Of a DNA stretch of 64,000 bases, positions 1 through 64,000 are shown in pieces. The number at the start of each line of letters is the position of its first letter. Within the stretch, counting starts at the first letter, position 1. The position numbers and the translations under genes were made by a program. The notes under the pieces are model-generated. The model was not told the origin of the DNA. It saw only the letters and a list, made by a program, of their open reading frames with translations, and did no database searches. The stretch is from Nitrospirae bacterium GWF2_44_13 (GTDB lineage Bacteria; Nitrospirota; Thermodesulfovibrionia; Thermodesulfovibrionales; UBA1546): the NCBI GenBank assembly GCA_001805105.1, contig MHEE01000015.1, positions 334,778-398,777 of the forward strand, given 5' to 3'.

Positions 1-1
1 A

Positions 2-736
2 CCACACGTATCCGTGCTCACCACCACTGTCCGCGCCCTAAAGATGCACGGCGGCGGCCCAAAGGTAGTGGCAGGCAAGCCCCTGCCTGAAGAATACACA
101 AAGGAAAATATAGCTTTGGTAGAAAAGGGCTGCGCCAACATGGTACACATGATTAACGTCATCCGCAAGTCCGGCATAAACCCTGTGGTCTGCGTCAACC
201 GTTTTTATACGGACACAAATGCTGAAGTGGCTGCGGTCAAAAAAGCCGCTGAAGCAGCAGGCGCCCGTTGCGCTGAATCCCAGCACTGGCTAAAGGGCGG
301 GGAGGGAGCTTTGGAACTTGCCGATGCAGTCATTGACGCATGCAACCAAAAGAACGACTTTAAATATCTTTATCCGATAGAAATGAAACTACGCGACCGC
401 GTAGCAACCATCGCCAAAGAAGTATACGGAGCTGACGGCGTCTCATGGCTGCCTGAAGCTGAAGCCAAGGCCAAGATGCTTGAAGACGATCCCAAGTACG
501 CGGACTTCGCCACCATGATGGTCAAGACCCACCTGAGTCTCACTCATGACCCTGCTGTCAAAGGAGTTCCTAAAGGGTGGACGCTGCCCATCAGAGATAT
601 ATTGATTTACTCAGGCGCTAAATTCCTATGCCCCTGTGCAGGCACTATCAGCCTCATGCCCGGCACAAGTTCCGACCCTGCATACAGAAGGATTGATGTG
701 GATGTGAACACCGGAAAGGTCAGCGGATTGTTCTAA
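2..736 (+). CDS. fhs: Formate--tetrahydrofolate ligase, C-terminal part (5' end outside window)
   Basis: Cytoplasmic enzyme that makes 10-formyl-THF from formate, ATP and THF. It is the formate-activating step of the methyl branch of the Wood-Ljungdahl pathway and also supplies purine synthesis. Only about the last 245 of the usual 550-590 residues are present, and the reading frame is open to the window edge. Family sequences visible are [12 protein letters not shown] near the start, the NIxKSGxNPVV-like block, and the C-terminal tail ending [15 protein letters not shown] clear terminator follows. The 10-formyl-THF product is the cosubstrate of the AICAR formyltransferase encoded just downstream on the other strand. 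Confidence 0.95.
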
Positions 737-757
737 GAAGGATATTAAGTAGAATTA

Positions 758-790
758 AAAAGGGCGGCTTTCAATGCCGCCCTTTTTTGT
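758..790 (+). terminator. Rho-independent terminator after fhs
   Basis: GC-rich inverted repeat (GGGCGGC and GCCGCCC, loop TTTCAAT) followed directly by a run of six T. It is preceded by an A-rich stretch, so it may also serve the convergent cyclophilin gene. Confidence 0.85.
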
Positions 791-848
791 TTTAGTGCTC
801 TCACTTTGATTTTTATTCTTTGGCACTTTGAACATCAGCGCCTTCTTT

Positions 849-1331
849 CTATTCCACAACTTTCACCTTCATCTCAATTCTCTCATCAGGATTGTCGCTT
901 GCGTCCCTCGGCTGGCTTACTATCTTGTCAACTGCATCCATGCCTGAAACGACTTCTCCGAATACCGTGTACTGCCTGTCAAGGAAAGGCGCATCAACAA
1001 CGCAGATGAAAAACTGGGAGCCCGCGCTGTCCGGATTGGCAGACCGGGCAGCAGAGAGAGTTCCTCTCTTGTGCGGCATGTTATTGAATTCAGCTTTAAT
1101 CGTATATCCGGGGCCTCCCATTCCATGTTTTGACTTGTCAGGACTTTTAGAATTCGGGTCTCCTCCCTGTATCATAAAGCCCGGGATTACGCGGTGGAAT
1201 GTCGTGCCGTCGTAAAATCCTTTTTTTGCAAGGTCCGTAAAATTCTTAACGTGATCGGGAGCAACGTCAGGAAAAAACTTTAACTCAATATTCCCGAATT
1301 TAGTCTCTATTACCGCCTTTGTCTCAGCCAT
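849..1331 (-). CDS. Cyclophilin-type peptidyl-prolyl cis-trans isomerase
   Basis: A 160-residue single-domain cyclophilin that speeds up cis-trans isomerisation of Xaa-Pro bonds. The active-site signature FHRVIPGFMIQGGD lies at residues 45-58 and GSQFFI at 104-109. There is no signal peptide, so a cytoplasmic PpiB-type enzyme is likely. An AAGGAG-like Shine-Dalgarno sequence precedes the ATG. It lies 29 bases downstream of the AICAR formyltransferase gene on the same strand and converges with fhs. Confidence 0.93.
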   Translation of the reverse strand: MAETKAVIETKFGNIELKFFPDVAPDHVKNFTDLAKKGFYDGTTFHRVIPGFMIQGGDPNSKSPDKSKHGMGGPGYTIKAEFNNMPHKRGTLSAARSANPDSAGSQFFICVVDAPFLDRQYTVFGEVVSGMDAVDKIVSQPRDASDNPDERIEMKVKVVE

Positions 1332-1360
1332 TTCATAATCTCCTTTTTTGCGATTTTATA

Positions 1361-2653
1361 TTAGTGTTTAAATACCCTCTGCCCTGTAAATACCATTGCG
1401 ACTTTTGGATTCGCTTCGTTGCATGCCTCTATAACCTCAAAATCGCGCTCCGAGCCTCCGGGCTGGACAACTGCTGTAACTCCCTGGTTTATTCCGACTT
1501 CAATTCCGTCCCGGAACGGGAAGAAAGCATCGGATACCATCACAGCTCCGATAAGCCCTCCTTTATTCTTCCTTGTTTCTTCATCAATTTCCTGAAGCAG
1601 CCCCGCGTCTCTTTCGCCTCGTGCAACTTCCATCTCAAGGGTCTTGTAAGAGACACCGTAGTTCTTAAAACATAATGCATCCGCATATTTTGTATATGCC
1701 TTGAAAACGGCAATTTCCGCAACGCCCACCCTGTCCTGCTCTCCTGTGCCGATACCAACTGTCTCTCCGTTTTTTACATAGATGACGGAGTTTGATGTAA
1801 TCCCCATCTCAACGCTCCAGCCGAAAATCATGTCTTCATATTCCTTATCACCCGGCATTCTTTCTGTTGCATATTCTTTTCCTTTGTATGTGGTCTTTGC
1901 AGGAAGAAAATCAGCTTTTGTCTTTATCCTGCTTAGCTGTGACTGTTGGACAATCAAGCCGCCGTCAATCAATGATTTGCAATCAACAAAACAGAAGTTC
2001 CTGTATTTTTCAAGCTCATTGATTTTTTTGACTCTTATAATCCTAAGATTCTTCCTTTTTGCAAGTATCGCTGCTGCACCTTCTTCAAAATCAGGAGCTG
2101 CAACAACTTCAAGATAATTTTCGTTAACAGCCTCCGCTGTTTTTTTATCCATCGCGCGGTTTACAACAAGGCATCCTCCAAATGCGGCAATCCTGTCTGC
2201 CATATTCGCTTTTCCGTACGCCTCTTCAACTGTCTTTCCGAATGCGGCGCCGCATGGGTTGTTATGCTTGAGGATAACAGCGGCAGGTTTATCCATCAGG
2301 TATTTCATTATGTTCAGACCATTGTCAAGGTCTGTCATATTAGTTTTTCCGGGATGCTTTCCGGCCTGTATCATATCCTTTTCAGTGATACTGCTTACGA
2401 GCCCATTGCCGGCATTTATATACTCACATCCTCCAAGCACCAGATTACCGTTTACCAGTTCATAGATTGCTGCCTGCTGGTCAGGGTTTTCTCCGTAACG
2501 CAATCCTTTTTCTATAAGCTCGCCTGTTTTTTCATCAGGTATTTTCCAAGCTCGTTTTTTATAGACGAGGGTCTGATCCCCGAATTTTATTGTCATATCA
2601 TCCGGGAAATTATCATCCATAATAGTGCGGTACATCTTTTTAATATCAGGCAT
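1361..2653 (-). CDS. Stand-alone AICAR formyltransferase (PurH C-terminal domain only)
   Basis: A 430-residue protein matching only the AICAR transformylase half of PurH, which transfers formyl from 10-formyl-THF to AICAR to give FAICAR. Visible motifs are RYGENPDQQAA (residues 52-62), KHNNPCGAA (129-137), SDAFFPFRDGIE, the VQPGGSERD block and the terminal TGQRVFKH. The N-terminal MGS-like IMP cyclohydrolase domain (about 200 residues) is absent, and the protein opens directly with family sequence after a good GAGGAGG ribosome-binding site. IMP cyclohydrolase must therefore be encoded elsewhere, for example by a PurO-type or single-domain enzyme. Free-standing forms of this domain are known. 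Confidence 0.88.
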   Translation of the reverse strand: MPDIKKMYRTIMDDNFPDDMTIKFGDQTLVYKKRAWKIPDEKTGELIEKGLRYGENPDQQAAIYELVNGNLVLGGCEYINAGNGLVSSITEKDMIQAGKHPGKTNMTDLDNGLNIMKYLMDKPAAVILKHNNPCGAAFGKTVEEAYGKANMADRIAAFGGCLVVNRAMDKKTAEAVNENYLEVVAAPDFEEGAAAILAKRKNLRIIRVKKINELEKYRNFCFVDCKSLIDGGLIVQQSQLSRIKTKADFLPAKTTYKGKEYATERMPGDKEYEDMIFGWSVEMGITSNSVIYVKNGETVGIGTGEQDRVGVAEIAVFKAYTKYADALCFKNYGVSYKTLEMEVARGERDAGLLQEIDEETRKNKGGLIGAVMVSDAFFPFRDGIEVGINQGVTAVVQPGGSERDFEVIEACNEANPKVAMVFTGQRVFKH

Positions 2654-3092
2654 AAAAACCTCCTCGGGATTTAAAATAGATGTAAATATAATAGCAAAAA
2701 AAGAAATAAAAGATTATGAAAATCTATCGAGCGGCTGAACTGTCCCCTATTTATTCTCCTTGAAATTTTGCGCCCGCGCATGAAAACCCATAAAAAACCT
2801 TCCATACTTTTGTCGCATAATATCGTAAATTGTAACGCCGCACCCCGCCCTTACTTGTTGATATTTATATGGATTTTCTGTATTGCGGGTATTGACTGCA
2901 TTATGCTATTATGGCGCAAATACTTTAAGTCTACCCGCGAGGTAGATTATATGTTAAGACACATTTCGCATTCAAATCAACAGGTGACAGGCCGTATGTC
3001 TGCGGACGGTAAGCACAGTTTCAGAGTGGGCATAGCGTCTGCGATAAATTTTCACATTGCCTTATTATTAAAATTCCCATTATCATTTATGC
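2654..3092. other. Non-coding interval upstream of the MntA/HepT module
   Basis: About 440 bases without a convincing gene. An open frame at 2768-3121 has no Shine-Dalgarno sequence and no recognisable sequence. A perfect 6-bp inverted repeat, TCTACC-CGCGA-GGTAGA, lies at 2930-2946 and could be an operator, but no regulator gene is nearby. Confidence 0.4.
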
Positions 3093-3164
3093 ATGAAAAA
3101 AGCTGGCTTCCTTCCCGATAATATATTCCTCAAGCATGAAGAAGACCGTTCAAGCGGGAATTAA
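3050..3164 (+). pseudogene. 5' remnant of an HDAC-like deacetylase gene
   Basis: The upstream bases and first codons repeat those of the intact deacetylase gene that begins at 4125. TTTTCACATTGCCTTATT, TTATCATTT and ATGAAAAAA occur in the same order and spacing. The 23-codon frame (3093-3164) starts MKKAGFLPDNIFLKHE, compared with MKKVGFIYDDIFLAHE in the intact gene, and then hits TAA. The differences show a diverged copy and not a fresh duplication. The MntA/HepT pair sits between this remnant and the intact gene. Confidence 0.75.
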
Positions 3165-3230
3165 TATTGCCTTTTGGGGCACGTTGTGCAAAAATACAGC
3201 CATGGTTCCTTAACGGAGAGGACAGAGAGA

Positions 3231-3638
3231 ATGATAACCATTAAAGACGATGTAATAGCGAAACTGAAAAGTTTTCTTTTGGGGTATGACAATGCAATTT
3301 TCGCATTTCTGTTCGGCTCGTATGCCGAAGGCAGTGTAACAAGGGATAGCGACCTTGATATCGCTATTTTTTTCAACAGCAGGCCGGATATATATATGCG
3401 GAATGAACTGAGGGGAGAGCTGGAAAAGATGCTCGGCAAGACAGCAGACCTCGTGGCGCTGAACGACGCCTCTCCTGTTATAAGAATGCAGGTTCTGAGA
3501 AAAGGAATATTGCTGGTTAATAAATACCCTATGGTTTACAATGAATTTTTTGTTAATACTATAAAAGAGTACTATGATCTTAAGCAAAACAGAAAACAGA
3601 TAGAAGAAAACATCTTTAAGGGAAGGATATATGCCTGA
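3231..3638 (+). CDS. MntA-like minimal nucleotidyltransferase (antitoxin)
   Basis: A 135-residue protein with the minimal nucleotidyltransferase signature GSYAEGSVTRDSDLD (residues 29-43): G-S, then S-D-x-D carrying the catalytic acidic residues. In MntA/HepT systems this enzyme AMPylates a tyrosine of the HEPN toxin and silences it. The ATG at 3231 is preferred because the domain starts there and GGAGAGG lies upstream. A longer frame from a TTG at 3174 adds 19 unconserved residues. It overlaps the next gene by 8 bases, which indicates translational coupling. Confidence 0.85.
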   Translation: MITIKDDVIAKLKSFLLGYDNAIFAFLFGSYAEGSVTRDSDLDIAIFFNSRPDIYMRNELRGELEKMLGKTADLVALNDASPVIRMQVLRKGILLVNKYPMVYNEFFVNTIKEYYDLKQNRKQIEENIFKGRIYA

Positions 3639-4056
3639 CAGGGATGTTGTGTTGGCAAAGGTTGCTGTTATTCAGAGGTGCATGAGAAGGATTAAAGAGT
3701 CTACGAAGTTGGACCCTTCTGCTCTCGAAAATATCGACAAGCAGGATATTTTTGTCTTGAACCTCCAGCGGGCAGTGCAGGCGGCTATAGACCTAGCGGC
3801 GCATATTGTGGCATCAGAGGGCCTCGGATTGCCGGACTCCATCAAAGACAATTTCAAACTAATCAAAGGCGCCGGCATAATAAGCGAGGGCATTTCTCTA
3901 AAGATGGAAGCCATGTCCGGATTCAGAAATATAGCAATCCATGATTATCGGGCAATAGATATTGATGTATTAAAATCAATCATGGTTAAGCATCTCAGGG
4001 ACTTGGAAGATTTCTACACATCTGTATTGCTTTATTTCAAGATTTCAGCCGGTTGA
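3631..4056 (+). CDS. HepT-like HEPN-domain ribonuclease toxin (DUF86)
   Basis: A 141-residue all-alpha protein with the HEPN motif R-x4-H-x-Y: Arg99, His104 and Tyr106 in RNIAIHDY. Arg and His form the RNase site of the dimer. The Tyr is the residue AMPylated by MntA in characterised pairs. All key residues are present, so the toxin looks intact. It follows mntA with an 8-base overlap. A hairpin terminator lies 18 bases after the stop codon. The pair is bracketed by two copies of the 5' end of an HDAC-like gene. Confidence 0.85.
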   Translation: MPDRDVVLAKVAVIQRCMRRIKESTKLDPSALENIDKQDIFVLNLQRAVQAAIDLAAHIVASEGLGLPDSIKDNFKLIKGAGIISEGISLKMEAMSGFRNIAIHDYRAIDIDVLKSIMVKHLRDLEDFYTSVLLYFKISAG

Positions 4057-4073
4057 TTTTGCCGCTGTGCTTC

Positions 4074-4103
4074 AAGGCAATTTTCACATTGCCTTATTTT
4101 TTA
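4074..4103 (+). terminator. Hairpin terminator after hepT
   Basis: A 7-bp stem, AAGGCAA/TTGCCTT, with an 8-base loop, followed by ATTTTTTAAA. The right arm and loop are part of the sequence duplicated at 3050, where the left arm is missing. The break point of the duplication therefore falls at this hairpin. Confidence 0.6.
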
Positions 4104-4112
4104 AATACCAAT

Positions 4113-4125
4113 TATCATTTAAACA
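4113..4125 (+). promoter_or_regulatory. -10 box TATCAT 7 bases before the deacetylase ATG
   Basis: TATCAT at 4113-4118 puts a typical start point at or next to the A of the ATG at 4125, and there is no Shine-Dalgarno sequence. The same box and spacing are kept in the remnant copy (3081-3093). A leaderless transcript is inferred. Confidence 0.45.
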
Positions 4126-5039
4126 TGAAAAAAGTCGGCTTCATATACGACGACATATTTCTTGCCCATGAAACTCCTGAGTGGCATCCTGAAGCTAAAG
4201 AAAGACTTGTTGCAATAATTGACACGCTTAAATCCTCTGACATATGGAATAAACTCATTCACATAAAACCCCGCAAGGCTGATTTCAAGGATATAGAGGC
4301 TGTTCATACACGCGATTATATTGAGAGGCTTAAGGGGATGAAAACCGGCTATGCCGACCCTGACACATACATATCAGTGAATAGCCTTGAGGCCGCTCTC
4401 TATGCGGCAGGCGCTGTGATAGAAGCCATAGACAGATGCAAAAAAGGAGACGTTGAGAGAGCCTTCTGCGCTGTTAGGCCTCCGGGTCATCATGCAGAGG
4501 CAGACAGGGCCATGGGTTTCTGCATATTCAATAATGTCGCGGTCGGAGCGCGATACGCGCAGAAGAATGGCTATAAAAAAATATTCATCATAGATTTTGA
4601 CGTCCATCACGGAAACGGCACGCAGCATATGTTTGAGGAAGATGACACTGTGTTTTATTTCAGCACCCATCAATATCCGCATTATCCGGGCACAGGAAGT
4701 GAAACCGAAACAGGCAGGGGAAAAGGCAAAGGGTTTACATACAACATGCCCATGAAGCACGGTTCAGGCGACAAAGAATATTTCTCTGCTTACAATGATG
4801 TTCTGCCGCATCTCGTGAAAAAGTTTGAACCTGACATGATTCTCGTGTCAGCAGGTTATGACATCCGCGCCGAAGACCCGCTGTCAGGCATAAGGGTTTC
4901 TGACAAAGGAATAAGAGGCATTGTGAACAGCATATTGTCATGCGCAGAGGTTCCTGTTATTTTTGCTCTTGAAGGAGGTTATGATTTACAGGCGCTTGGC
5001 AAGTCAGTTTTACTGACAATCAAAGAGATACTGGCATAG
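4125..5039 (+). CDS. Histone deacetylase-family (class II-like) deacetylase
   Basis: A 304-residue zinc hydrolase of the HDAC/acetoin utilisation/acetylpolyamine amidohydrolase superfamily, predicted cytoplasmic. Motifs seen in order are RPPGHHAE (tandem active-site His), FCIFNNVAVGA, the metal-binding IDFDVHHGNGTQ, STHQYPHYPGTG, SAGYDIRAEDPL (second metal Asp) and EGGYD. The substrate cannot be fixed from sequence, but protein lysine or acetylpolyamine is possible. The ATG at 4125 is chosen because MKKVGFIYDD is the first conserved block. The longer frame upstream is not conserved and runs through the terminator hairpin. Confidence 0.88.
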   Translation: MKKVGFIYDDIFLAHETPEWHPEAKERLVAIIDTLKSSDIWNKLIHIKPRKADFKDIEAVHTRDYIERLKGMKTGYADPDTYISVNSLEAALYAAGAVIEAIDRCKKGDVERAFCAVRPPGHHAEADRAMGFCIFNNVAVGARYAQKNGYKKIFIIDFDVHHGNGTQHMFEEDDTVFYFSTHQYPHYPGTGSETETGRGKGKGFTYNMPMKHGSGDKEYFSAYNDVLPHLVKKFEPDMILVSAGYDIRAEDPLSGIRVSDKGIRGIVNSILSCAEVPVIFALEGGYDLQALGKSVLLTIKEILA

Positions 5040-5045
5040 CCCGAA

Positions 5046-6290
5046 CTACTCTTTAAGCCTCTTAAAAACCAGACAGGCATTTGTTCCGCCAAAACCGAAT
5101 GAATTGGACATGACACAGTTAACATCCATCTTCCTTGCCTTATGCGGCACATAATCCAGGTCGCACTGCGGGTCAGGATTATCAAGGTTTATCGTTGGTG
5201 GAACAATATTATCCCTCATGCATAAAACACATACAACAGCCTCAACGCCTCCTGCGGCGCCGAGAAGATGCCCTGTCATGGATTTTGTTGAACTTACCGC
5301 AAGCTTATAAGCGTGGCCTTTAAATACCGTCTTTATAGCAATACTCTCAAGTTCATCCCCGTATTTTGTAGACGTCCCGTGTGCATTTATATAATCAACT
5401 TCTGAAGCAGCAACTCCTCCGTCTTTTAAAGCTATAGCCATACACCGTGCAGCGCCTTCTCCCTCAGGAGCAGGAGAAGTCATATGGTAAGCGTCTGCTG
5501 TCATTCCATAACCGGCAACCTCGGCATATATTCTGGCGCCCCTTGAGCGTGCGTGTTCAAGGCTCTCAAGCACCATTATCCCAACGCCTTCTCCCATAAC
5601 AAAACCATCCCTGTCTGCGTCAAACGGCCTGCTTGCCTTTTCAGGTTCATCGTTTCGCGTTGAAAGCGCCTTCATTGCATTGAACCCGCCGATTCCCATC
5701 GGCGTTATAACCGATTCAGTGCCGCCCGCAATCATAGCATCCGCATCCCCTCTCTGAATTATCTTAAAGGCGTCGCCTATTGAATGGCTGCCGGTAGCGC
5801 ATGCGGTTGCAACTGCGGAATTAGGGCCCTTGGCGCCATATTTCATGGACACATGGCCGCCTGCAAGGTTTATTATGAGCATAGGGATAAAAAAAGGAGT
5901 TATCCTTCTGGGGCCTTTTTCAAGGAGAACAGAATGGTAATATTCAATTGCCGGCAGTCCGCCCATGCCTGAGCCGATTATCACACCGACACTTTCGGCA
6001 TTGCTGTCAGTTATCTTTAACCCCGAATCCTTTACAGCCATATCCGAAGCTGCAATGGCAAGATGGATAAAACGGTCCATCTTCTTTATTTCTTTAGGCT
6101 CAATATAGTCCTCAGGATTAAATCCCTCTATCTCGCCGGCTATCTGCGTTGCAAAAGCCGAAGCGTCAAACCGGGTCAGTTTTCTTATACCCGACCTGCC
6201 TTCAATAAGCCCTTTCCAGCTTTCTTCGACTCCTATCCCTACAGGTGTGATAACACCCACACCCGTTACAACAACTCTTCTTTTTTCCAT
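5046..6290 (-). CDS. fabF: 3-oxoacyl-ACP synthase II (FabF)
   Basis: A 414-residue condensing enzyme of fatty-acid elongation that joins malonyl-ACP to acyl-ACP. The catalytic Cys is in TACATGSHS (Cys164), the first His in NAHGTSTKYGD and the second in STKSMTGHLLGAAG, giving the complete C-H-H set. Full length for the family. The start codon overlaps the acpP stop by one base (TAATG), so the two are translationally coupled. It is the last gene of a fabG-acpP-fabF cluster. Confidence 0.97.
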   Translation of the reverse strand: MEKRRVVVTGVGVITPVGIGVEESWKGLIEGRSGIRKLTRFDASAFATQIAGEIEGFNPEDYIEPKEIKKMDRFIHLAIAASDMAVKDSGLKITDSNAESVGVIIGSGMGGLPAIEYYHSVLLEKGPRRITPFFIPMLIINLAGGHVSMKYGAKGPNSAVATACATGSHSIGDAFKIIQRGDADAMIAGGTESVITPMGIGGFNAMKALSTRNDEPEKASRPFDADRDGFVMGEGVGIMVLESLEHARSRGARIYAEVAGYGMTADAYHMTSPAPEGEGAARCMAIALKDGGVAASEVDYINAHGTSTKYGDELESIAIKTVFKGHAYKLAVSSTKSMTGHLLGAAGGVEAVVCVLCMRDNIVPPTINLDNPDPQCDLDYVPHKARKMDVNCVMSNSFGFGGTNACLVFKRLKE

Positions 6291-6520
6291 TAAGCTTTTT
6301 TACTGTTGATATACGCTATTGCGTCCTTGACCTTTGTTATCTTTTCAGCGTCCTCGTCAGGTATCTCTATGTTGAATGACTCTTCAAATGCCATTACAAG
6401 TTCAACCGTATCCAGCGAGTCCGCGCCAAGGTCTTCGACAAAGGATGCTTCCGGCGTCACCTCTGAAGCATTGACGCCAAGCTGTTTTGATATAATCTCT
6501 TTTACCTTTTCTTCTACCAT
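6290..6520 (-). CDS. acpP: Acyl carrier protein
   Basis: A 76-residue acidic helical protein. The phosphopantetheine attachment serine is in [11 protein letters not shown]. It carries growing acyl chains between FabG, FabF and the other FAS II enzymes. A strong GGAGG ribosome-binding site lies 8 bases upstream, as expected for a very highly expressed protein. It sits between fabG and fabF. Confidence 0.98.
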
Positions 6521-6547
6521 TTAAAACACCTCCAAAGTTTTTATGCT

Positions 6548-6628
6548 ATGATGCATGATACACGATACATGATGCAGAATATTTTTTATCGGTACTCCTG
6601 CATCCTGAATCTTGCATCCTGTATCTTG
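6548..6628 (-). repeat. Family A palindromic heptamer array, copy 1 (fabG-acpP spacer)
   Basis: Read with the operon, units such as ATACAGG, ATGCAAG and ATTCAGG lead to a centre containing GATAAAAAATATT. They are followed by the complementary-type units CATCATG, TATCGTG and TATCATG. The array touches the fabG stop codon at 6629 and fills most of the 108-base spacer. Confidence 0.85.
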
Positions 6629-7372
6629 TTACATATACATCCCGCCGTTAACATGTATCACCTGTCCTGTTATATAACCTGCCTCTGATGATGCGAGAAA
6701 GACAACGGCATTTGCAACATCATCTGTAGTGCCGAACCTTCCAAGCGGAATCGCCCTTTTCATATCCTCCTTAACGTTTTCAGGCAGGGCCTCGGTCATG
6801 GCAGTTGTTATAAAGCCCGGCGCAACTGCATTTGCGGTAATCCCCCTGCTCGCATATTCTTTCGCGGTGGTCTTTGTCAGCCCGACTATCCCCGCTTTTG
6901 ATGCGCTGTAATTTGCCTGTCCCGGGTTCCCCATAAAAGCAACCACTGACGATATATTTATAATCCTGCCGTATCTCTGTTTTGCCATTACTTTAACCGC
7001 CTCCTTAGAACAGAGGAACACGCTCTTTAAATTAATATTAATCACGGCGTCCCAGTCTTCTTCCTTCATCCTCATGATAAGGCCGTCTCTTGTTATGCCG
7101 GCATTATTTACGAGAATGTCTATTTTACCGTAATCTTTTGCTATCTCACCGAATACTTTAGCCACTTCTTCTGACTTTGAGACATCAATGCCGACTCCGG
7201 ATGACTTAACCCCCAGCTTTTCCATTTCTGCCGCCGTTCCTTGCGCCTGTTCGCTGCTGATGTCGGCAATAACTATATTGACGCCTTTTTTTGCAAGCGC
7301 TTCGGCTATTGTCTTTCCAATCCCGCGCGCGCCGCCTGTGATTACAGCCACCTGCCCTTTAAACTCCATCAA
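6629..7372 (-). CDS. fabG: 3-oxoacyl-ACP reductase (FabG)
   Basis: A 247-residue short-chain dehydrogenase that reduces 3-oxoacyl-ACP with NADPH in fatty-acid elongation. It has the Rossmann motif GGARGIGKTIA (residues 12-22), NNAGI and the catalytic S...YSASK triad. The C-terminal block GQVIHVNGGMYM is typical of FabG. It is the first gene of the cluster with acpP and fabF and diverges from galU. Confidence 0.96.
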   Translation of the reverse strand: MMEFKGQVAVITGGARGIGKTIAEALAKKGVNIVIADISSEQAQGTAAEMEKLGVKSSGVGIDVSKSEEVAKVFGEIAKDYGKIDILVNNAGITRDGLIMRMKEEDWDAVININLKSVFLCSKEAVKVMAKQRYGRIINISSVVAFMGNPGQANYSASKAGIVGLTKTTAKEYASRGITANAVAPGFITTAMTEALPENVKEDMKRAIPLGRFGTTDDVANAVVFLASSEAGYITGQVIHVNGGMYM

Positions 7373-7504
7373 TCCCTCCGATCAAAAAATCGGCTATAAT
7401 TCTAACAGAGAGTTCTATTTATTTTCCAGTCCTCTGAGAAAAGCAGAATAAAAATTACCGATGAATCATATCTCACAAAAGCAGAAAAAAACAAGTGTGA
7501 TATA

Positions 7505-7513
7505 TGCTATAAT
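7505..7513 (+). promoter_or_regulatory. Extended -10 promoter upstream of galU
   Basis: TGC directly followed by a perfect TATAAT (7508-7513), with no convincing -35 box, gives an extended -10 promoter. The predicted leader to the galU start is about 50 bases. Confidence 0.6.
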
Positions 7514-7568
7514 TAAAAATTGCAATGCACTATCTTATCACAGTAGTCTAATTTTTATGAAGGAAAAA

Positions 7569-8447
7569 ATGCGTAAAAAAATAAGAAAGGCTATATTCCC
7601 TGCAGGCGGTCTTGGCACAAGGTTTCTGCCTGCTACAAAGGCGTCGCCAAAGGAGATGCTCCCGATTGTTGACAAGCCTATGATACAGTGTGCGGTAGAA
7701 GAAGCCATCACATGCAATATTGAAGAGTTCATAATAATCACCGGCAAATATAAGCGCGCTATCGAAGACCATTTTGACTCGGCATACGAGCTTGAAGAAA
7801 ATCTCAGGAAGATGGATAAGAAAAAACTTCTCAATGAAATAACAAAACTCAACCACTTGAATTTCGCATACGTAAGGCAGCGGGCAGCGCTCGGCCTCGG
7901 GCATGCAATTCTCTGTGCAAGGCCGTTTGTAAAGGAGGAGCCATTTGCGGTGCTGTTGAGCGATGATGTAATCGAGCCGGAAGAAACATTGCTGAGAGAT
8001 ATGCTGAAGCTGTATGAAAAACTTGGCTGTCCGATACTCGCGCTTGAAGAAGTTCCAATGACTGAGATACATAAATACGGCGTAATAAAGGGGAAACCTT
8101 GCGGCGGCGGGGTATATAAAATCAGCGACCTCGTTGAGAAACCCGCAAGAGAAAAGGCGCCGTCCAACCTTGCAATAATAGGCAGATACATTCTCACCCC
8201 GCAGATATTCGGCGCACTTGAGCAATTGCCTCCGGGCAGGGGCGGAGAGATACAACTGACAGACGGACTAAAAAAACTTCTTAAAAAAGAACCCATTTAC
8301 GGTTATATTTTTAAAGGCCGGCGGTATGACGCAGGAGACAAGTTAGGTTATCTTAAGGCAACGGTCAGCTTTGCCCTGAAAAATCAGGAAGTCTCAAAGC
8401 CGTTTGCCGAATATCTGCTTAATATAGCGGCAATGATTAAAAAATAA
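7569..8447 (+). CDS. galU: UTP--glucose-1-phosphate uridylyltransferase
   Basis: A 292-residue enzyme making UDP-glucose for envelope polysaccharide and LPS synthesis. The nucleotide-binding block FPAGGLGTRFLPATK, the uridine-contacting region around GLGHA, LLSDDVI, and the sugar-site GGGEIQLTDGL-like segment (here GRGGEIQLTDGL) are all visible. The ATG at 7569 is chosen because AAGGA lies 4 bases upstream and the conserved domain starts eight codons later. An ATG at 7557 and a much longer upstream frame also exist, but the latter crosses the TATAAT promoter. Followed by lon after 18 bases. Confidence 0.95.
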   Translation: MRKKIRKAIFPAGGLGTRFLPATKASPKEMLPIVDKPMIQCAVEEAITCNIEEFIIITGKYKRAIEDHFDSAYELEENLRKMDKKKLLNEITKLNHLNFAYVRQRAALGLGHAILCARPFVKEEPFAVLLSDDVIEPEETLLRDMLKLYEKLGCPILALEEVPMTEIHKYGVIKGKPCGGGVYKISDLVEKPAREKAPSNLAIIGRYILTPQIFGALEQLPPGRGGEIQLTDGLKKLLKKEPIYGYIFKGRRYDAGDKLGYLKATVSFALKNQEVSKPFAEYLLNIAAMIKK

Positions 8448-8465
8448 AGGCATCCGGAGATAAGA

Positions 8466-10847
8466 ATGGCAAAAGCAGCGGAAAAAGAAGAAAAAGAAAA
8501 AGAGATTGAGATTCCTCAAAGCCTTCCTGTGCTTCCTATAAGAGATATAGTTGTCTTTCCTTATATGATACTCCCTCTTTTTGTGGGAAGAGAAATGTCC
8601 ATAAAGGCGATAGAGCATTCATTAAGCACAAACAAGATGATAATGCTTATTGCTCAGAAAGACCTTAATGCTGAGAATCCGTCGCCTTCCGACCTCTACA
8701 ATGTAGGCACCGTAGGGCTCATAATGAGGATGCTCAAACTCCCTGACGGCAGAGTCAAGGTGCTTGTGCAGGGGCTGAGCAAGGCAAAGGCAGTAAAGTT
8801 TCTCAAAGAAGAGCCGTTCTTTACTGCGGCCATAGAAAAAATAACAGATACTCAGCCCGAAGAAATAACTATAGAGACTGAGGCGATAATGAGAACTGTG
8901 AAGGAACAGATAGACAAAACAGTCTCTCTCGGAAAAACAATACTCCCTGATATCATGATTGTGATTGAAAATCTTGAAGACCCCGGAAAACTTGCCGACC
9001 TCATTGCCTCAAATATCGGATTAAAAACAGAGCAGGCGCAGGAAGTGCTTGAGATGAGCGAACCGGCCCTGCGGCTGAAAAAAGTCAGTGAAATACTGAG
9101 CAGGGAGATAGAGCTTCTTACAGTCCAGCAGAAAATCCAGACAGAAGTCAGGGGTGAGATAGACAAGAATCAGAGGGAATATTTCCTCAGAGAGCAGCTT
9201 AAGGCGATACAAAAAGAGCTTGGCGACATTGATGAGCGCTCGGAAGAGATAAAGGAATTCAAGAAAAAGATTTTGGAAGTAAAGATGCCTGAAAAAGTTC
9301 AGAAAGAGGCCGAGAAACAGCTTAAGCGCCTTGAGAAGATGCACCCTGACAGCGCCGAGGCAGGAACTGTAAGGACCTATCTTGAATGGATGGTTGAACT
9401 GCCGTGGTCCAAACAGACAAAAGACAATCTTGATATAAAAGCGGCAAAAAAAGTTCTTGATGACGACCACTATGACTTAGAGAAAGTAAAAGAGCGGATA
9501 CTTGAATATCTCAGCGTAAGAAAGCTGAGGAAAGAAAAGATGAAAGGCCCTATACTCTGTTTTATAGGCCCTCCGGGAGTTGGGAAGACGTCACTGGGAA
9601 AATCCATTGCAAGGTCGCTCGGAAGAGAATTCGTCCGCATGTCTCTGGGAGGAGTCAGAGACGAAGCAGAAATCAGAGGACACAGAAGGACATATGTAGG
9701 CGCGCTTCCCGGCAGGATGATACAGGGCATAAAAACAGCCGGCACCAACAATCCTGTTTTCATGCTTGACGAGATAGACAAGATTGGAATGGATTTCAGG
9801 GGAGACCCCTCATCAGCGCTTCTTGAGGTGCTGGACCCTGAGCAGAACAACACCTTTGTGGACCATTACCTTACGGTTCCCTTCGACCTTTCAAGGGTGA
9901 TGTTCATAACAACAGGAAACCTTGTTGACACAATACCCAACCCCCTGCGCGACAGGATGGAGATAATCTATCTCTCGGGATATACGTCAGAGGAAAAGCT
10001 CGGCATTGCAAAAAATTATCTTATTCCGAAACAGCTTGAAGAACACGGTATAACAGACAAGGTGCTGAAGATAGCAGACTCCGCGGTTCTTACAATAATA
10101 TCTCAGTATACGAGAGAAGCGGGCGTCAGAAATCTTGAAAGGGAGATAGCCAATCTCTGCAGAAAAGTCGCAAAGAAAATAGCGGAGGGGAAACAGAAAA
10201 ATTTTCTTATAACTTCAAGAAATCTGCATAAATTTCTCGGCATCCCCAAATACCTTCTCGAAGAAGAGATGGAAAAAGACGAGGTCGGCGTTTCAACCGG
10301 CCTTGCATGGACAGAGTCGGGAGGCGACATAATCTATGTTGAGGCTACAACAATGAGGGGCAAGGGCAGTCTCACGCTGACAGGCCAGCTCGGAGACGTT
10401 ATGAAGGAGTCTGCGCAGGCAGCTTTAAGCTATGTCCGCTCAAAGGCTAAGTCGCTCGGGATAAAGGATGAGGTTTTCTCAAAGACAGATATTCACATAC
10501 ATGTCCCTGCAGGCGCAACACCCAAAGACGGGCCTTCAGCAGGCATAACAATGGCAACTGCAATTGCATCGGCGCTTACAGGAAACCCTGTAAGAAAAGA
10601 TTTCGCAATGACCGGCGAAGTGACATTGAGAGGCAGGGTGCTTCCGATAGGCGGGCTAAAAGAGAAGGCTTTAGCGGCAAAGAGAATGGGCATAAAACAT
10701 ATCGTTATCCCAAAAAGAAATAAAAAAGACCTTGAAGATATTCCGAAATACGTAAAGAAAGACCTGACATTCATCTTTGCCGATACAATGGATGATGTGC
10801 TTAAAGCAGCGCTGAAGAAAAATTCAAAAATCAAAAATAAAAATTAA
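8466..10847 (+). CDS. lon: ATP-dependent protease Lon
   Basis: A 793-residue LonA: N-terminal substrate domain ([14 protein letters not shown]), AAA+ module with Walker [10 protein letters not shown] near residue 367 and Walker [11 protein letters not shown], and a C-terminal protease domain. The Ser-Lys dyad is in [11 protein letters not shown] (Ser near 690) and [14 protein letters not shown] (Lys near 733). Degrades misfolded and regulatory proteins in the cytoplasm. GGAG ribosome-binding site. The last residues, [10 protein letters not shown], are written by an A-rich simple repeat that extends into the spacer. Confidence 0.98.
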
Positions 10848-10897
10848 AAGATAATGAGTTCAATAATTTTAAATTTTGCTTTTTTAATTTTGAATTT
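10819..10897. repeat. Family C A/T-rich inverted repeat (lon end-thiL spacer)
   Basis: Units such as AAATTCAAAAATCAAAAAT are followed by the complementary type TTTTAAATTTTG and TTAATTTTGAATTT. It overlaps the last ten lon codons and fills the spacer. Similar sequence occurs at 31405-31437 and 39691-39725. Confidence 0.6.
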
Positions 10898-10900
10898 GCT

Positions 10901-11983
10901 ATGAAGCTTTATGCTATCGGCGAATCATCCCTTCTGAAAACAATCCGCAGAAGATTTACCGTAAAATCAAAAGATGTCATCGTGGGCATAGGCGATGACA
11001 CGGCAGTAATAAAACCCTCGGGCAATAATTTACTGGCAACCACTGATATGATGGTTGAAGGCATTCACTTTGACCTGAACCTTACAACGCCCTATCAGCT
11101 CGGATTCAAACTCGTATCCGTAAATGTTAGCGACATCTATGCGATGGGTGGAAGGCCTCAATATCTTTTGCTTGATATTGCATTGAACAAAAATACAGAG
11201 CAGTCATTTGTTGACAGATTTTTCGACGGCATACGCCGTGCAATGAAATTATACGGGGTCTTTCTTATAGGCGGAGACCTTTCTTCTTCAAGAAAAGATA
11301 TAGTCCTTGCAGCAACACTCATAGGTGATGCGAAAAAGCATATAAGACGCTCAGGCGCAAAACCCGGGGACAGGATATATGTAACAGGGAATCTCGGAGA
11401 TTCAGCATGCGGGCTGGAAGTGCTTAAGAGGATAAAACAACCGTTTCATATCAAAAAAACGATACAAGATGCAAGATACAAGATTCAGGATAAAAAAAAT
11501 CATGAATCGTGCATCATGAATCGTGCATCTGAACCACTAACGCTGAACTCTGACCTTTCTAAGCTTGGACTCACATGGAATATTGTTAGCCCTCTGCTTA
11601 AGAGGCATCTCATGCCTGAGGCAAGAAATCCGGAGAAATTTATCAGATATGCTACTTCAATGATTGACTTAAGCGACGGGCTGTTTATTGACCTCTCAAG
11701 GCTCTGCGATGAAAGCAGGGTCGGCGCAAAGATATTCATAGAGCGCATACCTGTCTCCGGCCGGATGAGAACTGCATCTTCCCTGCTTGGGCTGGACGCC
11801 ATGAAACTTGCCTGCTCAGGCGGAGAAGACTATGAACTGCTTTTCACGGCGCCGGCAGATAAAAAAATCAACGCCGTATATATCGGCGACATCGTAAAAT
11901 CAGGAAGAAAAATCATAGATAAAAACGGCGGAGAGAAAAAGTTCTCCGCATCCGGATACCAACATTTTGAAACTCAGAGATAG
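10901..11983 (+). CDS. thiL: Thiamine-monophosphate kinase with a repeat-encoded insertion
   Basis: A 360-residue enzyme that phosphorylates TMP to the cofactor TPP. Its features are IGESSLL at the N terminus, GIGDDTAVI, TTDMMVEGIHF, the metal-site block NVSDIYAMGGRP, GGDLSSS, SMIDLSDGL and CSGGEDYELLF. Residues about 187-210 (QDARYKIQDKKN...SCIM) are written by a family A repeat. They fall in the variable loop between the GNLGDSACGL and LLKRHLMPEARNP segments, so the fold can probably tolerate them. The family is usually about 320-340 residues. There is no Shine-Dalgarno sequence before the ATG, and an A/T-rich repeat lies directly upstream. Confidence 0.93.
   Translation: MKLYAIGESSLLKTIRRRFTVKSKDVIVGIGDDTAVIKPSGNNLLATTDMMVEGIHFDLNLTTPYQLGFKLVSVNVSDIYAMGGRPQYLLLDIALNKNTEQSFVDRFFDGIRRAMKLYGVFLIGGDLSSSRKDIVLAATLIGDAKKHIRRSGAKPGDRIYVTGNLGDSACGLEVLKRIKQPFHIKKTIQDARYKIQDKKNHESCIMNRASEPLTLNSDLSKLGLTWNIVSPLLKRHLMPEARNPEKFIRYATSMIDLSDGLFIDLSRLCDESRVGAKIFIERIPVSGRMRTASSLLGLDAMKLACSGGEDYELLFTAPADKKINAVYIGDIVKSGRKIIDKNGGEKKFSASGYQHFETQR
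11461..11530 (+). repeat. Family A array, copy 2 (inside thiL)
   Basis: Left arm GATACAAGATGCAAGATAC and on to GGATAAAAAAAAT, right arm CATGAATCGTGCATCATG. It is in frame with thiL, contains no stop codon, and adds about 24 residues. Confidence 0.9.
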
Positions 11984-12404
11984 ACTCAGAAACATTTTAA
12001 CTGTCAAGGATTCTCCGCGCAGGCTGGCAATGGCATTTTCCGTTGGTATCTTTATAGGCATGTCCCCTCTGTTTGGAATTCATACAATACTCGGGCTGAT
12101 AGCGGCATGGGTTTTCGGACTTAACAGGATTGTCACAATCACAGGAGTATATATAACAAACCCATGGACTATCGTCCCTATCTATACTTTCAGCGCTTAT
12201 ATCGGCGCAAAATGCCTCGGCATAAAACAGATAGTTCCGGAAATAGACTGGGCGCATATCACCTTCAGCAACTTTGCGCACGAATTAAATCCGCTGTTGA
12301 CACCTTTTGTCTTTGGCACACTGCTGATTGGTTTTATCTCGGCTGTTATAAGCTATTTTATCATCTACCATGCGGTGAAAAAGGCACGCTCTAATGTCAA
12401 ATAA
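11967..12404 (+). CDS. DUF2062 membrane protein
   Basis: A 145-residue protein with a basic N terminus (KLRDRLRNILTVKDSPRRLA) and about three hydrophobic segments. The motif GxFIGMSPLFGIHT and the NPWTIVPIY loop are the DUF2062 hallmarks, found in short membrane proteins of unknown function. It starts at a TTG inside the end of thiL (17-base overlap) and overlaps rimO by 11 bases. It is therefore part of a thiL-DUF2062-rimO transcription unit. Confidence 0.75.
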   Translation: MKLRDRLRNILTVKDSPRRLAMAFSVGIFIGMSPLFGIHTILGLIAAWVFGLNRIVTITGVYITNPWTIVPIYTFSAYIGAKCLGIKQIVPEIDWAHITFSNFAHELNPLLTPFVFGTLLIGFISAVISYFIIYHAVKKARSNVK

Positions 12405-13908
12405 GTTTTCTCTTGTAAGCATGGGATGTCCGAAAAACCTTGTTGACTCTGATAATCTTACGGAGAAACTCATCAACTGCGGATTATCGTACATTGATAA
12501 TTATGAAAATGCAGAGATACTCATCATAAACACATGCGGTTTCATACAAGACGCAAAAAAAGAGTCTATAGCAGAGATACTAAAGCTTGCTGAGATAAAA
12601 AAGGGGCCGGAAAATATGCAGGATTCAGTCTCCTCAGGCGACTCGCTAAGGCGAGGATCCAGAATTCAGGATAAAAAAAATCGTGAATCGTGCATCGTGC
12701 ATCATGAATCAAAAGGCAATAATAAGAAACTTATCGTCTTCGGATGTCTTGCAAAAAGGTACAGAGACGAACTCCTCAAAGAGATTCCGGAGATAGATGC
12801 AATATTCGGCGTCGGAGAAGATGAAAGGATAGTTGAGTATTGCAAAAGTCAAAGGAAGATGCAGGATGCAGGATACATGACGCAGGATAAAAAAAATCAG
12901 GCATCGTGCATCGTGAATCATGCATCGTTTTTATTCGCCTCATCTTCCTATGCCTATCTCAAAATAGCGGAAGGCTGCAGCAGAAAATGCACATATTGCG
13001 TTATCCCCTCAATCAGAGGAGAATACAAAAGCGCCGCACCTGATGAAATTCTTAAAAAAGCAGAGGGATATATAAATGCAGGGATAAAAGAGCTTATTCT
13101 TATTGCGCAGGATACTGCATCTTACGGCAAAGACCTCAACGGTTATGACATTGCTGCTCTCCTCAAAGGCCTCTGCTCAATAAAAGGTGATTTCAGGATA
13201 CGGCTTCTCTATGCCTATCCTGCGTCAATAAAAGAATCGCTGCTGAAGGTAATTGCCGAAGAAGAAAAGATATGCAAGTACCTTGATATACCCTTTCAGC
13301 ACTCTGAGGACAGAATCCTAAAGCTCATGAAAAGAGGAGGCGGCAGAAATGAATACCTGAACCTCACCAGAAAAATCAGGCGCGCCATACCTGGTATTGC
13401 GCTCAGGACAACATTCATAGCGGGTTTTCCCTCCGAGACAGAGGAGGAATTCAACTCGCTTATAAAATTCATGGAGGAAGCAGAGTTTGACAGGCTTGGC
13501 GCCTTTAAATATTCAAAAGAAGAAGGCACGCCTGCCGCAAAACTCAAGGGACATCTGACAGAGGCAATAAAAAACAGAAGGCTTGATACAATAATGAGGC
13601 ATCAGGCAGATATATCCCTGAAGAAAAACAAGGCATTAATAGGCAGGAGATTTAAGGCTGTAGTTGACGAGGTTGACAATGAGATAGCCATCGGAAGATT
13701 ATACTCTCATGCGCCCGAGATAGACGGAGTGGTGATTATTGAAGATACAGGATTCAAGATACAAGATGCAGGATACAAGATAAAAGATAAAAATGATGCA
13801 TCATGCATCAGGCATTATGCATCATTGGAATTAAAAGCCGGTAATTTTGTTACTGTAGAGATCACGGATGTTTATGATTATGATCTGAAAGGGAAGATTG
13901 TTGTGTAA
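12394..13908 (+). CDS. rimO: Ribosomal protein S12 methylthiotransferase RimO with three repeat-encoded insertions
   Basis: Radical-SAM enzyme that methylthiolates an aspartate of ribosomal protein S12. N-terminal MTTase domain cysteines are in MGCPKN, NTCGF and FGCLA. The radical-SAM CxxxCxxC is in EGCSRKCTYC, followed by IPSIRG, and a C-terminal TRAM domain ends the protein. At 504 residues it is about 60-70 longer than usual. The excess matches three family A insertions at residues about 75-106, 155-178 and 451-478. The first two lie in linkers around the third MTTase cysteine and before the radical-SAM core, and the third lies within the TRAM region. No catalytic motif is interrupted. Confidence 0.94.
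   Translation: MSNKFSLVSMGCPKNLVDSDNLTEKLINCGLSYIDNYENAEILIINTCGFIQDAKKESIAEILKLAEIKKGPENMQDSVSSGDSLRRGSRIQDKKNRESCIVHHESKGNNKKLIVFGCLAKRYRDELLKEIPEIDAIFGVGEDERIVEYCKSQRKMQDAGYMTQDKKNQASCIVNHASFLFASSSYAYLKIAEGCSRKCTYCVIPSIRGEYKSAAPDEILKKAEGYINAGIKELILIAQDTASYGKDLNGYDIAALLKGLCSIKGDFRIRLLYAYPASIKESLLKVIAEEEKICKYLDIPFQHSEDRILKLMKRGGGRNEYLNLTRKIRRAIPGIALRTTFIAGFPSETEEEFNSLIKFMEEAEFDRLGAFKYSKEEGTPAAKLKGHLTEAIKNRRLDTIMRHQADISLKKNKALIGRRFKAVVDEVDNEIAIGRLYSHAPEIDGVVIIEDTGFKIQDAGYKIKDKNDASCIRHYASLELKAGNFVTVEITDVYDYDLKGKIVV
12616..12710 (+). repeat. Family A array, copy 3 (rimO insertion 1) with nested hairpin
   Basis: The left arm is split by a GC-rich palindrome (CCTCAGGCGACTCGCTAAGG at 12632-12651 plus CGAGG). 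Then come the A-rich centre and the right arm CGTGAATCGTGCATCGTG. It is open in the rimO frame. A similar nested palindrome sits in the ATPase copy near 52650. Confidence 0.88.
12858..12928 (+). repeat. Family A array, copy 4 (rimO insertion 2)
   Basis: Left units GATGCAG, GATGCAG and GATACAT, centre GGATAAAAAAAATC, right units GCATCGTGCATCGTGAATC. In frame, encoding MQDAGYMTQDKKN...SCIV. Confidence 0.9.
13744..13826 (+). repeat. Family A array, copy 5 (rimO insertion 3)
   Basis: Left units GATACAG, GATTCAA, GATACAA and GATGCAG lead to GATAAAAGATAAAAATG, followed by GATGCATCATGCATC. It is a more diverged copy, in frame within the TRAM-domain coding region and close to the stop codon. Confidence 0.85.
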
Positions 13909-14109
13909 AGACACTAAGAGGCTATGGCTGGATTGAGGCAAGATTCACGGGTCAGGAGCGATAGGGCTGAAGACGAAACGAAAGAGAGCGGAAGCCCGAC
14001 ATCTGCACTATTAAGAACTTTTATTTACGGCTTGAGGTATAACATTTGAAAAAGGTAGTTTAATATTGCCGAAAGACAGTTATAGCCTTGTTGGAGGACA
14101 TATCTGCAG
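13909..14109. other. Unexplained 200-base spacer before the M50 protease gene
   Basis: No open frame worth calling. The interval holds a possible hairpin (GGGCT near 13965 with AGCCC near 13995, loop rich in GAAACGAAAGAGAGCGG) and a good GGAGGA ribosome-binding site at its end. I recognise no known riboswitch class. Confidence 0.35.
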
Positions 14110-14952
14110 ATGAAAAAAATTCCGTGGCTGCACATAGTTCTTTTTATTGCCACGTTTTTTTCCACTCTTACAGTGGGCGCACTCCAGACACAGACAATAG
14201 GAGATATAATTAAAACTCCGTCAAAAATAACAGCCGGACTGCCGTTTTCACTTGCCCTTATGCTTATACTTCTCTGCCATGAGCTGTCGCATTATATCGC
14301 CTCCAGAAAGCACCGCGTGAAGGCAACCCTGCCCTATTTTATTCCCGCGCCTACCTTAATCGGAACACTCGGCGCATTTATAAAAATGAAGTCGCCCATC
14401 ACTACAAGAGAAGCGCTTATAGACATTGGCGCATCAGGCCCTATCGCAGGCTTTATAGTCTCACTTCTGGCAGTCATCATAGGACTTCCGCTTTCCAGGA
14501 TAATAGTGACAAAGGGGCTGGAAGGCGGACTGGCTCTCGGAGACTCTTTGCTTTTCTCTCTGCTTTCACGGCTAATTCTGGGCGAACTGCCGGAATCATA
14601 CGATGTGCTTCTGCACCCCATTGCATTTGCAGGCTGGATAGGTTTCTTTGTCACGGCGTTAAATCTGATACCGGTAGGACAGCTTGACGGAGGGCACATT
14701 GCTTATGCCCTGTTGGAAGGAAAACATGCGAACATGTCAAAGATACTGGTCCTTTCCATGCTGATACTTGGCTTCTTATTCTGGGAGGGATGGATTATAT
14801 GGGCCATACTGCTGATTATTCTGGGGCTTAGGCATCCGCCTGTCATGTACTGGGAAACGCCTCTGAACAGCAGAAGAAGGCTCATCAGCTGGATTACGGC
14901 AATAATATTCATACTGACATTTATTCCCGTGCCGTTTAAGGTAATGCCGTAA
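14110..14952 (+). CDS. Site-2-type M50 membrane metalloprotease
   Basis: A 280-residue polytopic protein with about seven hydrophobic segments. The zinc motif HExxH occurs as LCHELSHY, and the third ligand motif is NLIPVGQLDGGH. A GTLGAFIKMKSPITTREALIDIGASGPIAG segment follows, as in intramembrane site-2 protease relatives (rhomboid-like cutting of membrane-bound factors). No PDZ domain is visible. The substrate is unknown. It has its own ribosome-binding site GGAGGA. Confidence 0.85.
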   Translation: MKKIPWLHIVLFIATFFSTLTVGALQTQTIGDIIKTPSKITAGLPFSLALMLILLCHELSHYIASRKHRVKATLPYFIPAPTLIGTLGAFIKMKSPITTREALIDIGASGPIAGFIVSLLAVIIGLPLSRIIVTKGLEGGLALGDSLLFSLLSRLILGELPESYDVLLHPIAFAGWIGFFVTALNLIPVGQLDGGHIAYALLEGKHANMSKILVLSMLILGFLFWEGWIIWAILLIILGLRHPPVMYWETPLNSRRRLISWITAIIFILTFIPVPFKVMP

Positions 14953-15048
14953 ATGGAATACCCTTGATTTTTATCGTGGTTTAATTGACAATAATAACTA
15001 ATCCGTTGCGCGTAAAGCGTAGCGAGTAACGCCTAAGGAGACCTATAA

Positions 15049-15492
15049 ATGAAACTAATTCTCAAGGAAGACGTGAAGAATCTCGGCAAGATGGGCGATA
15101 TTGTCAATGTCGCTGAAGGCTATGCAAGAAATTTTCTTATTCCCAAAAAACTGGCAGTGGAGGCAGTCACGGGAAACATAAAGGAGCTTGAACACCAGAA
15201 AAAAATAATTCAGGAAAAGGCAAAGAAACAGAAGAACTCGGCTCAGACACTTTCCGGAAAAATAGCATCGCTTAACCTGTTCATAAAGGCAAAAGTAGGC
15301 GAAGAAGAGAAACTCTTCGGCTCTATCACCTCAATGGACATTGCCGCAGCGCTTAAAAATGAAGGCATTGACATAGATAAGAAAAAAATATCCATAGAAG
15401 CGCCGATTAAAAGGCTCGGCGCTTACACCGTGAGCGTAAAGGTTCACTCTGATATAACAACACAACTGAACATTACGGTAATCGCGGAATAA
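15049..15492 (+). CDS. rplI: 50S ribosomal protein L9
   Basis: A 147-residue L9: the N-terminal rRNA-binding domain with MKLILKEDVKNLGKMGDIV and GYARNFLIPKKLA, then the long connecting helix rich in K/E/Q, and the C-terminal domain with LFGSIT. AAGGAG ribosome-binding site 8-9 bases before the ATG. Its stop overlaps the dnaB start (TAATG). Confidence 0.98.
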   Translation: MKLILKEDVKNLGKMGDIVNVAEGYARNFLIPKKLAVEAVTGNIKELEHQKKIIQEKAKKQKNSAQTLSGKIASLNLFIKAKVGEEEKLFGSITSMDIAAALKNEGIDIDKKKISIEAPIKRLGAYTVSVKVHSDITTQLNITVIAE

Positions 15493-16862
15493 TGAAAAAT
15501 ACAGACCTGACGACAAACAAGCTGCCGCCCCAGAACATTGAGGCAGAGCAGTCTGTCCTCGGCGCAATCATGATAGAAAATGATGCGTTCCCGAAAATCA
15601 TCGAGATTATCACGCGTGAAGATTTTTACAGAGAATCGCACAGGAAAATTTTTGACGCGATGATAGAACTCTTTGAAAAAAATGAGCCTATTGACCTGAT
15701 AACAATCTCGGAAGAACTCAGGAAAAGAAACGACCTTGACGCAGTGGGCGGAGAACCATATCTGTCTGCCCTTGCAAGCCAGGTTCCCACCGCTGCGAAC
15801 ATAAAATATCATTCAAAGATAATCCGTGAAAAAGCTCTCATGCGGTCGCTCATAAAATCCGCTTCTGAAATTGCAGGCAGGGTTTATGAAGACAACCTGG
15901 ATGCCGACGAACTTGTTGATAATGCGGAAAGAATAATTTTTAACATATCGGACAAGCGCATAAAGGCGTCCTTTGTAACTTTGAAAGAACTGATAAAGGG
16001 CAGCTTTGAGACTATAGAGTATCTTTATGACAAAAAGAGCGCAATAACAGGCGTTGCGTCGGGGTTTACCCAGTTGGATGAGCTGACGTCAGGATTTCAG
16101 AGGGGCGACCTGATAGTGATAGGCGGAAGGCCTTCTATGGGGAAAACAGCGTTCAGCCTTGATATTGCCCGTCAGGTTGGTGTTGAGCTGAAAGAACCTG
16201 TCGCAATATTCAGTCTGGAAATGTCAAAGGAACAGCTGGCCCTGAGAATGCTCTGTTCAGAAGCCAGGGTTGACTCCAACAGCGTAAGAAAAGGGTTCAT
16301 AAGAAAAGAGGACTGGAGCAAACTCACAAATGCCGCAGGCAAACTCACAGAGGCGCCTGTCTTCATAGATGATTCCTCAAACATAAATGTCCTTGAGATG
16401 AGGGCTAAAGCGCGGCGGCTTAAACTTGAACACAAGGGATTAAGCCTCATAGTAGTGGACTACCTCCAGCTGATGAGAGGCAGAGGAGGCTTTGACAAGA
16501 ACAGGGAACAGGAAATCTCAGAGATATCCCGTTCGCTCAAGGCGCTGTCCAAAGAACTGCAAGTGCCCGTAATAGCGCTGAGCCAGCTAAACAGAGGCGT
16601 AGAGCAAAGGAACGACAAAAGGCCTAATCTCTCTGATTTGAGAGAGTCAGGCGCAATAGAGCAGGATGCGGACGTCATAATCTTCCTCTACAGGGATGAA
16701 TTCTACAATAAGGATTCTAATGACAGGGGCAAGGCGGAAATCAATGTTGCAAAGCAGAGGAACGGTCCGACCAGAACAATCAATCTCGCATTCTTCCCGC
16801 AATACACAAGATTTGAAAACTATAGCGACAGGCAATATAGCGAAACAGAAGAGGTCTTCTAA
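15492..16862 (+). CDS. dnaB: Replicative DNA helicase DnaB
   Basis: A 456-residue hexameric helicase. The N-terminal DnaG-interacting domain begins LPPQNIEAEQSVLGA. The RecA-like domain has Walker A GGRPSMGKTAFSLDIA, Walker B LIVVDYLQLM, and the SLKALSKEL and LRESGAIEQDAD segments. No intein is present. Neighbouring rplI and dnaB genes are a common bacterial pairing. Confidence 0.97.
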   Translation: MKNTDLTTNKLPPQNIEAEQSVLGAIMIENDAFPKIIEIITREDFYRESHRKIFDAMIELFEKNEPIDLITISEELRKRNDLDAVGGEPYLSALASQVPTAANIKYHSKIIREKALMRSLIKSASEIAGRVYEDNLDADELVDNAERIIFNISDKRIKASFVTLKELIKGSFETIEYLYDKKSAITGVASGFTQLDELTSGFQRGDLIVIGGRPSMGKTAFSLDIARQVGVELKEPVAIFSLEMSKEQLALRMLCSEARVDSNSVRKGFIRKEDWSKLTNAAGKLTEAPVFIDDSSNINVLEMRAKARRLKLEHKGLSLIVVDYLQLMRGRGGFDKNREQEISEISRSLKALSKELQVPVIALSQLNRGVEQRNDKRPNLSDLRESGAIEQDADVIIFLYRDEFYNKDSNDRGKAEINVAKQRNGPTRTINLAFFPQYTRFENYSDRQYSETEEVF

Positions 16863-16864
16863 AC

Positions 16865-17668
16865 ATGCGGCGGCTGCCAGCAGTTGCAGGACAGTTCTAT
16901 CAGGGCACAGCATCAAAACTGACACAGCAGGTCAAACAATACATAAATAACAGCGCCGCAAAAGAACATGCCATCGGGATACTCTCTCCGCACGCGGGGC
17001 TCATATACTCGGGCCCTGTTGCAGGAGAGGTATACTCAGCAATAGAGTTTCCTAAAACATTCGTGCTTATAGGCCCGAATCATACAGGCATTGGCGCAAA
17101 GGTTTCCATGATGGCGTCAGGTGAATGGGAAATACCGACGGGTATTTTCTCCATAGACGAGAAGCTTTCACGGAGAATAGCAGCAAACACACCGATAATT
17201 TCAGAAGATGCACAGGCACATACATTTGAGCATTCACTTGAGGTGCAGCTTCCGTTCATAGCATATTTTTCCACAGAGCCGAAGATCGTGCCGATTACAG
17301 TTATGTCAGCTTCTCTCGAAGAATGCCGTTTGCTCGGCGAAGGAATTGCAAAATCAATAAAAGAAGTCAAGTACGCCGTTGTCATAGCTGCAAGTTCTGA
17401 CATGAGCCATTATGTGCCGGATGATGTTGCAAGGCAGAAAGACAAAAAAGCGATAGAAATGATTAAGTCCCTGAACCCTGAAGGGCTTTATACTGTTATA
17501 TCAAGGGAGGGGATTTCCATGTGCGGCTATCTTCCGGCAACAATAATGCTCTTTGCAGCAAAGGCGCTCGGAGCAATTGAGGCAAGGCTCGTTAAATACG
17601 CCACTTCTGGCGAAATCAGCGGAGACTATGACCAGGTAGTGGGCTACGCAGGCATGATAGTGAAGTAA
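16865..17668 (+). CDS. MEMO1-family protein (AmmeMemoRadiSam system protein B type)
   Basis: A 267-residue homologue of MEMO1, related to non-haem iron dioxygenases. Visible family segments are PAVAGQFYQG at the N terminus, LSPHAGLIYSGPVAGEVY, LIGPNHTG, EHSLEVQLPFI, ASSDMSHY and GYLPATIML. It lies two bases after dnaB in the same direction. In AmmeMemoRadiSam systems this gene goes with an AMMECR1 and a radical-SAM gene, and neither is seen here. The biochemical role is uncertain. Confidence 0.85.
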   Translation: MRRLPAVAGQFYQGTASKLTQQVKQYINNSAAKEHAIGILSPHAGLIYSGPVAGEVYSAIEFPKTFVLIGPNHTGIGAKVSMMASGEWEIPTGIFSIDEKLSRRIAANTPIISEDAQAHTFEHSLEVQLPFIAYFSTEPKIVPITVMSASLEECRLLGEGIAKSIKEVKYAVVIAASSDMSHYVPDDVARQKDKKAIEMIKSLNPEGLYTVISREGISMCGYLPATIMLFAAKALGAIEARLVKYATSGEISGDYDQVVGYAGMIVK

Positions 17669-17714
17669 TGGCGGGGTGAATCCCGATCTTATCGGGACGA
17701 CCTCCCCAAAGGTA

Positions 17715-17791
<77 letters not shown>

Positions 17792-17803
17792 AAGGCAAAA
17801 AAA

Positions 17804-17879
17804 TGGTAGGCGGAACAGGGATTGAACCTGTGACATCAGCCTTGTAAGGGCTGCGCTCTCCCAGCTGAGCTATCCGCCC
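17804..17879 (-). tRNA. tRNA-Val (anticodon TAC)
   Basis: A 76-base cloverleaf with CCA encoded. Acceptor GGGCGGA/TCCGCCT, anticodon loop CTTACAA, T loop TTCAATC. It lies 12 bases upstream of tRNA-Asp in transcription order, which suggests a shared precursor. Confidence 0.97.
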
Positions 17880-17948
17880 GAAAAGAGACTAATATTAAAC
17901 TATATAGGGATATACTTTGTCAAATATATTGTGATAAAATGAGGCAGA

Positions 17949-18617
17949 ATGAAGGATCCAGGATGCATGATACAAGATTCAGGATGCATGATACAAGATT
18001 CAGGATGCATGATACACGATACAAGATTCAGGATTACTGATAAAAAAACTATCCTGCATCGTGTATCGTGTATCATGCATCGGAAAAGTCGTACATCATG
18101 CATCGTGCATCGTGATAACAACGGCTTCACCCTCATTGAAACAATAATGGTGATGGTCATTGCAGTCATTCTTGCTGCCGTGGTTGCCGTCAGATGGAGC
18201 CCTTTTGATACAATCAAACTCAACAGCGCAACAAGAAAAGTCGCCGGTGACATAAGATACGCCCAAAAAGTTGCAATCTCAACTCAGGCAACATACGCCG
18301 CAATTGCGTTCAACACAAACGGATATACTGTATATGATACTTACTCATCTATCATTTCCCGAAGTCCCGGTGACCCCTGCTCGGATAATGGAGGAAACTT
18401 TGAGGTGGCATTTAATACGCCAAGGTGCAGTAATTTCAGCGGAGTAACAATAACCACCAACATCACCGATGACGTATTGCAGTTCAACAGCCTTGGTACA
18501 CCCCTTCAGGGCATCTTCGCCTCAGTCATCCCCTCCGACAGAACCATAACTATAACTTATAAAGACAGTAAACCCATCTACATTGAAGTAGGCACAGGAA
18601 GGGTGAGCTATCAATGA
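17949..18617 (+). CDS. Prepilin, MshC/GspH-FimT type, with repeat-encoded leader
   Basis: A 222-residue minor pilin or pseudopilin. The class III signal is RDNNG|FTLIE, with Glu at +5, followed by a hydrophobic helix (TIMVMVIAVILAAVVAV) and a GspH-like body (NSATRKVAGDIRYAQKVAI). Everything before the cleavage site, about 57 residues from the ATG at 17949 (GAGG four bases upstream), is written by a family A repeat array. A GTG in the right arm would give a classic short leader (MHRDNNG), but it lacks a Shine-Dalgarno sequence. It is first in a row of five genes ordered like mshC-D-O-P-Q. Confidence 0.82.
   Translation: MKDPGCMIQDSGCMIQDSGCMIHDTRFRITDKKTILHRVSCIMHRKSRTSCIVHRDNNGFTLIETIMVMVIAVILAAVVAVRWSPFDTIKLNSATRKVAGDIRYAQKVAISTQATYAAIAFNTNGYTVYDTYSSIISRSPGDPCSDNGGNFEVAFNTPRCSNFSGVTITTNITDDVLQFNSLGTPLQGIFASVIPSDRTITITYKDSKPIYIEVGTGRVSYQ
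17954..18115 (+). repeat. Family A array, copy 6 (leader of the MshC-like prepilin)
   Basis: The longest copy: a left arm with three runs of GGATGCATGATACAAGATTC-type units, a centre with GATAAAAAAACTATC, and a right arm TGCATCGTGTATCGTG onward that is partly duplicated. It encodes (MIQDSGC)2-type heptapeptide repeats and then SCIMH and SCIVHRD. Confidence 0.9.
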
Positions 18618-19210
18618 GCAGGATACAGGATAAAAAGAAGATGCAAGATACAAGATACATGATACATGATAAAGAAAAAAACAAGTTAGGCATCTTGCAT
18701 CTTGACAATAAAGGCTTCTCCCTCATTGAGATAATCATGATAATCATAGTAGTTTCTATTGCAATCCCTGCGCTTTTAATTTTAGTTGGCGGTGAAGCAG
18801 GCCGCGGGGTTGAGCCCGAGTTAAGGATTACTGCAACAAATGTGGCGCAGCAATTAATGGACGAGATAATGACAAAATGCTGGGATGAAACAGCTACAAC
18901 AACCGCTAACTGCGGCGGAACAGTATCATATTCTGATTTGGGAATTGACGGCGGTGAAACTGCCGGAACTTTATCAACTTATGATGACGTGGATGACTAT
19001 ACTACAGGAGGCGTTCCTGCCGTAGTTATACCTGCGGGCGGAGTATCTTATTCAAGAAGCGTTGTTGTATGTTATGTTCCATACAACGACCTAACTACTA
19101 CCACTTGTAACACAACCGCTGTATTAGGAACAGATTATAAACGCATAGCAGTAACAGTCACCCGCGGGGACACTACTGTTACGCTTACAACAGTGATGAC
19201 GAACTACTAA
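18614..19210 (+). CDS. Prepilin, MshD-like, with repeat-encoded leader
   Basis: A 198-residue prepilin. DNKG|FSLIE with Glu +5, hydrophobic helix, then AQQLMDEIMTKCWDE, a segment typical of MshD/PilV-type minor pilins, and a Cys-containing globular part. It starts at an ATG overlapping the previous stop (ATGA) with GGAAGGGTGAG upstream. This sets the 34-residue leader, nearly all of it family A sequence. The cleaved product would begin FSLIEIIMIII. Confidence 0.82.
   Translation: MSRIQDKKKMQDTRYMIHDKEKNKLGILHLDNKGFSLIEIIMIIIVVSIAIPALLILVGGEAGRGVEPELRITATNVAQQLMDEIMTKCWDETATTTANCGGTVSYSDLGIDGGETAGTLSTYDDVDDYTTGGVPAVVIPAGGVSYSRSVVVCYVPYNDLTTTTCNTTAVLGTDYKRIAVTVTRGDTTVTLTTVMTNY
18619..18705 (+). 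repeat. Family A array, copy 7 (leader of the MshD-like prepilin)
   Basis: AGGATACAGGATAAAAAG, then GATGCAAGATACAAGATACATG, centre GATAAAGAAAAAAACAAG, and the shortened right arm GGCATCTTGCATCTTG. Left arm and centre are almost identical to copy 8. Confidence 0.88.
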
Positions 19211-19216
19211 ATTAAC

Positions 19217-19307
19217 AAGATGCAGGATACAAGATACATGATACATGATAAAGAAAAAACCAAGTTAGGCATCGTGCATCGTGCATCATGCATCATGCAT
19301 CGTGATA
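19217..19307 (+). repeat. Family A array, copy 8 (leader of the MshO-like prepilin)
   Basis: Left arm and centre match copy 7 almost base for base, but the right arm has more units (CATCGTG twice, CATCATG twice, CATCGTG). The copies have therefore changed unit number since they duplicated. Confidence 0.9.
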
Positions 19308-19819
19308 ACAAAGGCATTACCCTCATTGAGATGGTCCTTGGCATGGTGCTCATAGGCATTGTTGCGCTTGTTGTGGCTAATGCGCTCTCAACAGGGATTA
19401 CGGGATTTTTTGTAGTGGACAACCGCAAAGAGGCCCTTGATCAGACAAGGGTTGCGATGGATAGGATGACAAAAGAGATAAGGAACTTAAAAAATAGCGC
19501 AAGCGTAACGACAGGAAGCGCAACGCAGTTCTGCTTCACAATGTTGGACGGCACAAATAACAACGTATTGGTAAATTACAGCTATGTAGATCCTAATATC
19601 AGACGCGAAGAGGGAGGCGCTTGCGTTGCTGGAAACGGTCAAACCCTTGCAACTAATATAGCAGCAGCCACTTTCTCCTTTGCGTACATTCAGGCAAATG
19701 GAACTGAAGGGAGCACGTTTTCTTCCGTCACTACAAAAAGAATCAAGATTGTAATTCCGTGCACCATCTCAAGTGAAACCGTCACGCTTGAGACAGAGGT
19801 CTGGCCGCGGAATCTGTGA
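19220..19819 (+). CDS. Prepilin, MshO/PilW-like, with repeat-encoded leader
   Basis: A 199-residue prepilin. HRDNKG|ITLIE with Glu +5, hydrophobic helix MVLGMVLIGIVALVV, then DQTRVAMDRMTKEIRNLKN as in PilW/GspJ-type minor pilins. The ATG at 19220 lies at the first base of the family A array, giving a 33-residue leader. An internal ATG would give the short leader MHRDNKG. No clear Shine-Dalgarno sequence exists for either. Third of the msh-like set. Confidence 0.8.
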   Translation: MQDTRYMIHDKEKTKLGIVHRASCIMHRDNKGITLIEMVLGMVLIGIVALVVANALSTGITGFFVVDNRKEALDQTRVAMDRMTKEIRNLKNSASVTTGSATQFCFTMLDGTNNNVLVNYSYVDPNIRREEGGACVAGNGQTLATNIAAATFSFAYIQANGTEGSTFSSVTTKRIKIVIPCTISSETVTLETEVWPRNL

Positions 19820-19832
19820 TATAATTTTTATA
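19820..19832 (+). promoter_or_regulatory. -10 box TATAAT 7 bases before the MshP-like ATG
   Basis: Extended -10 box TGA-TATAAT at 19817-19825, with the ATG at 19832 and no Shine-Dalgarno sequence. This predicts an internal leaderless transcript inside the pilin operon. Confidence 0.5.
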
Positions 19833-20764
19833 TGAAACATAAACTATCAAATAACTCCGGCTTTTCCATTGTAGCAACTGTGATGATTATGATGATACTT
19901 GCGCTTTTTGCCGCTGCTGCCGTCTCTCTTATTACAACCGCAGCAGGCACCGGCATTCAGGAAGAGCGTGGCACGCAGGCTTTTTATATTGCAGACGGAG
20001 GAATGCAGTACACACTCAAGAAAAACACTTATCCGGATTATGATACTGCTGCTTCGTCAATACCTCTCGGAGACGGCTCGTTCACTGTCACTGTTCCAAC
20101 GCTTACTTCAGATGCGGCAGTAGGGGACACATCTCTATCTGTATCCTCCACAGACGGTTTTACCGCAGCGCCAGACAGCAGTTACTGGACGCTGATATGC
20201 GGGGTAACAGGCACGCCGAGACCGACTGTCGGAATGAGTTTTGACTGTGAAAAAATAAGCTGTACTTCCAAATTCTCAAGCTGCACAAGGGGAAGGGACA
20301 GCACAGACGCCGCCGCGCATCCTTCTAATTCCGTTGTCATGATGTATTCATGGGATACAGGAAAGACAACAACCTTAGCCCAGGCTCTTGTGCCGGGCGC
20401 TAAGTGCACAGGCGCTTCTCCAAAAATATGCGTCACTGACACATCGCCTTTTGCCGATTCCGGTTTTATCAGGATATATAATGCTACTGAAAACAATATA
20501 GAGGATGTTTTCTATGACGGCATCGGCAGCGGCACAGGCACATGCGGCGGCGGCTGCACAGCATGTCTGGGAACTAACGGATGCACAAGAAGGGCTTTTG
20601 ACGGCAATGGGAATGGAACAGTCAATCATATATCCGGCACTGCGATTTATCAGTCTGAATTCAGCGTGCTTACCACATCAACTGGTATAGTTCCTGGATC
20701 AATTTTAACAGGCAACATAAAACGGGTTGTACAGGGCAGTATCCTGTCGCTTAAGGATCCATAG
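19832..20764 (+). CDS. PilX/MshP-like pilus assembly protein
   Basis: A 310-residue protein. The N-terminal block NNSG|FSIVATVMIMMILALFAAAAVSLI resembles a type IV pilin signal, but the +5 residue is Ala instead of Glu. ERGTQAFYIADGGMQYTLKK follows, the hallmark of PilX/MshP N-terminal domains. The long remainder is rich in Thr/Ser/Gly with several Cys-Gly clusters (TCGGGCTACLG), probably extracellular. Fourth of the msh-like set, two bases before the MshQ-like gene. Confidence 0.75.
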   Translation: MKHKLSNNSGFSIVATVMIMMILALFAAAAVSLITTAAGTGIQEERGTQAFYIADGGMQYTLKKNTYPDYDTAASSIPLGDGSFTVTVPTLTSDAAVGDTSLSVSSTDGFTAAPDSSYWTLICGVTGTPRPTVGMSFDCEKISCTSKFSSCTRGRDSTDAAAHPSNSVVMMYSWDTGKTTTLAQALVPGAKCTGASPKICVTDTSPFADSGFIRIYNATENNIEDVFYDGIGSGTGTCGGGCTACLGTNGCTRRAFDGNGNGTVNHISGTAIYQSEFSVLTTSTGIVPGSILTGNIKRVVQGSILSLKDP

Positions 20765-20766
20765 GA

Positions 20767-23508
20767 ATGAAAAAACATTTTCTCATAGGCTTAATAACTT
20801 CACTCTTAATGCTGGTCTCTGCATTGACAATTGTGAACGACGCACAGGCCGCGCCGCCGACTTTTCAGGCAGCGGGAACCGCAGTCAGCAGTATAGGCAC
20901 AGCCAGTCCGGCGTGGCCGGCGCACGAAATAAATGATGTCGCTCTTCTTTTTGTTGAGAGCACAGGCGGCCAAGCTGCAACTCTTTCTGCGCCGGCAGGA
21001 TTCGTTGCACTAACAAACAGTCCGCAGGCTACGGGCGCCGGCACAGCAGGAACACGAATTACCGTGTTCTGGGCGCGCGCTACGTCCTCTTCAATGTCAA
21101 CGCCTACTATTGCCGATGCCGGCAACCATGTTTACGCACAAATCATCACGTACAGGGGCGTAATCACCACCTGTAATCCTTTTGACATAACTGGCGGCGG
21201 CGTCAAGGCAGTGGCCAGCACATCTGTCACTGTGACTGGCGTCACAACAACAGTAGCAGACACGCTCATTGTTCAGGCTGTTGCGCGTGACAACGCATCG
21301 GCAGCAGCACAGTTCAATTCTCAGACAAATGCGAATCTAACGAGCATAGCCGAGCGCGCTGATGCAGGAACAGCTCAAGGCAATGGCGGCGGCTTTGCTG
21401 TATGGGATGGCGTCATGGCAGCAGCAGGCGCAACAGGGGATACTACCGCGAACATTGATAACTCTGTTGTCAATGCGTTCCTGACAATTGCCCTGAAGCC
21501 GCCAACCACTGGAATACCGGCTTACAAGTCAGAAGGGACTGCAGACAGCGGCACAGGCACAGCCACTCCTGCATGGCCTACTCATGCAATAGACGACCTT
21601 GCGCTTCTTTTTGTTGAGAGCGCCGGGGGCGAAGCTGTCACGCTTTCTGATGCCCAGGGATTCAGCGCAGTATTAAACAGTCCTCAGGCAACCGGCGCAG
21701 GCACAGCAGGAACACGGCTTTCTGTATTCTGGGCGCGCGCCACATCAACAAGTATGGCGGCGCCTACTGTTGCTGACCCCGGCAACCATGTTTACGCACA
21801 AATTTTAACCTACAGCGGCGTAACAACTTCCGGCGACCCGTGGAACGTAACAGGCGGCGGCGTCAAGGCAGTTGCCAGCACGTCTGTCACTGTGACCGGC
21901 GTTACAACCACAGTAGCAAACACACTTATTGTTCAGGCTGTTTCCAGGGACAACGACTCAGCAGCAGCAGCGTTCAGCGCTCAGACAAATGCAACCCTGT
22001 TATGCGTCAGCACTGATGAGCGAACCGATGCAGGAACAGCTTCAGGCAACGGCGGCGGTTTTGCTGTATGGGATGACGCGAAGCCAACAGCAGGCGCAAC
22101 AGGGGATACTACCGTGACTGTTACGTCAAGCATTAACGCCTTTCTGACTATTGCCCTGAGGCCCCCTTCCTTCGGAGCGCCGAACAAGCTGGCATTTTTA
22201 CAGCAACCGGGCAATACCATATTCAATAGCGCCATAACACCGGCTGTAACAGTAGAAATTCAGGATGTAGACGGAAACCGGGTTGCGACAGCAACAAATT
22301 CAGTCACCATAGCTATTGGCACTAACCCTGCGGGCGGAACCTTGAGCGGCACGCTAACTGTTAATGCTGTGGCAGGGGTGGCGACATTCAACGACCTGTC
22401 TATCAACAATGCTGGAGACGGCTACACACTAACGGCCAGTTCAGGCGGGCTGACCGGCGCCACCAGCAACGCGTTCAATATAACTACCGGAGCTTACGGC
22501 TTAACACAATGCGCGGGTTCGCGATTTGGCGGTGACCTGGGCTGCACTGCCAACGATGTTCAGATAACCAATATATCAGTTGTCGGCGGCCTTGCATCCT
22601 GCGAAGGCGGCAGCACCATCACAGTGGACCTTGCTATCACAGTCAATTCGGGATCGCCCAACCGTTATGACGTCGGCGTTTTTATTTCCAACGACGGCAC
22701 AGACCCGCAGTTGGCCTCGGCTGCCAGTTGTACCGTGGGGATTCTGCCAACCACTGACCCTCCATTCCGTAACACAGACCCCGGACCGTGGAGCGGCACA
22801 TTAGACATCTGCGGCGACGTCAACGGCACCATGAATGGCGGCACCGGCTCCGGCACTTTCACAATATATAACGTAAATATACTCTGCAAGTCCCTCACCG
22901 GAAGCGGGGGTAACTTATACATTCCATTCGTTGTGAGTTGGGATCAGCAATCAAGCCCCAGCGGTGCAACTTGCACATCCATCGCTAATCCGGTGCCGGG
23001 AACTGTATCCAAATGCAACGCTCCGCTTATCGCCCAAGGGACAGTCAATGTCGTGGTTCTGCCGACAATCACCAAGACCGATAACAAAACAACACTTTCA
23101 CCCGGCGAAATCACCAACTATACTGTTGTCATCAGCAATACAACAGGCACTACATTAACCAACGTGGTCTTCAAAGACCCTGAAGTAACAGGCCTCACTG
23201 CCAACAGCGTAACCTGCTCCGGAGCAGCGTGTCCTTGTGCGAGCTGCAGCGTGGCTGCCATGCAGGGAGCGGGCATCACCATTCCCTCCTTGACCAACAA
23301 CAGCAGCGTGACCTTTACAATTAACGCCACTGTGAGCCTAACTCCTCCTGCCACCTTCACTAATACAGCCACCGCCACCGTAGCAGACCCCGCAGCTACT
23401 CCTGAAGCCGACAGGACCGTGTCTGCCAGCGACAGTCAGGGCGGTAGCGGCAGCGGCAGCGGCGGCAGCAGAGTCAAAATCATCAAATGGCGCGAGGTTT
23501 TTCAGTAG
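20767..23508 (+). CDS. Large secreted adhesin-like protein at the MshQ position
   Basis: A 913-residue protein with a Sec signal peptide (cleavage after NDAQA, residue 28). Two tandem domains of about 220 residues (about 29-247 and 249-468) are clearly duplicated and share PQATGAGTAGTR, GNHVYAQI, KAVASTSVTVTGVTTTVA and GNGGGFAVWD. A bacterial Ig-like invasin-type segment follows (LAFLQQPGNTIFNSAITPAV), then a Cys-containing domain, then a DUF11 repeat (TKTDNKTTLSPGEITNYTVV). It ends in a Gly-Ser linker and a short basic tail, RVKIIKWREVFQ. It probably acts as a pilus-tip or surface protein. The function is inferred from position and domain types. Confidence 0.7.
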   Translation: MKKHFLIGLITSLLMLVSALTIVNDAQAAPPTFQAAGTAVSSIGTASPAWPAHEINDVALLFVESTGGQAATLSAPAGFVALTNSPQATGAGTAGTRITVFWARATSSSMSTPTIADAGNHVYAQIITYRGVITTCNPFDITGGGVKAVASTSVTVTGVTTTVADTLIVQAVARDNASAAAQFNSQTNANLTSIAERADAGTAQGNGGGFAVWDGVMAAAGATGDTTANIDNSVVNAFLTIALKPPTTGIPAYKSEGTADSGTGTATPAWPTHAIDDLALLFVESAGGEAVTLSDAQGFSAVLNSPQATGAGTAGTRLSVFWARATSTSMAAPTVADPGNHVYAQILTYSGVTTSGDPWNVTGGGVKAVASTSVTVTGVTTTVANTLIVQAVSRDNDSAAAAFSAQTNATLLCVSTDERTDAGTASGNGGGFAVWDDAKPTAGATGDTTVTVTSSINAFLTIALRPPSFGAPNKLAFLQQPGNTIFNSAITPAVTVEIQDVDGNRVATATNSVTIAIGTNPAGGTLSGTLTVNAVAGVATFNDLSINNAGDGYTLTASSGGLTGATSNAFNITTGAYGLTQCAGSRFGGDLGCTANDVQITNISVVGGLASCEGGSTITVDLAITVNSGSPNRYDVGVFISNDGTDPQLASAASCTVGILPTTDPPFRNTDPGPWSGTLDICGDVNGTMNGGTGSGTFTIYNVNILCKSLTGSGGNLYIPFVVSWDQQSSPSGATCTSIANPVPGTVSKCNAPLIAQGTVNVVVLPTITKTDNKTTLSPGEITNYTVVISNTTGTTLTNVVFKDPEVTGLTANSVTCSGAACPCASCSVAAMQGAGITIPSLTNNSSVTFTINATVSLTPPATFTNTATATVADPAATPEADRTVSASDSQGGSGSGSGGSRVKIIKWREVFQ
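20851..22170 (+). repeat. Tandem duplicated domain in the adhesin-like gene
   Basis: Two copies of about 655 bases (20851-21504 and 21511-22170) encode the same domain. Long stretches are nearly identical at DNA level, for example around GGCGGCGGCGTCAAGGCAGT, which points to a fairly recent duplication. Confidence 0.85.
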
Positions 23509-23550
23509 AAAAAAAGGTATAATAACCTTACTAAGAGTTAGAGGGCCTTT

Positions 23551-23826
23551 ATGGGAAAACTTACAATAGATATATCTGACGAGCTAATAAAACTCTTCCC
23601 CTCAAAAAAAGAGGCAAAGGAAGAGGCAAAGCAGGCTATGGTTTTTGACCTTGTAAGGCGGGGGAAAATATCTAAAGCAAGGGCTGCCGAGTTGCTCGGC
23701 ATAAGCCTCTGGAACCTGCCCGAACTTCTCGCACAATACGATATACCGTGGTTTAATTACTCGCCCGATGATTTAAAACATGACGTTGAGACCTTGGAAG
23801 AATTATTAAAAGACAAAGGCAACTGA
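23551..23826 (+). CDS. UPF0175-family antitoxin-like protein
   Basis: A 91-residue protein with the UPF0175 pattern: LTIDISDELIKLFPSKKEAKEEAKQ, then a helix-turn-helix-like GKISKARAAELLGISLWNLPELL. These proteins usually sit directly before a DUF3368 PIN-domain gene and act as its antitoxin. That is the layout here, although the PIN gene is broken. A TATAAT box lies about 28 bases upstream, with a GAGGG-type ribosome-binding site. Confidence 0.8.
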   Translation: MGKLTIDISDELIKLFPSKKEAKEEAKQAMVFDLVRRGKISKARAAELLGISLWNLPELLAQYDIPWFNYSPDDLKHDVETLEELLKDKGN

Positions 23827-24291
23827 TTGAGAATCGTCTGCGACTCCAGTCCCATTATCGCTCTTGAAAGAATCAACCATCTATGGCTATTGGAAAGCCT
23901 TGCAGAATAAATTTTTATACCCCATGGCGTAGCCAAAGAAATAAAAAGCAAAACAGGCATTAATCTTCCCCCGTATTTCAACATCATGGAAGTAAAAGAC
24001 AAGGCTCTTGCAAAACAAATAAGAGAGAGTCTCCACTTAGGCGAGATTGAGGCAATCGCTTTGGCAGGTGAAATAAAAGCCGACCTTATAATCTTGGATG
24101 ATAAAAAAGCGAGGGAATTTGCGGAAAAAGAAGGGCTGAAAGTAGCGGGACTTCTCGCCCTTTTGATAATCGCCAAAGAAAAAAGAATTATAGAAAGAGT
24201 AAAGCCAATAGTTGATGCGCTGAGAAAACACGGGTTCTTTGTCGGAGAAGACCTATATCTTGAGATATTAAAACTTTCCGGTGAGGTGTAG
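23827..24291 (+). pseudogene. DUF3368-like PIN-domain toxin, broken by an in-frame stop
   Basis: It starts at a TTG next to the antitoxin stop and reads RIVCDSSPIIALERINHLWLL, the usual PIN start with its first acidic residue. TAA at 23908-23910 (codon 28) stops translation. The same frame then continues for 126 codons with good PIN sequence: IFIPHGVAKEI, HLGEIEAIALAGE, LIILDDKKAREFAEKEGL. A single base change would repair it. The later part from the ATG at 23986 (101 codons) lacks the first catalytic Asp. Confidence 0.82.
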
Positions 24292-24345
24292 AAACTGATA
24301 CAGTCGGCTGAACCTTGCCAATGGCGCGAGGTTATTCAGTAGGGA

Positions 24346-24642
24346 TTACTTCTTCAGGCTTGCCGCTCCTGTCTGAGGGTCATAGCTGTATTTCGACATA
24401 TCCATTTCCGCGCCGATTAATTCTTTAACATCATCAAGGGACTGAGGATACTTATCATTTAGAGCATGATACGCCTGAACAGCCTTTTTCACGGCGTCAA
24501 GGTTTGCTGTTTCTCCTGCCTTCTGTCCTTTTTTGTATGAGTCAATCATAATGTCGCCGTATTCGGAAACAGGGTTTTTGGGCTTTTCATCGCAAGCCAT
24601 AAAAAAAGCTAAAACAGCGAAACCTAAAAATAACCTTTTCAT
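24346..24642 (-). CDS. Small lipoprotein with a pseudopilin-like body
   Basis: A 98-residue predicted lipoprotein: signal MKRLFLGFAVLAFFMAC with Cys17 as the lipidated residue. The body contains AVQAYHALNDKYPQSLDDV, a pattern seen after the helix in GspG-type pseudopilins, but the prepilin signal is absent. The function is unknown. Its stop lies three bases from the 23-bp direct repeat. Confidence 0.65.
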   Translation of the reverse strand: MKRLFLGFAVLAFFMACDEKPKNPVSEYGDIMIDSYKKGQKAGETANLDAVKKAVQAYHALNDKYPQSLDDVKELIGAEMDMSKYSYDPQTGAASLKK

Positions 24643-24675
24643 GGAAATATAATATCACATTTTTAATCTTTATTA

Positions 24676-24688
24676 TAAAATAGTTGGA
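24676..24688 (+). promoter_or_regulatory. -10 box TAAAAT 7 bases before the EamA transporter ATG
   Basis: TATTA-TAAAAT at 24671-24681, start codon at 24688, no Shine-Dalgarno sequence. A leaderless transcript is inferred. Confidence 0.45.
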
Positions 24689-25557
24689 TGTGGGTGGTTT
24701 TTGCGTTAATATCAGCCTTCACTCTCGCAACAAGTGATGCGCTTACAAAGAAGGCTTTGAAAGACAGCAATGAATATCTTGTTGCATGGTTCAGGTTCTT
24801 CTTTTCACTCCCCCTGCTCCTGATTTTATGGATTTTCATTCCGACACCGAAACTTGATGCGGAATTTTACAGGGTCTTTGCAATCGCTCTGCCGCTTGAG
24901 ATTGTGACAATTATCCTTTATATAAAGGCTTTAAGGGTTTCGCCTTTGAGCCTAACGCTTCCGTTCCTTGCGATAACGCCCGTTTTCTTAATCTTCATCT
25001 CCTATCTGCTTGTAGGAGAAAGGGTCTCATTCATGGGAGGCATAGGAATATTCCTGATTGCGGCAGGAAGCTATACCCTGAATATTGATAAGATTAGGGA
25101 AGGCATATTTGAACCTTTCAAAAGCATCCCGAAAGAAAAAGGCTCTGTCTTTATGATAGGCGTTGCTCTGATTTACTGTTTCACCGCATCGCTCGGCAAG
25201 ATTGCGATAGAGCATTCCTCTCCTCTGTATTTTGTAATAACCTATTACATAGCCCTGACAATTTGTTTTGCGCCCATAGCCTTCTGGATGGGCAGAAAGG
25301 AACTGGGAGTTTTTTTCAGAGACAAACAATTTAGGAAGCTTGTCCTGCCCGGTGTTTTTTTTGCCGTCATGGCGGCAGCACACATGCTTGCAATGAGCCT
25401 TACGAAAGTGGCTTATATGATTTCAGTGAAAAGGTTAAGCCTGATTATCGGGATAATGTACGGCTACTTTCTTTTCAGGGAAGAAAATATTAAAGAAAGA
25501 TTCCTCGGCGCAGCCCTCATGCTGATAGGCTTTGTGCTAGTGGTAACGGCTTTGTAA
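24688..25557 (+). CDS. EamA/DMT-superfamily transporter
   Basis: A 289-residue inner-membrane protein with about ten hydrophobic helices in two EamA repeats (first from ALISAFTLATSDALTKKAL, second from FMIGVALIYCFTASLGKIAI). This is the drug/metabolite transporter architecture. The substrate cannot be told from sequence. It converges with rpmA and is separated from it by a heptamer inverted array. Confidence 0.85.
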   Translation: MWVVFALISAFTLATSDALTKKALKDSNEYLVAWFRFFFSLPLLLILWIFIPTPKLDAEFYRVFAIALPLEIVTIILYIKALRVSPLSLTLPFLAITPVFLIFISYLLVGERVSFMGGIGIFLIAAGSYTLNIDKIREGIFEPFKSIPKEKGSVFMIGVALIYCFTASLGKIAIEHSSPLYFVITYYIALTICFAPIAFWMGRKELGVFFRDKQFRKLVLPGVFFAVMAAAHMLAMSLTKVAYMISVKRLSLIIGIMYGYFLFREENIKERFLGAALMLIGFVLVVTAL

Positions 25558-25558
25558 T

Positions 25559-25613
25559 GAGTGTTCAGTGACAGTGAACTGTGCCAGTAACTGACACTAA
25601 ACACTTACACTGA
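25559..25613. repeat. Family E palindromic heptamer array (EamA-rpmA spacer)
   Basis: GTGTTCAGTGACAGT (25561-25575) pairs with ACTGACACTAAACAC (25590-25604) at 13 of 15 bases across a 14-base loop. The units resemble CAGTGAA and, on the right, ACACTAA. It reaches the rpmA stop and may work as a two-way terminator, though it lacks a T run. Confidence 0.65.
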
Positions 25614-25889
25614 CGCTGTTTCTACTGCGGGCTCTGTTATCGGATATACACTTATCTTGAGCATTGAGCGGTTCTTCCTCTCAAATGTAACCTTGCCGTC
25701 AACCTTTGCAAACAGAGTGTCATCAGTTCCTTTTCCGACATTAAAACCCGGGTGAAACTTTGTGCCCCTCTGCCTTACAATGATATTGCCTGCGCGGACT
25801 ACCTGTCCGCCGTATATCTTAACGCCGAGACGCTGCGACTCGCTGTCTCTGCCATTTCTTGAACTTCCTACGCCTTTTTTATGCGCCAT
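25605..25889 (-). CDS. rpmA: 50S ribosomal protein L27
   Basis: A 94-residue L27 beginning [18 protein letters not shown] with the usual [17 protein letters not shown] and [10 protein letters not shown] blocks. The C-terminal tail is slightly long and its last codons border the family E array. It overlaps rplU by 11 bases. Confidence 0.97.
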
Positions 25890-26205
25890 CTTTTCCTCCG
25901 ATTAATATCTCGTTTATCTTCAGGGCTGTATACTGCTGCCTGTGGCCGTTGGTTTTCCTGTATACCTTTCTCGGCCTCTGCTTATGAACAATGACCTTGT
26001 CTCCTTTTACGGCTCCTATTACCTCAGCCTTAACCTCTGCGCCCTTTACATAGGGTTTTCCAAGCTTGCTTTTCTTATCAATTATTGCAAGCACCTTATT
26101 GAGCGACACAGCAGAGCCGGCTGCTTCAGCCATCTTGTCCACCTTTATAGTGTCGCCTGATGAGACTTTATATTGCTTTCCGCCTGTCTCTATAATTGCA
26201 TACAT
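25879..26205 (-). CDS. rplU: 50S ribosomal protein L21
   Basis: A 108-residue L21 starting [14 protein letters not shown], with KRKNYRKxxGHRQ-type sequence (here [15 protein letters not shown]). The ATG at 26205 is preferred over one nine bases upstream, because GGAGG lies 11 bases before it but only 2 bases before the other. Usual rplU-rpmA order. Confidence 0.96.
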
Positions 26206-26296
26206 GATTTTCATTACCTCCGGAATGTTTATTAAACACTATCTGCCGTGAAAAAGTCAAGAAACTGTCACGCATACCGAGGGGATGGTATTTTAG

Positions 26297-26468
26297 CTGT
26301 TGCCGGAACCTTTGAGCGATATCAGAGAATTTTTGGTAACAAATCTCGGCGAAGTGGAAGATAAGCAATTTCAACTGTCTGAGCCGTAGGCGAGTTTTGA
26401 AATTGCCTGTAACAAGCCTTAGATTTGTCAAAAATTCTCTGCAAAAAGCGAAAAGGGTTCGGCAACAG
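26297..26468 (+). repeat. 172-bp structured inverted element, copy 1
   Basis: Ends CTGTTGCCGGAACC and GGGTTCGGCAACAG form terminal inverted repeats. Inside, AGAGAATTTTTGGTAACAAA pairs with TTTGTCAAAAATTCTCT, and GCAATTTCAA pairs with TTGAAATTGC. It lies between rplU and the livF stop. A second copy is at 62690-62866. It contains no gene, so it may be a MITE-like or processed-RNA element. Confidence 0.85.
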
Positions 26469-26479
26469 ATTCAGAACTG

Positions 26480-27196
26480 CTACTCCCCGAGATACGCCTT
26501 CTTTACCTCTTCACTGTTCAAAAGTTCCTTCCCCTGCCCGTGCATCTTTATCCTGCCGTTTTCAAGGACATATCCCCTGCCTGAAAGATTCAACGCTGCA
26601 TGAGCATTCTGTTCGACAAGCAGGATTGTAACTCCTTCCTGATTTATTTCCTGTATCGCCTTAAATATCCTGCTCACTATTATCGGCGCAAGCCCCAATG
26701 ACGGCTCATCAAGAAGAAGGAGTTTCGGCTCTGACATCAAGGCCCTTGATATTGCAAGCATCTGCTGCTCTCCGCCGCTCAGGGTGCCTCCCATTTGTCT
26801 CTCGCGCTCCCTCAGAACAGGAAACATCTCATAGACTTTATCGAATTGCGATTTTAGTTTTTTGTTTTTATTTGTCCGGCTTCCGACTGTATATGCTCCC
26901 ATTTCAAGATTTTCCTTTACGGTGAGCCTTGGGAATATCCTCCTTCCTTCAGGCACATGGCTTATCCCCCTTTCAACAATGCTGTGAGGCGGCATATCGG
27001 AGATGTCACTTCCGATAAAAGATATTGTTCCTGCCTTAGGCTTTAATATGCCGGATATGGCCATCAGCGTCGTGGATTTTCCGGCGCCGTTGTTTCCTAT
27101 AAGGCATACTATCTCGCCCTGATTTACTTTCAGCGTAATGCCTTTCAACGCCTCTATCGGGCCGTAGAATGTGTGTATGTCATTAAGCTCAAGCAT
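26480..27196 (-). CDS. livF: Branched-chain amino acid ABC transporter ATPase LivF
   Basis: A 238-residue ABC ATPase. Walker A LIGNNGAGKST, signature LSGGEQQMLAISRAL, Walker B LLLDEPSLGLAP and the H-loop region VEQNAHAAL. Pairs with LivG to power import through LivH/LivM. The ATG has no Shine-Dalgarno sequence and lies 11 bases after a family A array. It is last in livH-M-G-F. Confidence 0.95.
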   Translation of the reverse strand: MLELNDIHTFYGPIEALKGITLKVNQGEIVCLIGNNGAGKSTTLMAISGILKPKAGTISFIGSDISDMPPHSIVERGISHVPEGRRIFPRLTVKENLEMGAYTVGSRTNKNKKLKSQFDKVYEMFPVLRERERQMGGTLSGGEQQMLAISRALMSEPKLLLLDEPSLGLAPIIVSRIFKAIQEINQEGVTILLVEQNAHAALNLSGRGYVLENGRIKMHGQGKELLNSEEVKKAYLGE

Positions 27197-27207
27197 AAAT
27201 CATCACA

Positions 27208-27283
27208 GATGCATGATACACGATTCATGATTCATGATATTTTTTATCCTGTATCTTGCATCCTGCATCTTGTATCTTGTCTC
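27208..27283 (-). repeat. Family A array, copy 9 (livG-livF spacer)
   Basis: In transcription direction: CAAGATACAAGATGCAGG and similar units, centre GGATAAAAAATATC, then ATGAATCATGAATCGTG and TATCATGCATC. It touches the livG stop codon, as copy 1 does with fabG, and fills nearly the whole spacer. Confidence 0.88.
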
Positions 27284-28045
27284 CTAATGTTCCTTGCCAA
27301 GATACGCCTCTATGACCATAGAATTGCTCTTTATCTCAGAAGGAGTTCCTTCCGCAATCTTAACGCCATGGTCCAGGACCACAATATTCTCCGAAATTCC
27401 CATCACAACCTTCATATCATGCTCTATAAGAATTATCGTCTTGCCGAGTTCCTGCAGCTTTTTAATAAGTCCCATCATCTCTCCTGTCTCCTGAGGATTC
27501 ATACCTGCCGTCGGCTCATCAAGAAGTATAAGCCTCGGCTCTGTTGCAATCGCCCTCGCTATCTCAAGCCTCTTCTGGCTTCCGTACGGAAGACTGCCTG
27601 CAATAGTGTCAGAATATGCCTCAAGCCCGACGAGTTCAAGATATTCAAGCGCCTTTTCCCTTATTGTCTTTTCTTCGTTCCTGAAGCTGCTGCTCCTTAT
27701 AATTGCTGACAGGAATCCGGACTGTGTCCTGCAGTGCTGCGACACCATAACATTCTCAATGACAGTCATCTCCTTGAACAGCCTTATATTCTGAAAGGTC
27801 CTTGCCACGCCCAGCTTCACAATGCTGTCCCGCCCCAGGCGGGTTATCTCCCTGTCAAAAAAACTTATCGCGCCCTTTGTCGGCCGGGTTATTCCTGTAA
27901 GGCAGTTAAAGAGTGTTGTCTTCCCTGCGCCGTTAGGCCCGATGATGCTCATGATAGAGCCTTCCTTAACCCTGAACCTGACTTCCTCTATCGCTCTTAT
28001 CCCGCCAAAATGTTTTGTGAGGTCTCTAACTTCTAAAAGATACAC
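27284..28045 (-). CDS. livG: Branched-chain amino acid ABC transporter ATPase LivG
   Basis: A 253-residue ABC ATPase. Walker A GPNGAGKTTLFN, the LivG-type signature LPYGSQKRLEIARA, Walker B LILLDEPTAGMNP, H-loop IEHDMKVVM. It overlaps livM by 20 bases. Confidence 0.95.
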   Translation of the reverse strand: MYLLEVRDLTKHFGGIRAIEEVRFRVKEGSIMSIIGPNGAGKTTLFNCLTGITRPTKGAISFFDREITRLGRDSIVKLGVARTFQNIRLFKEMTVIENVMVSQHCRTQSGFLSAIIRSSSFRNEEKTIREKALEYLELVGLEAYSDTIAGSLPYGSQKRLEIARAIATEPRLILLDEPTAGMNPQETGEMMGLIKKLQELGKTIILIEHDMKVVMGISENIVVLDHGVKIAEGTPSEIKSNSMVIEAYLGKEH

Positions 28046-29210
28046 CCTTCCCTCCCATCAACCCCTGCGGCCTGAATATCATAAGCATGACAAGCCCGCT
28101 GCCAAGCGCAAGCATGCGGTATAACTGAACTTCCCTGAGCATTTCAGGGAGCATAACGAGTATTATGGCCCCTAATATTACACCGGGGATGCTTCCCAGC
28201 CCTCCGAGTATCACCATGCAGAGTATCAGAACAGACTCCATGAATGTGAAACTCTCAGGAGACACAAACTGCATCTTAGCGGCAAAGAGAACTCCTGCAA
28301 GCCCGGCCCAGAATGCTCCGAATGCAAATGAATAAAGCTTGTATGCTGTTGTATTTATCCCTATGGAAGATGACGCAATCTCATCCTCCCTTATCGCTAT
28401 CCAAGCCCTTCCAATCCTTGATGCGGCCACCCTTCTTATTATGAATACGGCAAGCAGCACAAATATAATGATGAAATAATAGAACTGTCCCAGCCTGCTT
28501 ATCTGCATTCCGAAAATATGCGGCGGCTCAATCCCGCCGATTCCGTTCGGCCCCTTAGTAAAAGAATCCCAGTTATTCAGCACAAGCCTCACAATTTCTC
28601 CAAAGCCGAGAGTCACTATGGCAAGATAATCTCCCTTCAGCCTCAATGCAGGAATAGCGAGTATGAATCCCGATAAAGTTACAAGCATGACTGAAAGAGG
28701 CAGAGACGCCCAGAAACCTATTCCCAGCTTTGTATTGAGCAGCGCATACGAATATGCGCCTATCGCATAGAAAGCGACAAAGCCGAGGTTTAATAATCCG
28801 GTAAAACCCACAACTATATTCAGGCCCTGCGCCAGTATTATGTAGATGCCTGAAAGCACTGCGATGTCAATCAGATAATCATGCCCGTAAAAAGGCAGGG
28901 CCATGACAACGACAGACATGAGAAGAGTCAGAGCAATTGAACGGGTTTTTGATTCCGGCAGTTTTATCCTGATTCTGCCTGAGATGAATTTTTTTAGACT
29001 GCTTAAAAGCCCTTTTATTTTTCCGGCATAGTTTTTAAATACCCTTAGCAGAGAAACCGCTGCAAACAACACTATGAAGAGAACCCCCGCAGCTTCTAAA
29101 CCCTTAAACGGAAGGAAAAGCAGCGCCAGCCATAAGGCTATAAAAATCGGTGAATGGGTGAATCGGTGAATGGGTGAATCGGCAAATCTGTGAATAGGCG
29201 CTTTTTTCAT
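28026..29210 (-). CDS. livM: Branched-chain amino acid ABC permease LivM
   Basis: A 394-residue permease with about ten membrane segments. The family core includes LAQGLNIVVGFTGLLNLGF and LRLKGDYLAIVTLGFGEI. After MKKA, the first residues read PIHRFADSPIHRFTHSPIF, an 8-residue repeat written by octamer repeats (family B). LivM sequences do not share this, and it lies in the cytoplasmic N terminus. It starts with an ATGA overlap of livH. Confidence 0.93.
   Translation of the reverse strand: MKKAPIHRFADSPIHRFTHSPIFIALWLALLFLPFKGLEAAGVLFIVLFAAVSLLRVFKNYAGKIKGLLSSLKKFISGRIRIKLPESKTRSIALTLLMSVVVMALPFYGHDYLIDIAVLSGIYIILAQGLNIVVGFTGLLNLGFVAFYAIGAYSYALLNTKLGIGFWASLPLSVMLVTLSGFILAIPALRLKGDYLAIVTLGFGEIVRLVLNNWDSFTKGPNGIGGIEPPHIFGMQISRLGQFYYFIIIFVLLAVFIIRRVAASRIGRAWIAIREDEIASSSIGINTTAYKLYSFAFGAFWAGLAGVLFAAKMQFVSPESFTFMESVLILCMVILGGLGSIPGVILGAIILVMLPEMLREVQLYRMLALGSGLVMLMIFRPQGLMGGKGVSFRS
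29148..29198 (-). repeat. Family B octamer array (5' end of livM)
   Basis: On the plus strand, GGTGAATG, GGTGAATC, GGTGAATG, GGTGAATC, GGCAAATC and TGTGAATA follow one another. It is in frame at the start of livM and encodes HRFxxSPI twice. Related arrays are at 31371 and 39621. Confidence 0.9.
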
Positions 29211-30109
29211 ACTTTTTCTTCCTGTGTTTTTCCGAACAGGCCTGAGGGTTTAATAAACAGAATGATAATCAATATGATAAATGCGTATGCATCCTTGTAT
29301 TCGCTTGATATATAAGCTGCGCTGAAGCTCTCAATAAGGCCAAGCAGGATTCCGCCGAACATTGCGCCGGGAATGCTTCCTATGCCGCCGAGCACGGCTG
29401 CCGTGAATGCCTTAATTCCCGCTATATAGCCGATGGAATAATTCACAAGGCCGTAATACGCCGCAACCATAAGGCCGGCAACTGCGGCAAGGCCTGAACC
29501 TATGATAAAGGTCGCTGATATTACGGTATTTATGTTTATTCCGACGAGCGACGCCATCACCTTATCCTGCGCAACAGCCCTCATTGCCTTGCCCATTCTT
29601 GTCTTTGTTATAAACAGATTCAAAGAGAGCATCAGGACTGCCGAGGCCGCCATTATGAAAATTTGCGTATATGTAACTCTTGCTCCGATAAATTCCATTC
29701 CTGCCTTTTCAAAAAGATTCGGGAAAATCTTGTCGGTTGCTCCCTGCGTAAGCATCACATAATTCTGGAGGAATATTGACACGCCTATTGCGCTTATCAA
29801 GGGGCTGAGCCTCGGCGCATTTCTCAACGGCCTGTATGCAATCCTTTCTATTGTAAAGCCATAGGCTGAACAAAAGATTACGGAGAGGACAAACGTCAGA
29901 ATCAGCGCAAGAGGAAGGCTGTACGATGTAAGCCCTATTGCCGTGAAAAAACCAAGGAATATAATTCCGAGATATGCGCCGAGCATATAAATCTCGCCGT
30001 GGGCAAAGTTTATAAGCTCAAGTATGCCATAAACCATTGTATAGCCGAGAGCTATGAGTGCATACACTCCGCCGAGCGTAAGGCCGTTGATTAACTGCTG
30101 GGTGAACAC
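29207..30109 (-). CDS. livH: Branched-chain amino acid ABC permease LivH
   Basis: A 300-residue permease with about eight membrane segments. It opens LINGLTLGGVYALIALGYTMVYGILELINFAHGE, the LivH hallmark, and contains AVLGGIGSIPGAMFGG. The start is GTG at 30109. First gene of livH-M-G-F. No periplasmic binding protein (livK/J) is present in the cluster. Confidence 0.94.
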   Translation of the reverse strand: MFTQQLINGLTLGGVYALIALGYTMVYGILELINFAHGEIYMLGAYLGIIFLGFFTAIGLTSYSLPLALILTFVLSVIFCSAYGFTIERIAYRPLRNAPRLSPLISAIGVSIFLQNYVMLTQGATDKIFPNLFEKAGMEFIGARVTYTQIFIMAASAVLMLSLNLFITKTRMGKAMRAVAQDKVMASLVGININTVISATFIIGSGLAAVAGLMVAAYYGLVNYSIGYIAGIKAFTAAVLGGIGSIPGAMFGGILLGLIESFSAAYISSEYKDAYAFIILIIILFIKPSGLFGKTQEEKV

Positions 30110-30120
30110 AGGAGATTTTA
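30109..30120 (-). promoter_or_regulatory. Extended -10 box TGC-TAAAAT just before the livH GTG
   Basis: TAAAAT (complement of 30115-30120) is preceded by TGC and ends 6 bases before the GTG start. CTCCT between them cannot serve as a Shine-Dalgarno sequence. A leaderless transcript is inferred. Confidence 0.5.
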
Positions 30121-30212
30121 GCAGAAAAAAGAGTTCTTTTTAAATACCTCTTCCATTTTTCATCCAAAAGTTTATAAAATACATATTCAAATTACGCTCA
30201 AGGAGGTTGCCA

Positions 30213-31364
30213 ATGGCAAGAAAGAACTATTTTTTTACTTCTGAATCTGTAACTGAGGGCCATCCCGATAAGATAGCCGACCAGATATCAGATGCAATTC
30301 TTGATGCGATAATTGCTCAGGACCCGGTTGCAAGAGTGGCGTGCGAGACTCTTGTGACAACAGGACTGGCGTTTGTCGCAGGCGAGATTTCAACAACATG
30401 TTATGTCCATATACCTGACATCGTTAGAGAAACCATTAAGAACATAGGTTACACAAGAGCAAAATACGGTTTTGATTATGAAACCTGCTCGGTAATAACA
30501 TCTATTGACCAGCAGTCCGGCGATATAGCCATGGGTGTTGACACAGGCGGCGCAGGAGACCAGGGACTGATGTTCGGCTTTGCTTGCAATGAAACAGAAG
30601 AGCTTATGCCCTTGCCGATAATGCTTGCGCATAAGATTGCAATGCGGCTTTCGGAGGTCAGAAAAAATGATGTCCTTCCCTATCTGAGGCCTGACGGAAA
30701 ATCTCAGGTTACAATTGAATACAAGGACGGGAAGCCCTTCAGGATAGACACAATCGTAGTCTCTTCTCAGCATAGCCCTGACGTGCATATGAAAGATATG
30801 AAGGAAGACATCATCGAAAAAGTCATCAAGCCTGTTGTCCCGAAGAAACTCCTTGATGAGGAAAATGTGAAATACTACATTAACCCCACAGGACGTTTCG
30901 TTGTCGGAGGCCCTATGGGTGATACAGGGCTGACAGGGAGAAAAATAATAGTTGACAGCTACGGTGGCGTAGGCAGCCACGGAGGGGGATGCTTCTCCGG
31001 AAAAGATCCAACGAAAGTGGACCGCTCAGGCGCCTATGTTTCGAGGTACATAGCCAAGAATATCGTTGCATCAGGCATAGCAGACAGGGTTGAAGTTCAG
31101 CTTGCATATGCCATCGGCATCCCCGAACCTGTCTCCATTCTTGTTGACACTTTTGAGACCGGCAAGATTGCGGAGGATAAAATCGTAAAACTGATAAGGA
31201 AAAACTTTAACCTGACTCCAAAGGGGATAATTGAACACCTGAACCTGAGGAGGCCCATATTCAAAAAGACTGCCGCATACGGACATTTCGGCAAGAATGA
31301 CCCTGACTTCACATGGGAGAAAACAGATAAGGCGGATGCCTTGAAAAAAGAGGCAGGAATATAA
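30213..31364 (+). CDS. metK: S-adenosylmethionine synthetase
   Basis: A 383-residue MAT enzyme that makes SAM from ATP and methionine. Seen are [20 protein letters not shown] (ATP and Mg site), [30 protein letters not shown] and the P-loop-like [16 protein letters not shown]. The ATG at 30213 has AGGAGG 6 bases upstream. A TTG six bases earlier is unlikely. Followed by ahcY, so SAM synthesis and SAH removal are together. Confidence 0.97.
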
Positions 31365-31370
31365 TAAACT

Positions 31371-31405
31371 GGCGAATAGGTGAGTGGGTGAATAGGTGAA
31401 TAGGT
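31371..31405 (+). repeat. Family B octamer array (metK-ahcY spacer)
   Basis: GGCGAATA, GGTGAGTG, GGTGAATA, GGTGAATA, GGTAAAAA. A left arm only, running into A-rich family C sequence. Confidence 0.8.
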
Positions 31406-31437
31406 AAAAAAATCAAAATTCAAAAAATAAAATCAAG
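31405..31437 (+). repeat. Family C A-rich repeat (metK-ahcY spacer)
   Basis: AAAAAAATCAAAATTCAAAA and ATAAAATCAAGG resemble the repeat at the end of lon. Confidence 0.5.
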
Positions 31438-31449
31438 GAAAGGATATAG

Positions 31450-32709
<1,260 letters not shown>

Positions 32710-32710
32710 A

Positions 32711-32790
32711 ATCAGGATACAAGATTCAGGATACAGGATGCAGTATTAAAAAATGTATCGTGAATCGTGCATCATGAATCGTGCATCATG
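32711..32790 (+). repeat. Family A array, copy 10 (ahcY-cimA spacer, supplies the cimA start)
   Basis: ATCAGGATACAAGATTCAGG and more units, centre GTATTAAAAAATGTATC, then GTGAATCGTGCATCATG twice. The last ATG (32788-32790) is the likely cimA start codon. Confidence 0.9.
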
Positions 32791-34356
32791 AGAAAAGTTG
32801 AAATATACGACACAACGCTGAGGGACGGTTCTCAGGCAGAAGATATTGCATTCTCTGTTGAGGACAAACTCAGGATTACCGGGAGGCTTGATGAACTCGG
32901 GGTGCGTTATATTGAGGGAGGCTGGCCCGGCTCAAACCCAAAAGACGCAGACTACTTTAAAAAGTCAAAAAAACTGAAGCTGAAAAATTCCATGGTAGTT
33001 GCATTCGGCAGCACACACAGGCCCAAACACAAAGCTAAAGATGACGCAAACATAAAGGCGCTTATCGCATCAGAAACTCCTGTAATAACCATATTCGGAA
33101 AGACATGGGATTTTCACATAAAAGAATCCCTTATGATAACGCCTTCAGAAAACCTTGAGATAATCCATAATTCAGTGGCCTATCTTAAAAAATACGCGGA
33201 CAAGGTATTTTTTGATGCGGAACACTTCTTTGACGGATACAAGGGCAATCCGTCCCTTGCATTGAAGTGCCTCATTGCCGCACAGGATGCAGGCGCGGAC
33301 TGTCTCGTGCTATGCGACACAAACGGAGGCACAATGCCTGATGAGATGCAAAAAATAGTTGCCGGCGTCATTAAAAAAACAAAAGCGCCCATCGGGATAC
33401 ATACGCATAATGACTCTGAATGCGCAGTGGCAAATTCAATAATTGCTGTGGAGTTAGGCGCATCTCAGGTACAGGGGACAATAAACGGCCTTGGAGAAAG
33501 ATGCGGAAACGCCAACCTCTGCTCCATAATCCCGAATCTTAATCTCAAACTCGGGATAAAATGCATTACTGACACACAGATGAAAAAGCTCAGGGACATT
33601 TCAAGGTTCGTAACTGAGATATCAAACCTGAGGCATTTTAAGCGCCAGCCTTTTGTCGGAGACAGCGCCTTCGCGCATAAGGGCGGAGTGCATGTGAGCG
33701 CAGTGATGAAAAGGCCTGAGACATACGAGCATATAAAACCCGAACTTGTGGGAAACTCGCACAGAGTCTTAATCTCAGACCTTGCAGGGAAAAGCAACAT
33801 CCTCAGAAAGGCAAAGGAATTTAATATCCACATAGAGCCGGATTCCCCGCAGCTTCAGGACATATTAAACAGATTGAAGGATCTCGAGCATCAGGGCTTT
33901 CAGTTTGAAGGGGCGGAGGCGTCATTTGAGCTTCTTCTCAAAAAGGCGCTCGGGCTGCACAGAAAATTCTTTGACCTTATCGGGTTCAGGGTAATTGTAG
34001 AAAAAAGAAAAGAAGGCGAGATCCCTCTGACCGAGGCTACAATAATGGTAAGGGTCGGAGGGAAAACCGAGCACACTGCCGCATCAGGGAGCGGGCCTGT
34101 GAATGCGCTTGACAACGCCCTGAGAAGCGCCCTTGATAAGTTCTATCCGGAACTAAAAAATATAAAACTTCACGATTACAAAGTAAGGGTGCTTACGGCA
34201 GGCAAGGGAACATCCGCAAGAGTCAGAGTGCTTGCGGAATCAGGAGATGAAAAAAACAGGTGGAGCACTGTCGGCGTATCGGAGAACATTATAGAGGCGT
34301 CATGGCAGGCATTGGTTGACAGTATTGAATACAAGCTGCTGAAGGAAGAAGAGTAA
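32788..34356 (+). CDS. cimA: (R)-citramalate synthase
   Basis: A 522-residue member of the LeuA/homocitrate synthase family that condenses acetyl-CoA and pyruvate to citramalate, the threonine-independent route to isoleucine. It has [19 protein letters not shown], the metal-binding [30 protein letters not shown], and a C-terminal regulatory LeuA-dimer domain ([22 protein letters not shown]). The first conserved codon follows an ATG that is the last trinucleotide of a family A repeat. A GTG seven codons earlier, also within the repeat, is in the same frame. No Shine-Dalgarno sequence is visible, so initiation depends on repeat sequence. Confidence 0.93.
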
Positions 34357-34373
34357 ACCATTTCATCTTAAAA

Positions 34374-34808
34374 ATGATGACTGCTGATAAACTTTTTGAA
34401 AACGGGATAGCCCTTTTAAGACATAACCCGCTATCAGCGCTATCACATTTTGAAAAGGCCTATGCCATTAAAAAAACACCTACCGTACAGTCATACATGG
34501 GAATGTGTATAGCAATTGAAAGGGGAAAGATTTCATACGGACTTGCGCTCTGCAATGATGCAATCACGCAGGAACCCAAGAATCCGGTTCACTATCTGAA
34601 TCTCGGCAAGATATTCCTGAAAACCGGCAGAAAAACAGATGCAGTAGAGATATTCAGGAAAGGGCTCTCTTTCGGAGATGACGTTGAGATAAAAGCAGTG
34701 CTTGAAGTCCTCGGGACAAGGAAAAAACCTGCCTTGCCTTTTCTGCAACGGGACAATCCTATCAATAAGTATATAGGGATGCTCTTGAACAGGTTCAGGC
34801 TGCAATAG
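34374..34808 (+). CDS. Small TPR-like protein
   Basis: A 144-residue helical protein with about three TPR-like units (ALSHFEKAYAIKKTPTVQSYM, GLALCNDAITQEPKNPVHYL, GKIFLKTGRKTDAVEIFRKG). The end, LGTRKKPALPFLQRDNPINKYIGMLLNR, is almost the same as the end of the protein at 47424-48179 (LGTRKNPPLPFLSRGNPINKYIG). That shared tail defines a small family whose function I do not know. Begins 17 bases after cimA. Confidence 0.7.
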   Translation: MMTADKLFENGIALLRHNPLSALSHFEKAYAIKKTPTVQSYMGMCIAIERGKISYGLALCNDAITQEPKNPVHYLNLGKIFLKTGRKTDAVEIFRKGLSFGDDVEIKAVLEVLGTRKKPALPFLQRDNPINKYIGMLLNRFRLQ

Positions 34809-34894
34809 CCCTTCATTTCTTTTTATCAAGCGCCTCTTTAATGAACCCAAAAGTAATTATGCCTGTTTCGACGTGATTTCAGTATGCTTTATCA

Positions 34895-36073
34895 TCACGT
34901 ATTTTGTTGTGCGATGCCAGGATACGAAGCAGCCCGCTTACGCTCGGTGACATCCCTGATTATCCCGACAGAATGCCACCTGCCTTTAATTTGAATTCCT
35001 GATATAGAGAGCTCAACAGGAATTTCCGCGCCGCCCTTTTTAAGAGCGAATACCTCGTATGTCTTTCCGATCAACGGCCCCTCGCCTGTTTTAGCAAACC
35101 TGCTGAATGCAATTGTATGCGCTTCTCTGTATCTATCGGGAATAATAAGAGTTATATTCTTTTCAATGACCTCCTCAGCGCTGTAGCCTAATATCCGCTC
35201 TGCGGCAAGATTCCAGAAACAAACCTTTCCTTCATCATCGATCAGAATAATAGCATCCGCTGCGGTGCGCGTGATAGCGCTCAATTTATTTTCGCTTTCA
35301 CGAAGAGACTCCTCCGCCTGCCTGCGCGCGGTAATATCGGTAATCATGCCCAAAATGCCGACATACTGCCCCTTTTTGTCGAACAAGGCGCTTGTGGACG
35401 CTATTGCCCACAAGTCCGCGCCGTCTTTACGCCGAAACCTAATGTCATGCTGCTTTTTGATTCCCTTGCTGCGGCGTTCCAGAAAAAGATCCGCCTCCGT
35501 TCCGGTTTTATCGGCCATGAATTCAGATAGACGCTTGCCGAGCAGCTCATCCACAGTATATCCAAACATCTCGGCTATTCTATTATTGGCAAAGATAATC
35601 ACCGCTTCGGCATTGATTAGCAACACCCCTTCCATTGCAGTTTCAATAATATTGCGGTAACGCTCTTCGCTCTCTATGATTCTTCTCTCTATGTCCTTCC
35701 GCTCTATGGCATATCTCAGGCTGCGCACAAGAAGACTGCTGTCAATCAGCCTTTTAAAAAGATAATCCTGAGCTCCGCGATGAATCGCATTAAAGCCAAC
35801 TGCTTCATCCGCTAGCCCTGTAAATACGACTATAGGTATTTCAGGCGCATGGGCGCGCGCTTTATCAAGGGTTTCAAGCCCCTGGCTATCAGGCAACCCG
35901 AGATCGAGAAGGAGCAGATCGAAGGATTTTTCACTGAGAAGTTTCAACCCATCGCCGAGTTTCTCTGCAGCCGTAATTTCGAAACCACCCTTTGCAGGGG
36001 ACAGTATTTCCTTTATCAGGCGCACATCGCCGGGGTTGTCCTCAATCAGCAATATTCTAATCTTTTCTCCCAT
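34895..36073 (-). CDS. Response-regulator receiver protein with two PAS domains, no output domain
   Basis: A 392-residue protein: a REC domain (residues about 5-125) with acidic pair ED, phospho-acceptor Asp in LLLDLGLPDSQG, T in VFTGLAD and Lys in LFKRL. Two PAS/PAC units follow (RYRNIIETAMEGVLLINAEA and KLSAITRTAADAIILIDDEG), the second ending IIRDVTERKRA. The protein then stops after an unrelated tail (ASYPGIAQQNT). A kinase, GGDEF or other output would be expected after such a PAC, so this may be a truncated gene. It overlaps the next regulator by one base. Confidence 0.85.
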   Translation of the reverse strand: MGEKIRILLIEDNPGDVRLIKEILSPAKGGFEITAAEKLGDGLKLLSEKSFDLLLLDLGLPDSQGLETLDKARAHAPEIPIVVFTGLADEAVGFNAIHRGAQDYLFKRLIDSSLLVRSLRYAIERKDIERRIIESEERYRNIIETAMEGVLLINAEAVIIFANNRIAEMFGYTVDELLGKRLSEFMADKTGTEADLFLERRSKGIKKQHDIRFRRKDGADLWAIASTSALFDKKGQYVGILGMITDITARRQAEESLRESENKLSAITRTAADAIILIDDEGKVCFWNLAAERILGYSAEEVIEKNITLIIPDRYREAHTIAFSRFAKTGEGPLIGKTYEVFALKKGGAEIPVELSISGIQIKGRWHSVGIIRDVTERKRAASYPGIAQQNT

Positions 36074-36531
36074 TATTTATTATTCCTGTTTGGCGGCAGC
36101 TTTACTATTGTAAACCAGAAATCTTCTATTGCCTTCACGACATTTAAAAACTGATTCAGGTCCATCGGCTTTGTAATAAAACAATTCGCATGAAGATTAT
36201 AGCTCTTTATAATATCCTCGTCATTTTTTGATACTGTGAGTATCACAACAGGAATTTGCTTTAGATTCTCATCAGCCTTAATGTCGGCAAGCACCTCATG
36301 GCCGCTCTTCTTCGGTAGATTCAGGTCCAGAAGTATCATGTCCGGCCTCGGAACATCTTTATATTTGCCTTCGCGGCGAAGAAAGGCTAAAGCGTCAACC
36401 CCGTCATAAACGACATGAAGATCATTTTTAACCTTCGCCTCTTTCAAAACTTCTTGGATTAATCTCACATCTCCAGGATTGTCCTCTACCAATAAAATAA
36501 CAATCGGTTTTCCATTATCCCTGTTATTCAT
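36073..36531 (-). CDS. Single-domain response regulator (Rcp1-like)
   Basis: A 152-residue CheY-fold regulator of the Rcp1 type, which usually partners phytochrome-like kinases. Acidic ED in [12 protein letters not shown], Asp in [14 protein letters not shown], Thr in VVILTVS, Lys in [12 protein letters not shown]. No DNA-binding domain. Lies between the REC-PAS gene and the kinase gene, with 1- and 4-base overlaps. Confidence 0.9.
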
Positions 36532-37556
36532 GTTTTCCCGTTCTCCTTTATGGGAATTGTAAAATAAAAAATTGTTCCTTTCCCAATCTCCGACTCAAAA
36601 TATATTTTGCCGCCGTGTTTTTCAACAATGCGCCTGCATATCGAAAGGCCTATGCCGACACCCGGATACTCTCTTCCATGCAATCTCTGAAAGATATTGA
36701 AGATCCTTTCTTTATATTCCTGAGCGATACCGATGCCGTTATCTTTTACTGAGAAAAGCCATTCCGCATCTTTCCGTTCCGCCGAGATATGAATATAAGG
36801 CGGTTTTTCGCTTTTGAATTTTATCGCATTTGCTATTAAATTCTGAAATAACTGAATGAGCTGATTCTCATCTCCTCTAATAACCGGCAGGCTGCCTGCG
36901 GTTATAACAGCTCCATTCTCCTCGATTATGATCTTAAGATTTGAAATTGCATTTCCGAGAATCTCCGCAGCATTCACATCTTCAAAAGGCTTTCCCCTGG
37001 TCTCTACTCTTGAATATGCCAAAAGGCCCATAATCATATCCTGAAGACGGTTTGCTCCATCAACTGCAAAGGTTATAAATTCATCAGCATCTTTATCGAG
37101 TTTCCCTCTATAACGCCTTTCTATCAACTGAAGGTAACTGGCTATCATTCTCAAAGGCTCCTGAAGGTCGTGGGATGCAATGTAAGCAAACTGCTGAAGC
37201 TCCTCATTGCTTCTTTTCAGCTCGGCAACTGTACGCTTAATCTCCTCTTCAGCCTTTTTGCGCCTGGCATCGGCTAAATTGATGGATCTGAAATAGTCCC
37301 TTATAAGCAGCACTCCCAGCAGCATCAAAATGGAGATAATCAGGGCAATAACTTCGGGAATGTCAAGGCTCACGTGCTTGCCTGTCGTCAGTATGGAAAT
37401 AAACGATACTATGCGGCGCCATGCCATCAAAAACAATGCCGTAGAGATTAGAATCCACGCCAGCTTTCTGCCCGTTATGCGAATCAGCAGCAGGGCGTAT
37501 ATTGCAGCCGTCAATTGCAGCCCGATAGAGACCATGAATAGAATATTGGAAATCAT
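36528..37556 (-). CDS. Membrane sensor histidine kinase
   Basis: A 342-residue kinase: three N-terminal hydrophobic segments (residues about 1-90), coiled coil, HisKA with phospho-His in [15 protein letters not shown], and HATPase with N box [16 protein letters not shown]1 VKDNGIGI and G2 [12 protein letters not shown]. This is the type found with Rcp1-like regulators, and the next gene is one. The N-terminal 110 residues are almost the same as those of the adjacent GGDEF protein. Confidence 0.92.
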
Positions 37557-38832
37557 GTTATTTCATCGTCGAACGCAAATTCCACACGGTTTCGTCCGTT
37601 GTTTTTTGCCCGATATAGGGCAGAGTCTGCAGCCCGGACAATGGCATCCGCATCACATCTCCTTTCCTTGCCGCTCGCTGCGACACCGAGACTAATAGCG
37701 ACCGGTATCATACCCTCGGATGTATCCATACTACTGCTGTTTATGGATATACGAAGTCTTTCCGCAGCGGCTGCAATGTATTGTCTGTCGCATGCCGGAA
37801 GAACGACCATAAACTCCTCTCCGCCATAGCGGCCCATGGCGTCGTAAGACCGTACAGTAGAAAGCATCCTTTTGGCGGACATACGAAGCACCGCGTCTCC
37901 AGCCAGGTGGCCGTAAGTATCATTGATACTCTTGAAATGATCTATGTCAGCCATGATCACACTGACGCATCCACCTTCCCGTTCGGCCCTGGCCAGTTCC
38001 TGCTGCAGGATACGGCGGATTTCATTATGGTTCCATAGCCCTGTCAGAGGGTCGTGGAGCGAAAGTTCCTTTGTTTCCTCATAGAGCCTTGCATTCTCAA
38101 TCGCTATTCCCATCTGATTTCCTATCGCAGCCATCAGTTTCACTTTTTCTTCATCTATTTCAGCGTCAACAGGCATATGAAGGTCTAAAACTCCCTCAAC
38201 CCTGTCTTTTGTTTTAAACGGAACAACAAAGTGCCCGTGAGGAGTTGAATCAGGAAACATAATTTTATGCCTGCTGTCTTTTTCAGCATTTGCCGAGATG
38301 AGAATTTCTCCTGTTTTTGCAACAATGCCGCAGAGACAATCTCCTACCATCATGTCCTTGTGCAAATCCAGAAACTCCCCTGAATGGCCCAAATGCGCAG
38401 CCAATCTCATCCGGTTGCCTTCAACGACAAATATCATGCCTTTATCAACAGTAAATACTTCAAGTTTAGAAATCGCGTTCAAGACCTCTCCAAGCAGTTT
38501 GTCCATACGTATTGACTTGCTTATTACTGAAGAGACCTTATACAGAGCCGACACCTCCAAATGCCTCTGGCGGAGATGCTCATTTGCAACAGAAAGTTCC
38601 GATGTGCGTTCTTTCACCGTTTGTTCTAACTCGTCATGAGCCTTCCGAAGCGCTTCTTCCGCCTTTTTGCGCCTGGCATCGGCTAAATTGATGGATCTGA
38701 AATAGTCCCTTATAAGCAGCACTCCCAGCAGCATCAAAATGGAGATAATCAGGGCAATAACTTCGGGAATGTCAAGGCTCACGTGCTTGCCTGTCGTCAG
38801 TATGGAAATAAACGATACTATGCGGCGCCATG
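37252..38832. repeat. Identical 172-bp segment shared by the kinase and GGDEF genes
   Basis: Positions 37252-37423 and 38661-38832 are identical, and similarity continues to the start codons. It covers the third membrane segment and linker of both proteins. This points to recent duplication or gene conversion. Confidence 0.9.
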
Positions 38833-38965
38833 TCATCAAAACCATTGCAGTAGAGATTAAAATCCACGCCAGCTTCCGGCCTGTTGTGCGAACCAGCAGC
38901 AAGGCGTATATTGCAGCCGCCAATTGCAGCCCGATAGACAGCAGAAACAAGATTAGGGGAATCAT
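37553..38965 (-). CDS. Membrane GAF-GGDEF diguanylate cyclase
   Basis: A 470-residue protein: three N-terminal membrane segments, coiled coil, GAF domain (about residues 135-290, LYKVSSVISKSIRMDKLLGEV), and a GGDEF domain (about 305-465) with the active motif as RYGGEEF and DIDHFKSINDTYGH. It should make cyclic-di-GMP. The PilZ gene at 45932 is a possible receptor in the window. Overlaps the kinase gene by four bases. Confidence 0.92.
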   Translation of the reverse strand: MIPLILFLLSIGLQLAAAIYALLLVRTTGRKLAWILISTAMVLMTWRRIVSFISILTTGKHVSLDIPEVIALIISILMLLGVLLIRDYFRSINLADARRKKAEEALRKAHDELEQTVKERTSELSVANEHLRQRHLEVSALYKVSSVISKSIRMDKLLGEVLNAISKLEVFTVDKGMIFVVEGNRMRLAAHLGHSGEFLDLHKDMMVGDCLCGIVAKTGEILISANAEKDSRHKIMFPDSTPHGHFVVPFKTKDRVEGVLDLHMPVDAEIDEEKVKLMAAIGNQMGIAIENARLYEETKELSLHDPLTGLWNHNEIRRILQQELARAEREGGCVSVIMADIDHFKSINDTYGHLAGDAVLRMSAKRMLSTVRSYDAMGRYGGEEFMVVLPACDRQYIAAAAERLRISINSSSMDTSEGMIPVAISLGVAASGKERRCDADAIVRAADSALYRAKNNGRNRVEFAFDDEIT

Positions 38966-39162
38966 GTCATTTCATCGTTGAACGCAACTTCCGCACGGTT
39001 ATGGCGTCCTCCTCACAGCTCCTTATTTCTTTACGTATAGTATCTTCTCCTCCGCTAAGAATATACTATCACAAACCATATTGCATATCCACTGTCAATT
39101 CCCTGAATTCTTCTGAAAATCCTGCCCTGCTGCCGTTCAAGATTTTTCAAAACATAGTATGT

Positions 39163-39178
39163 TAAAATGCTATTGCTA
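39163..39178 (+). promoter_or_regulatory. Extended -10 box TGT-TAAAAT close to the RseC-like ATG
   Basis: TAAAAT at 39163-39168 with TG upstream. The ATG at 39178 is 10 bases on, so the leader would be zero to three bases. No Shine-Dalgarno sequence. Confidence 0.4.
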
Positions 39179-39603
39179 TGGAGGAAATAGGCACAGTAAA
39201 AAGTACAACCGGGGTTTTTGCAAAAGTCTCAGTCCCTAAAAAGAGCGTGTGTGAAGGCTGCACGGCAGGCACATGCAAGCCTGATGAACAGTCCATGGAG
39301 ATTGATGCAGTAAACAAGGCAGGCGCAAAGGCAGGGCAGAGGGTCAGGGTTGTCATAAAGTCATACACATACCTCAAAGGTTCAATTCTTGTTTACGGCA
39401 TTCCCGCAATAGCTCTGATTGCAGGCGCTGTTCTTGGAAAAGAAATTTTCAGCCGTCAGTTTAAAGATACAGATCCCGACATACTGTCAGCAATATTCGG
39501 TTTCGGTTTATTCCTGGTTGCCTTTTTAGGCATCAAGATATGGAGCCTGAAAGCAGATAAAAAAACGGAAACAAAGCCTGTTATAGAAGAAATACTTGAA
39601 TAA
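39178..39603 (+). CDS. RseC/MucC-family membrane protein
   Basis: A 141-residue protein: N-terminal soluble part with a cysteine cluster (VCEGCTAGTCKPD) and two membrane helices (residues about 65-88 and 100-122). This is the RseC/MucC family, linked to sigma-E control and to Rnf/Rsx-type SoxR reduction. No sigma-E or rnf genes are close by, so the exact role is open. Confidence 0.8.
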   Translation: MEEIGTVKSTTGVFAKVSVPKKSVCEGCTAGTCKPDEQSMEIDAVNKAGAKAGQRVRVVIKSYTYLKGSILVYGIPAIALIAGAVLGKEIFSRQFKDTDPDILSAIFGFGLFLVAFLGIKIWSLKADKKTETKPVIEEILE

Positions 39604-39620
39604 AATCTAAATTAAAGGCT

Positions 39621-39692
39621 GGTGAATGGGTGAATAGGTGAATGGGTAAATGGTTTTGCGATTCACCGATTCACCAGACAGCGATTCACCTA
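39621..39692. repeat. Family B octamer palindromic array
   Basis: Left arm GGTGAATG, GGTGAATA, GGTGAATG, GGTAAATG; centre GTTTTG; right arm CGATTCAC, CGATTCAC and CGATTCAC, interrupted by CAGACAG. It shows the full palindromic plan of the octamer family. Confidence 0.88.
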
Positions 39693-39725
39693 TTTTCAAT
39701 TTTAATTTTTAAATTTTTAATTTTA
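39691..39725. repeat. Family C A/T-rich repeat
   Basis: TTTTCAATTTTAATTTTTAA followed by ATTTTTAATTTT. It adjoins the octamer array, as it does at 31405. Confidence 0.5.
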
Positions 39726-39731
39726 TGACAA

Positions 39732-39742
39732 GGGGGGGGGGG
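39732..39742 (+). promoter_or_regulatory. 11-G homopolymer as ribosome-binding site of the EF-G-like gene
   Basis: Eleven G in a row end one base before the ATG at 39744. It replaces a normal Shine-Dalgarno sequence and is prone to slippage in replication. Its exact length is also prone to sequencing error. Confidence 0.7.
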
Positions 39743-39743
39743 T

Positions 39744-41843
39744 ATGGCTAATTTTGATGTTAACAAAATCCGGAATGTCGCTGTAATTGCGCATGGCGGC
39801 GCGGGAAAAACATCTCTGACCGAGGCAATGCTTTTTAATTCAGGTTCTATTGACAGGCTCGGCAGGATTGAAGAAGGCAACACAACGACTGACTGCGAAC
39901 CCGAAGAAATATCAAGAAAGATAACCATTACATCGGCTTTCGGCTTCTGCAGCTGGGACGGCCACCGCATAAACCTGATTGATACCCCCGGATTCATAAA
40001 TTTTGTAGAAGACACCAGAGGAAGCCTCAAGGCTGTTGACGGCGCTGTCGTTATAGTCAGCGCCCTGTCAGGCGTTAAGGCAGAAACAGAGAAGGTCTGG
40101 AAATACGCCTGTGAATATGAAATCCCGAGAATAGTTTTTATAAACAAGATGGATAAAGAATCAGCCAACTTCCCAGGCGCCCTTGATGAACTTGCACAGT
40201 CTTTCGGCACAGAAGGCGTTCCATTGCAGATACCTATAGGTTCAGGAGAAACTTTCAGCGGAATAATCAATCTCATTAACATGAAAGCATACCAGTTTTC
40301 GGGCGGCAAGGCAGCGGAATCAGACATACCCCCTGATATGCTGTCCGAGGCGCAGGGATACAGGAAAAAACTTGTAGAAAAGATTGCTGAATCAGAAGAC
40401 GCGCTTCTTGAAAAGTATCTTGAAGGCGGCGAACTGATGCAGGAAGAAATTATAAGGGGGATTAAAGAAGGGTCTCTGTCAAGAAGATTTATTCCAGTTG
40501 TATGCGGCTCGGCAACCAAAAACATGGGCATCCCTCAACTCATGGATGCAATAATACTCTGCCTGCCCTCTCCCCATGACCTCGTAAGAATTTTTCCCAT
40601 TAAAGGCAAAAATCCGAAAGACTCAAAAGACGCGCAGAGAAAGCCTGATGAAAAAGAGCCGTTCTCCGCATATGTTTTTAAGACGATAGCAGACCCTTAT
40701 GCGGGAAAGCTGTCTGTATTCAGAGTCTATTCAGGCGCGCTGAAGGCTGATTCAACTGTGCTGAATGCAACAACAGGAGCGAAAGAAAGAATAGGGCAGA
40801 TATTCTATCTCCTCGGCAAAAAGCAGGTACCGGCAAGCAGTTTAGGGCCCGGCGAGATCGGAGTTGTGTCAAAACTCAAAGAGACAAACACCGGAGACAC
40901 GCTTTCTGATGAGGCTCATCCCATTGTATTTGAGAAAGTTAAATTTGCAGAACCGATAATCTCCTATGCTATAGCCCCGAAAAGCAAAGGAGACGAAGAA
41001 AAAGTCAGCACAGGCATTCACAGGATGCTTGAAGAAGATCCGACCATTAAATTTCACAGGGATGAAGAGACAAAAGAGATGATACTCTCAGGCATGGGAC
41101 AGGTGCATCTTGAAGTTGCGCTTGAAAGGTTGAAAAGGAAGTTCGGGGTTGAGGTTGTCATGAAAACTCCGAAGATTCCATACAGGGAGACAATCAAGGC
41201 TTCATCCGATGCGCAGGGCAGGTATAAAAAACAGTCAGGCGGAAGAGGACAGTACGGAGACTGCCGGATAAAGATAGAGCCGATGCCAAGAGGCAAGGGC
41301 TTTGAGTTTGTCGATAATATAGTCGGAGGAGCAATACCAAGGCAATATATACCTGCCGTAGAAAAAGGAATTGTAGATGCAATGCACGAAGGGATAATTG
41401 CCGGCTATCCTATGGTGGATGTAAGGGTAACGCTTTATGACGGCTCATATCATACAGTGGATTCATCGGAAATGGCGTTTAAGATTGCAGGCTCATTGGG
41501 TATAAAAAAGGCTGTTGAAAATGCAAAGCCGATACTCCTTGAACCCGTGATGAAAGTGGAGATAACAACTCCTGATGAGGCCCTCGGCGCAGTTATAGGC
41601 GACCTCAATTCAAAGAGGGGCAAGGTTCAGGGAGTTGAATCACAGGCAAGAAACCAGAAGATAACAGCGTTAGTGCCTATGTCTGAGATGCTGACATATG
41701 CAAACCAGCTCCACAGCCTCACATCAGGAAGGGGGCTCTATTCAATGGAGTTCTCGCATTACGAAGAAATGCCTTCACACCAGGCGCAGAAGATAATCGC
41801 TGATAAGGCTGCGCAGAAAAAAGAAAAAGCAGAAGAGAAATAA
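39744..41843 (+). CDS. Elongation factor G-like translational GTPase (EF-G2 type)
   Basis: A 699-residue five-domain translation factor. G1 AHGGAGKTSLTE, G3 DTPGFINFV, G4 NKMD, then domain II, domain IV with GRGQYGDCRIKIEP and the C-terminal KRGKVQG-containing domain V. The G1 form HGGAGKT in place of HIDAGKT marks the FusA2/EF-G-like group and not the main EF-G. It is probably a second, specialised EF-G, with the main one in the str operon elsewhere. Its ribosome-binding site is a G homopolymer. Confidence 0.9.
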   Translation: MANFDVNKIRNVAVIAHGGAGKTSLTEAMLFNSGSIDRLGRIEEGNTTTDCEPEEISRKITITSAFGFCSWDGHRINLIDTPGFINFVEDTRGSLKAVDGAVVIVSALSGVKAETEKVWKYACEYEIPRIVFINKMDKESANFPGALDELAQSFGTEGVPLQIPIGSGETFSGIINLINMKAYQFSGGKAAESDIPPDMLSEAQGYRKKLVEKIAESEDALLEKYLEGGELMQEEIIRGIKEGSLSRRFIPVVCGSATKNMGIPQLMDAIILCLPSPHDLVRIFPIKGKNPKDSKDAQRKPDEKEPFSAYVFKTIADPYAGKLSVFRVYSGALKADSTVLNATTGAKERIGQIFYLLGKKQVPASSLGPGEIGVVSKLKETNTGDTLSDEAHPIVFEKVKFAEPIISYAIAPKSKGDEEKVSTGIHRMLEEDPTIKFHRDEETKEMILSGMGQVHLEVALERLKRKFGVEVVMKTPKIPYRETIKASSDAQGRYKKQSGGRGQYGDCRIKIEPMPRGKGFEFVDNIVGGAIPRQYIPAVEKGIVDAMHEGIIAGYPMVDVRVTLYDGSYHTVDSSEMAFKIAGSLGIKKAVENAKPILLEPVMKVEITTPDEALGAVIGDLNSKRGKVQGVESQARNQKITALVPMSEMLTYANQLHSLTSGRGLYSMEFSHYEEMPSHQAQKIIADKAAQKKEKAEEK

Positions 41844-41865
41844 GACAAGGGGAGCATTTCCTGAC

Positions 41866-44646
41866 ATGGCAAAAGACATAAAGGACACACTCAATCTTCC
41901 ACAGACAGGGTTTCCCATGAAGGCAAACCTTACAAAGAAAGAGCCTGAAATGCTCAAATTCTGGGAAGAGAATAAGATATACGAAAGGCTGCAAAATAAA
42001 AATTCAGCCGGCAAGCACTACATCCTTCATGACGGCCCTCCGTATGCCAACGGCCACATCCATATCGGTCATGCGCTTAATAAGATACTCAAGGACATAA
42101 TCGTAAAATTCAAATCAATGCAGGGGTTTTATTCGCCATACGTTCCGGGCTGGGACTGCCACGGTCTTCCGATAGAGCTTCAGGTGGATAAAAACCTCGG
42201 AGAAAAAAAGGACAAGGTTGACATCCTTGAGAAAAGAAAGCTTTGCAGGGAATACGCAGAAAAATTCGTGGACATTCAGAGGGAGGAATTCAAGAGGCTC
42301 GGAGTTATGGGAGACTGGGCAGAGCCGTATCTCACAATGTCATACGGATATGAAGGGACTATTGTCAGGGAATTTGCAGAATTTGTAAAAAAAGACTATG
42401 TATATAAAGGCAAGAAACCTGTGCACTGGTGCCCATCCTGTGTCACTGCATTAGCAGAGGCAGAGGTGGAATATGCTGACAAAGAATCGCTGTCTGTATT
42501 TGTAAAGTTCGGAGTTAAGAGTTCTGAGTTCAGAGAGAAAATGCCATCCATTTCAGGCAAGAATGTCTTTTTTATTATCTGGACTACAACACCTTGGACG
42601 CTGCCTGCAAATCTTGCCTTAGCATTTCATCCCGAACTTGTTTATGCTGCCGTTGAACAGGGTGATGAAGTCTACATTGTTGCTGAGGGAAGACTTGATG
42701 CTCTCAAAGAGAGAATAGATTTAAACGGAAAGGTACTCGCAAAAATATCAGGGAAAGACCTTGAAGGGATTAATGCAGAGCATCCTTTTATCCGGAGGAA
42801 ATCAAGGGCTGTTCTCGGAGAATTTGTATCCCTTGAAGAAGGAACAGGCATAGTTCACATTGCTCCGGGGCATGGAGAGGACGACTATGAGACAGGCTTA
42901 AAATACGGGCTTGATATTTATGCGCCTGTTGATGACAGAGGTAAATTCACAAAGGCTGTGCCTGAACTTGAAGGACAGTTTGTATTCAAGGCAAATACCG
43001 TAATAATTGAAATCCTGAAAAACAAAAATGCGCTCATGAAGGAAGAAAAGATAACACATTCCTATCCTCACTGCTGGAGGTGCAAAAAACCCGTCATATT
43101 CCGCGCAACAGAGCAGTGGTTCATATCTGTTGAGCATAACAACCTGCGGGGAAAGTGCCTTGAAGAGATTGATAAGGTCAACTGGATTCCTAAATGGGGC
43201 AGAGACAGAATATACAACATGGTTTCAGGCAGGCCTGACTGGTGCATATCAAGACAGAGGGCATGGGGAGTGCCCATAACGCTTATCAGATGCGAAGGCT
43301 GCGGAGAATTTGTAAAAAAAGATTCTGTTCTTGATGCAATCACAAAGCACATTGGGGAAAACGGGGCCGATATATGGTTCATGAAAAAAGCGGAGGAATT
43401 TCTGCCGCCGGGATACAAATGCGAAAAATGCGGCGGCGCCTCTTTCTCAAAAGAGATGGACATACTTGATGTATGGTTTGATTCAGGCGTAAGCCACGCT
43501 GCTGTGATGAAAAAAAATCCGAAGCTCTCATGGCCCGCTGATATTTACCTTGAGGGCAGCGACCAGCACAGAGGGTGGTTCCAGAGTTCCCTTCTTACGT
43601 CAGTGGGAACAAAGGGAACAACTCCGTATAAGACAGTCCTTACACACGGATTTGTGATGGACGGCTCAGGCAAGAAGATGTCAAAGTCTCTTGGCAATGT
43701 TGTTGCACCGCAGGAAATTATTAAGGCAAACGGCGCCGAGATACTGAGGCTGTGGGTCTCTGCTGAAGATTACAGGGATGATGTCAGGATATCAAAGGAA
43801 ATTATAGACAGGCTGACAGAGGCATACAGGAAGATCAGAAACACCGCAAGATTTCTGCTCGGCAATCTTTCTGATTTTGACGGGAAGGATTATAGCAATG
43901 ACCTGATAGAGATAGACAGGTGGGCCATGTCAAGGCTTCAGACTCTGACTGCAAAAATCACATCTGCATACGAGAGATTTGACTTCCATGAGGTTTATCA
44001 TCTCCTGCATAACTTCTGTGTTGTGGACATGAGCTCATTTTATCTCGATATTCTTAAAGACAGGCTTTACACCTTCAAAGCTGCTTCAAAGGAAAGAAGG
44101 GCTGCGCAGTGGGCCTTAAACAGGATACTCTTAACGATGACCGGGCTTATGGCTCCGGTAATTTCTTTCACGGCAGAAGAGATATGGAGATTCATTGCCG
44201 GCAAAAAAGAGGAGAGCGTGTTTCTTTCACATTTCCCGATGGCAGATGAAAAATACCTTGATCCGGCGCTTGAAGAAAAATGGGCAAAACTCATAGCAAT
44301 AAGAAATGCGACAAATAAGGCTCTTGAGCTTAAGAGGCAGAACAAGTTCATAGGCAACTCTCTTGAGGCAAAGGTGATTATATGCCTTCCTGAAAATGAG
44401 TTTAATCTCTTGAACGAATATAAAGAATTCCTTCCAGCTCTTTTTATCGTCTCATCAGCAGAGGTAAGGCAGGCGTCAGAAAAACCAGACGGCGCTTATG
44501 AAAGCGAAGAGATAAAAGGCATGTCAGTTATTGTGGAACTGGCAAGCGGCAAAAAATGCGAGCGCTGCTGGAACTGGAGCACATCCGTCGGCACATACAC
44601 CGGCGCCGCTGAATTATGCGATAGATGTTATAATGTCGTTAAATGA
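41866..44646 (+). CDS. ileS: Isoleucyl-tRNA synthetase
   Basis: A 926-residue class I synthetase. HIGH motif in [16 protein letters not shown], editing domain with [17 protein letters not shown] in [12 protein letters not shown], and a C-terminal zinc finger CERCWNW...CDRCYNVV. Bacterial type, full length. AAGGGGAG ribosome-binding site. The stop overlaps the lspA start (ATGA). Confidence 0.98.
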
Positions 44647-45113
44647 GAAAAACAGCTTTTATCATTATCCCCCTGCTTGTAATCCTGGATCAGGGAACAA
44701 AATATCTCGCGAATAAACTTATAAGCCCTTTTAAGCCTGTTGAACTTCTTCCATTTCTCAGTCTTGTGAATATGAGGAATGAAGGCGCTGCATTCGGCAT
44801 GTTCAAAAGTTTCGGGAATAATATCTTCATAATCATATCCCTCGCTGCAATAGCAGTCATCTTTTTTATGCTTATAAAAGGCAAGGAAGACCCCTTAGGG
44901 CTTTCTCTTATCCTTGGAGGCGCAACAGGGAATTTAATAGACAGGCTCTTCAGAGGCTCTGTTGTTGATTTCATAGATGTATTTGCAAGCAGGCATCACT
45001 GGCCTGCATTCAATGTTGCAGACTCAGCGCTGACAATAGGGATAGGATTGATATTTATAAAATTGTTTTTAAAAAAACATGAGGGAACCACTAATGCATC
45101 CAATATTAATTAA
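44643..45113 (+). CDS. lspA: Lipoprotein signal peptidase
   Basis: A 156-residue inner-membrane aspartic protease with four helices. Catalytic Asp residues are in [15 protein letters not shown] and [11 protein letters not shown]. It removes prolipoprotein signal peptides after Lgt has acted. It lies in an ileS-lspA-lgt cluster, so both processing enzymes are produced together. Confidence 0.97.
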
Positions 45114-45858
45114 AATAGGCCCGCTGACGATACACACCTATGGCGTTCTCATTGCCGCAGGCTTTTTGCTCGGGCTTGCGCTTGCCGTAAGACAGGCCAG
45201 GAAACAGGGAATCCCCGCAGATAAAATCGTTGACCTTGGTTTTTACATGCTCATTGCAGCGATAATCGGCTCAAGGCTCTTCTTTGTGCTTGTAGAGGCA
45301 GGTTATTTCCTGAGAAACCCTCTGGACATATTCAAAATCTGGCAAGGCGGCCTTGTATTCTACGGAGGCGTTATATTCGCAATCCCTGTTGCAATATGGT
45401 ACGCAAGAAAGAAAGGGCTTGATATCTGGAACATCGCTGATATTTTCGCTCCGTCACTTGCAATAGGACATGCAATCGGAAGGCTCGGCTGCTTCTCGGC
45501 AGGCTGCTGTTACGGAAAACACGCAGAAGACCTTCCATGGGCCGTGACATTCCTTGACCCTGAATCTCTTGCAAGGATTGGCATTCCACTTCATCCAACA
45601 CAGTTATACGAATCAGCAGGAGAATTTATAAACTTTCTGATACTCATAACCCTGAGAAAGCGCCAGGCATTCAAAGGACAGTTGTTCTGGTCTTACCTTT
45701 TAATATACTCAGTCGTCAGGTTTACCGTGGAATTCTTCAGAGGCGATGAGGTGAGAGGCTTTCTCTTTGGAAATATCTCAATATCGCAGGGAATAAGCGT
45801 TTTACTATTCTTGTCTGCTGTTGCGGCAATCCTTGTCTTCAGAAAAAAGAAGCTATAG
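45094..45858 (+). CDS. lgt: Prolipoprotein diacylglyceryl transferase
   Basis: A 254-residue inner-membrane enzyme that attaches diacylglycerol to the lipobox cysteine. Signature [17 protein letters not shown], the catalytic region around HPTQLYES, and about seven helices. The start [17 protein letters not shown] at 45094 is the family-typical N terminus. An ATG five codons earlier is also possible. It overlaps lspA by about 20 bases. Confidence 0.96.
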
Positions 45859-45919
45859 GCCATTCCTGAAATTGCAGGCAAAGATAATTTTCGCCTCTTT
45901 ACTTTAAGCCGTGATATGC

Positions 45920-45932
45920 TAAAATAGCGCCA
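45920..45932 (+). promoter_or_regulatory. Extended -10 box TGC-TAAAAT 7 bases before the PilZ ATG
   Basis: TAAAAT at 45920-45925, TGC in front, ATG at 45932, no Shine-Dalgarno sequence. A leaderless transcript is inferred. Confidence 0.5.
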
Positions 45933-46258
45933 TGGAAAAAAGGCGTTTCAAAAGGATACGGGTCAATCTGAAGGCTGAGCGGATATCCGGCAATGAAAAA
46001 TATGCTGTCTTCATAGAGAATATCTCAGAATCCGGCATCTACATGCTTACCACAACTTCAAACGATAATAAGAAATATGCTCCCGGCACAGAGATTGAAT
46101 TGAGGCTGAAACTCTCTACAGGAGAAACAATCCGCCTCCGCGGCAGAACAAAATGGGCCTACTACAAGATGCCGCCGGACGGTTTAACAGATAACATAGG
46201 GCTTGAACTCATAGACCCGCCTCAGGAATACATAAGCTTTGTCAGGGCGCTGTATTAA
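45932..46258 (+). CDS. Single-domain PilZ protein
   Basis: A 108-residue PilZ domain with both c-di-GMP motifs: RRFKR near the N terminus (RxxxR) and NISESG (D/NxSxxG) at about residues 31-36. It should bind cyclic-di-GMP and act on a partner, perhaps the pili or surface machinery. The GAF-GGDEF cyclase in this window is one possible source of the signal. Confidence 0.88.
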   Translation: MEKRRFKRIRVNLKAERISGNEKYAVFIENISESGIYMLTTTSNDNKKYAPGTEIELRLKLSTGETIRLRGRTKWAYYKMPPDGLTDNIGLELIDPPQEYISFVRALY

Positions 46259-46283
46259 TCCGATAATCCCGAAATGCTCAGGG

Positions 46284-47351
46284 CTAAAGCGGAAGGTATG
46301 CCTTGGGATTCAGGCCTGCTCCTGCAAAGTCCTTATTTAAAAAGTGATGATACCCTGCCGAGGCAATCATGGCAGCATTATCCGTGCATAGATTTACGGA
46401 TGGAATAAATATCTCTGTTTCCCTTTCATCACCCATTTCTTTCATTCTCTTTCTTAATTCGCTGTTTGCCGATACGCCGCCTGAGAGAGTGACACGCCTT
46501 ATGCCCTCTTTTTTTATCGCCCATTCTGCCTTTCTTACAAGCACGTCAACCATGCACGCCTGAAATGAGGCGGCAATGTCCTTAATATCATGATCCATGA
46601 TGCACGATTCACGATTCACGATATTTTTATCCTGTATCCTGCATCCTGTATCTTGTATCGTGTTCTGACCCTTTGCCCCTTGACTCCTTAAGTAATGAAG
46701 CACTGCTGTCTTCAAACCGCTGAAGCTGAAATCAAAGGATTCAGGAAGATACGGCCTTGGAAAATCTATCGCCTTTGGATTTCCTTCGGATGCAAGCTTG
46801 TCAATTATGGGGCCTCCCGGATAACCAAGCCCGAGAAGCTTGGATACCTTGTCATAAGCCTCGCCTGCCGCGTCATCCCTGGTCCTGCCGAGTTCTCTGT
46901 ATTTCCCAAACCCGTCAACACGGTAGAGGCTCGTGTGGCCGCCTGACGCTATCAGCGAGATGAACGGAAATCCCGGATGCGGTTCTTCCAGAAAACAGGA
47001 AAACATGTGCCCTTCAAGATGATTTACTGCGAGCAAAGGAATATTCTTTGAAAAACATAATGCCTTTGCAAATGAGCAGCCGACAAGAAGAGAGCCTATC
47101 AATCCGGGCCCATGGCAGACCGCAACAGCCGAGACGTCTTCAAACCCTGCGCCTGCGCCCTTCAATGCCTCATCAACAACAGGCAGTATCATCTCTATGT
47201 GCCTTCGCGATGCAAGCTCCGGAACAATGCCTCCGTATTTTTTGTGAATATCCGTCTGGCTTGAGACAATATTGGAAATAATTTTAGCGCCGTTTTCAAC
47301 AACAGCGGCAGCGGTGTCGTCGCATGATGTGTCTATTCCGAGGATAAGCAT
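46284..47351 (-). CDS. tsaD: tRNA N6-threonylcarbamoyladenosine transferase TsaD with a repeat-encoded insertion
   Basis: A 355-residue ASKHA-fold enzyme that makes t6A37 in ANN-decoding tRNAs with TsaB/E/C. Metal ligands are in HLEGH, with GIDTSCDDTA at the N terminus, IASGGHTSLY and LSGGVSANSELR. Family A sequence at residues about 230-254 (IQDTGCRIQDKN...SCIM) lengthens the loop between YLRSQGAKGQ and DIAASFQACMVDVL. No motif is disrupted. Confidence 0.95.
   Translation of the reverse strand: MLILGIDTSCDDTAAAVVENGAKIISNIVSSQTDIHKKYGGIVPELASRRHIEMILPVVDEALKGAGAGFEDVSAVAVCHGPGLIGSLLVGCSFAKALCFSKNIPLLAVNHLEGHMFSCFLEEPHPGFPFISLIASGGHTSLYRVDGFGKYRELGRTRDDAAGEAYDKVSKLLGLGYPGGPIIDKLASEGNPKAIDFPRPYLPESFDFSFSGLKTAVLHYLRSQGAKGQNTIQDTGCRIQDKNIVNRESCIMDHDIKDIAASFQACMVDVLVRKAEWAIKKEGIRRVTLSGGVSANSELRKRMKEMGDERETEIFIPSVNLCTDNAAMIASAGYHHFLNKDFAGAGLNPKAYLPL
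46590..46662 (-). repeat. Family A array, copy 11 (inside tsaD)
   Basis: On the coding strand: GATACAAGATACAGGATGC and on to GGATAAAAATATC, then GTGAATCGTGAATCGTGC and ATCATG. In frame, adds about 24 residues. Confidence 0.9.
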
Positions 47352-47362
47352 GGAATATTATA
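47351..47362 (-). promoter_or_regulatory. -10 box TATAAT 6 bases before the tsaD ATG
   Basis: TATAAT (complement of 47357-47362), then ATTCC, then ATG at 47351. There is no room for a ribosome-binding site, so a leaderless transcript is inferred. Confidence 0.5.
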
Positions 47363-47423
47363 TAAGATGTTTTATGTTTTAAGCTTGATTTAATCATTAA
47401 AATCTTGTTAGATAATGTGTTAT

Positions 47424-48179
47424 ATGACAGAGAAATCAGGCCAGTTGCACGTTACTTCAGACATTCCGCTCAGGTTTAATGTAAACATCAAGCTTGGAGA
47501 AAAAAGCTATCATGTCCAGACAGAGCACGGCGGAATAAAAGAACCCCTGCTCACAACCCGCATTTATCATAAAGGGGAAATAGTTTATTCAAAAAAAGCG
47601 GATTGCTCTGATATTATAGACGAAGAAGACTGCGAGGATAAGCTCCATGAGTTTATGGAGAATCATCATAATAGCGCCATAGAAGAATTTACAGCCCTAC
47701 TTAAAGAAAGCAGGAAAAAGACAGAGTATCTTGACGCCGCAAAAAAACTTCTCGCAAGGAAAAACAACAGGGAAGCCTTAAAGATATTAAGGGAGGCAGT
47801 AGAGGAATACTCCGAGGACCCGCTCATTGTATCCTATTACGGATGCCTCACAGCCATTGTTGATAAAAAATATACCAGGGGGATAAATATATGCAAGAAG
47901 GCTATGGAAAGGCTTGATCTTGCATTCCCGCCTATAACCAAGTCCACCCACACTACGCTGTATCTTAACCTTGGCAGGGCCTACGTTGCCGGCGGAGAAA
48001 AAAAAGCTGCCCTTGCCGCATTTAATAACGGGTTAAAGATAGACGGGGCTAATCACGACCTGCTGTGGGAGATTAAAAAACTCGGGACAAGAAAAAACCC
48101 TCCTCTGCCGTTTCTCTCAAGAGGCAATCCGATTAACAAGTACATAGGGCTTCTGCTCGCAAAGTTAAAGAACAGATAA
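47424..48179 (+). CDS. TPR-like protein with an N-terminal domain of unknown function
   Basis: A 251-residue protein. The N-terminal part (NVNIKLGEKSYHVQTEHGG, TRIYHKGEIVYSKK) looks like a small beta domain that I do not recognise. The C-terminal part has TPR-like helices and ends LGTRKNPPLPFLSRGNPINKYIG, shared with the protein at 34374. The ATG at 47424 is preferred over 47415 because a -10-like box overlaps the latter. No Shine-Dalgarno sequence. Confidence 0.7.
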   Translation: MTEKSGQLHVTSDIPLRFNVNIKLGEKSYHVQTEHGGIKEPLLTTRIYHKGEIVYSKKADCSDIIDEEDCEDKLHEFMENHHNSAIEEFTALLKESRKKTEYLDAAKKLLARKNNREALKILREAVEEYSEDPLIVSYYGCLTAIVDKKYTRGINICKKAMERLDLAFPPITKSTHTTLYLNLGRAYVAGGEKKAALAAFNNGLKIDGANHDLLWEIKKLGTRKNPPLPFLSRGNPINKYIGLLLAKLKNR

Positions 48180-48185
48180 AAATTT

Positions 48186-48392
48186 ATGCAGCCACCTATA
48201 AAGGAAAAACACTATTCCGAGTCTACAAGAAAACTGCATCTGCCTTGTCCTTATGCAGAAGAGACGGGAATTCGCATCCATGTTGTTATAAAAGACGGTA
48301 ACTGTTACCGCTCGGAGCAGTGCATGGCGCTCAAATGCAAATTCAACCGGCTTCAGTCGGATGTAAAGTCAATTCTTTCTCTTACGTGGTAA
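48186..48392 (+). CDS. Small cysteine-containing hypothetical protein
   Basis: A 68-residue frame six bases after the TPR gene. Four Cys (LPCPYAEE, GNCYRSEQC, LKCKF) could form a small metal or disulfide site. It ends three bases before the next gene. Tight packing supports a real gene, but no family is recognised. Confidence 0.5.
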   Translation: MQPPIKEKHYSESTRKLHLPCPYAEETGIRIHVVIKDGNCYRSEQCMALKCKFNRLQSDVKSILSLTW

Positions 48393-48394
48393 CA

Positions 48395-49039
48395 ATGCTA
48401 AAGCTTGCAAGAAATAACCGCGGTTTTATGGTTGAGCGCATTCTTCTCGTCTTTCTAATAATCATCGCCCTCACGGTCGGTGTTTCGCAGTATCAAAAAT
48501 ATGGAATAATCGGTGTTGTTCTCGGATTCTTAATTACAGTCGCAGGTGTTGTTGCAGCGTTCTTTGTATTGTTCGGAGCGCTTGACCGCATCGGCTACCT
48601 GCATGAAAAGCTGCACGGGAAAGCGTGGTACCGGCAGATATTAAATATCTCCAAATTGACTCTCATATTCCTGTTCCTCTCATTATGGAGCATGGCTCTC
48701 ATGGGCCTTGCAACTCTCAGATTCGAAATTCTGAAAAAGATTCCGGAACCGGCATTCCTCGCCATCACACTTGCTGCCGGAGCAGTTGCAACAGCAATCA
48801 GTTGGTTTTTAAAAGATGTCTTCTGGCCTAACTTCTGGAGGCTTTGCGGGTTTCTCGGTCTCTCAATCGCCTGTGCATTTTTCGGCATGGTCATCGGGCA
48901 GTCTTTTTTAACTTCCCCTGATTCCCAGATGCGCGCGGTTGACATAGCATTCATAATTCCGCTGATTGTTTACCTCTTTATGACATTTACAGGTAGGTTC
49001 AAGGCGGGCAGGAAACAAGAAGATGAAAATTTGCGGTAA
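48395..49039 (+). CDS. Hypothetical six-helix membrane protein
   Basis: A 214-residue protein with about six hydrophobic helices (first ILLVFLIIIALTVGV, last VDIAFIIPLIVYLFMTF). The N terminus ARNNRGFMVER resembles a prepilin cleavage site, but Glu is at +4 and the rest is polytopic, so it is not a pilin. No family recognised. Confidence 0.55.
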   Translation: MLKLARNNRGFMVERILLVFLIIIALTVGVSQYQKYGIIGVVLGFLITVAGVVAAFFVLFGALDRIGYLHEKLHGKAWYRQILNISKLTLIFLFLSLWSMALMGLATLRFEILKKIPEPAFLAITLAAGAVATAISWFLKDVFWPNFWRLCGFLGLSIACAFFGMVIGQSFLTSPDSQMRAVDIAFIIPLIVYLFMTFTGRFKAGRKQEDENLR

Positions 49040-49075
49040 CTTCTTCATCCCACTCTTGAAAACCCCGCATTCCGC

Positions 49076-49162
49076 TACCCCGTCAATATCCCCAATATTT
49101 CCCTATACCTCGCCGCTGTTTTTTCAACGATTTCATCAGAAAGTTTTGGGCAATTTTCTGGC
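49076..49162 (-). pseudogene. 3' fragment of purC (duplicate)
   Basis: It reads [20 protein letters not shown] and ends ILTG-stop, compared with [20 protein letters not shown] and ILTE-stop in the intact purC at 50395. DNA identity is about 85% over some 85 bases, and many differences are at third codon positions. It must therefore come from a purC copy that was under selection before being cut off. Confidence 0.8.
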
Positions 49163-49175
49163 GACATCTCCCTTG

Positions 49176-49184
49176 TGCTATAAT
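49176..49184 (+). promoter_or_regulatory. Extended -10 promoter of the SPFH gene
   Basis: TGC followed by TATAAT (49179-49184), about 24 bases before the ATG, with AAAGGAGG ribosome-binding site in between. An ordinary leadered promoter. Confidence 0.6.
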
Positions 49185-49207
49185 TAACAAAGAAAGGAGG
49201 TAGTATA

Positions 49208-50065
49208 ATGGATGAAAGAGATGTTTACAGGGCAAAGGAGGCAATGCAGTCTGCAATGAAAAAAGGGCCTATGAGACTGGCGCTGATTATTGGAGCAATT
49301 CTGGTTTTTTTCATGTTTTTAAATCCATGGGTTCAGGTTGGTGCAGGTCAAAGAGGGATTGTCCTTAATTTTGGCGCTGTTCAGAAGGATGTGCTCGGAG
49401 AAGGGCTGCATTTCAGGGTGCCTGTAATGCAGAAAGTTGCCTTAATGGATGTCAAGGTTCAGAAATCTTTAACGAATGCCGCTGCTTCATCGTCTGACCT
49501 TCAGGAAGTAAGTTCAGAGGTTGCGCTTAACTATCATGTCATACCTGATAAGGCAAATATTGTCTATCAGTCCATCGGCATACAATTTAAAGAGCGAATC
49601 ATAGATCCTGCAGTGCAGGAAGTGGTCAAGGCTGTGACAGCCAAGTATTCAGCAGAAGAGCTTATCACAAAGAGGCCGGCGGTAAGCGAGGCCATGAGAG
49701 CAAATCTTGCTGAAAGACTCATGGCGCACAACATAGCAGTTGATGCGTTTTCTATCGTCGGTTTCAGCTTCTCCAAGATATTTATGGAAGCCATTGAGTC
49801 AAAGCAGACAGCAGAACAGCTTGCGCTAAAGTCAAAGAGAGACCTGGACAGGATAAAGATTGAGGCGGAGCAGAAGGTTACAACAGCAAAGGCAGAGGCA
49901 GAGGGATTGAGGCTGCAGAAAACAAATATTTCACCGGACCTTATAGAGCTGAGAAAAATAGATGCTAATCTCAGGGCTATAGAAAAATGGAATGGAATCC
50001 TCCCCCAAGTTACAGGCGGTGGGGCAGTGCCATTTATTGGTGTGGGAGATATACATAAAAAATAA
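49208..50065 (+). CDS. Prohibitin-like SPFH-domain membrane protein
   Basis: A 285-residue protein: one N-terminal transmembrane helix (residues about 23-41), SPFH domain (VGAGQRGIVLNFGAVQKDVLG), then a long coiled coil (about 195-240). Prohibitin-type SPFH proteins form large rings on membranes and modulate proteases such as FtsH. Strong AAAGGAGG ribosome-binding site. It forms a unit with the zinc-ribbon gene, and both are bracketed by purC 3' ends. Confidence 0.9.
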   Translation: MDERDVYRAKEAMQSAMKKGPMRLALIIGAILVFFMFLNPWVQVGAGQRGIVLNFGAVQKDVLGEGLHFRVPVMQKVALMDVKVQKSLTNAAASSSDLQEVSSEVALNYHVIPDKANIVYQSIGIQFKERIIDPAVQEVVKAVTAKYSAEELITKRPAVSEAMRANLAERLMAHNIAVDAFSIVGFSFSKIFMEAIESKQTAEQLALKSKRDLDRIKIEAEQKVTTAKAEAEGLRLQKTNISPDLIELRKIDANLRAIEKWNGILPQVTGGGAVPFIGVGDIHKK

Positions 50066-50093
50066 ACGAATAGTAAGAAAGTAGAGAATCGCG

Positions 50094-50369
50094 TTGCTTA
50101 GATATGTTTTACTTATTATCATTACAGGCATTGCAGGCGGCATTATAGCTATAAGAAAAGGGCGCAGCCCGATATTGTGGTTTATACTATGCGCCCTTTT
50201 CCCTTTGCTTATTATTGTTATTGCATTGCTTCCACCTCTGGCAGCTAAAGGATATACCAAGAGATGTCCCTACTGTGCAGAGATTATTAAAGAAGATGCA
50301 AATTTTTGCAAACACTGCGGCAGGGAGCAGCCTATTGAGATGGTCAAGGTGCCCTCATATAAGGATTAA
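50094..50369 (+). CDS. Small zinc-ribbon membrane protein
   Basis: A 91-residue protein: two hydrophobic segments (residues about 3-19 and 28-50) and a C-terminal zinc ribbon CPYCAEIIKEDANFCKHCG. The start is probably TTG at 50094. It is 28 bases after the SPFH gene, so the two are likely one unit. Function unknown. Confidence 0.7.
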   Translation: MLRYVLLIIITGIAGGIIAIRKGRSPILWFILCALFPLLIIVIALLPPLAAKGYTKRCPYCAEIIKEDANFCKHCGREQPIEMVKVPSYKD

Positions 50370-50394
50370 ATCATGCCATGCGCTACTATAAAAC

Positions 50395-51273
50395 CTACTC
50401 CGTCAATATCCCCCATATCTCTCTGTACCGCGCCGCTGTCTTTTCAACAATCTCATCCGGAAGTTTGGGGCCGGGATATGTCTGGTTCCAGTCAAGCGTA
50501 AGAAGATAATCGCGGACAATCTGCTTGTCAAAGCTGTCCTGACTTTTTCCGGGCTTATAGTCCTTCATAGACCAAAAGCGCGATGAATCAGGCGTAAGGA
50601 TTTCATCAATCAGAAGCAACTTATCATTATAAAGGCCGAACTCCATTTTTGTATCAGCTATGATTATCCCCTTCTTCTCTGCCATCTCCCTCGCCTTTTT
50701 ATAGACTCTGAGGCTTGTATCCCTGAGCTTGTTTGCAGTATCATCACCGACAATCTTTCTCGTCTCATCAAAACTTATATTTATGTCATGCCCCTCTTCT
50801 GCTTTAGTGCTTGGAGTGAAAATAGGCTCATCAAGCCTTGCGGATTCAACAAGCCCGTCAGGGAGTTTAATGCCGCAGACTGTGCCTGATTTTTTGTATT
50901 CCTTCCATCCCGAGCCTGAGAGATATCCTCTAACAATACATTCAACAGGCATGGGCATTGCCTTCTTAACAAGCATGCTCCTGCCTTCAAGGATATCTTT
51001 GTATTTATGCAGAACCTTCGGATAGTCTTTTACATCTGTTGCAACAATGTGGTTTTCTATTATGTCCTTCATCCGGTTGAACCAGTATATTGAAATCTGC
51101 GTAAGAATCCTGCCCTTATCAGGAATCCCATTCGGAAGAACGACATCAAATGCAGAGACCCTGTCAGTTGCTATTATCAGAAGATAGTCATCTGTCTCAT
51201 AGACATCACGCACTTTCCCGCGCCTGAGGAATTTAACATCTTTTAAATCAGTATCCATCAATATTTGAGCCAT
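50395..51273 (-). CDS. purC: SAICAR synthase
   Basis: A 292-residue ligase joining aspartate to CAIR in purine synthesis. Seen are [54 protein letters not shown] and LTPDSSRFW. This is the longer fungal-like form of PurC, as found in many anaerobes. It overlaps the end of the ATPase gene by 16 bases. Confidence 0.96.
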
Positions 51274-53987
51274 TGCTTCCTCCTGAAAAACTTTTCTAAT
51301 TCAACAGCAAAGAACACAACAGATGACACGCCTATTGTAATCATCAATTCATTAAAACTCAACGGCTCTGTTTTAAATATCGGATTAAAGAAAGGCACAT
51401 ATATCGTTGCCATTTGCAAGGCAAAACTCAGGAGAACAGCGCCAAGCATTGCCTTGTTTGAGAAAAATCCTATTTTGCACAAAGACTCCTTCTCTGACCT
51501 TATTGCAAGGGCATTGCCAAGCTGCGTAAGACATAATACCGTGAACACCATTGTCTGCCAGTGCGAATTGCCTGTTTTAATAGACCATGCCTGAACAGAC
51601 AAAGTGAGCGCCGCCATCAAAAGCCCAACCCATATCGCAAAGAAGCCAAGGCCGCCTGCAAATATGCTTTCCTTAGGGTCGCGCGGAGGCCTCTTCATCA
51701 CATCGGTTTCGGCAGGCTCAACAGAGAGCGCAAGCGCAGGAAGCCCGTCAGTCATCAGATTTATCCATAAAATATGAATCGGAAGCAAAGGGATAGGAAG
51801 GCCGATTAAAGGAGCAAGGAACAGAGTCCATAGCTCTCCTGAATTTGTTGAGAGGAGATATTTAACGAATTTTCTTATGTTGTCATATATCTTTCTTCCC
51901 TCTTTTACTGCCTTTACAATAGTCGCAAAATTATCATCAAGGAGAATCATGTGGCTTGCTTCCTTTGCCACATCAGTGCCTGTGATTCCCATTGAAATCC
52001 CGATGTCTGCTCTTTTTAGTGCCGGAGCGTCATTTACGCCGTCGCCTGTCATTGCGATGAACTGCCCCTTGTCCTGAAGCGCTTTAACAATCTTCAGCTT
52101 CTGTTCTGGCGCAACACGCGCATAGACCTTTATGCCCTCAACCCTTTCCTCTAATTCTTGTAAGGATAACTTCTCAAGTTCTCTTCCCGTTATGGTGTTA
52201 AAGTGCACATCATCTTCCTCAATAATGCCTATCCTTCTTGCAATGGTCCAGGCTGTAATAGGATGGTCGCCTGTAATCATTACAGGTATTATCCCTGCCT
52301 TCTTGCACATGGAGACTGCTTCTTTTGCCTCTTCCCTCGGAGGGTCCATTATTCCTACAAGGCCAATGATTATAAGCCCTCTTTCCACATTCTCATGGGA
52401 CATGTCTAAGGGGATATCATCCCATCCCCTCATTGCAATGCCGAGAACCCTGAGTCCGTCAGCAGCCATCCTTTCATTAACCCTGTGAATATCTTCCCTG
52501 TCTATCTTTACTATCTCGCCTTTTTTGAGGATGCCGTCTGATTTTTCCATAAGAACTTCAATCGCGCCTTTGGTGAAAGATATGAAAGATGCATGATTCA
52601 TGATGCCAGATGCACGATTTTTTCCATCTTGTATCCTGTATCCTGTCTCCTCGGCGACTCGCCCGAGGCGAGCATCCTGCATCTTGTGAAATGTTGTCAT
52701 GCATTTTCTCTCGGAATCAAACGGTATCTCCTCAACCCTCGGGAACAACTCTTCACGTGAAGACTTATCAAATCCGTTTTCTCTGGCAGCAGAAAAAAGA
52801 GCAACCTCTGTGGGGTCGCCTATGATATTCCCATCCCTGTCAGCTTTTGCGTCATTGCTTAAAGCGAGAGCGTTCAAAAGAGTTGAAAGATGCGGGTTAG
52901 AAACTAAAAGTTTTTCCACTCCTCTGTTTCCCAATTTTTCATTCTCAATAAGTTCCCCGTTAACATACATTTCTTCCACACTCATCCTGTTCTGTGTAAG
53001 GGTTCCTGTCTTGTCAGAGCATATATATGTAACAGAGCCGAGGGTCTCAACGGCAGGAAGTTTTCTTATCAGGGCATTCTGCTTAACCATCTTCCTTGCG
53101 CCGATTGCAAGGGATATGGTCACAACTGCAGGCAGCGCCTCAGGTATTGCGGCAACAGCAAGGGATATCGCGGTGAGGAACATGACAATAGGCTGCTCTC
53201 CCCTGAAAACTCCGATACTGAAAACAACGGCACATATGGCAAGAATCGCAAGAGCAAGACGCTGGCCGAATCCGGCAAGTCTTTTCTGTAGGGGTGTTTT
53301 TACCTCTTCTTCTTCCTGAAGCATTTTGGCAATTCTTCCAAGCTCTGTATCCATGCCTGTTGCCGTAACAATTCCGCTTCCCCTTCCATAAGCAACCATT
53401 GTCCCCTTATATGCCATATTCTTTCTGTCACCTAATGGAATTGTTTCATCCTGAAGCGCACCTGTATGCTTATCAACCGGGACTGACTCTCCGGTAAGCG
53501 CTGCCTCTTCCAGTCTCAGCTGTGCCGTCTCAACCAGTCTCATGTCAGCGGGAACAAAACTTCCTGCATCCAGCAGTACAATATCTCCGGGAACAATCTC
53601 TGACGCGGGAATTCCGGCATGAACCCCATCTCGTATAACAGTTGCCGTGGGCGCTGACATCCTCTTAAGCGCAGCCATCGCCTTCTCAGCCCTGTATTCC
53701 TGAATAAAGCCTATGACAGCGTTAAGAATAACTATTACGGCTATTGCGATTGTGTCTGAAGGCTCGCCGATAATCCCTGATATCACTGCTGCTGCAATCA
53801 GGACAAGAATCATGAAGTCCCTGAACTGGTCGAGGAACATCATCAGCGGAGTTTTCTTCTTTTTTTCTTTCAGTTCGTTGGGACCGTATTCGGCAAGACG
53901 CTTTTGCGCCTCTTCAGAGGAAATGCCTTGAATGGACGAGTTGAGAGCCTCTATGGCTTCGTTTGTATCTTTACGGTGCCAGTGCAT
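51258..53987 (-). CDS. Cation-transporting P-type ATPase (P2, calcium-pump-like) with a repeat-encoded insertion
   Basis: A 909-residue pump: N-terminal cation ATPase domain, TGES in the actuator loop, phosphorylation site [16 protein letters not shown] in the nucleotide domain ([10 protein letters not shown]), [22 protein letters not shown], and ten predicted helices with a PEALPAVVT segment in helix 4. It resembles PacL-type Ca2+ pumps. The ion is inferred. Residues about 434-467 are written by a family A array in a loop of the nucleotide-binding domain, just before FISFTKGA. Confidence 0.92.
52588..52687 (-). repeat. Family A array, copy 12 (inside the P-type ATPase) with nested hairpin
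   Basis: On the coding strand: CAAGATGCAGGATG, a GC-rich palindrome (CTCGCCTCGGGCGAG, 52658-52672, plus TCGCCGAGGAG), further left units, centre GATGGAAAAAATC, right units. It is in frame, encoding [20 protein letters not shown] and then SGIMNHAS. Confidence 0.88.
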
Positions 53988-54035
53988 TAAGAACCTTAGC
54001 CATGCAGTATTAAAAACTTTTCTGATTTCATTGTA

Positions 54036-54488
54036 TCATTCTTTTTTACCGAAATGGCTGAATGCTATCAATGCTGCCGAGACAACAGCTACCGAAATGC
54101 CAAAGTAATAGGTGCCCTGCGGGTCTCTCCATTCAACAAGATGCTTTAAGAATGTGACAGCCATGACAAGAATTATAACGCTGCCCAGCTTTGTCTTAAG
54201 GTCATAGAGGTTATGTATCACAAGCCAATCAGGAAGACTTATACTTCCTATGAACAGTTCGTACATGCCGACCGAGAATACTAAAAGGGCAGTGGCTATG
54301 AGGAATGTATCCATGAGTTCTATAAGTGCCACCGCAGCAGACAAATCTTTGCCGTAAGTCTTAATAAGGTTTATTAAGATGAAGATGACCTTAAAACCGC
54401 CCCACAAAAAAGCAACTGCGGAAGCTGCAAACGAAGCGGCTACCGCGATCAGTATCAGATATTTGCTCTTTTCCAGAAGTTTTTCCAT
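54036..54488 (-). CDS. UPF0114 (YqhA-like) membrane protein
   Basis: A 150-residue protein with four hydrophobic helices. MEKLLEKSKYLILIAV and FLIATALLVFSVGMYELFIG and PDWLVIHNLYDLKTKLGSVI are UPF0114 hallmarks. The start at 54488 is chosen because AGGAGG lies 7 bases upstream. A 26-codon longer frame lacks both conservation and a ribosome-binding site. Function unknown. Confidence 0.85.
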   Translation of the reverse strand: MEKLLEKSKYLILIAVAASFAASAVAFLWGGFKVIFILINLIKTYGKDLSAAVALIELMDTFLIATALLVFSVGMYELFIGSISLPDWLVIHNLYDLKTKLGSVIILVMAVTFLKHLVEWRDPQGTYYFGISVAVVSAALIAFSHFGKKE

Positions 54489-54597
54489 TTTAATGCCTCC
54501 TATAAAAAAACCTCTATCACGTTCGCCCCAGTGATAAAGGCCCTTGAATGCATATAACCTATCCAAAAACTAAAGTGTATGTCAAGAACTTACTAAC

Positions 54598-54687
54598 TGG
54601 CGGAGAGGGAGGGATTTGAACCCCCGGTGAAGTTGCCCCCACAACGGTTTTCGAGACCGCCCCATTCAGCCTCTCTGGCACCTCTCC
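54598..54687 (-). tRNA. tRNA-Ser (anticodon CGA)
   Basis: A 90-base type II tRNA with a long variable arm. Acceptor GGAGAGG/CCTCTCC, anticodon loop CTCGAAA, CCA encoded. Confidence 0.96.
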
Positions 54688-54697
54688 AACATCACTT

Positions 54698-54732
54698 TTC
54701 AGTGAATAGTGAACAGTTGTTAGTTTACAACA
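54698..54732. repeat. Family E heptamer run next to tRNA-Ser(CGA)
   Basis: CAGTGAA, TAGTGAA, CAGTTGT and TAGTTTA follow in 7-base register, just upstream of the tRNA. Confidence 0.55.
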
Positions 54733-54787
54733 AGATAAAAAATTAAGGAATAAGAAGCAGGCATGTTGGGTGAAAAAGCTTTAAGAA

Positions 54788-55243
54788 TTATCTGCGCTCT
54801 TTAAAAAATTTTTGGAGTATTAAAGCGCACTCTTTCTCGAGGACTCCTGAGACAACCTCAACCTGATGATTAAGCCTTCTGTCATCCAGAAGTTTATAAA
54901 GGCTGTCTACTGCTCCGCCTTTTTCATCTTTACAGCCGTAAACAAGCCTGCCGAGCCTTGCATTCACCATCGAACCCGCACACATAATACACGGCTCTTT
55001 TGTCACATAGAGGGTGGCTTCAGTTAACCGCCAGCTGCTGCCCCTTTCTGCTCCGCTTCTTACTGCAATAAGCTCTGCGTGCGCAGTAGGGTCTTTTGAT
55101 GATTCCCGTGTGTTGTGCGCCCGGGAAATAACAACATCTTTACTGACAAGAACAGCTCCGACAGGTACCTCACCTCCAGAAAAAGCAAGACCTGCTTCTT
55201 CAAGAGCCAGCCTCATGAAAAATACATCTTTGTCAGTAATCAT
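54788..55243 (-). CDS. tadA: tRNA-specific adenosine deaminase TadA
   Basis: A 151-residue zinc deaminase that converts A34 to inosine in tRNA-Arg(ACG). Zinc and proton shuttle HAELIAV, and PCIMCAGS. AAGGG ribosome-binding site. The gene for its expected substrate, tRNA-Arg(ACG), ends 11 bases upstream on the same strand. Confidence 0.96.
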   Translation of the reverse strand: MITDKDVFFMRLALEEAGLAFSGGEVPVGAVLVSKDVVISRAHNTRESSKDPTAHAELIAVRSGAERGSSWRLTEATLYVTKEPCIMCAGSMVNARLGRLVYGCKDEKGGAVDSLYKLLDDRRLNHQVEVVSGVLEKECALILQKFFKERR

Positions 55244-55254
55244 TGAACCCTTTT

Positions 55255-55331
55255 TGGCGCGCCCAGAGGGATTCGAACCCCCAGCCTGCGGATTCGTAGT
55301 CCGACGCTCTATCCAGTTGAGCTATGGGCGC
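55255..55331 (-). tRNA. tRNA-Arg (anticodon ACG)
   Basis: A 77-base cloverleaf with CCA encoded. Acceptor GCGCCCA/TGGGCGC, anticodon loop CTACGAA. A34 is the TadA target, and tadA follows directly. Confidence 0.97.
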
Positions 55332-55343
55332 ATTGCCGGATTA

Positions 55344-55898
55344 TCACTTCTTCACAGGCTCTTTCATCATTATATTAAATCTTGAATGCTCAAACGGATG
55401 CGCTGATTGGAGTTCTTTGCGGGACCACAGCCAGCCCCACTGCTTCCCCTGAGCAGGGAATATTTGTTTATCACCATCTGTTACCTTTATGGCAACCGCA
55501 GGATTATTCAACTCGCCTGACCCAGAAGTTATTTTGCTCCCATCCATAATGAAATCAGGAAGAAACTCCCCGACAGTCACTATCAAATTGGAACCAGGAA
55601 TCTTCCACTCGCTGTTGAGTTTAATCGTATATTCCTCAGCCTTTTTGGTCTCTTTATTCTCAATGATAAATTTTACTGAATCCCACTTGCCTTTTACGCC
55701 AGCAGGTACAACAATCTCAAGCTTTCCGCCTGACATCATCTGATGTCCCTGCGGAGCTTCCTGTTCTTGTGGAAGCACTCCCATCCCTTGCGGCATCGCC
55801 GCGGCCTTAGGAACAGGCTGTTGCTCTTTCTTTTTACAGCCCCCAAAATATATCAGCGCTAAACTTAACATTACAGCTATCACAATCTTTTTGTTCAT
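55344..55898 (-). CDS. DUF2155-like lipoprotein
   Basis: A 184-residue predicted lipoprotein: signal ending IYFGGC (Cys21), then a Lys/Gln/Pro-rich linker with a Met-rich stretch (QGHQMMSGG). The C-terminal domain has GEFLPDFIMDG and GKQWGWLWS...HPFEHSRFNIMM, resembling DUF2155. Location outer or inner membrane, periplasmic face. It lies 12 bases upstream of tRNA-Arg on the same strand. Confidence 0.65.
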   Translation of the reverse strand: MNKKIVIAVMLSLALIYFGGCKKKEQQPVPKAAAMPQGMGVLPQEQEAPQGHQMMSGGKLEIVVPAGVKGKWDSVKFIIENKETKKAEEYTIKLNSEWKIPGSNLIVTVGEFLPDFIMDGSKITSGSGELNNPAVAIKVTDGDKQIFPAQGKQWGWLWSRKELQSAHPFEHSRFNIMMKEPVKK

Positions 55899-55915
55899 AT
55901 ACCCCTCTTAATCTA

Positions 55916-55986
55916 AGTAAAAAGTTAAAAGTGTTCTAAGGAAGTCTTTAACTCTCAACTTTCAACTCTTAACTTCTAACTTTTTT
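55916..55986. repeat. Family D heptamer palindromic array, copy 1
   Basis: Left AAGTAAA, AAGTTAA, AAGTGTT; right TTTAACT, CTCAACT, TTCAACT, CTTAACT, TCTAACT in strict 7-base steps. It touches the 3' end of tRNA-Ser(GCT). Confidence 0.85.
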
Positions 55987-55988
55987 CA

Positions 55989-56083
<95 letters not shown>

Positions 56084-56089
56084 AAAAAA

Positions 56090-56172
56090 TAGTTATAAGT
56101 TTATAGTTAAGAGTTGAAAGTTAGAAGTCAAGGGTTACTAAAATTTTTCACTTTTAACTTTTCTCTGTTTTT
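56090..56172. repeat. Family D heptamer palindromic array, copy 2
   Basis: AGTTATA, AGTTTAT, AGTTAAG, AGTTGAA, AGTTAGA, AGTCAAG, then a spacer with ACTAAAATT, then TTTCACT, TTTAACT, TTTCTCT. Same plan as copy 1 on the other side of the tRNA. Confidence 0.85.
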
Positions 56173-56242
56173 ACAGAGTTTTATATTACCAGTCTGAAAT
56201 TGAACTTGTAAACCCCATTAGCGGTCTTGAGCAGGGGAAAGG

Positions 56243-56647
56243 TCACCGGTTCTCAAAACCTTTTTTGATGGACCAGACTCTGCCTGTAGTTCGTTCGTAG
56301 GCATATGGCATATCAAATGGATCAAGTATATTTTTGTCTTTATCAAGAGAATACGGCTCAAGATACTTAGCGGTGATTACATCATCCTTATACGGCACAA
56401 TAAAGCGGGCTGTAACCAATTCTTTGAGACTTTCAGGATATCTGCTGTTTTTTATCTTAAAAACAAGTATAGACTGCCTGATGTTATTTAACTCGCTCTT
56501 AAGCGCAACTTTTTTAGCCTCCTCCACAACAGTCTCATAGCGGTCCATCACCACAACAACCAGAATGCTGATGACTATTAGGACCAGCATAGACTCAACA
56601 ATCCCGCTGCCCTTTTCATTAAAGCGCTTCAGAAATATTTTTCTCAC
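56243..56647 (-). CDS. GspG-like pseudopilin
   Basis: A 134-residue protein with a class III signal NEKG|SGIVE (Glu at +5), hydrophobic helix SMLVLIVISILVVVV, then LNNIRQSILVFKIKNSRYPESLKEL and a C-terminal DPFDMPYAY as in GspG major pseudopilins. It stands apart from other secretion genes, two bases after iscU. Confidence 0.8.
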   Translation of the reverse strand: MRKIFLKRFNEKGSGIVESMLVLIVISILVVVVMDRYETVVEEAKKVALKSELNNIRQSILVFKIKNSRYPESLKELVTARFIVPYKDDVITAKYLEPYSLDKDKNILDPFDMPYAYERTTGRVWSIKKGFENR

Positions 56648-56649
56648 CC

Positions 56650-57018
56650 TTATTTCTTTTTGCTCCTGTAATCTTCGATTGCTTTCTTAAGCGCGTCCGC
56701 TCCTAAATTAGAGCAGTGCATTTTCTGGGGGGGCAGCCCTTCCAATTCATTCGCAACGCTTTCCTTTGTTATTGTCAATGCCTCATCAATTGTCTTGCCC
56801 TTAGCCATCTCAGTAATCATACTGCTTACTGCAATCGCTGCGCCGCAGCCGAACGTCTTGAACTTTATATCAACTATCCTGTCGTCCTTCACTTTTATAA
56901 ATAGCTGCATCACGTCCCCGCACGTGGGATTCCCCTCTGTGCCGACGCCATCAGCGTCAGGTATCTCTCCCACATTCCTCGGATTCGAAAAATGGTCCAT
57001 TACTTTTGCACTGTACAT
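56650..57018 (-). CDS. iscU: Iron-sulfur cluster scaffold IscU/NifU-N type
   Basis: A 122-residue scaffold with the three ligand Cys: GNPTCGD, FKTFGCGAAIA, KMHCSNL. The LPPQKMHC motif is the chaperone-recognition region (LPPVK in E. coli). It overlaps the iscS gene by 19 bases. Confidence 0.93.
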   Translation of the reverse strand: MYSAKVMDHFSNPRNVGEIPDADGVGTEGNPTCGDVMQLFIKVKDDRIVDIKFKTFGCGAAIAVSSMITEMAKGKTIDEALTITKESVANELEGLPPQKMHCSNLGADALKKAIEDYRSKKK

Positions 57019-58199
57019 TCTCCACTCTCTCCTTTCGTTCCCCAGCCTTTTGCATATGGGGACATCTCTCTTAATCTTTTTATAACCTGAGGCAATTCAG
57101 AAAGCAGGTAATCTATATCCTCCTCTGTGTTGCCTGTGCCAAGCGTAAAGACTATTGAACCCTGCGCCAGATTTGAAGACACGCCCATTGAAAGCAAAAC
57201 AGGCGATGACTTCAAAGCCTTTGACGAACACGCAGAACCGGAAGCTGCGTAAATGCCCTTTGCCGCAAGAAGCAGAAGCATTGCCTCGCCCTCTATAAAT
57301 TCAACCGTAAAACTCGCATGCGCCGGAAGCCTGTTTTCAGGATGTCCTGTAAGATAAATGTTTTCAATGCTTGACACACCTTTAATAAGCTTGTCCCTTA
57401 ATTTCTTCGCCTGCTCTATTCTGTCAACCATCTCGTTTTTTGCAAGTTCTGCTGCCTTGCCCATCCCTACAATTGCAGGGACATTCTCTGTGCCTGCCCT
57501 TCGTCCGTTTTCCTGTATGCCGCCGTAAATAAGCGGGACTATTCTCATGCCCTCTCTTACGTAAAGAGCGCCCGCGCCCTTAGGCCCGTAAAACTGATGC
57601 GCCGCCATGCTTAAAAGGTCAACGCCGAGTTCTTTCACGTCAACAGGGATATTCCCTGCCGCCGCGACTGCATCCGTATGAAAGATTATGCCTTTTCCCT
57701 TCGCAATCCTGCCTATCTCTTTTATAGGCTCTATGGTCCCGACCTCACTGCTTGCATGGGTTATAGATATGAGCGTTGTCTCTTTTGTTATGGATTTCTT
57801 TACCGTGTCAGGGTCAACTATTCCATACTTATCCACAGGCAGAAAGGTCACTACAAAACCCATCTTTTCAAGGAACCGCGCGGAATTCAGAATTGAATGA
57901 TGCTCCATCTTAGAGACGATTACATGCTTTCCCTCATTCTGTCTTGCAAGCGCAATGCCGCGGAGCGCAAAATTATTTGCCTCAGCGCCGCTTGCCGTAA
58001 AGATTATTTCCGATGATTTTGAATTAATAAGCGCAGCAACCTGAGTCCTCGCGTTTTCAATCGCCTCTTTTGCCTTTGTGCCAAGGTCGTAAAGACTCAG
58101 CGGGTTTCCAAAATTCTCAATGAAATAAGGCGTCATGGCGTCAAAAACACGTTTATCAAGAGGGTTTGTTGCAGCATGGTCAAAGTAGCACTTCCTCAT
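57000..58199 (-). CDS. iscS: NifS/IscS-family cysteine desulfurase lacking the PLP lysine
   Basis: A 399-residue fold-type I enzyme. GAEANNFALRG, HTDAVAAAGN and the mobile-loop Cys in SGSACSS are present. The residue that should be the Schiff-base Lys in the H-K-x-Y-G-P-K-G block is Gln202 (AAHQFYGPKGAG, codon CAG at 57596-57594). Desulfurase activity by the usual PLP chemistry is therefore doubtful. An archaeal IscS (Archaeoglobus fulgidus) without this Lys is known. Operon iscR-tusA-like-iscS-iscU. Confidence 0.9.
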   Translation of the reverse strand: MRKCYFDHAATNPLDKRVFDAMTPYFIENFGNPLSLYDLGTKAKEAIENARTQVAALINSKSSEIIFTASGAEANNFALRGIALARQNEGKHVIVSKMEHHSILNSARFLEKMGFVVTFLPVDKYGIVDPDTVKKSITKETTLISITHASSEVGTIEPIKEIGRIAKGKGIIFHTDAVAAAGNIPVDVKELGVDLLSMAAHQFYGPKGAGALYVREGMRIVPLIYGGIQENGRRAGTENVPAIVGMGKAAELAKNEMVDRIEQAKKLRDKLIKGVSSIENIYLTGHPENRLPAHASFTVEFIEGEAMLLLLAAKGIYAASGSACSSKALKSSPVLLSMGVSSNLAQGSIVFTLGTGNTEEDIDYLLSELPQVIKRLREMSPYAKGWGTKGESGECTVQK

Positions 58200-58453
58200 T
58201 TTTGCTTCACCTTCTTCCTGATATAAAATTTATAAAAATCTTCCGTCTCACTCATTCCTAAAAATTCATTGCCTGTTTTTTCACACCAGCCGGGAATATC
58301 TTCAAGCGCGCCGTCATAGTCAGTCATTATCTCCAGTATCTGTCCGTCATCCAGCTCCTTAATCTTTTCCTCAAGCTTCAGCAGATGCATCGGACACATC
58401 ATATATACTATGTCTGTTGTTACATCTGCCTTAACGTTCTCTACAAACTTCAT
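58196..58453 (-). CDS. TusA/SirA-like sulfur carrier protein
   Basis: An 85-residue protein with the TusA pattern: YMMCPMHLLKLEEKIKELDDG (Cys-Pro motif), then the EIMTDYDGALEDIPGWC segment and a second Cys. It would carry persulfide sulfur. The ATG at 58453 lies one base after the iscR stop (TGA-T-ATG). A longer frame upstream overlaps iscR and is not conserved. It overlaps iscS by four bases. Confidence 0.85.
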   Translation of the reverse strand: MKFVENVKADVTTDIVYMMCPMHLLKLEEKIKELDDGQILEIMTDYDGALEDIPGWCEKTGNEFLGMSETEDFYKFYIRKKVKQK

Positions 58454-58454
58454 A

Positions 58455-58937
58455 TCACTTTGAACTTTTTCGCCTTGGGCGACTCGTTCTCCTCGGTGAA
58501 CCCGCACGGGGCGGGAAATTCTTCTTAAAAAGCGTTCCTGTAATTAAGTCCTTCAATGTTACAGTCTTGAGAAATGCATCTATCTTCTCTCCAAGGGATT
58601 TCCAAAGCATATACGTTACGCATCCATCAACCCGCACGCATCCCTCCTCCGGGTCAAGGCAGGAAGTTATGGCTACAGGGCCTTCAAGTTCATTAAGAAT
58701 AGCGCTGATGCTTACGTTTTCAGGTTTCTTGCTTAACACGTAACCGCCGCCCGGCCCTTTAACGCTCCTTATAAGCCCCCCATTTTTAAGCTTATTAAGT
58801 ATCTGTTCAAGATACGCTACAGAAACAGCCTGCTTTTCAGCTATATCCTTTATCGGCACGGGCTTTTCGGGATAGCCCTTTGCTATCTCAAACATCGCCC
58901 GAACTCCGTACTGTCCCTTTGTGGATAACCTCAACAT
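58455..58937 (-). CDS. iscR: IscR-type Rrf2-family regulator
   Basis: A 160-residue winged-helix regulator: MLRLSTKGQYGVRAM, recognition region AYLEQILNKLKNGGLIRSVKGPGGGY, and cluster-ligand Cys in TSCLDPEEGCVRVDGC. It probably binds an Fe-S cluster and controls this operon. The last 20 residues (FPPRAGSPRRTSRPRRKSSK) are an unusual basic tail. Its DNA resembles the nested GC-rich palindrome found in the rimO and ATPase insertions. Confidence 0.92.
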   Translation of the reverse strand: MLRLSTKGQYGVRAMFEIAKGYPEKPVPIKDIAEKQAVSVAYLEQILNKLKNGGLIRSVKGPGGGYVLSKKPENVSISAILNELEGPVAITSCLDPEEGCVRVDGCVTYMLWKSLGEKIDAFLKTVTLKDLITGTLFKKNFPPRAGSPRRTSRPRRKSSK

Positions 58938-58977
58938 AGATTAAGTCTATAAAACCATACTAATCTTGTCAAGTATT
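58937..58977 (-). promoter_or_regulatory. iscR promoter with IscR-like operator
   Basis: -35 TTGACA (complement of 58967-58972), 17 bases, -10 TAGACT (complement of 58944-58949), 7 bases to the ATG. There is no Shine-Dalgarno sequence, so the mRNA may be leaderless. ATACTTGAC...AGTATGGTTT over the -35 box resembles a type 1 IscR site, which suggests autorepression. Confidence 0.6.
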
Positions 58978-59109
58978 TAGTTGAGTGAATTGGTAAAGGA
59001 TTCGGGAATCAATCCGGGCCGAAGAAAAGCTGGGATGACTAAGGCCTAAAATTAAAAAAGAAGGGCAAATGTCAATACGGAAAATGGGCGCTATTTTCTT
59101 ATTTGAAAC

Positions 59110-59448
59110 CTACTTTTGAGTTACAGCTTTTTCTATTGTCTGTTGCACGAACTGGTTTAGTGAGATGCCTGATAATGACGCCTTCATAGTTGCCATTCTG
59201 TGAGTCTCAGGCGATATGCGAACATTAAAACTGCCCTTAAACGGCTTTTGCGGCTCTCGCCCCATCTGCTCGCATGTTTCAAGGTAATCGTCCACTGCCT
59301 CATGGAATGCCTTTTTAAGTTCTTTAACGCTCTTGCCCTCAAACATGATAAGGTCGCTAATGGCTTCTATCTTGCCGTGAAAAACCTCATCCTCTGCGCT
59401 GAAATGAACAGAGCCTATATAGCCTTTATAAGTCATTGCATCGCTCAT
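59110..59448 (-). CDS. HicB-like antitoxin
   Basis: A 112-residue protein: degraded RNase-H-like N-terminal part (YIGSVHFSAEDEVFHGKI, VKELKKAFHEAVDDYLETC) and a C-terminal ribbon-helix-helix (FNVRISPETHRMATMKASLSG). It starts with an ATGA overlap of the toxin gene and would bind the HicA toxin and its own operator. Confidence 0.85.
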   Translation of the reverse strand: MSDAMTYKGYIGSVHFSAEDEVFHGKIEAISDLIMFEGKSVKELKKAFHEAVDDYLETCEQMGREPQKPFKGSFNVRISPETHRMATMKASLSGISLNQFVQQTIEKAVTQK

Positions 59449-59705
59449 TTTATAACCCCCTTGTCTCTTAGCTGTCTTTCAATTTCTTTCAAATAGCACT
59501 TTTTCATAATAGATGACGGATGCGGTTTGTGAAATTTTATCATATCATCAAGTTCACTATTATAAAAGGCTGCCCGCGATCCAGATGTTTTGCCTGTCTT
59601 TGCCTCATCATAGCCTAAATGTAAAAGCAACCTTTTGAGTTCATCAAATGTAAAATCCGCTGGTTTTGATAAGAAACGCTTTAAAAGTTTCTCATGTTTT
59701 CCCAT
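59445..59705 (-). CDS. HicA-like toxin
   Basis: An 86-residue dsRBD-fold mRNA interferase candidate: FTFDELKRLLLHLGYDE, then GSRAAFYN and FHKPHPSSIMKKCYLKEI. The usual HicA catalytic His in the GSH position is Arg here, but the HKPHP segment is present as in a common subgroup. Located before hicB with a 4-base overlap. Confidence 0.82.
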   Translation of the reverse strand: MGKHEKLLKRFLSKPADFTFDELKRLLLHLGYDEAKTGKTSGSRAAFYNSELDDMIKFHKPHPSSIMKKCYLKEIERQLRDKGVIK

Positions 59706-59785
59706 GTTTTTATCATAGCAGCAATGAATTTAAAATGCAACTATAAATTAGTTACAAAACAAAAAGATTTCCCAGAATGCGTGTT

Positions 59786-60398
59786 ATGAGTAATCCTATC
59801 ACAAGAAAGGAAAAAACGATACAGAGATATTTTTTTTATTGTACCGATTTTATTTTTGCTGGCTATTGGTTGTGTAACTCCTGAGGGCAGGACAAAGCTT
59901 GCACTCTCTGCAAACACATCACTTCTGCATAAAGATTACAGGGTGGCTGTCCTTAATTTTAACTATAAGTATTCTTATCGCAAGTCCGATTTTGGACGAG
60001 TGGAATCTCCGCTAAATTCTGGGGAAATCGTTTCTAAATTTATGGAAAACGAACTCATTGGTACAAAAAAATTTCAGATTATTGACAGAGATAATATCTC
60101 CAAAATCATATCAGAGCATAAATTGAATTTATCAGGATTAACCGGCGGTATTTCAGCTATCGGTAATTTGCTGAATGCGGATGGGATTCTTGTCGGTGAG
60201 GTAATTGAACTCAGCACGGTTAAGGAGGTATTGAGTCTTAAGAGTACATGCATCTTTACTGCAAAATTAATTGATGTAAAAACTGGGGCGATTATTTTTA
60301 CCTTTAAAGCAGAAGAGGAAGCTCTTTTTGGAAGTTATCTTGACGCATTAAAGAAAGCTTCGGAAAAGTTCAAGAGCGAAATAGAGAAAAACTTTTGA
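59786..60398 (+). pseudogene. CsgG-like lipoprotein with a frameshift in a poly-T run
   Basis: The ATG at 59786 begins SNPITRKEKTIQRYFF, then the frame is lost at eight T (59830-59837). One T fewer joins it to IVPILFLLAIGC, a good lipobox, and a 180-codon frame that continues to 60398. That frame carries the CsgG/curli-assembly-like region VAVLNFNY, FQIIDRDNISKIISEH and LLNADGILVGEV. A lipoprotein of about 203 residues is restored. It could be a real mutation, slippage-dependent expression or a sequence error. Confidence 0.7.
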
Positions 60399-60515
60399 TT
60401 TTCAATTGTTACCGCAATGCTTGTTCATTTAAGTTTTAGAAAAATCAAAAACACCGGTTCCTGAAACACAGTCATTTAGGAAACCCGCCTCGTGGCAAAG
60501 ACAAATTAAAAACCG

Positions 60516-60578
60516 CTATTCTTTAATGTAAAACTGCATCTTAATATTTGCCACATCAACTATATCGCCGTCTTTCAG
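60516..60578 (-). pseudogene. C-terminal fragment of an FHA domain
   Basis: A 20-codon open stretch (LKDGDIVDVANIKMQFYIKE, then stop) matches the end of an FHA phosphothreonine-binding domain (LKDGD-x-I-x-V). It overlaps the end of the PP2C gene in another frame and has no start. It looks like the remains of a deleted FHA gene. Confidence 0.6.
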
Positions 60579-61387
60579 TTATGCCATCCGGAGAGATTTT
60601 TAATTTTCTTAGAGAAAGTTTTATTCTCAAACACATACACAAGCGCAACGGTTATATTATCCTTACCGCCGTTTTTATTGGCAATATCAATAAGCGCGCT
60701 ACATGCCCTGTCAGGTTCATCAGAAACAGCAACTGCAGAAAGGATAACATTGTCAGGAACCATCGTTGTAAGCCCGTCACTGCACAGGACAACCCTGTCA
60801 GCGTCCATAAGGTCTATCTCATCAAGGTCAACTTCCACGGAAGGCATCGTGCCAAGCGCCCTTGTAATAATATTCCTTATCTCGGAACCCTCTGCCTCTT
60901 CTTTTGTAAGCAGGCCGCTCTTAATCTGCTCGGACACTATTGAATGGTCATCAGTAAGCTGAACAATTGAATTTGCACGGATAAGATAAATCCTGCTGTC
61001 TCCTGCGTGCGCTATGCTCATTTTGCTGCCGTCAAGCAAGGCAGCGGCAACTGTCGTGCCCATGCCGCGCCATTTGACATTGCTCTGCGACGCCTCGTAT
61101 ATCGCCTGATTGGCGAGCCTTATGCCTGACGCAATCCTGTTTGACGCATCGGAGAATTTCTTGTCATATCCCGACCCGGTCGGGAAAGGCTCATTCCCTG
61201 CAGATGAGCGCTTAACATGATCCCTGATTATCTCAACTGCCATCCTGCTTGCGACCTCTCCTGCTGCGGCTCCGCCCATGCCATCTGCAACAATAAAAAG
61301 GCGCAAATCTTCGTCAACGCAAAAATTATCCTCATTGTTTTGCCTTGAAACACCCTTGTCTGATTTTCCGGCCAAAAAAAATTTCAA
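60575..61387 (-). CDS. PP2C-family serine/threonine phosphatase
   Basis: A 270-residue Mn/Mg phosphatase: DKGVSRQNNEDNF, VADGMGGAAAGEVAS, AHAGDSRIYLIR, LCSDGLTTMV and the terminal GGKDNITVALV, all metal-binding Asp present. The start is TTG at 61387. The last residues (KKIKNLSGWHN) run into FHA-like sequence, so the 3' end may have been altered by a deletion. No Hanks kinase is seen in the window. Confidence 0.88.
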   Translation of the reverse strand: MKFFLAGKSDKGVSRQNNEDNFCVDEDLRLFIVADGMGGAAAGEVASRMAVEIIRDHVKRSSAGNEPFPTGSGYDKKFSDASNRIASGIRLANQAIYEASQSNVKWRGMGTTVAAALLDGSKMSIAHAGDSRIYLIRANSIVQLTDDHSIVSEQIKSGLLTKEEAEGSEIRNIITRALGTMPSVEVDLDEIDLMDADRVVLCSDGLTTMVPDNVILSAVAVSDEPDRACSALIDIANKNGGKDNITVALVYVFENKTFSKKIKNLSGWHN

Positions 61388-61422
61388 TGTCTAACCCATT
61401 TTTTCATACATGAATTATTTCT

Positions 61423-62673
61423 TTAACCCACTATCCCCTTGAAGTCATTTTCATTCACCGGCCCCAGCACTGTAAGCGCAGTATTGCTTCTGCTTAACAA
61501 ATTCTCTGCGAGTTCTTTAACCTGTGCAAGGCTTATGGAATTTATATCTTTTATTATTTCCGAAGGCGAGTAATACCTGCCGTAATACATCTCCTGCCGT
61601 GCAATGTTCTGCATCCTGCTGCTCGTTGATTCAAGGCCGAGAATAAGATTACCCTTGAGCTGAGCTTTTGCCCTTTCTACATCAACATCCGAAAGTATGC
61701 CTGCCAGACCTCTGAGTTCTTTCAGAACAAGCTCTATCACCTGCGATACTTTCTTTTTCCCAGTTCCGGCATAGACAGCCAATACCCCTGTATCAGCGTA
61801 TGACGATATATATGAATAAACAGAATAAACAAGCCCTCTTTTCTCTCTTATTTCTTGAAAAAGCCGCGAACTGACGCCTCCGCCGAGGATTGTATTCAGA
61901 ATGAACAATACATACCTGTCTTTGCTTGCCTGCGGCATGCCTTCAACGCCGAGACACAGATGAACTTCAGAGAGTTCTTTGCTGTGAACTTTGATTCTGC
62001 TGTTAAATTCCGAGCGGCTCGGAACGGTTTTAGGCTCTAACCCTTTTCTGAGAGAACTGAAATTATGATTCAGCGCATCAAGAAGCCTGTCTGTTTCAAA
62101 ATTTCCCGCGCATGATATAACAATGCCCTTTGTCCCGTAATGTTTTTTTGTGTGGCTGACAAGGTCTTCCCTTATGAACGATTTAATCGTCTCTCTGCTG
62201 CCAAGGATGGGCTGGCCTATGCCGTCATTGCCCCATATTGTCTGGTTGAAGAGGTCATATATGTAGTCGTCAGGCGTATCCTCAACCATCTTTATCTCTT
62301 CTTTTATAATCCCCTTTTCTTTCTCTATATCTTCTTCCGGGAATGTAGAGTGAATGAATATATCAGACAGGAGTTCTATGCCCTTATCAAAATATTCATC
62401 AAGGACTTTGATATAGAATGTTGTGCTCTCACGCGAGGTAAATGCATTCAGGTCGCCTCCCATCGAATCCGTATCAACTGCAATATCTCTCGCAGATCGT
62501 TTCTGCGTGCCTTTGAAAAACATGTGTTCAAGGAAATGCGATATGCCGTTTTTCTCAGGCAGTTCATTTCGGGAACCGACCTTAACCCATACGCCAAGGG
62601 CGACAGAACGGACATCCTTGACCTGTTCCATAACTACCGGTATGCCATTTTCGAGATACGTTTTTTTAAACAT
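61423..62673 (-). CDS. M16-family zinc peptidase (processing-peptidase-like)
   Basis: A 416-residue peptidase with the inverted zinc motif HxxEH in HFLEHMFFKGT and the downstream Glu about 76 residues later (EEIKMVEDTPDDYI). It resembles mitochondrial processing peptidase beta and the gene often found after pnp. Cytoplasmic by lack of signal peptide. It is separated from pnp by the second copy of the structured element. Confidence 0.92.
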   Translation of the reverse strand: MFKKTYLENGIPVVMEQVKDVRSVALGVWVKVGSRNELPEKNGISHFLEHMFFKGTQKRSARDIAVDTDSMGGDLNAFTSRESTTFYIKVLDEYFDKGIELLSDIFIHSTFPEEDIEKEKGIIKEEIKMVEDTPDDYIYDLFNQTIWGNDGIGQPILGSRETIKSFIREDLVSHTKKHYGTKGIVISCAGNFETDRLLDALNHNFSSLRKGLEPKTVPSRSEFNSRIKVHSKELSEVHLCLGVEGMPQASKDRYVLFILNTILGGGVSSRLFQEIREKRGLVYSVYSYISSYADTGVLAVYAGTGKKKVSQVIELVLKELRGLAGILSDVDVERAKAQLKGNLILGLESTSSRMQNIARQEMYYGRYYSPSEIIKDINSISLAQVKELAENLLSRSNTALTVLGPVNENDFKGIVG

Positions 62674-62689
62674 GGTTGTATACCTTTAT

Positions 62690-62866
62690 GCTGCTGCCGA
62701 ATGTCTTTGAGCGGCATCAGAGAATTTTTGGTAACAAATCTTGGCGAGATGGAAGATAAGCAATTTCAACTGTTTGAGCCGTAGGCGAGTTTTGAAATTG
62801 CCTGTAACGAGCCTTAGATTTGTCAAAAATTCTCTGCAAAAAGCGAAAAGGCTGTTCGGCAATAGC
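62690..62866 (+). repeat. Structured inverted element, copy 2 (177 bp)
   Basis: It matches copy 1 (26297-26468) at about 90% over the inner 150 bases, including AGAGAATTTTTGGTAACAAA and TTTGAAATTGCCTGTAAC. The ends are GCTGCTGCCGAA and TTCGGCAATAGC. It lies between the pnp stop and the M16 start. Confidence 0.88.
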
Positions 62867-62899
62867 TACAAATAATTTGGATTTTAACAGGATTCAACT

Positions 62900-64000
62900 T
62901 CAGCCCTTTGCGGCCTCTTTCTCCCGCATAGCCTCTTTCCTGCTAAGACGGATTTTGCCGGTTCTGTCTGCTTCCAAGACCTTTACAAGGACTTCTTCTC
63001 CCTCGTGAAGCACATCTGTAACCTTATCTATTCTCTTGAAGTCTATCTGCGATATGTGGAGAAGGCCTTCGGTGCCCGGCATTATCTCTACAAATGCTCC
63101 AAAATCGACAATGCGCTTTACCTTTCCGAGATATATCTTCCCAATTTCTGCCTCCGCAATAATTCCGTTGATTATCTCTATCGCCTTCTGGGCTGATGTT
63201 TCATCAGCAGACGCAATGTTTATCACGCCTGCATCATCAATGTTTATCTTAACCCCTGTCTGCTCTATTATTCCCCTTATCACCTTCCCGCCCGTGCCGA
63301 TGACATCCCTTATCTTTTCCTGTTTTATCTGCATTGTATATATCCTCGGCGCATGAGGAGAGAGTTGTTCTCTCGGCGCCGATATTGCCTCTTTTATTTT
63401 GGAGAGTATAAAAAGCCTTCCCTGTTTTGCCTGCTCAAGCGCCTTCTCCATGATAGAGTAATTTATACCGCCTGTCTTAACATCAAGCTGAAATGCCGTA
63501 ATGCCGTTCTCTGTTCCCGTAACCTTGAAATCCATATCTCCGAGATGGTCTTCCACCCCCAGAATATCAGTAAGAACAATGTTTTTGTCGCCTTCCTGCA
63601 CCAATCCCATTGCAATGCCTGCAACCAGAGCCTTTATCGGAACGCCTGCATCCATAAGCGCGAGCGTGCCGCCGCATACCGTCGCCATTGAAGACGAGCC
63701 GTTTGATTCAAGGATGTCTGAAACGATTCTTATTGTATAAGGGAATGCTTCCTTAGAAGGGATTACAGACTTAAGCGCCCTTTCTGCGAGAACTCCATGT
63801 CCTATCTCACGCCTTCCCGGCGAACGCAGCGGCTTTACCTCTCCAACGCTGAAAGGAGGGAAATTATAATGGAGTATAAATGTCTTATAGCTCTCTCCAT
63901 CAAGCGAGTCAATCTTTTGTTCATCATCAGCAGTGCCGAGCGTTGCCACAACAAGCGCCTGTGTCTCGCCCCTCACAAAGAGTGCAGAGCCGTGAGCCCT
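62900..64000 (-). CDS. pnp: Polynucleotide phosphorylase, C-terminal part (5' end outside window)
   Basis: The last 366 residues of PNPase (usually about 700): second RNase PH core ([47 protein letters not shown]), KH domain ([12 protein letters not shown]) and S1 domain ([28 protein letters not shown]). A phosphorolytic 3'-5' exoribonuclease of the degradosome. The frame is open to the window edge, so the GTG at 63976 is internal. Confidence 0.97.

Follow-up and report, generated by a model that had tools for sequence, protein, structure and literature searches.

How does a short palindromic repeat come to lie, in frame, inside several unrelated conserved enzymes of one bacterium? The question is raised by the window analyzed here, a 64,000-nt stretch of DNA from Nitrospirae bacterium GWF2_44_13, which was examined together with the 1.99 Mb genome of that organism (G000). 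A first-pass annotation of the window had reported six copies of a heptamer array, termed family A, in thiL, rimO (three copies), tsaD, and a P-type ATPase gene, and all six are present as described. Its view of the hosts as conserved enzymes also holds. ThiL, RimO, and TsaD match NCBIfam equivalog models above cut-off, and the fourth host, which scores 762.5 bits relative to a cut-off of 798.3, is called a Ca-type P-type ATPase solely from its best match.

Inverted heptamer arrays across the genome

On the coding strand the family A unit is GAT-N-CA-R. Inverted arrays of such heptamers, usually four units per side, flank an A-rich centre, and the most frequent length of the complete element is 69 nt. 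In the window, arrays of at least two units number 11 for the left arm and 12 for the right arm, compared with 0–2 left-arm arrays (with a maximum of two units) and 0–1 right-arm arrays in each of 20 first-order Markov sequences in which arrays of at least two units were counted. A genome-wide pattern search, which the annotation had proposed, yields 393 exact matches (201 + 192) to the three-unit pattern GATNCANGATNCANGAT in the whole 1.99 Mb genome and none (0 + 0) to its reversed control. The consensus differs between lineages.

The palindrome is imperfect, in that five of the seven unit positions pair across the arms. Seventh positions mostly place a purine (R) against a purine, and of 166 opposed fourth positions compared in the own genome, 47 are able to pair. 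This fourth-position pairing is at or below the independence prediction at all four depths in G000, and selection for a perfect hairpin was therefore rejected; in genome G008 it lies slightly above the prediction at two of four depths and below it at the other two. The mean RNA folding energy (MFE) of the purine strand is -20.3, versus -52.8 for an artificial perfect palindrome built from the left arm. As RNA, the Y strand folds moderately better than the R strand in 31 of 45 copies, whereas with DNA parameters it is better in 13 of 45 and thus usually worse.

Variable positions are much more diverse than fixed ones. In a first linkage test, variable positions in 13 own-genome copies of 69 nt showed no linkage (P 0.25), whereas those in 7 copies from G008 were linked. 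A larger test with 41 own-genome and 15 G008 copies gave a significant result, with one identical pair per genome, although linkage between own-genome copies is weak. We weighed a mechanism in which the units are born degenerate, but because linkage is significant in the larger test, independent writing of units is not claimed. The elements in the MurD and CarB genes have identical left and right arms and match at every variable position (12 of 12).

Copies inside genes and between them

The thiL copy (11461–11529, plus strand) has the 4 + 4 units of a 69-nt element, with its purine strand as the coding strand. In rimO, all on the plus strand, the first copy (loop 1, 12617–12710) has its left arm split by a nested 26-bp palindrome of another family, E (12629–12654, plus strand); the second (loop 2, 12858–12926) lies in the linker ahead of the radical-SAM domain, and the third (loop 3, 13744–13823) between C-terminal strands. 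The tsaD copy (46592–46659, minus strand) has a counterpart in the orthologue from G007, a sister species, where the same element carries a nested 27-nt E insertion. The copy in the ATPase gene (52588–52687, minus strand) contains a nested E (52646–52671) that is missing from the G007 orthologue. Elsewhere, family A hosts include MurD, CarB, alanine racemase, QueA, QueC, LpxK, KdsB, HypF, and more.

The window also holds copies beyond those in the annotation's list. Arrays of 11 + 4 units with an extra two-unit right arm occupy 17955–18111 (plus strand), within the leader region of one pilin-like gene (17949–18617). The gene that follows (18614–19210), which resembles its neighbours in sequence and has no Pfam match, carries an N-terminal copy at 18640–18704 (plus strand), and a copy at 19219–19301 (plus strand) spans the first ATG and leader region of a third pilin-like gene (19220–19819). 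Between codirectional genes, copies lie in a tight spacer (27208–27276, minus strand), where the same G007 spacer has none, in a spacer at 6550–6625 (minus strand), and in a spacer or start region at 32716–32787 (plus strand).

Among 48 paired own-genome copies, 19 are in frame and open inside genes under a spanning-ORF rule, and the purine strand is coding in all 19. In-gene copies encode variants of IQDxxYxIQDKKNxASCIMHHAS, so that a recurrent peptide arises from in-frame inserts in unrelated conserved genes; the annotation had given this peptide correctly as IQDxxYxIQDKKNxxSCIMxHAS. Its claim that all copies share one frame stands for 14 of the 18 scorable in-gene elements (of 19) in the own genome, whereas three are read in a second frame and one in the third; a frame is numbered here according to the right-arm TGN that it reads as a codon. 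The frame is open across the insert in 28 in-gene copies from G000 and G008, a property that is also part of the class definition. Judging from these open frames, the inserts are presumably translated. Placement in genes is depleted, with 16 of 40 copies in genes versus 388 of 500 random positions (P 1e-6).

Orientation follows transcription. All 33 in-gene copies with a clear strand bias have the purine strand as their sense strand, as do 11 of 14 such copies in codirectional spacers. Two copies classed as coding are read from the opposite strand; they are L093:9596, an N-terminal copy with an R fraction of 0.67, and L101:18120 in G008, with a fraction of 0.50, and both belong to the set with ambiguous bias. 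In the 14 own-genome non-gene copies with a clear bias, 16 of 42 frames are open on the R strand and 11 of 42 on the Y strand. Relative to that expectation, the 19 of 19 R-strand readings in genes are too strict (P 5e-5) for stop-codon selection to be the sole cause of orientation. This sense orientation, like the occupation of the same loops by unrelated families described below, goes beyond what the annotation had noted.

Enzyme loops shared with unrelated repeats

Solved homologues are shorter wherever their alignments reach an insert, which supports the annotation's description of in-frame inverted arrays as insertions. A TsaD homologue in the PDB has 5 residues where the query carries 32, and at the two inserts of CarB the E. 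coli protein falls short by 15 and 21 residues. Compared with 4jc0, a RimO homologue, the query has 37 extra residues at loop 1 and about 9 extra in the loop 2 linker; the 4jc0 alignment stops at the start of the loop 3 insert. Three RimO orthologues of other lineages (L004, L006, and L008) lack any filler in loops 1 and 3, and their loop 2 is an ordinary linker. None of the examined orthologues from lineages without the repeat showed the insert peptide. The genome has no second copy of RimO, ThiL, or TsaD, other matches being distant homologues or matches to the insert peptide itself. In a structural model of RimO, the one protein modelled, each insert is coil of low confidence, set between ordered elements, and the segments below pLDDT 50 (74–108, 155–182, and 453–477) coincide with the three inserts to within four residues. 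Inserts in the enzymes presumably form extra disordered loops.

Family A matches occur in 15 of 15 other genomes searched from the same Nitrospirota family, with a single match in G009, and are patchy beyond it. Genomes rich in family A include G000, G008, G320, and G330. In these relatives the loops contain family A, the octamer GGTGAATN, C-runs, TCGAACCC, GTGTCAG, AATTCAA, GCTGATA, or the 26-bp element E. Six loops were surveyed, each in between 10 and 15 genomes of the family with the own genome included, and under ad hoc motif rules 59 of 77 site states match some repeat family, 19 of 77 contain A, and each loop holds at least four repeat families. A folding test that is independent of family assignment gave a mean z of -3.26 for 59 inserts of 45–150 nt versus -0.54 for 110 host 75-mers (P 2e-13). 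HypF has a seventh such loop, filled by an octamer peptide in G000 and in G005 by a peptide of the C type, and in three genomes (G002, G004, and G008) C is nested inside the centre of A. The idea that colonization of RimO is particular to this Nitrospirota family was discarded, because G018 has filler at loop 3. Short hairpin-like repeats thus lie in frame in conserved enzymes, in loops that are shared with unrelated families in related species.

Gain, loss, and possible routes of spread

Comparison of G000 with G007 reveals clean gain or loss of 27 nt of E in tsaD and in the ATPase gene, inside family A arms and with E flanked by G on both sides; the comparison is without polarity, and gain and loss of E look alike in it. 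Sister species also differ in which family A sites are filled, with 11 of 18 sites not shared between them under our own rule. The best absent site, the spacer copy at 27208, has altered flanks in G007, and the relatives compared gave no case in which a single whole A element had entered a gene cleanly and without further change. The annotation's suggestion that the element is copied to new sites is favoured by the identical MurD and CarB arms, the differing occupancy, and the nested 27-nt E, but copying of family A itself was not directly seen. A HypF element is common to G000 and G005 but not to G007, although G007 is closer to G000 than G005 is in TsaD, ThiL, and the ATPase. Loss or replacement therefore also occurs.

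Family A is probably a dispersed palindromic element of the non-autonomous kind, still spreading in this Nitrospirota family and one of several families that fill the same loops. Copy number, consensus differences between lineages, the two copies with identical arms, and presence or absence in sister species all suggest spread. Copies in tolerant loops, gene termini, and operon spacers would survive, with in-gene copies keeping the frame open. Unrelated families nest inside one another or probably displace one another, so that a loop once opened would stay occupied while its filler turns over. Entry into DNA could involve a strand-polar, hairpin-forming single strand that joins transcribed DNA, or else capture during repair, and A arms may in addition recombine with one another, which would spread nested inserts and reshuffle units. 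The combination of weak linkage and highly diverse variable positions would be unusual for plain copy-and-paste.

The machinery would be supplied in trans and would be neither a Y1/RAYT transposase nor a recognizable reverse transcriptase. The Y1 transposase model PF01797 has no match in G000, whereas the same search finds matches in 35 of 46 genomes, and mobilization by Y1/RAYT was rejected for this genome on that basis. DGR-like or retron-like mobilization was likewise rejected, given that the reverse transcriptase model PF00078 matches 15 of 46 genomes and has no match in the G000 assembly, which may miss genes. By eye, the table of family A flanks contains no consistent target-site duplication, a feature by which a MITE would be recognized, and no consistent GTAG or CGTC tag; the search for a partner transposon covered the Y1 type. 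Viral contigs gave no exact match to one A consensus, a result that says little.

A broader proposal is offered tentatively, and we doubt that it will hold in full: a recurring set of enzyme loops across the order might be shared landing sites for many unrelated hairpin elements, which would enter without a transposase and oriented with transcription, with degenerate units being written and families swapped. Essential enzymes would then bear a translated junk loop whose sequence is continually rewritten.

Alternatively, the arrays could be RNA or DNA motifs that serve the cell, for example as sites for a heptamer-binding RNA protein, and be kept by selection on the sense strand. Orientation that is strict in genes, prevalent in operon spacers, and beyond what stop codons explain speaks for such a role, as does the conservation of fixed positions in non-gene copies, which the copy finder itself favours. 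Moreover, Beggiatoaceae heptamers near start codons have been proposed as regulator sites, according to the accessible text of PMC4679880. We regard this explanation as unlikely, for constraint on the fixed positions looks weak from sequence comparison: seven copies shared by G000 and G007 have substitutions at 16 of 247 fixed sites versus 108 of 660 flank sites, and because the copies were picked for matching in G000, the fixed-site count is biased downward. In addition, the 11 of 18 sites are not common to sister species, and the loops take unrelated fillers instead.

We also give little credence to immobile arrays that arise by local slippage and template switching at tolerant loops and owe their likeness to a preference for one heptamer. 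Local change does occur. Unit number or content differs between sister species at L093:7798 and L093:12152, the HypF element is exactly three units (21 nt) shorter in G005 than in G000, an A-type arm at L078:12043 has a 15-nt indel, and identical right-arm units at lags 1 and 2 are above chance in the own genome (P 0.034 and 0.004). Left-arm unit duplication there is nevertheless at chance level, and the inverted order with opposite seventh-position bias is no obvious product of slippage. Slippage also fits poorly with the identical MurD and CarB arms and with the recurrence of one degenerate consensus, together with its A-rich centre, at dozens of loci that are unrelated, also in genomes of other families. 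That inserts are skipped in translation or spliced from mRNA is very improbable: hairpin-like elements inside conserved enzymes resemble the skipped ones of Magnusiomyces mitochondria, as far as the accessible part of PMC6649704 describes them, but the 28 open frames (open by class definition too), the exact 27 nt of E, and the 21-nt HypF difference count against skipping, which would not demand frame-keeping sizes, and stop-free frames give no reason to expect removal from the mRNA.

Comparison with known systems

Family A, as a probable dispersed element, invites comparison with several repeat types. Cyanobacterial STRRs are scattered arrays of seven-base units. Family A does not consist of direct repeats of one fixed heptamer, as STRRs do. 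In Beggiatoaceae, TAACTGA heptamer direct repeats form scattered arrays with no evident transfer mechanism, as described in the accessible text (PMC4679880). Both kinds are mostly direct, of one fixed heptamer, and mostly intergenic, whereas family A has inverted pairs of degenerate units, with 19 of 48 sampled paired copies in genes. REP elements of the GTAG and CGTC types, known with RAYT transposases, are short palindromes, many of them between codirectional genes and some in genes, and those with CGTC apparently lack a dedicated transposase, at least in the portion of PMC3733652 available. Family A shares these placements but differs in its genome without a Y1 match, its flanks without a consistent GTAG or CGTC tag, and its copies read in frame. 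The PARCEL, in what is accessible of PMC2996958, is coding DNA with dyad symmetry that has spread within genomes; it is described there as a 25-residue motif, tandem in ORFs without assigned functions, whereas family A forms loop inserts in conserved enzymes.

A search of titles and the starts of abstracts, mostly outside subscription papers, returned nothing on such elements in Nitrospirota. Core enzymes such as MurD, CarB, TsaD, and RimO offer a natural experiment on the in-frame DNA that a proteome tolerates, and the system is a test bed for spread without a visible transposase, for orientation with transcription, and for the origin of new protein loops.

Protein-coding palindromes are best known from Rickettsia, and the annotation's likening of family A to Rickettsia palindromic elements (RPE) is apt. 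RPE comprise several short palindromic families, in frame in unrelated genes and each with a recurrent peptide, according to the accessible text of PMC10969869. In-frame palindromes in unrelated genes with a recurrent peptide per family are thus common to both systems, although RPE are about 150 bp and occur in Rickettsia, whereas family A is most often 69 nt and occurs in Nitrospirota. Degenerate heptamer arms, sense orientation, refilled loops, and nesting characterize family A here, and RPE, compared by description, may share such traits. By analogy, family A is a separate, multi-family case that appears to work as RPE do.

Architecture and placement of family A elements

The first-pass annotation had placed six heptamer arrays inside conserved genes (one in thiL, three in rimO, one in tsaD, and one in a P-type ATPase gene), and all six were confirmed at the sites described. 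On the coding strand, family A reads (GAT-N-CA-R)n, an A-rich center such as GATAAAAAAAATC, and (R-TG-N-ATC)n, where n is usually 4. The most common length is 69 nt, found for 13 of 48 paired copies in G000, the genome that contains the window. When two perfect outer units served as anchors and the two middle units were left free, fixed positions matched the consensus in 97-103 of 105 G000 arms, and three or four letters were used at the fourth and seventh positions of the same arms. The arms are inexact complements: at the opposed fourth position A is preferred on the left and C on the right, and the seventh position of each arm is mostly a purine when the two are read on one strand (28/32 in one count). 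C is nearly missing from the fourth position of the units. This shortage may be caused by a roughly fourfold depletion of GATC in the sampled G000 sequence (1,648 observed, 6,332 expected), which itself suggests restriction pressure on the GATC site.

In the G000 sample of 845 kb, 48 copies have paired arms and 20 others consist of a single arm. A rule based on spanning ORFs classes 19 of the paired copies as in-gene, 12 as N-terminal, 1 as C-terminal, and 16 as outside genes. In-gene placement was rarer than for random 69-mers (16/40 versus 388/500) in a first, smaller sample that also counted single arms. The in-gene copies are spread over 18 proteins, 17 of which have an NCBIfam match at 1e-20; the protein encoded at L042:16904-18208 has no match at this level. 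Hosts above the NCBIfam cut-off are ThiL, RimO, TsaD, alanine racemase, CobB, QueC, LpxK, family-4 uracil-DNA glycosylase, MurD, HypF, CarB (with two inserts), KdsB, YbeY, QueA, and a radical-SAM protein, and the P-type ATPase and a histidine kinase fall just under it. N-terminal copies lengthen pilin-like leaders and the ATP synthase b subunit. For example, each of three adjacent pilin-like genes (window 17949-19819) carries A in its leader or N-terminal region, and the N-methylation motif begins only at residue 55 in the first and at residue 28 in the third. Separately, an ORF at 32767-34356 has a predicted GTG start that is overlapped by the right arm of an A element (32754-32787), and the element may supply its start region.

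An AlphaFold model of RimO, built from a 21-sequence alignment, has a mean pLDDT of 77 that drops below 50 at residues 74-108, 155-182, and 453-477. In this model, the low-scoring segments match the three inserts to within four residues. The corresponding segments of solved homologues are shorter for RimO loop 1, the TsaD insert, and both CarB inserts, and slightly shorter for RimO loop 2; RimO loop 3 lies beyond their coverage.

Orientation follows the host gene

Among 66 paired copies from G000 and G008 (a genome of another genus), 17 with ambiguous purine bias were set aside, two of which are read on the other strand. The purine-rich strand is the sense strand in 33/33 clear-bias copies within called genes and in 11/14 between codirectional genes; taken alone, this spacer bias is borderline (two-sided P 0.057). 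Two further copies lie in divergent spacers. Stop codons might be proposed as the sole cause, given that in copies outside genes 16/42 reading frames are open on the purine strand and 11/42 on the opposite strand. However, this difference alone would place the purine strand in sense for only ~59% of copies, and 19/19 in-gene G000 copies have this orientation (P 5e-5), which rules the explanation out. Since thiL and rimO lie on one strand of the window and tsaD and the ATPase gene on the other, orientation tracks the gene rather than the replicon.

Unrelated repeats fill the same loops

Across the family, RimO, ThiL, TsaD, and ATPase orthologues carry unrelated repeats in the same loops, and some genomes have next to nothing there. 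Fillers include an octamer array (reading IHRFTHSP), a C-run palindrome (NPPLSPLSKGGIKGGY), TCGAACCC arrays (LEPSNPRTLEP), GTGTCAG arrays (SVSVNSVSVGKKLTLKTDTDTN), AATTCAA arrays, and others. Octamer arrays of GGTGAATN, the family that fills RimO and ATPase loops in relatives, occur in the window at 29149-29203, 31363-31417, and 39613-39659. Six loops gave 77 readable states with an ORF and both anchors (10 to 15 genomes per loop, G000 included); 59 fit a repeat family, 18 fit none, and 19 include A, by motif rules that were ad hoc, devised after data inspection, and in some cases loose. Because of this, a family-free folding test was added. Relative to shuffles, 59 inserts of 45-150 nt, some carrying a few host residues, had stronger folding (mean z -3.26) than 110 random host 75-mers (-0.54; P 2e-13).

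HypF provides a seventh loop, which encodes HRFTDSPI in G000 and TPLPSREGICPSPLAGEGKGEG in G005. By peptide, the CarB linker of G000 contains A. Beyond the family, A occupies this linker in G330 as well; the filler is A-like in G018, and G344, G087, and G305 have a C-type element there. RimO loops 1 and 3 are empty by peptide in G025, G246, G344, and G305; in G018, loop 1 is empty and loop 3 holds a repeat-like filler of ~30 residues. Loop filling thus extends unevenly to other families of the order.

Nesting, turnover, and copying

C-type palindromes lie within the A center of rimO in G002 (twice), thiL in G004, and the ATPase gene in G008. Their right boundaries are identical (GGGGGG then TATCRTG) and their left boundaries equal to within one base. 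Element E, a 26-bp palindrome (TCTCCTC..GCGASTCGC..GGCGA), was found in 13/16 family genomes and 0 times in the control. Copies adding a net 27 nt lie at window 12629-12654 and 52646-52671 and in stretches L082, L180, L181, L183, L186, and L195. Between G000 and its close relative G007, tsaD is 27 nt longer in G007 and the ATPase gene 27 nt longer in G000, in each case through E in an A arm with the frame kept. Of 12 distinct E copies in the sequence examined from these two genomes, 8 are located within A arms (the script marked nine, one of which was an octamer array and was left out). Five sit at the unit border CAG/GAT, and three, reversed in orientation, lie inside a unit (GATGC/A). The same loop contains an A+E composite in a second P-type ATPase of G000 (L168, C2:24626-27340), 45% identical to the first. 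These placements point either to a target preference of E or to the copying or recombinational exchange of A+E composites.

In the G000 and G007 sequence examined, ~200 kb align (86% identity), and there are 86 indels of at least 15 nt, 23 with clean flanks, two of these being E. Eighteen of the 48 G000 A copies fall in an alignment: seven are shared by rule and L093:12152 by eye, and the other ten are missing from G007, replaced by another repeat, or unrecognizable. Substitutions in the seven shared copies number 16/247 at fixed positions (biased low, as copies were selected by their match in G000), 22/99 at variable positions, 26/131 in centers, and 108/660 in flanks. The HypF element is common to G000 and G005 and missing from G007.

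In 41 G000 copies the variable positions are modestly linked, more than expected by chance; one pair of these, the MurD and CarB elements, agrees at 12/12 variable positions and in both complete arms. Linkage is also present in 15 G008 copies, which include one identical pair. Because of this modest linkage and the identical pairs, the sequences support copying of family A with much reshuffling. In G008, three 111-nt A elements (L097:13427, L104:16133, L111:464) are 95-99% identical and have at least the downstream flank in common, making them part of a larger repeated unit.

Distribution

The G000 genome comprises 1.99 Mb in 18 contigs, with the window on contig C15. Judged by RimO, its nearest named relatives are Nitrospirota MAGs: Nitrospiraceae SURF_35 (74%), Nitrospirae CG1_02_44_142 (70%), UBA8922 (70%), and a Hainich Thermodesulfovibrionales bin (66%). 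The GATNCANGATNCANGAT pattern has 201+192 matches in G000 and none in the reversed control, and occurs in 15/15 other family genomes (1 to 849 matches each). Elsewhere in the order, 29/85 further genomes have a match, nearly all with few. A stricter two-arm pattern is positive in 22/395 phylum genomes (9/11 family genomes in the draw and 13/384 others), including isolated genomes of other families that are rich in the element (G330, 47; G320, 30). C at the left seventh position is the commonest letter in G008 (28/69) and the rarest in G000 (8/190), a sequence difference that suggests lineage-specific amplification.

Two other repeats were encountered. A 147-nt direct repeat occurs 36 kb apart at window 26310-26456 and 62705-62851 (95% identical). 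A GTCATTGCGAG-type palindromic repeat (L033:13780, L037:12836, L045:15315) may belong to the CGTC REP superfamily.

Mechanism and comparison with known systems

Dispersal, frame, orientation, nesting, and turnover of the repeat elements are supported. Searches for mobilization enzymes covered Y1 transposases and reverse transcriptases; neither was found in G000, and the same searches were positive in 35/46 and 15/46 genomes, respectively. A hairpin-forming strand could be inserted with strand polarity into transcribed DNA, or captured during repair. The insertion machinery would be provided in trans, and recombination between A arms could act in addition.

Among the titles and abstracts listed by the literature searches, none describes such elements in Nitrospirota. 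Beggiatoaceae TAACTGA heptamers are direct repeats and mostly intergenic (PMC4679880), and PARCELs (PMC2996958) and nematomorph coding palindromes (PMC6649704) are of a different kind from the Nitrospirota elements. Rickettsia palindromic elements (RPEs) are described in a review (PMC10969869) as ~150 bp long, in ten families, with nearly half in ORFs. Family A and its co-fillers work like RPEs and represent a new multi-family variant, likened to them by behavior rather than by demonstrated membership.
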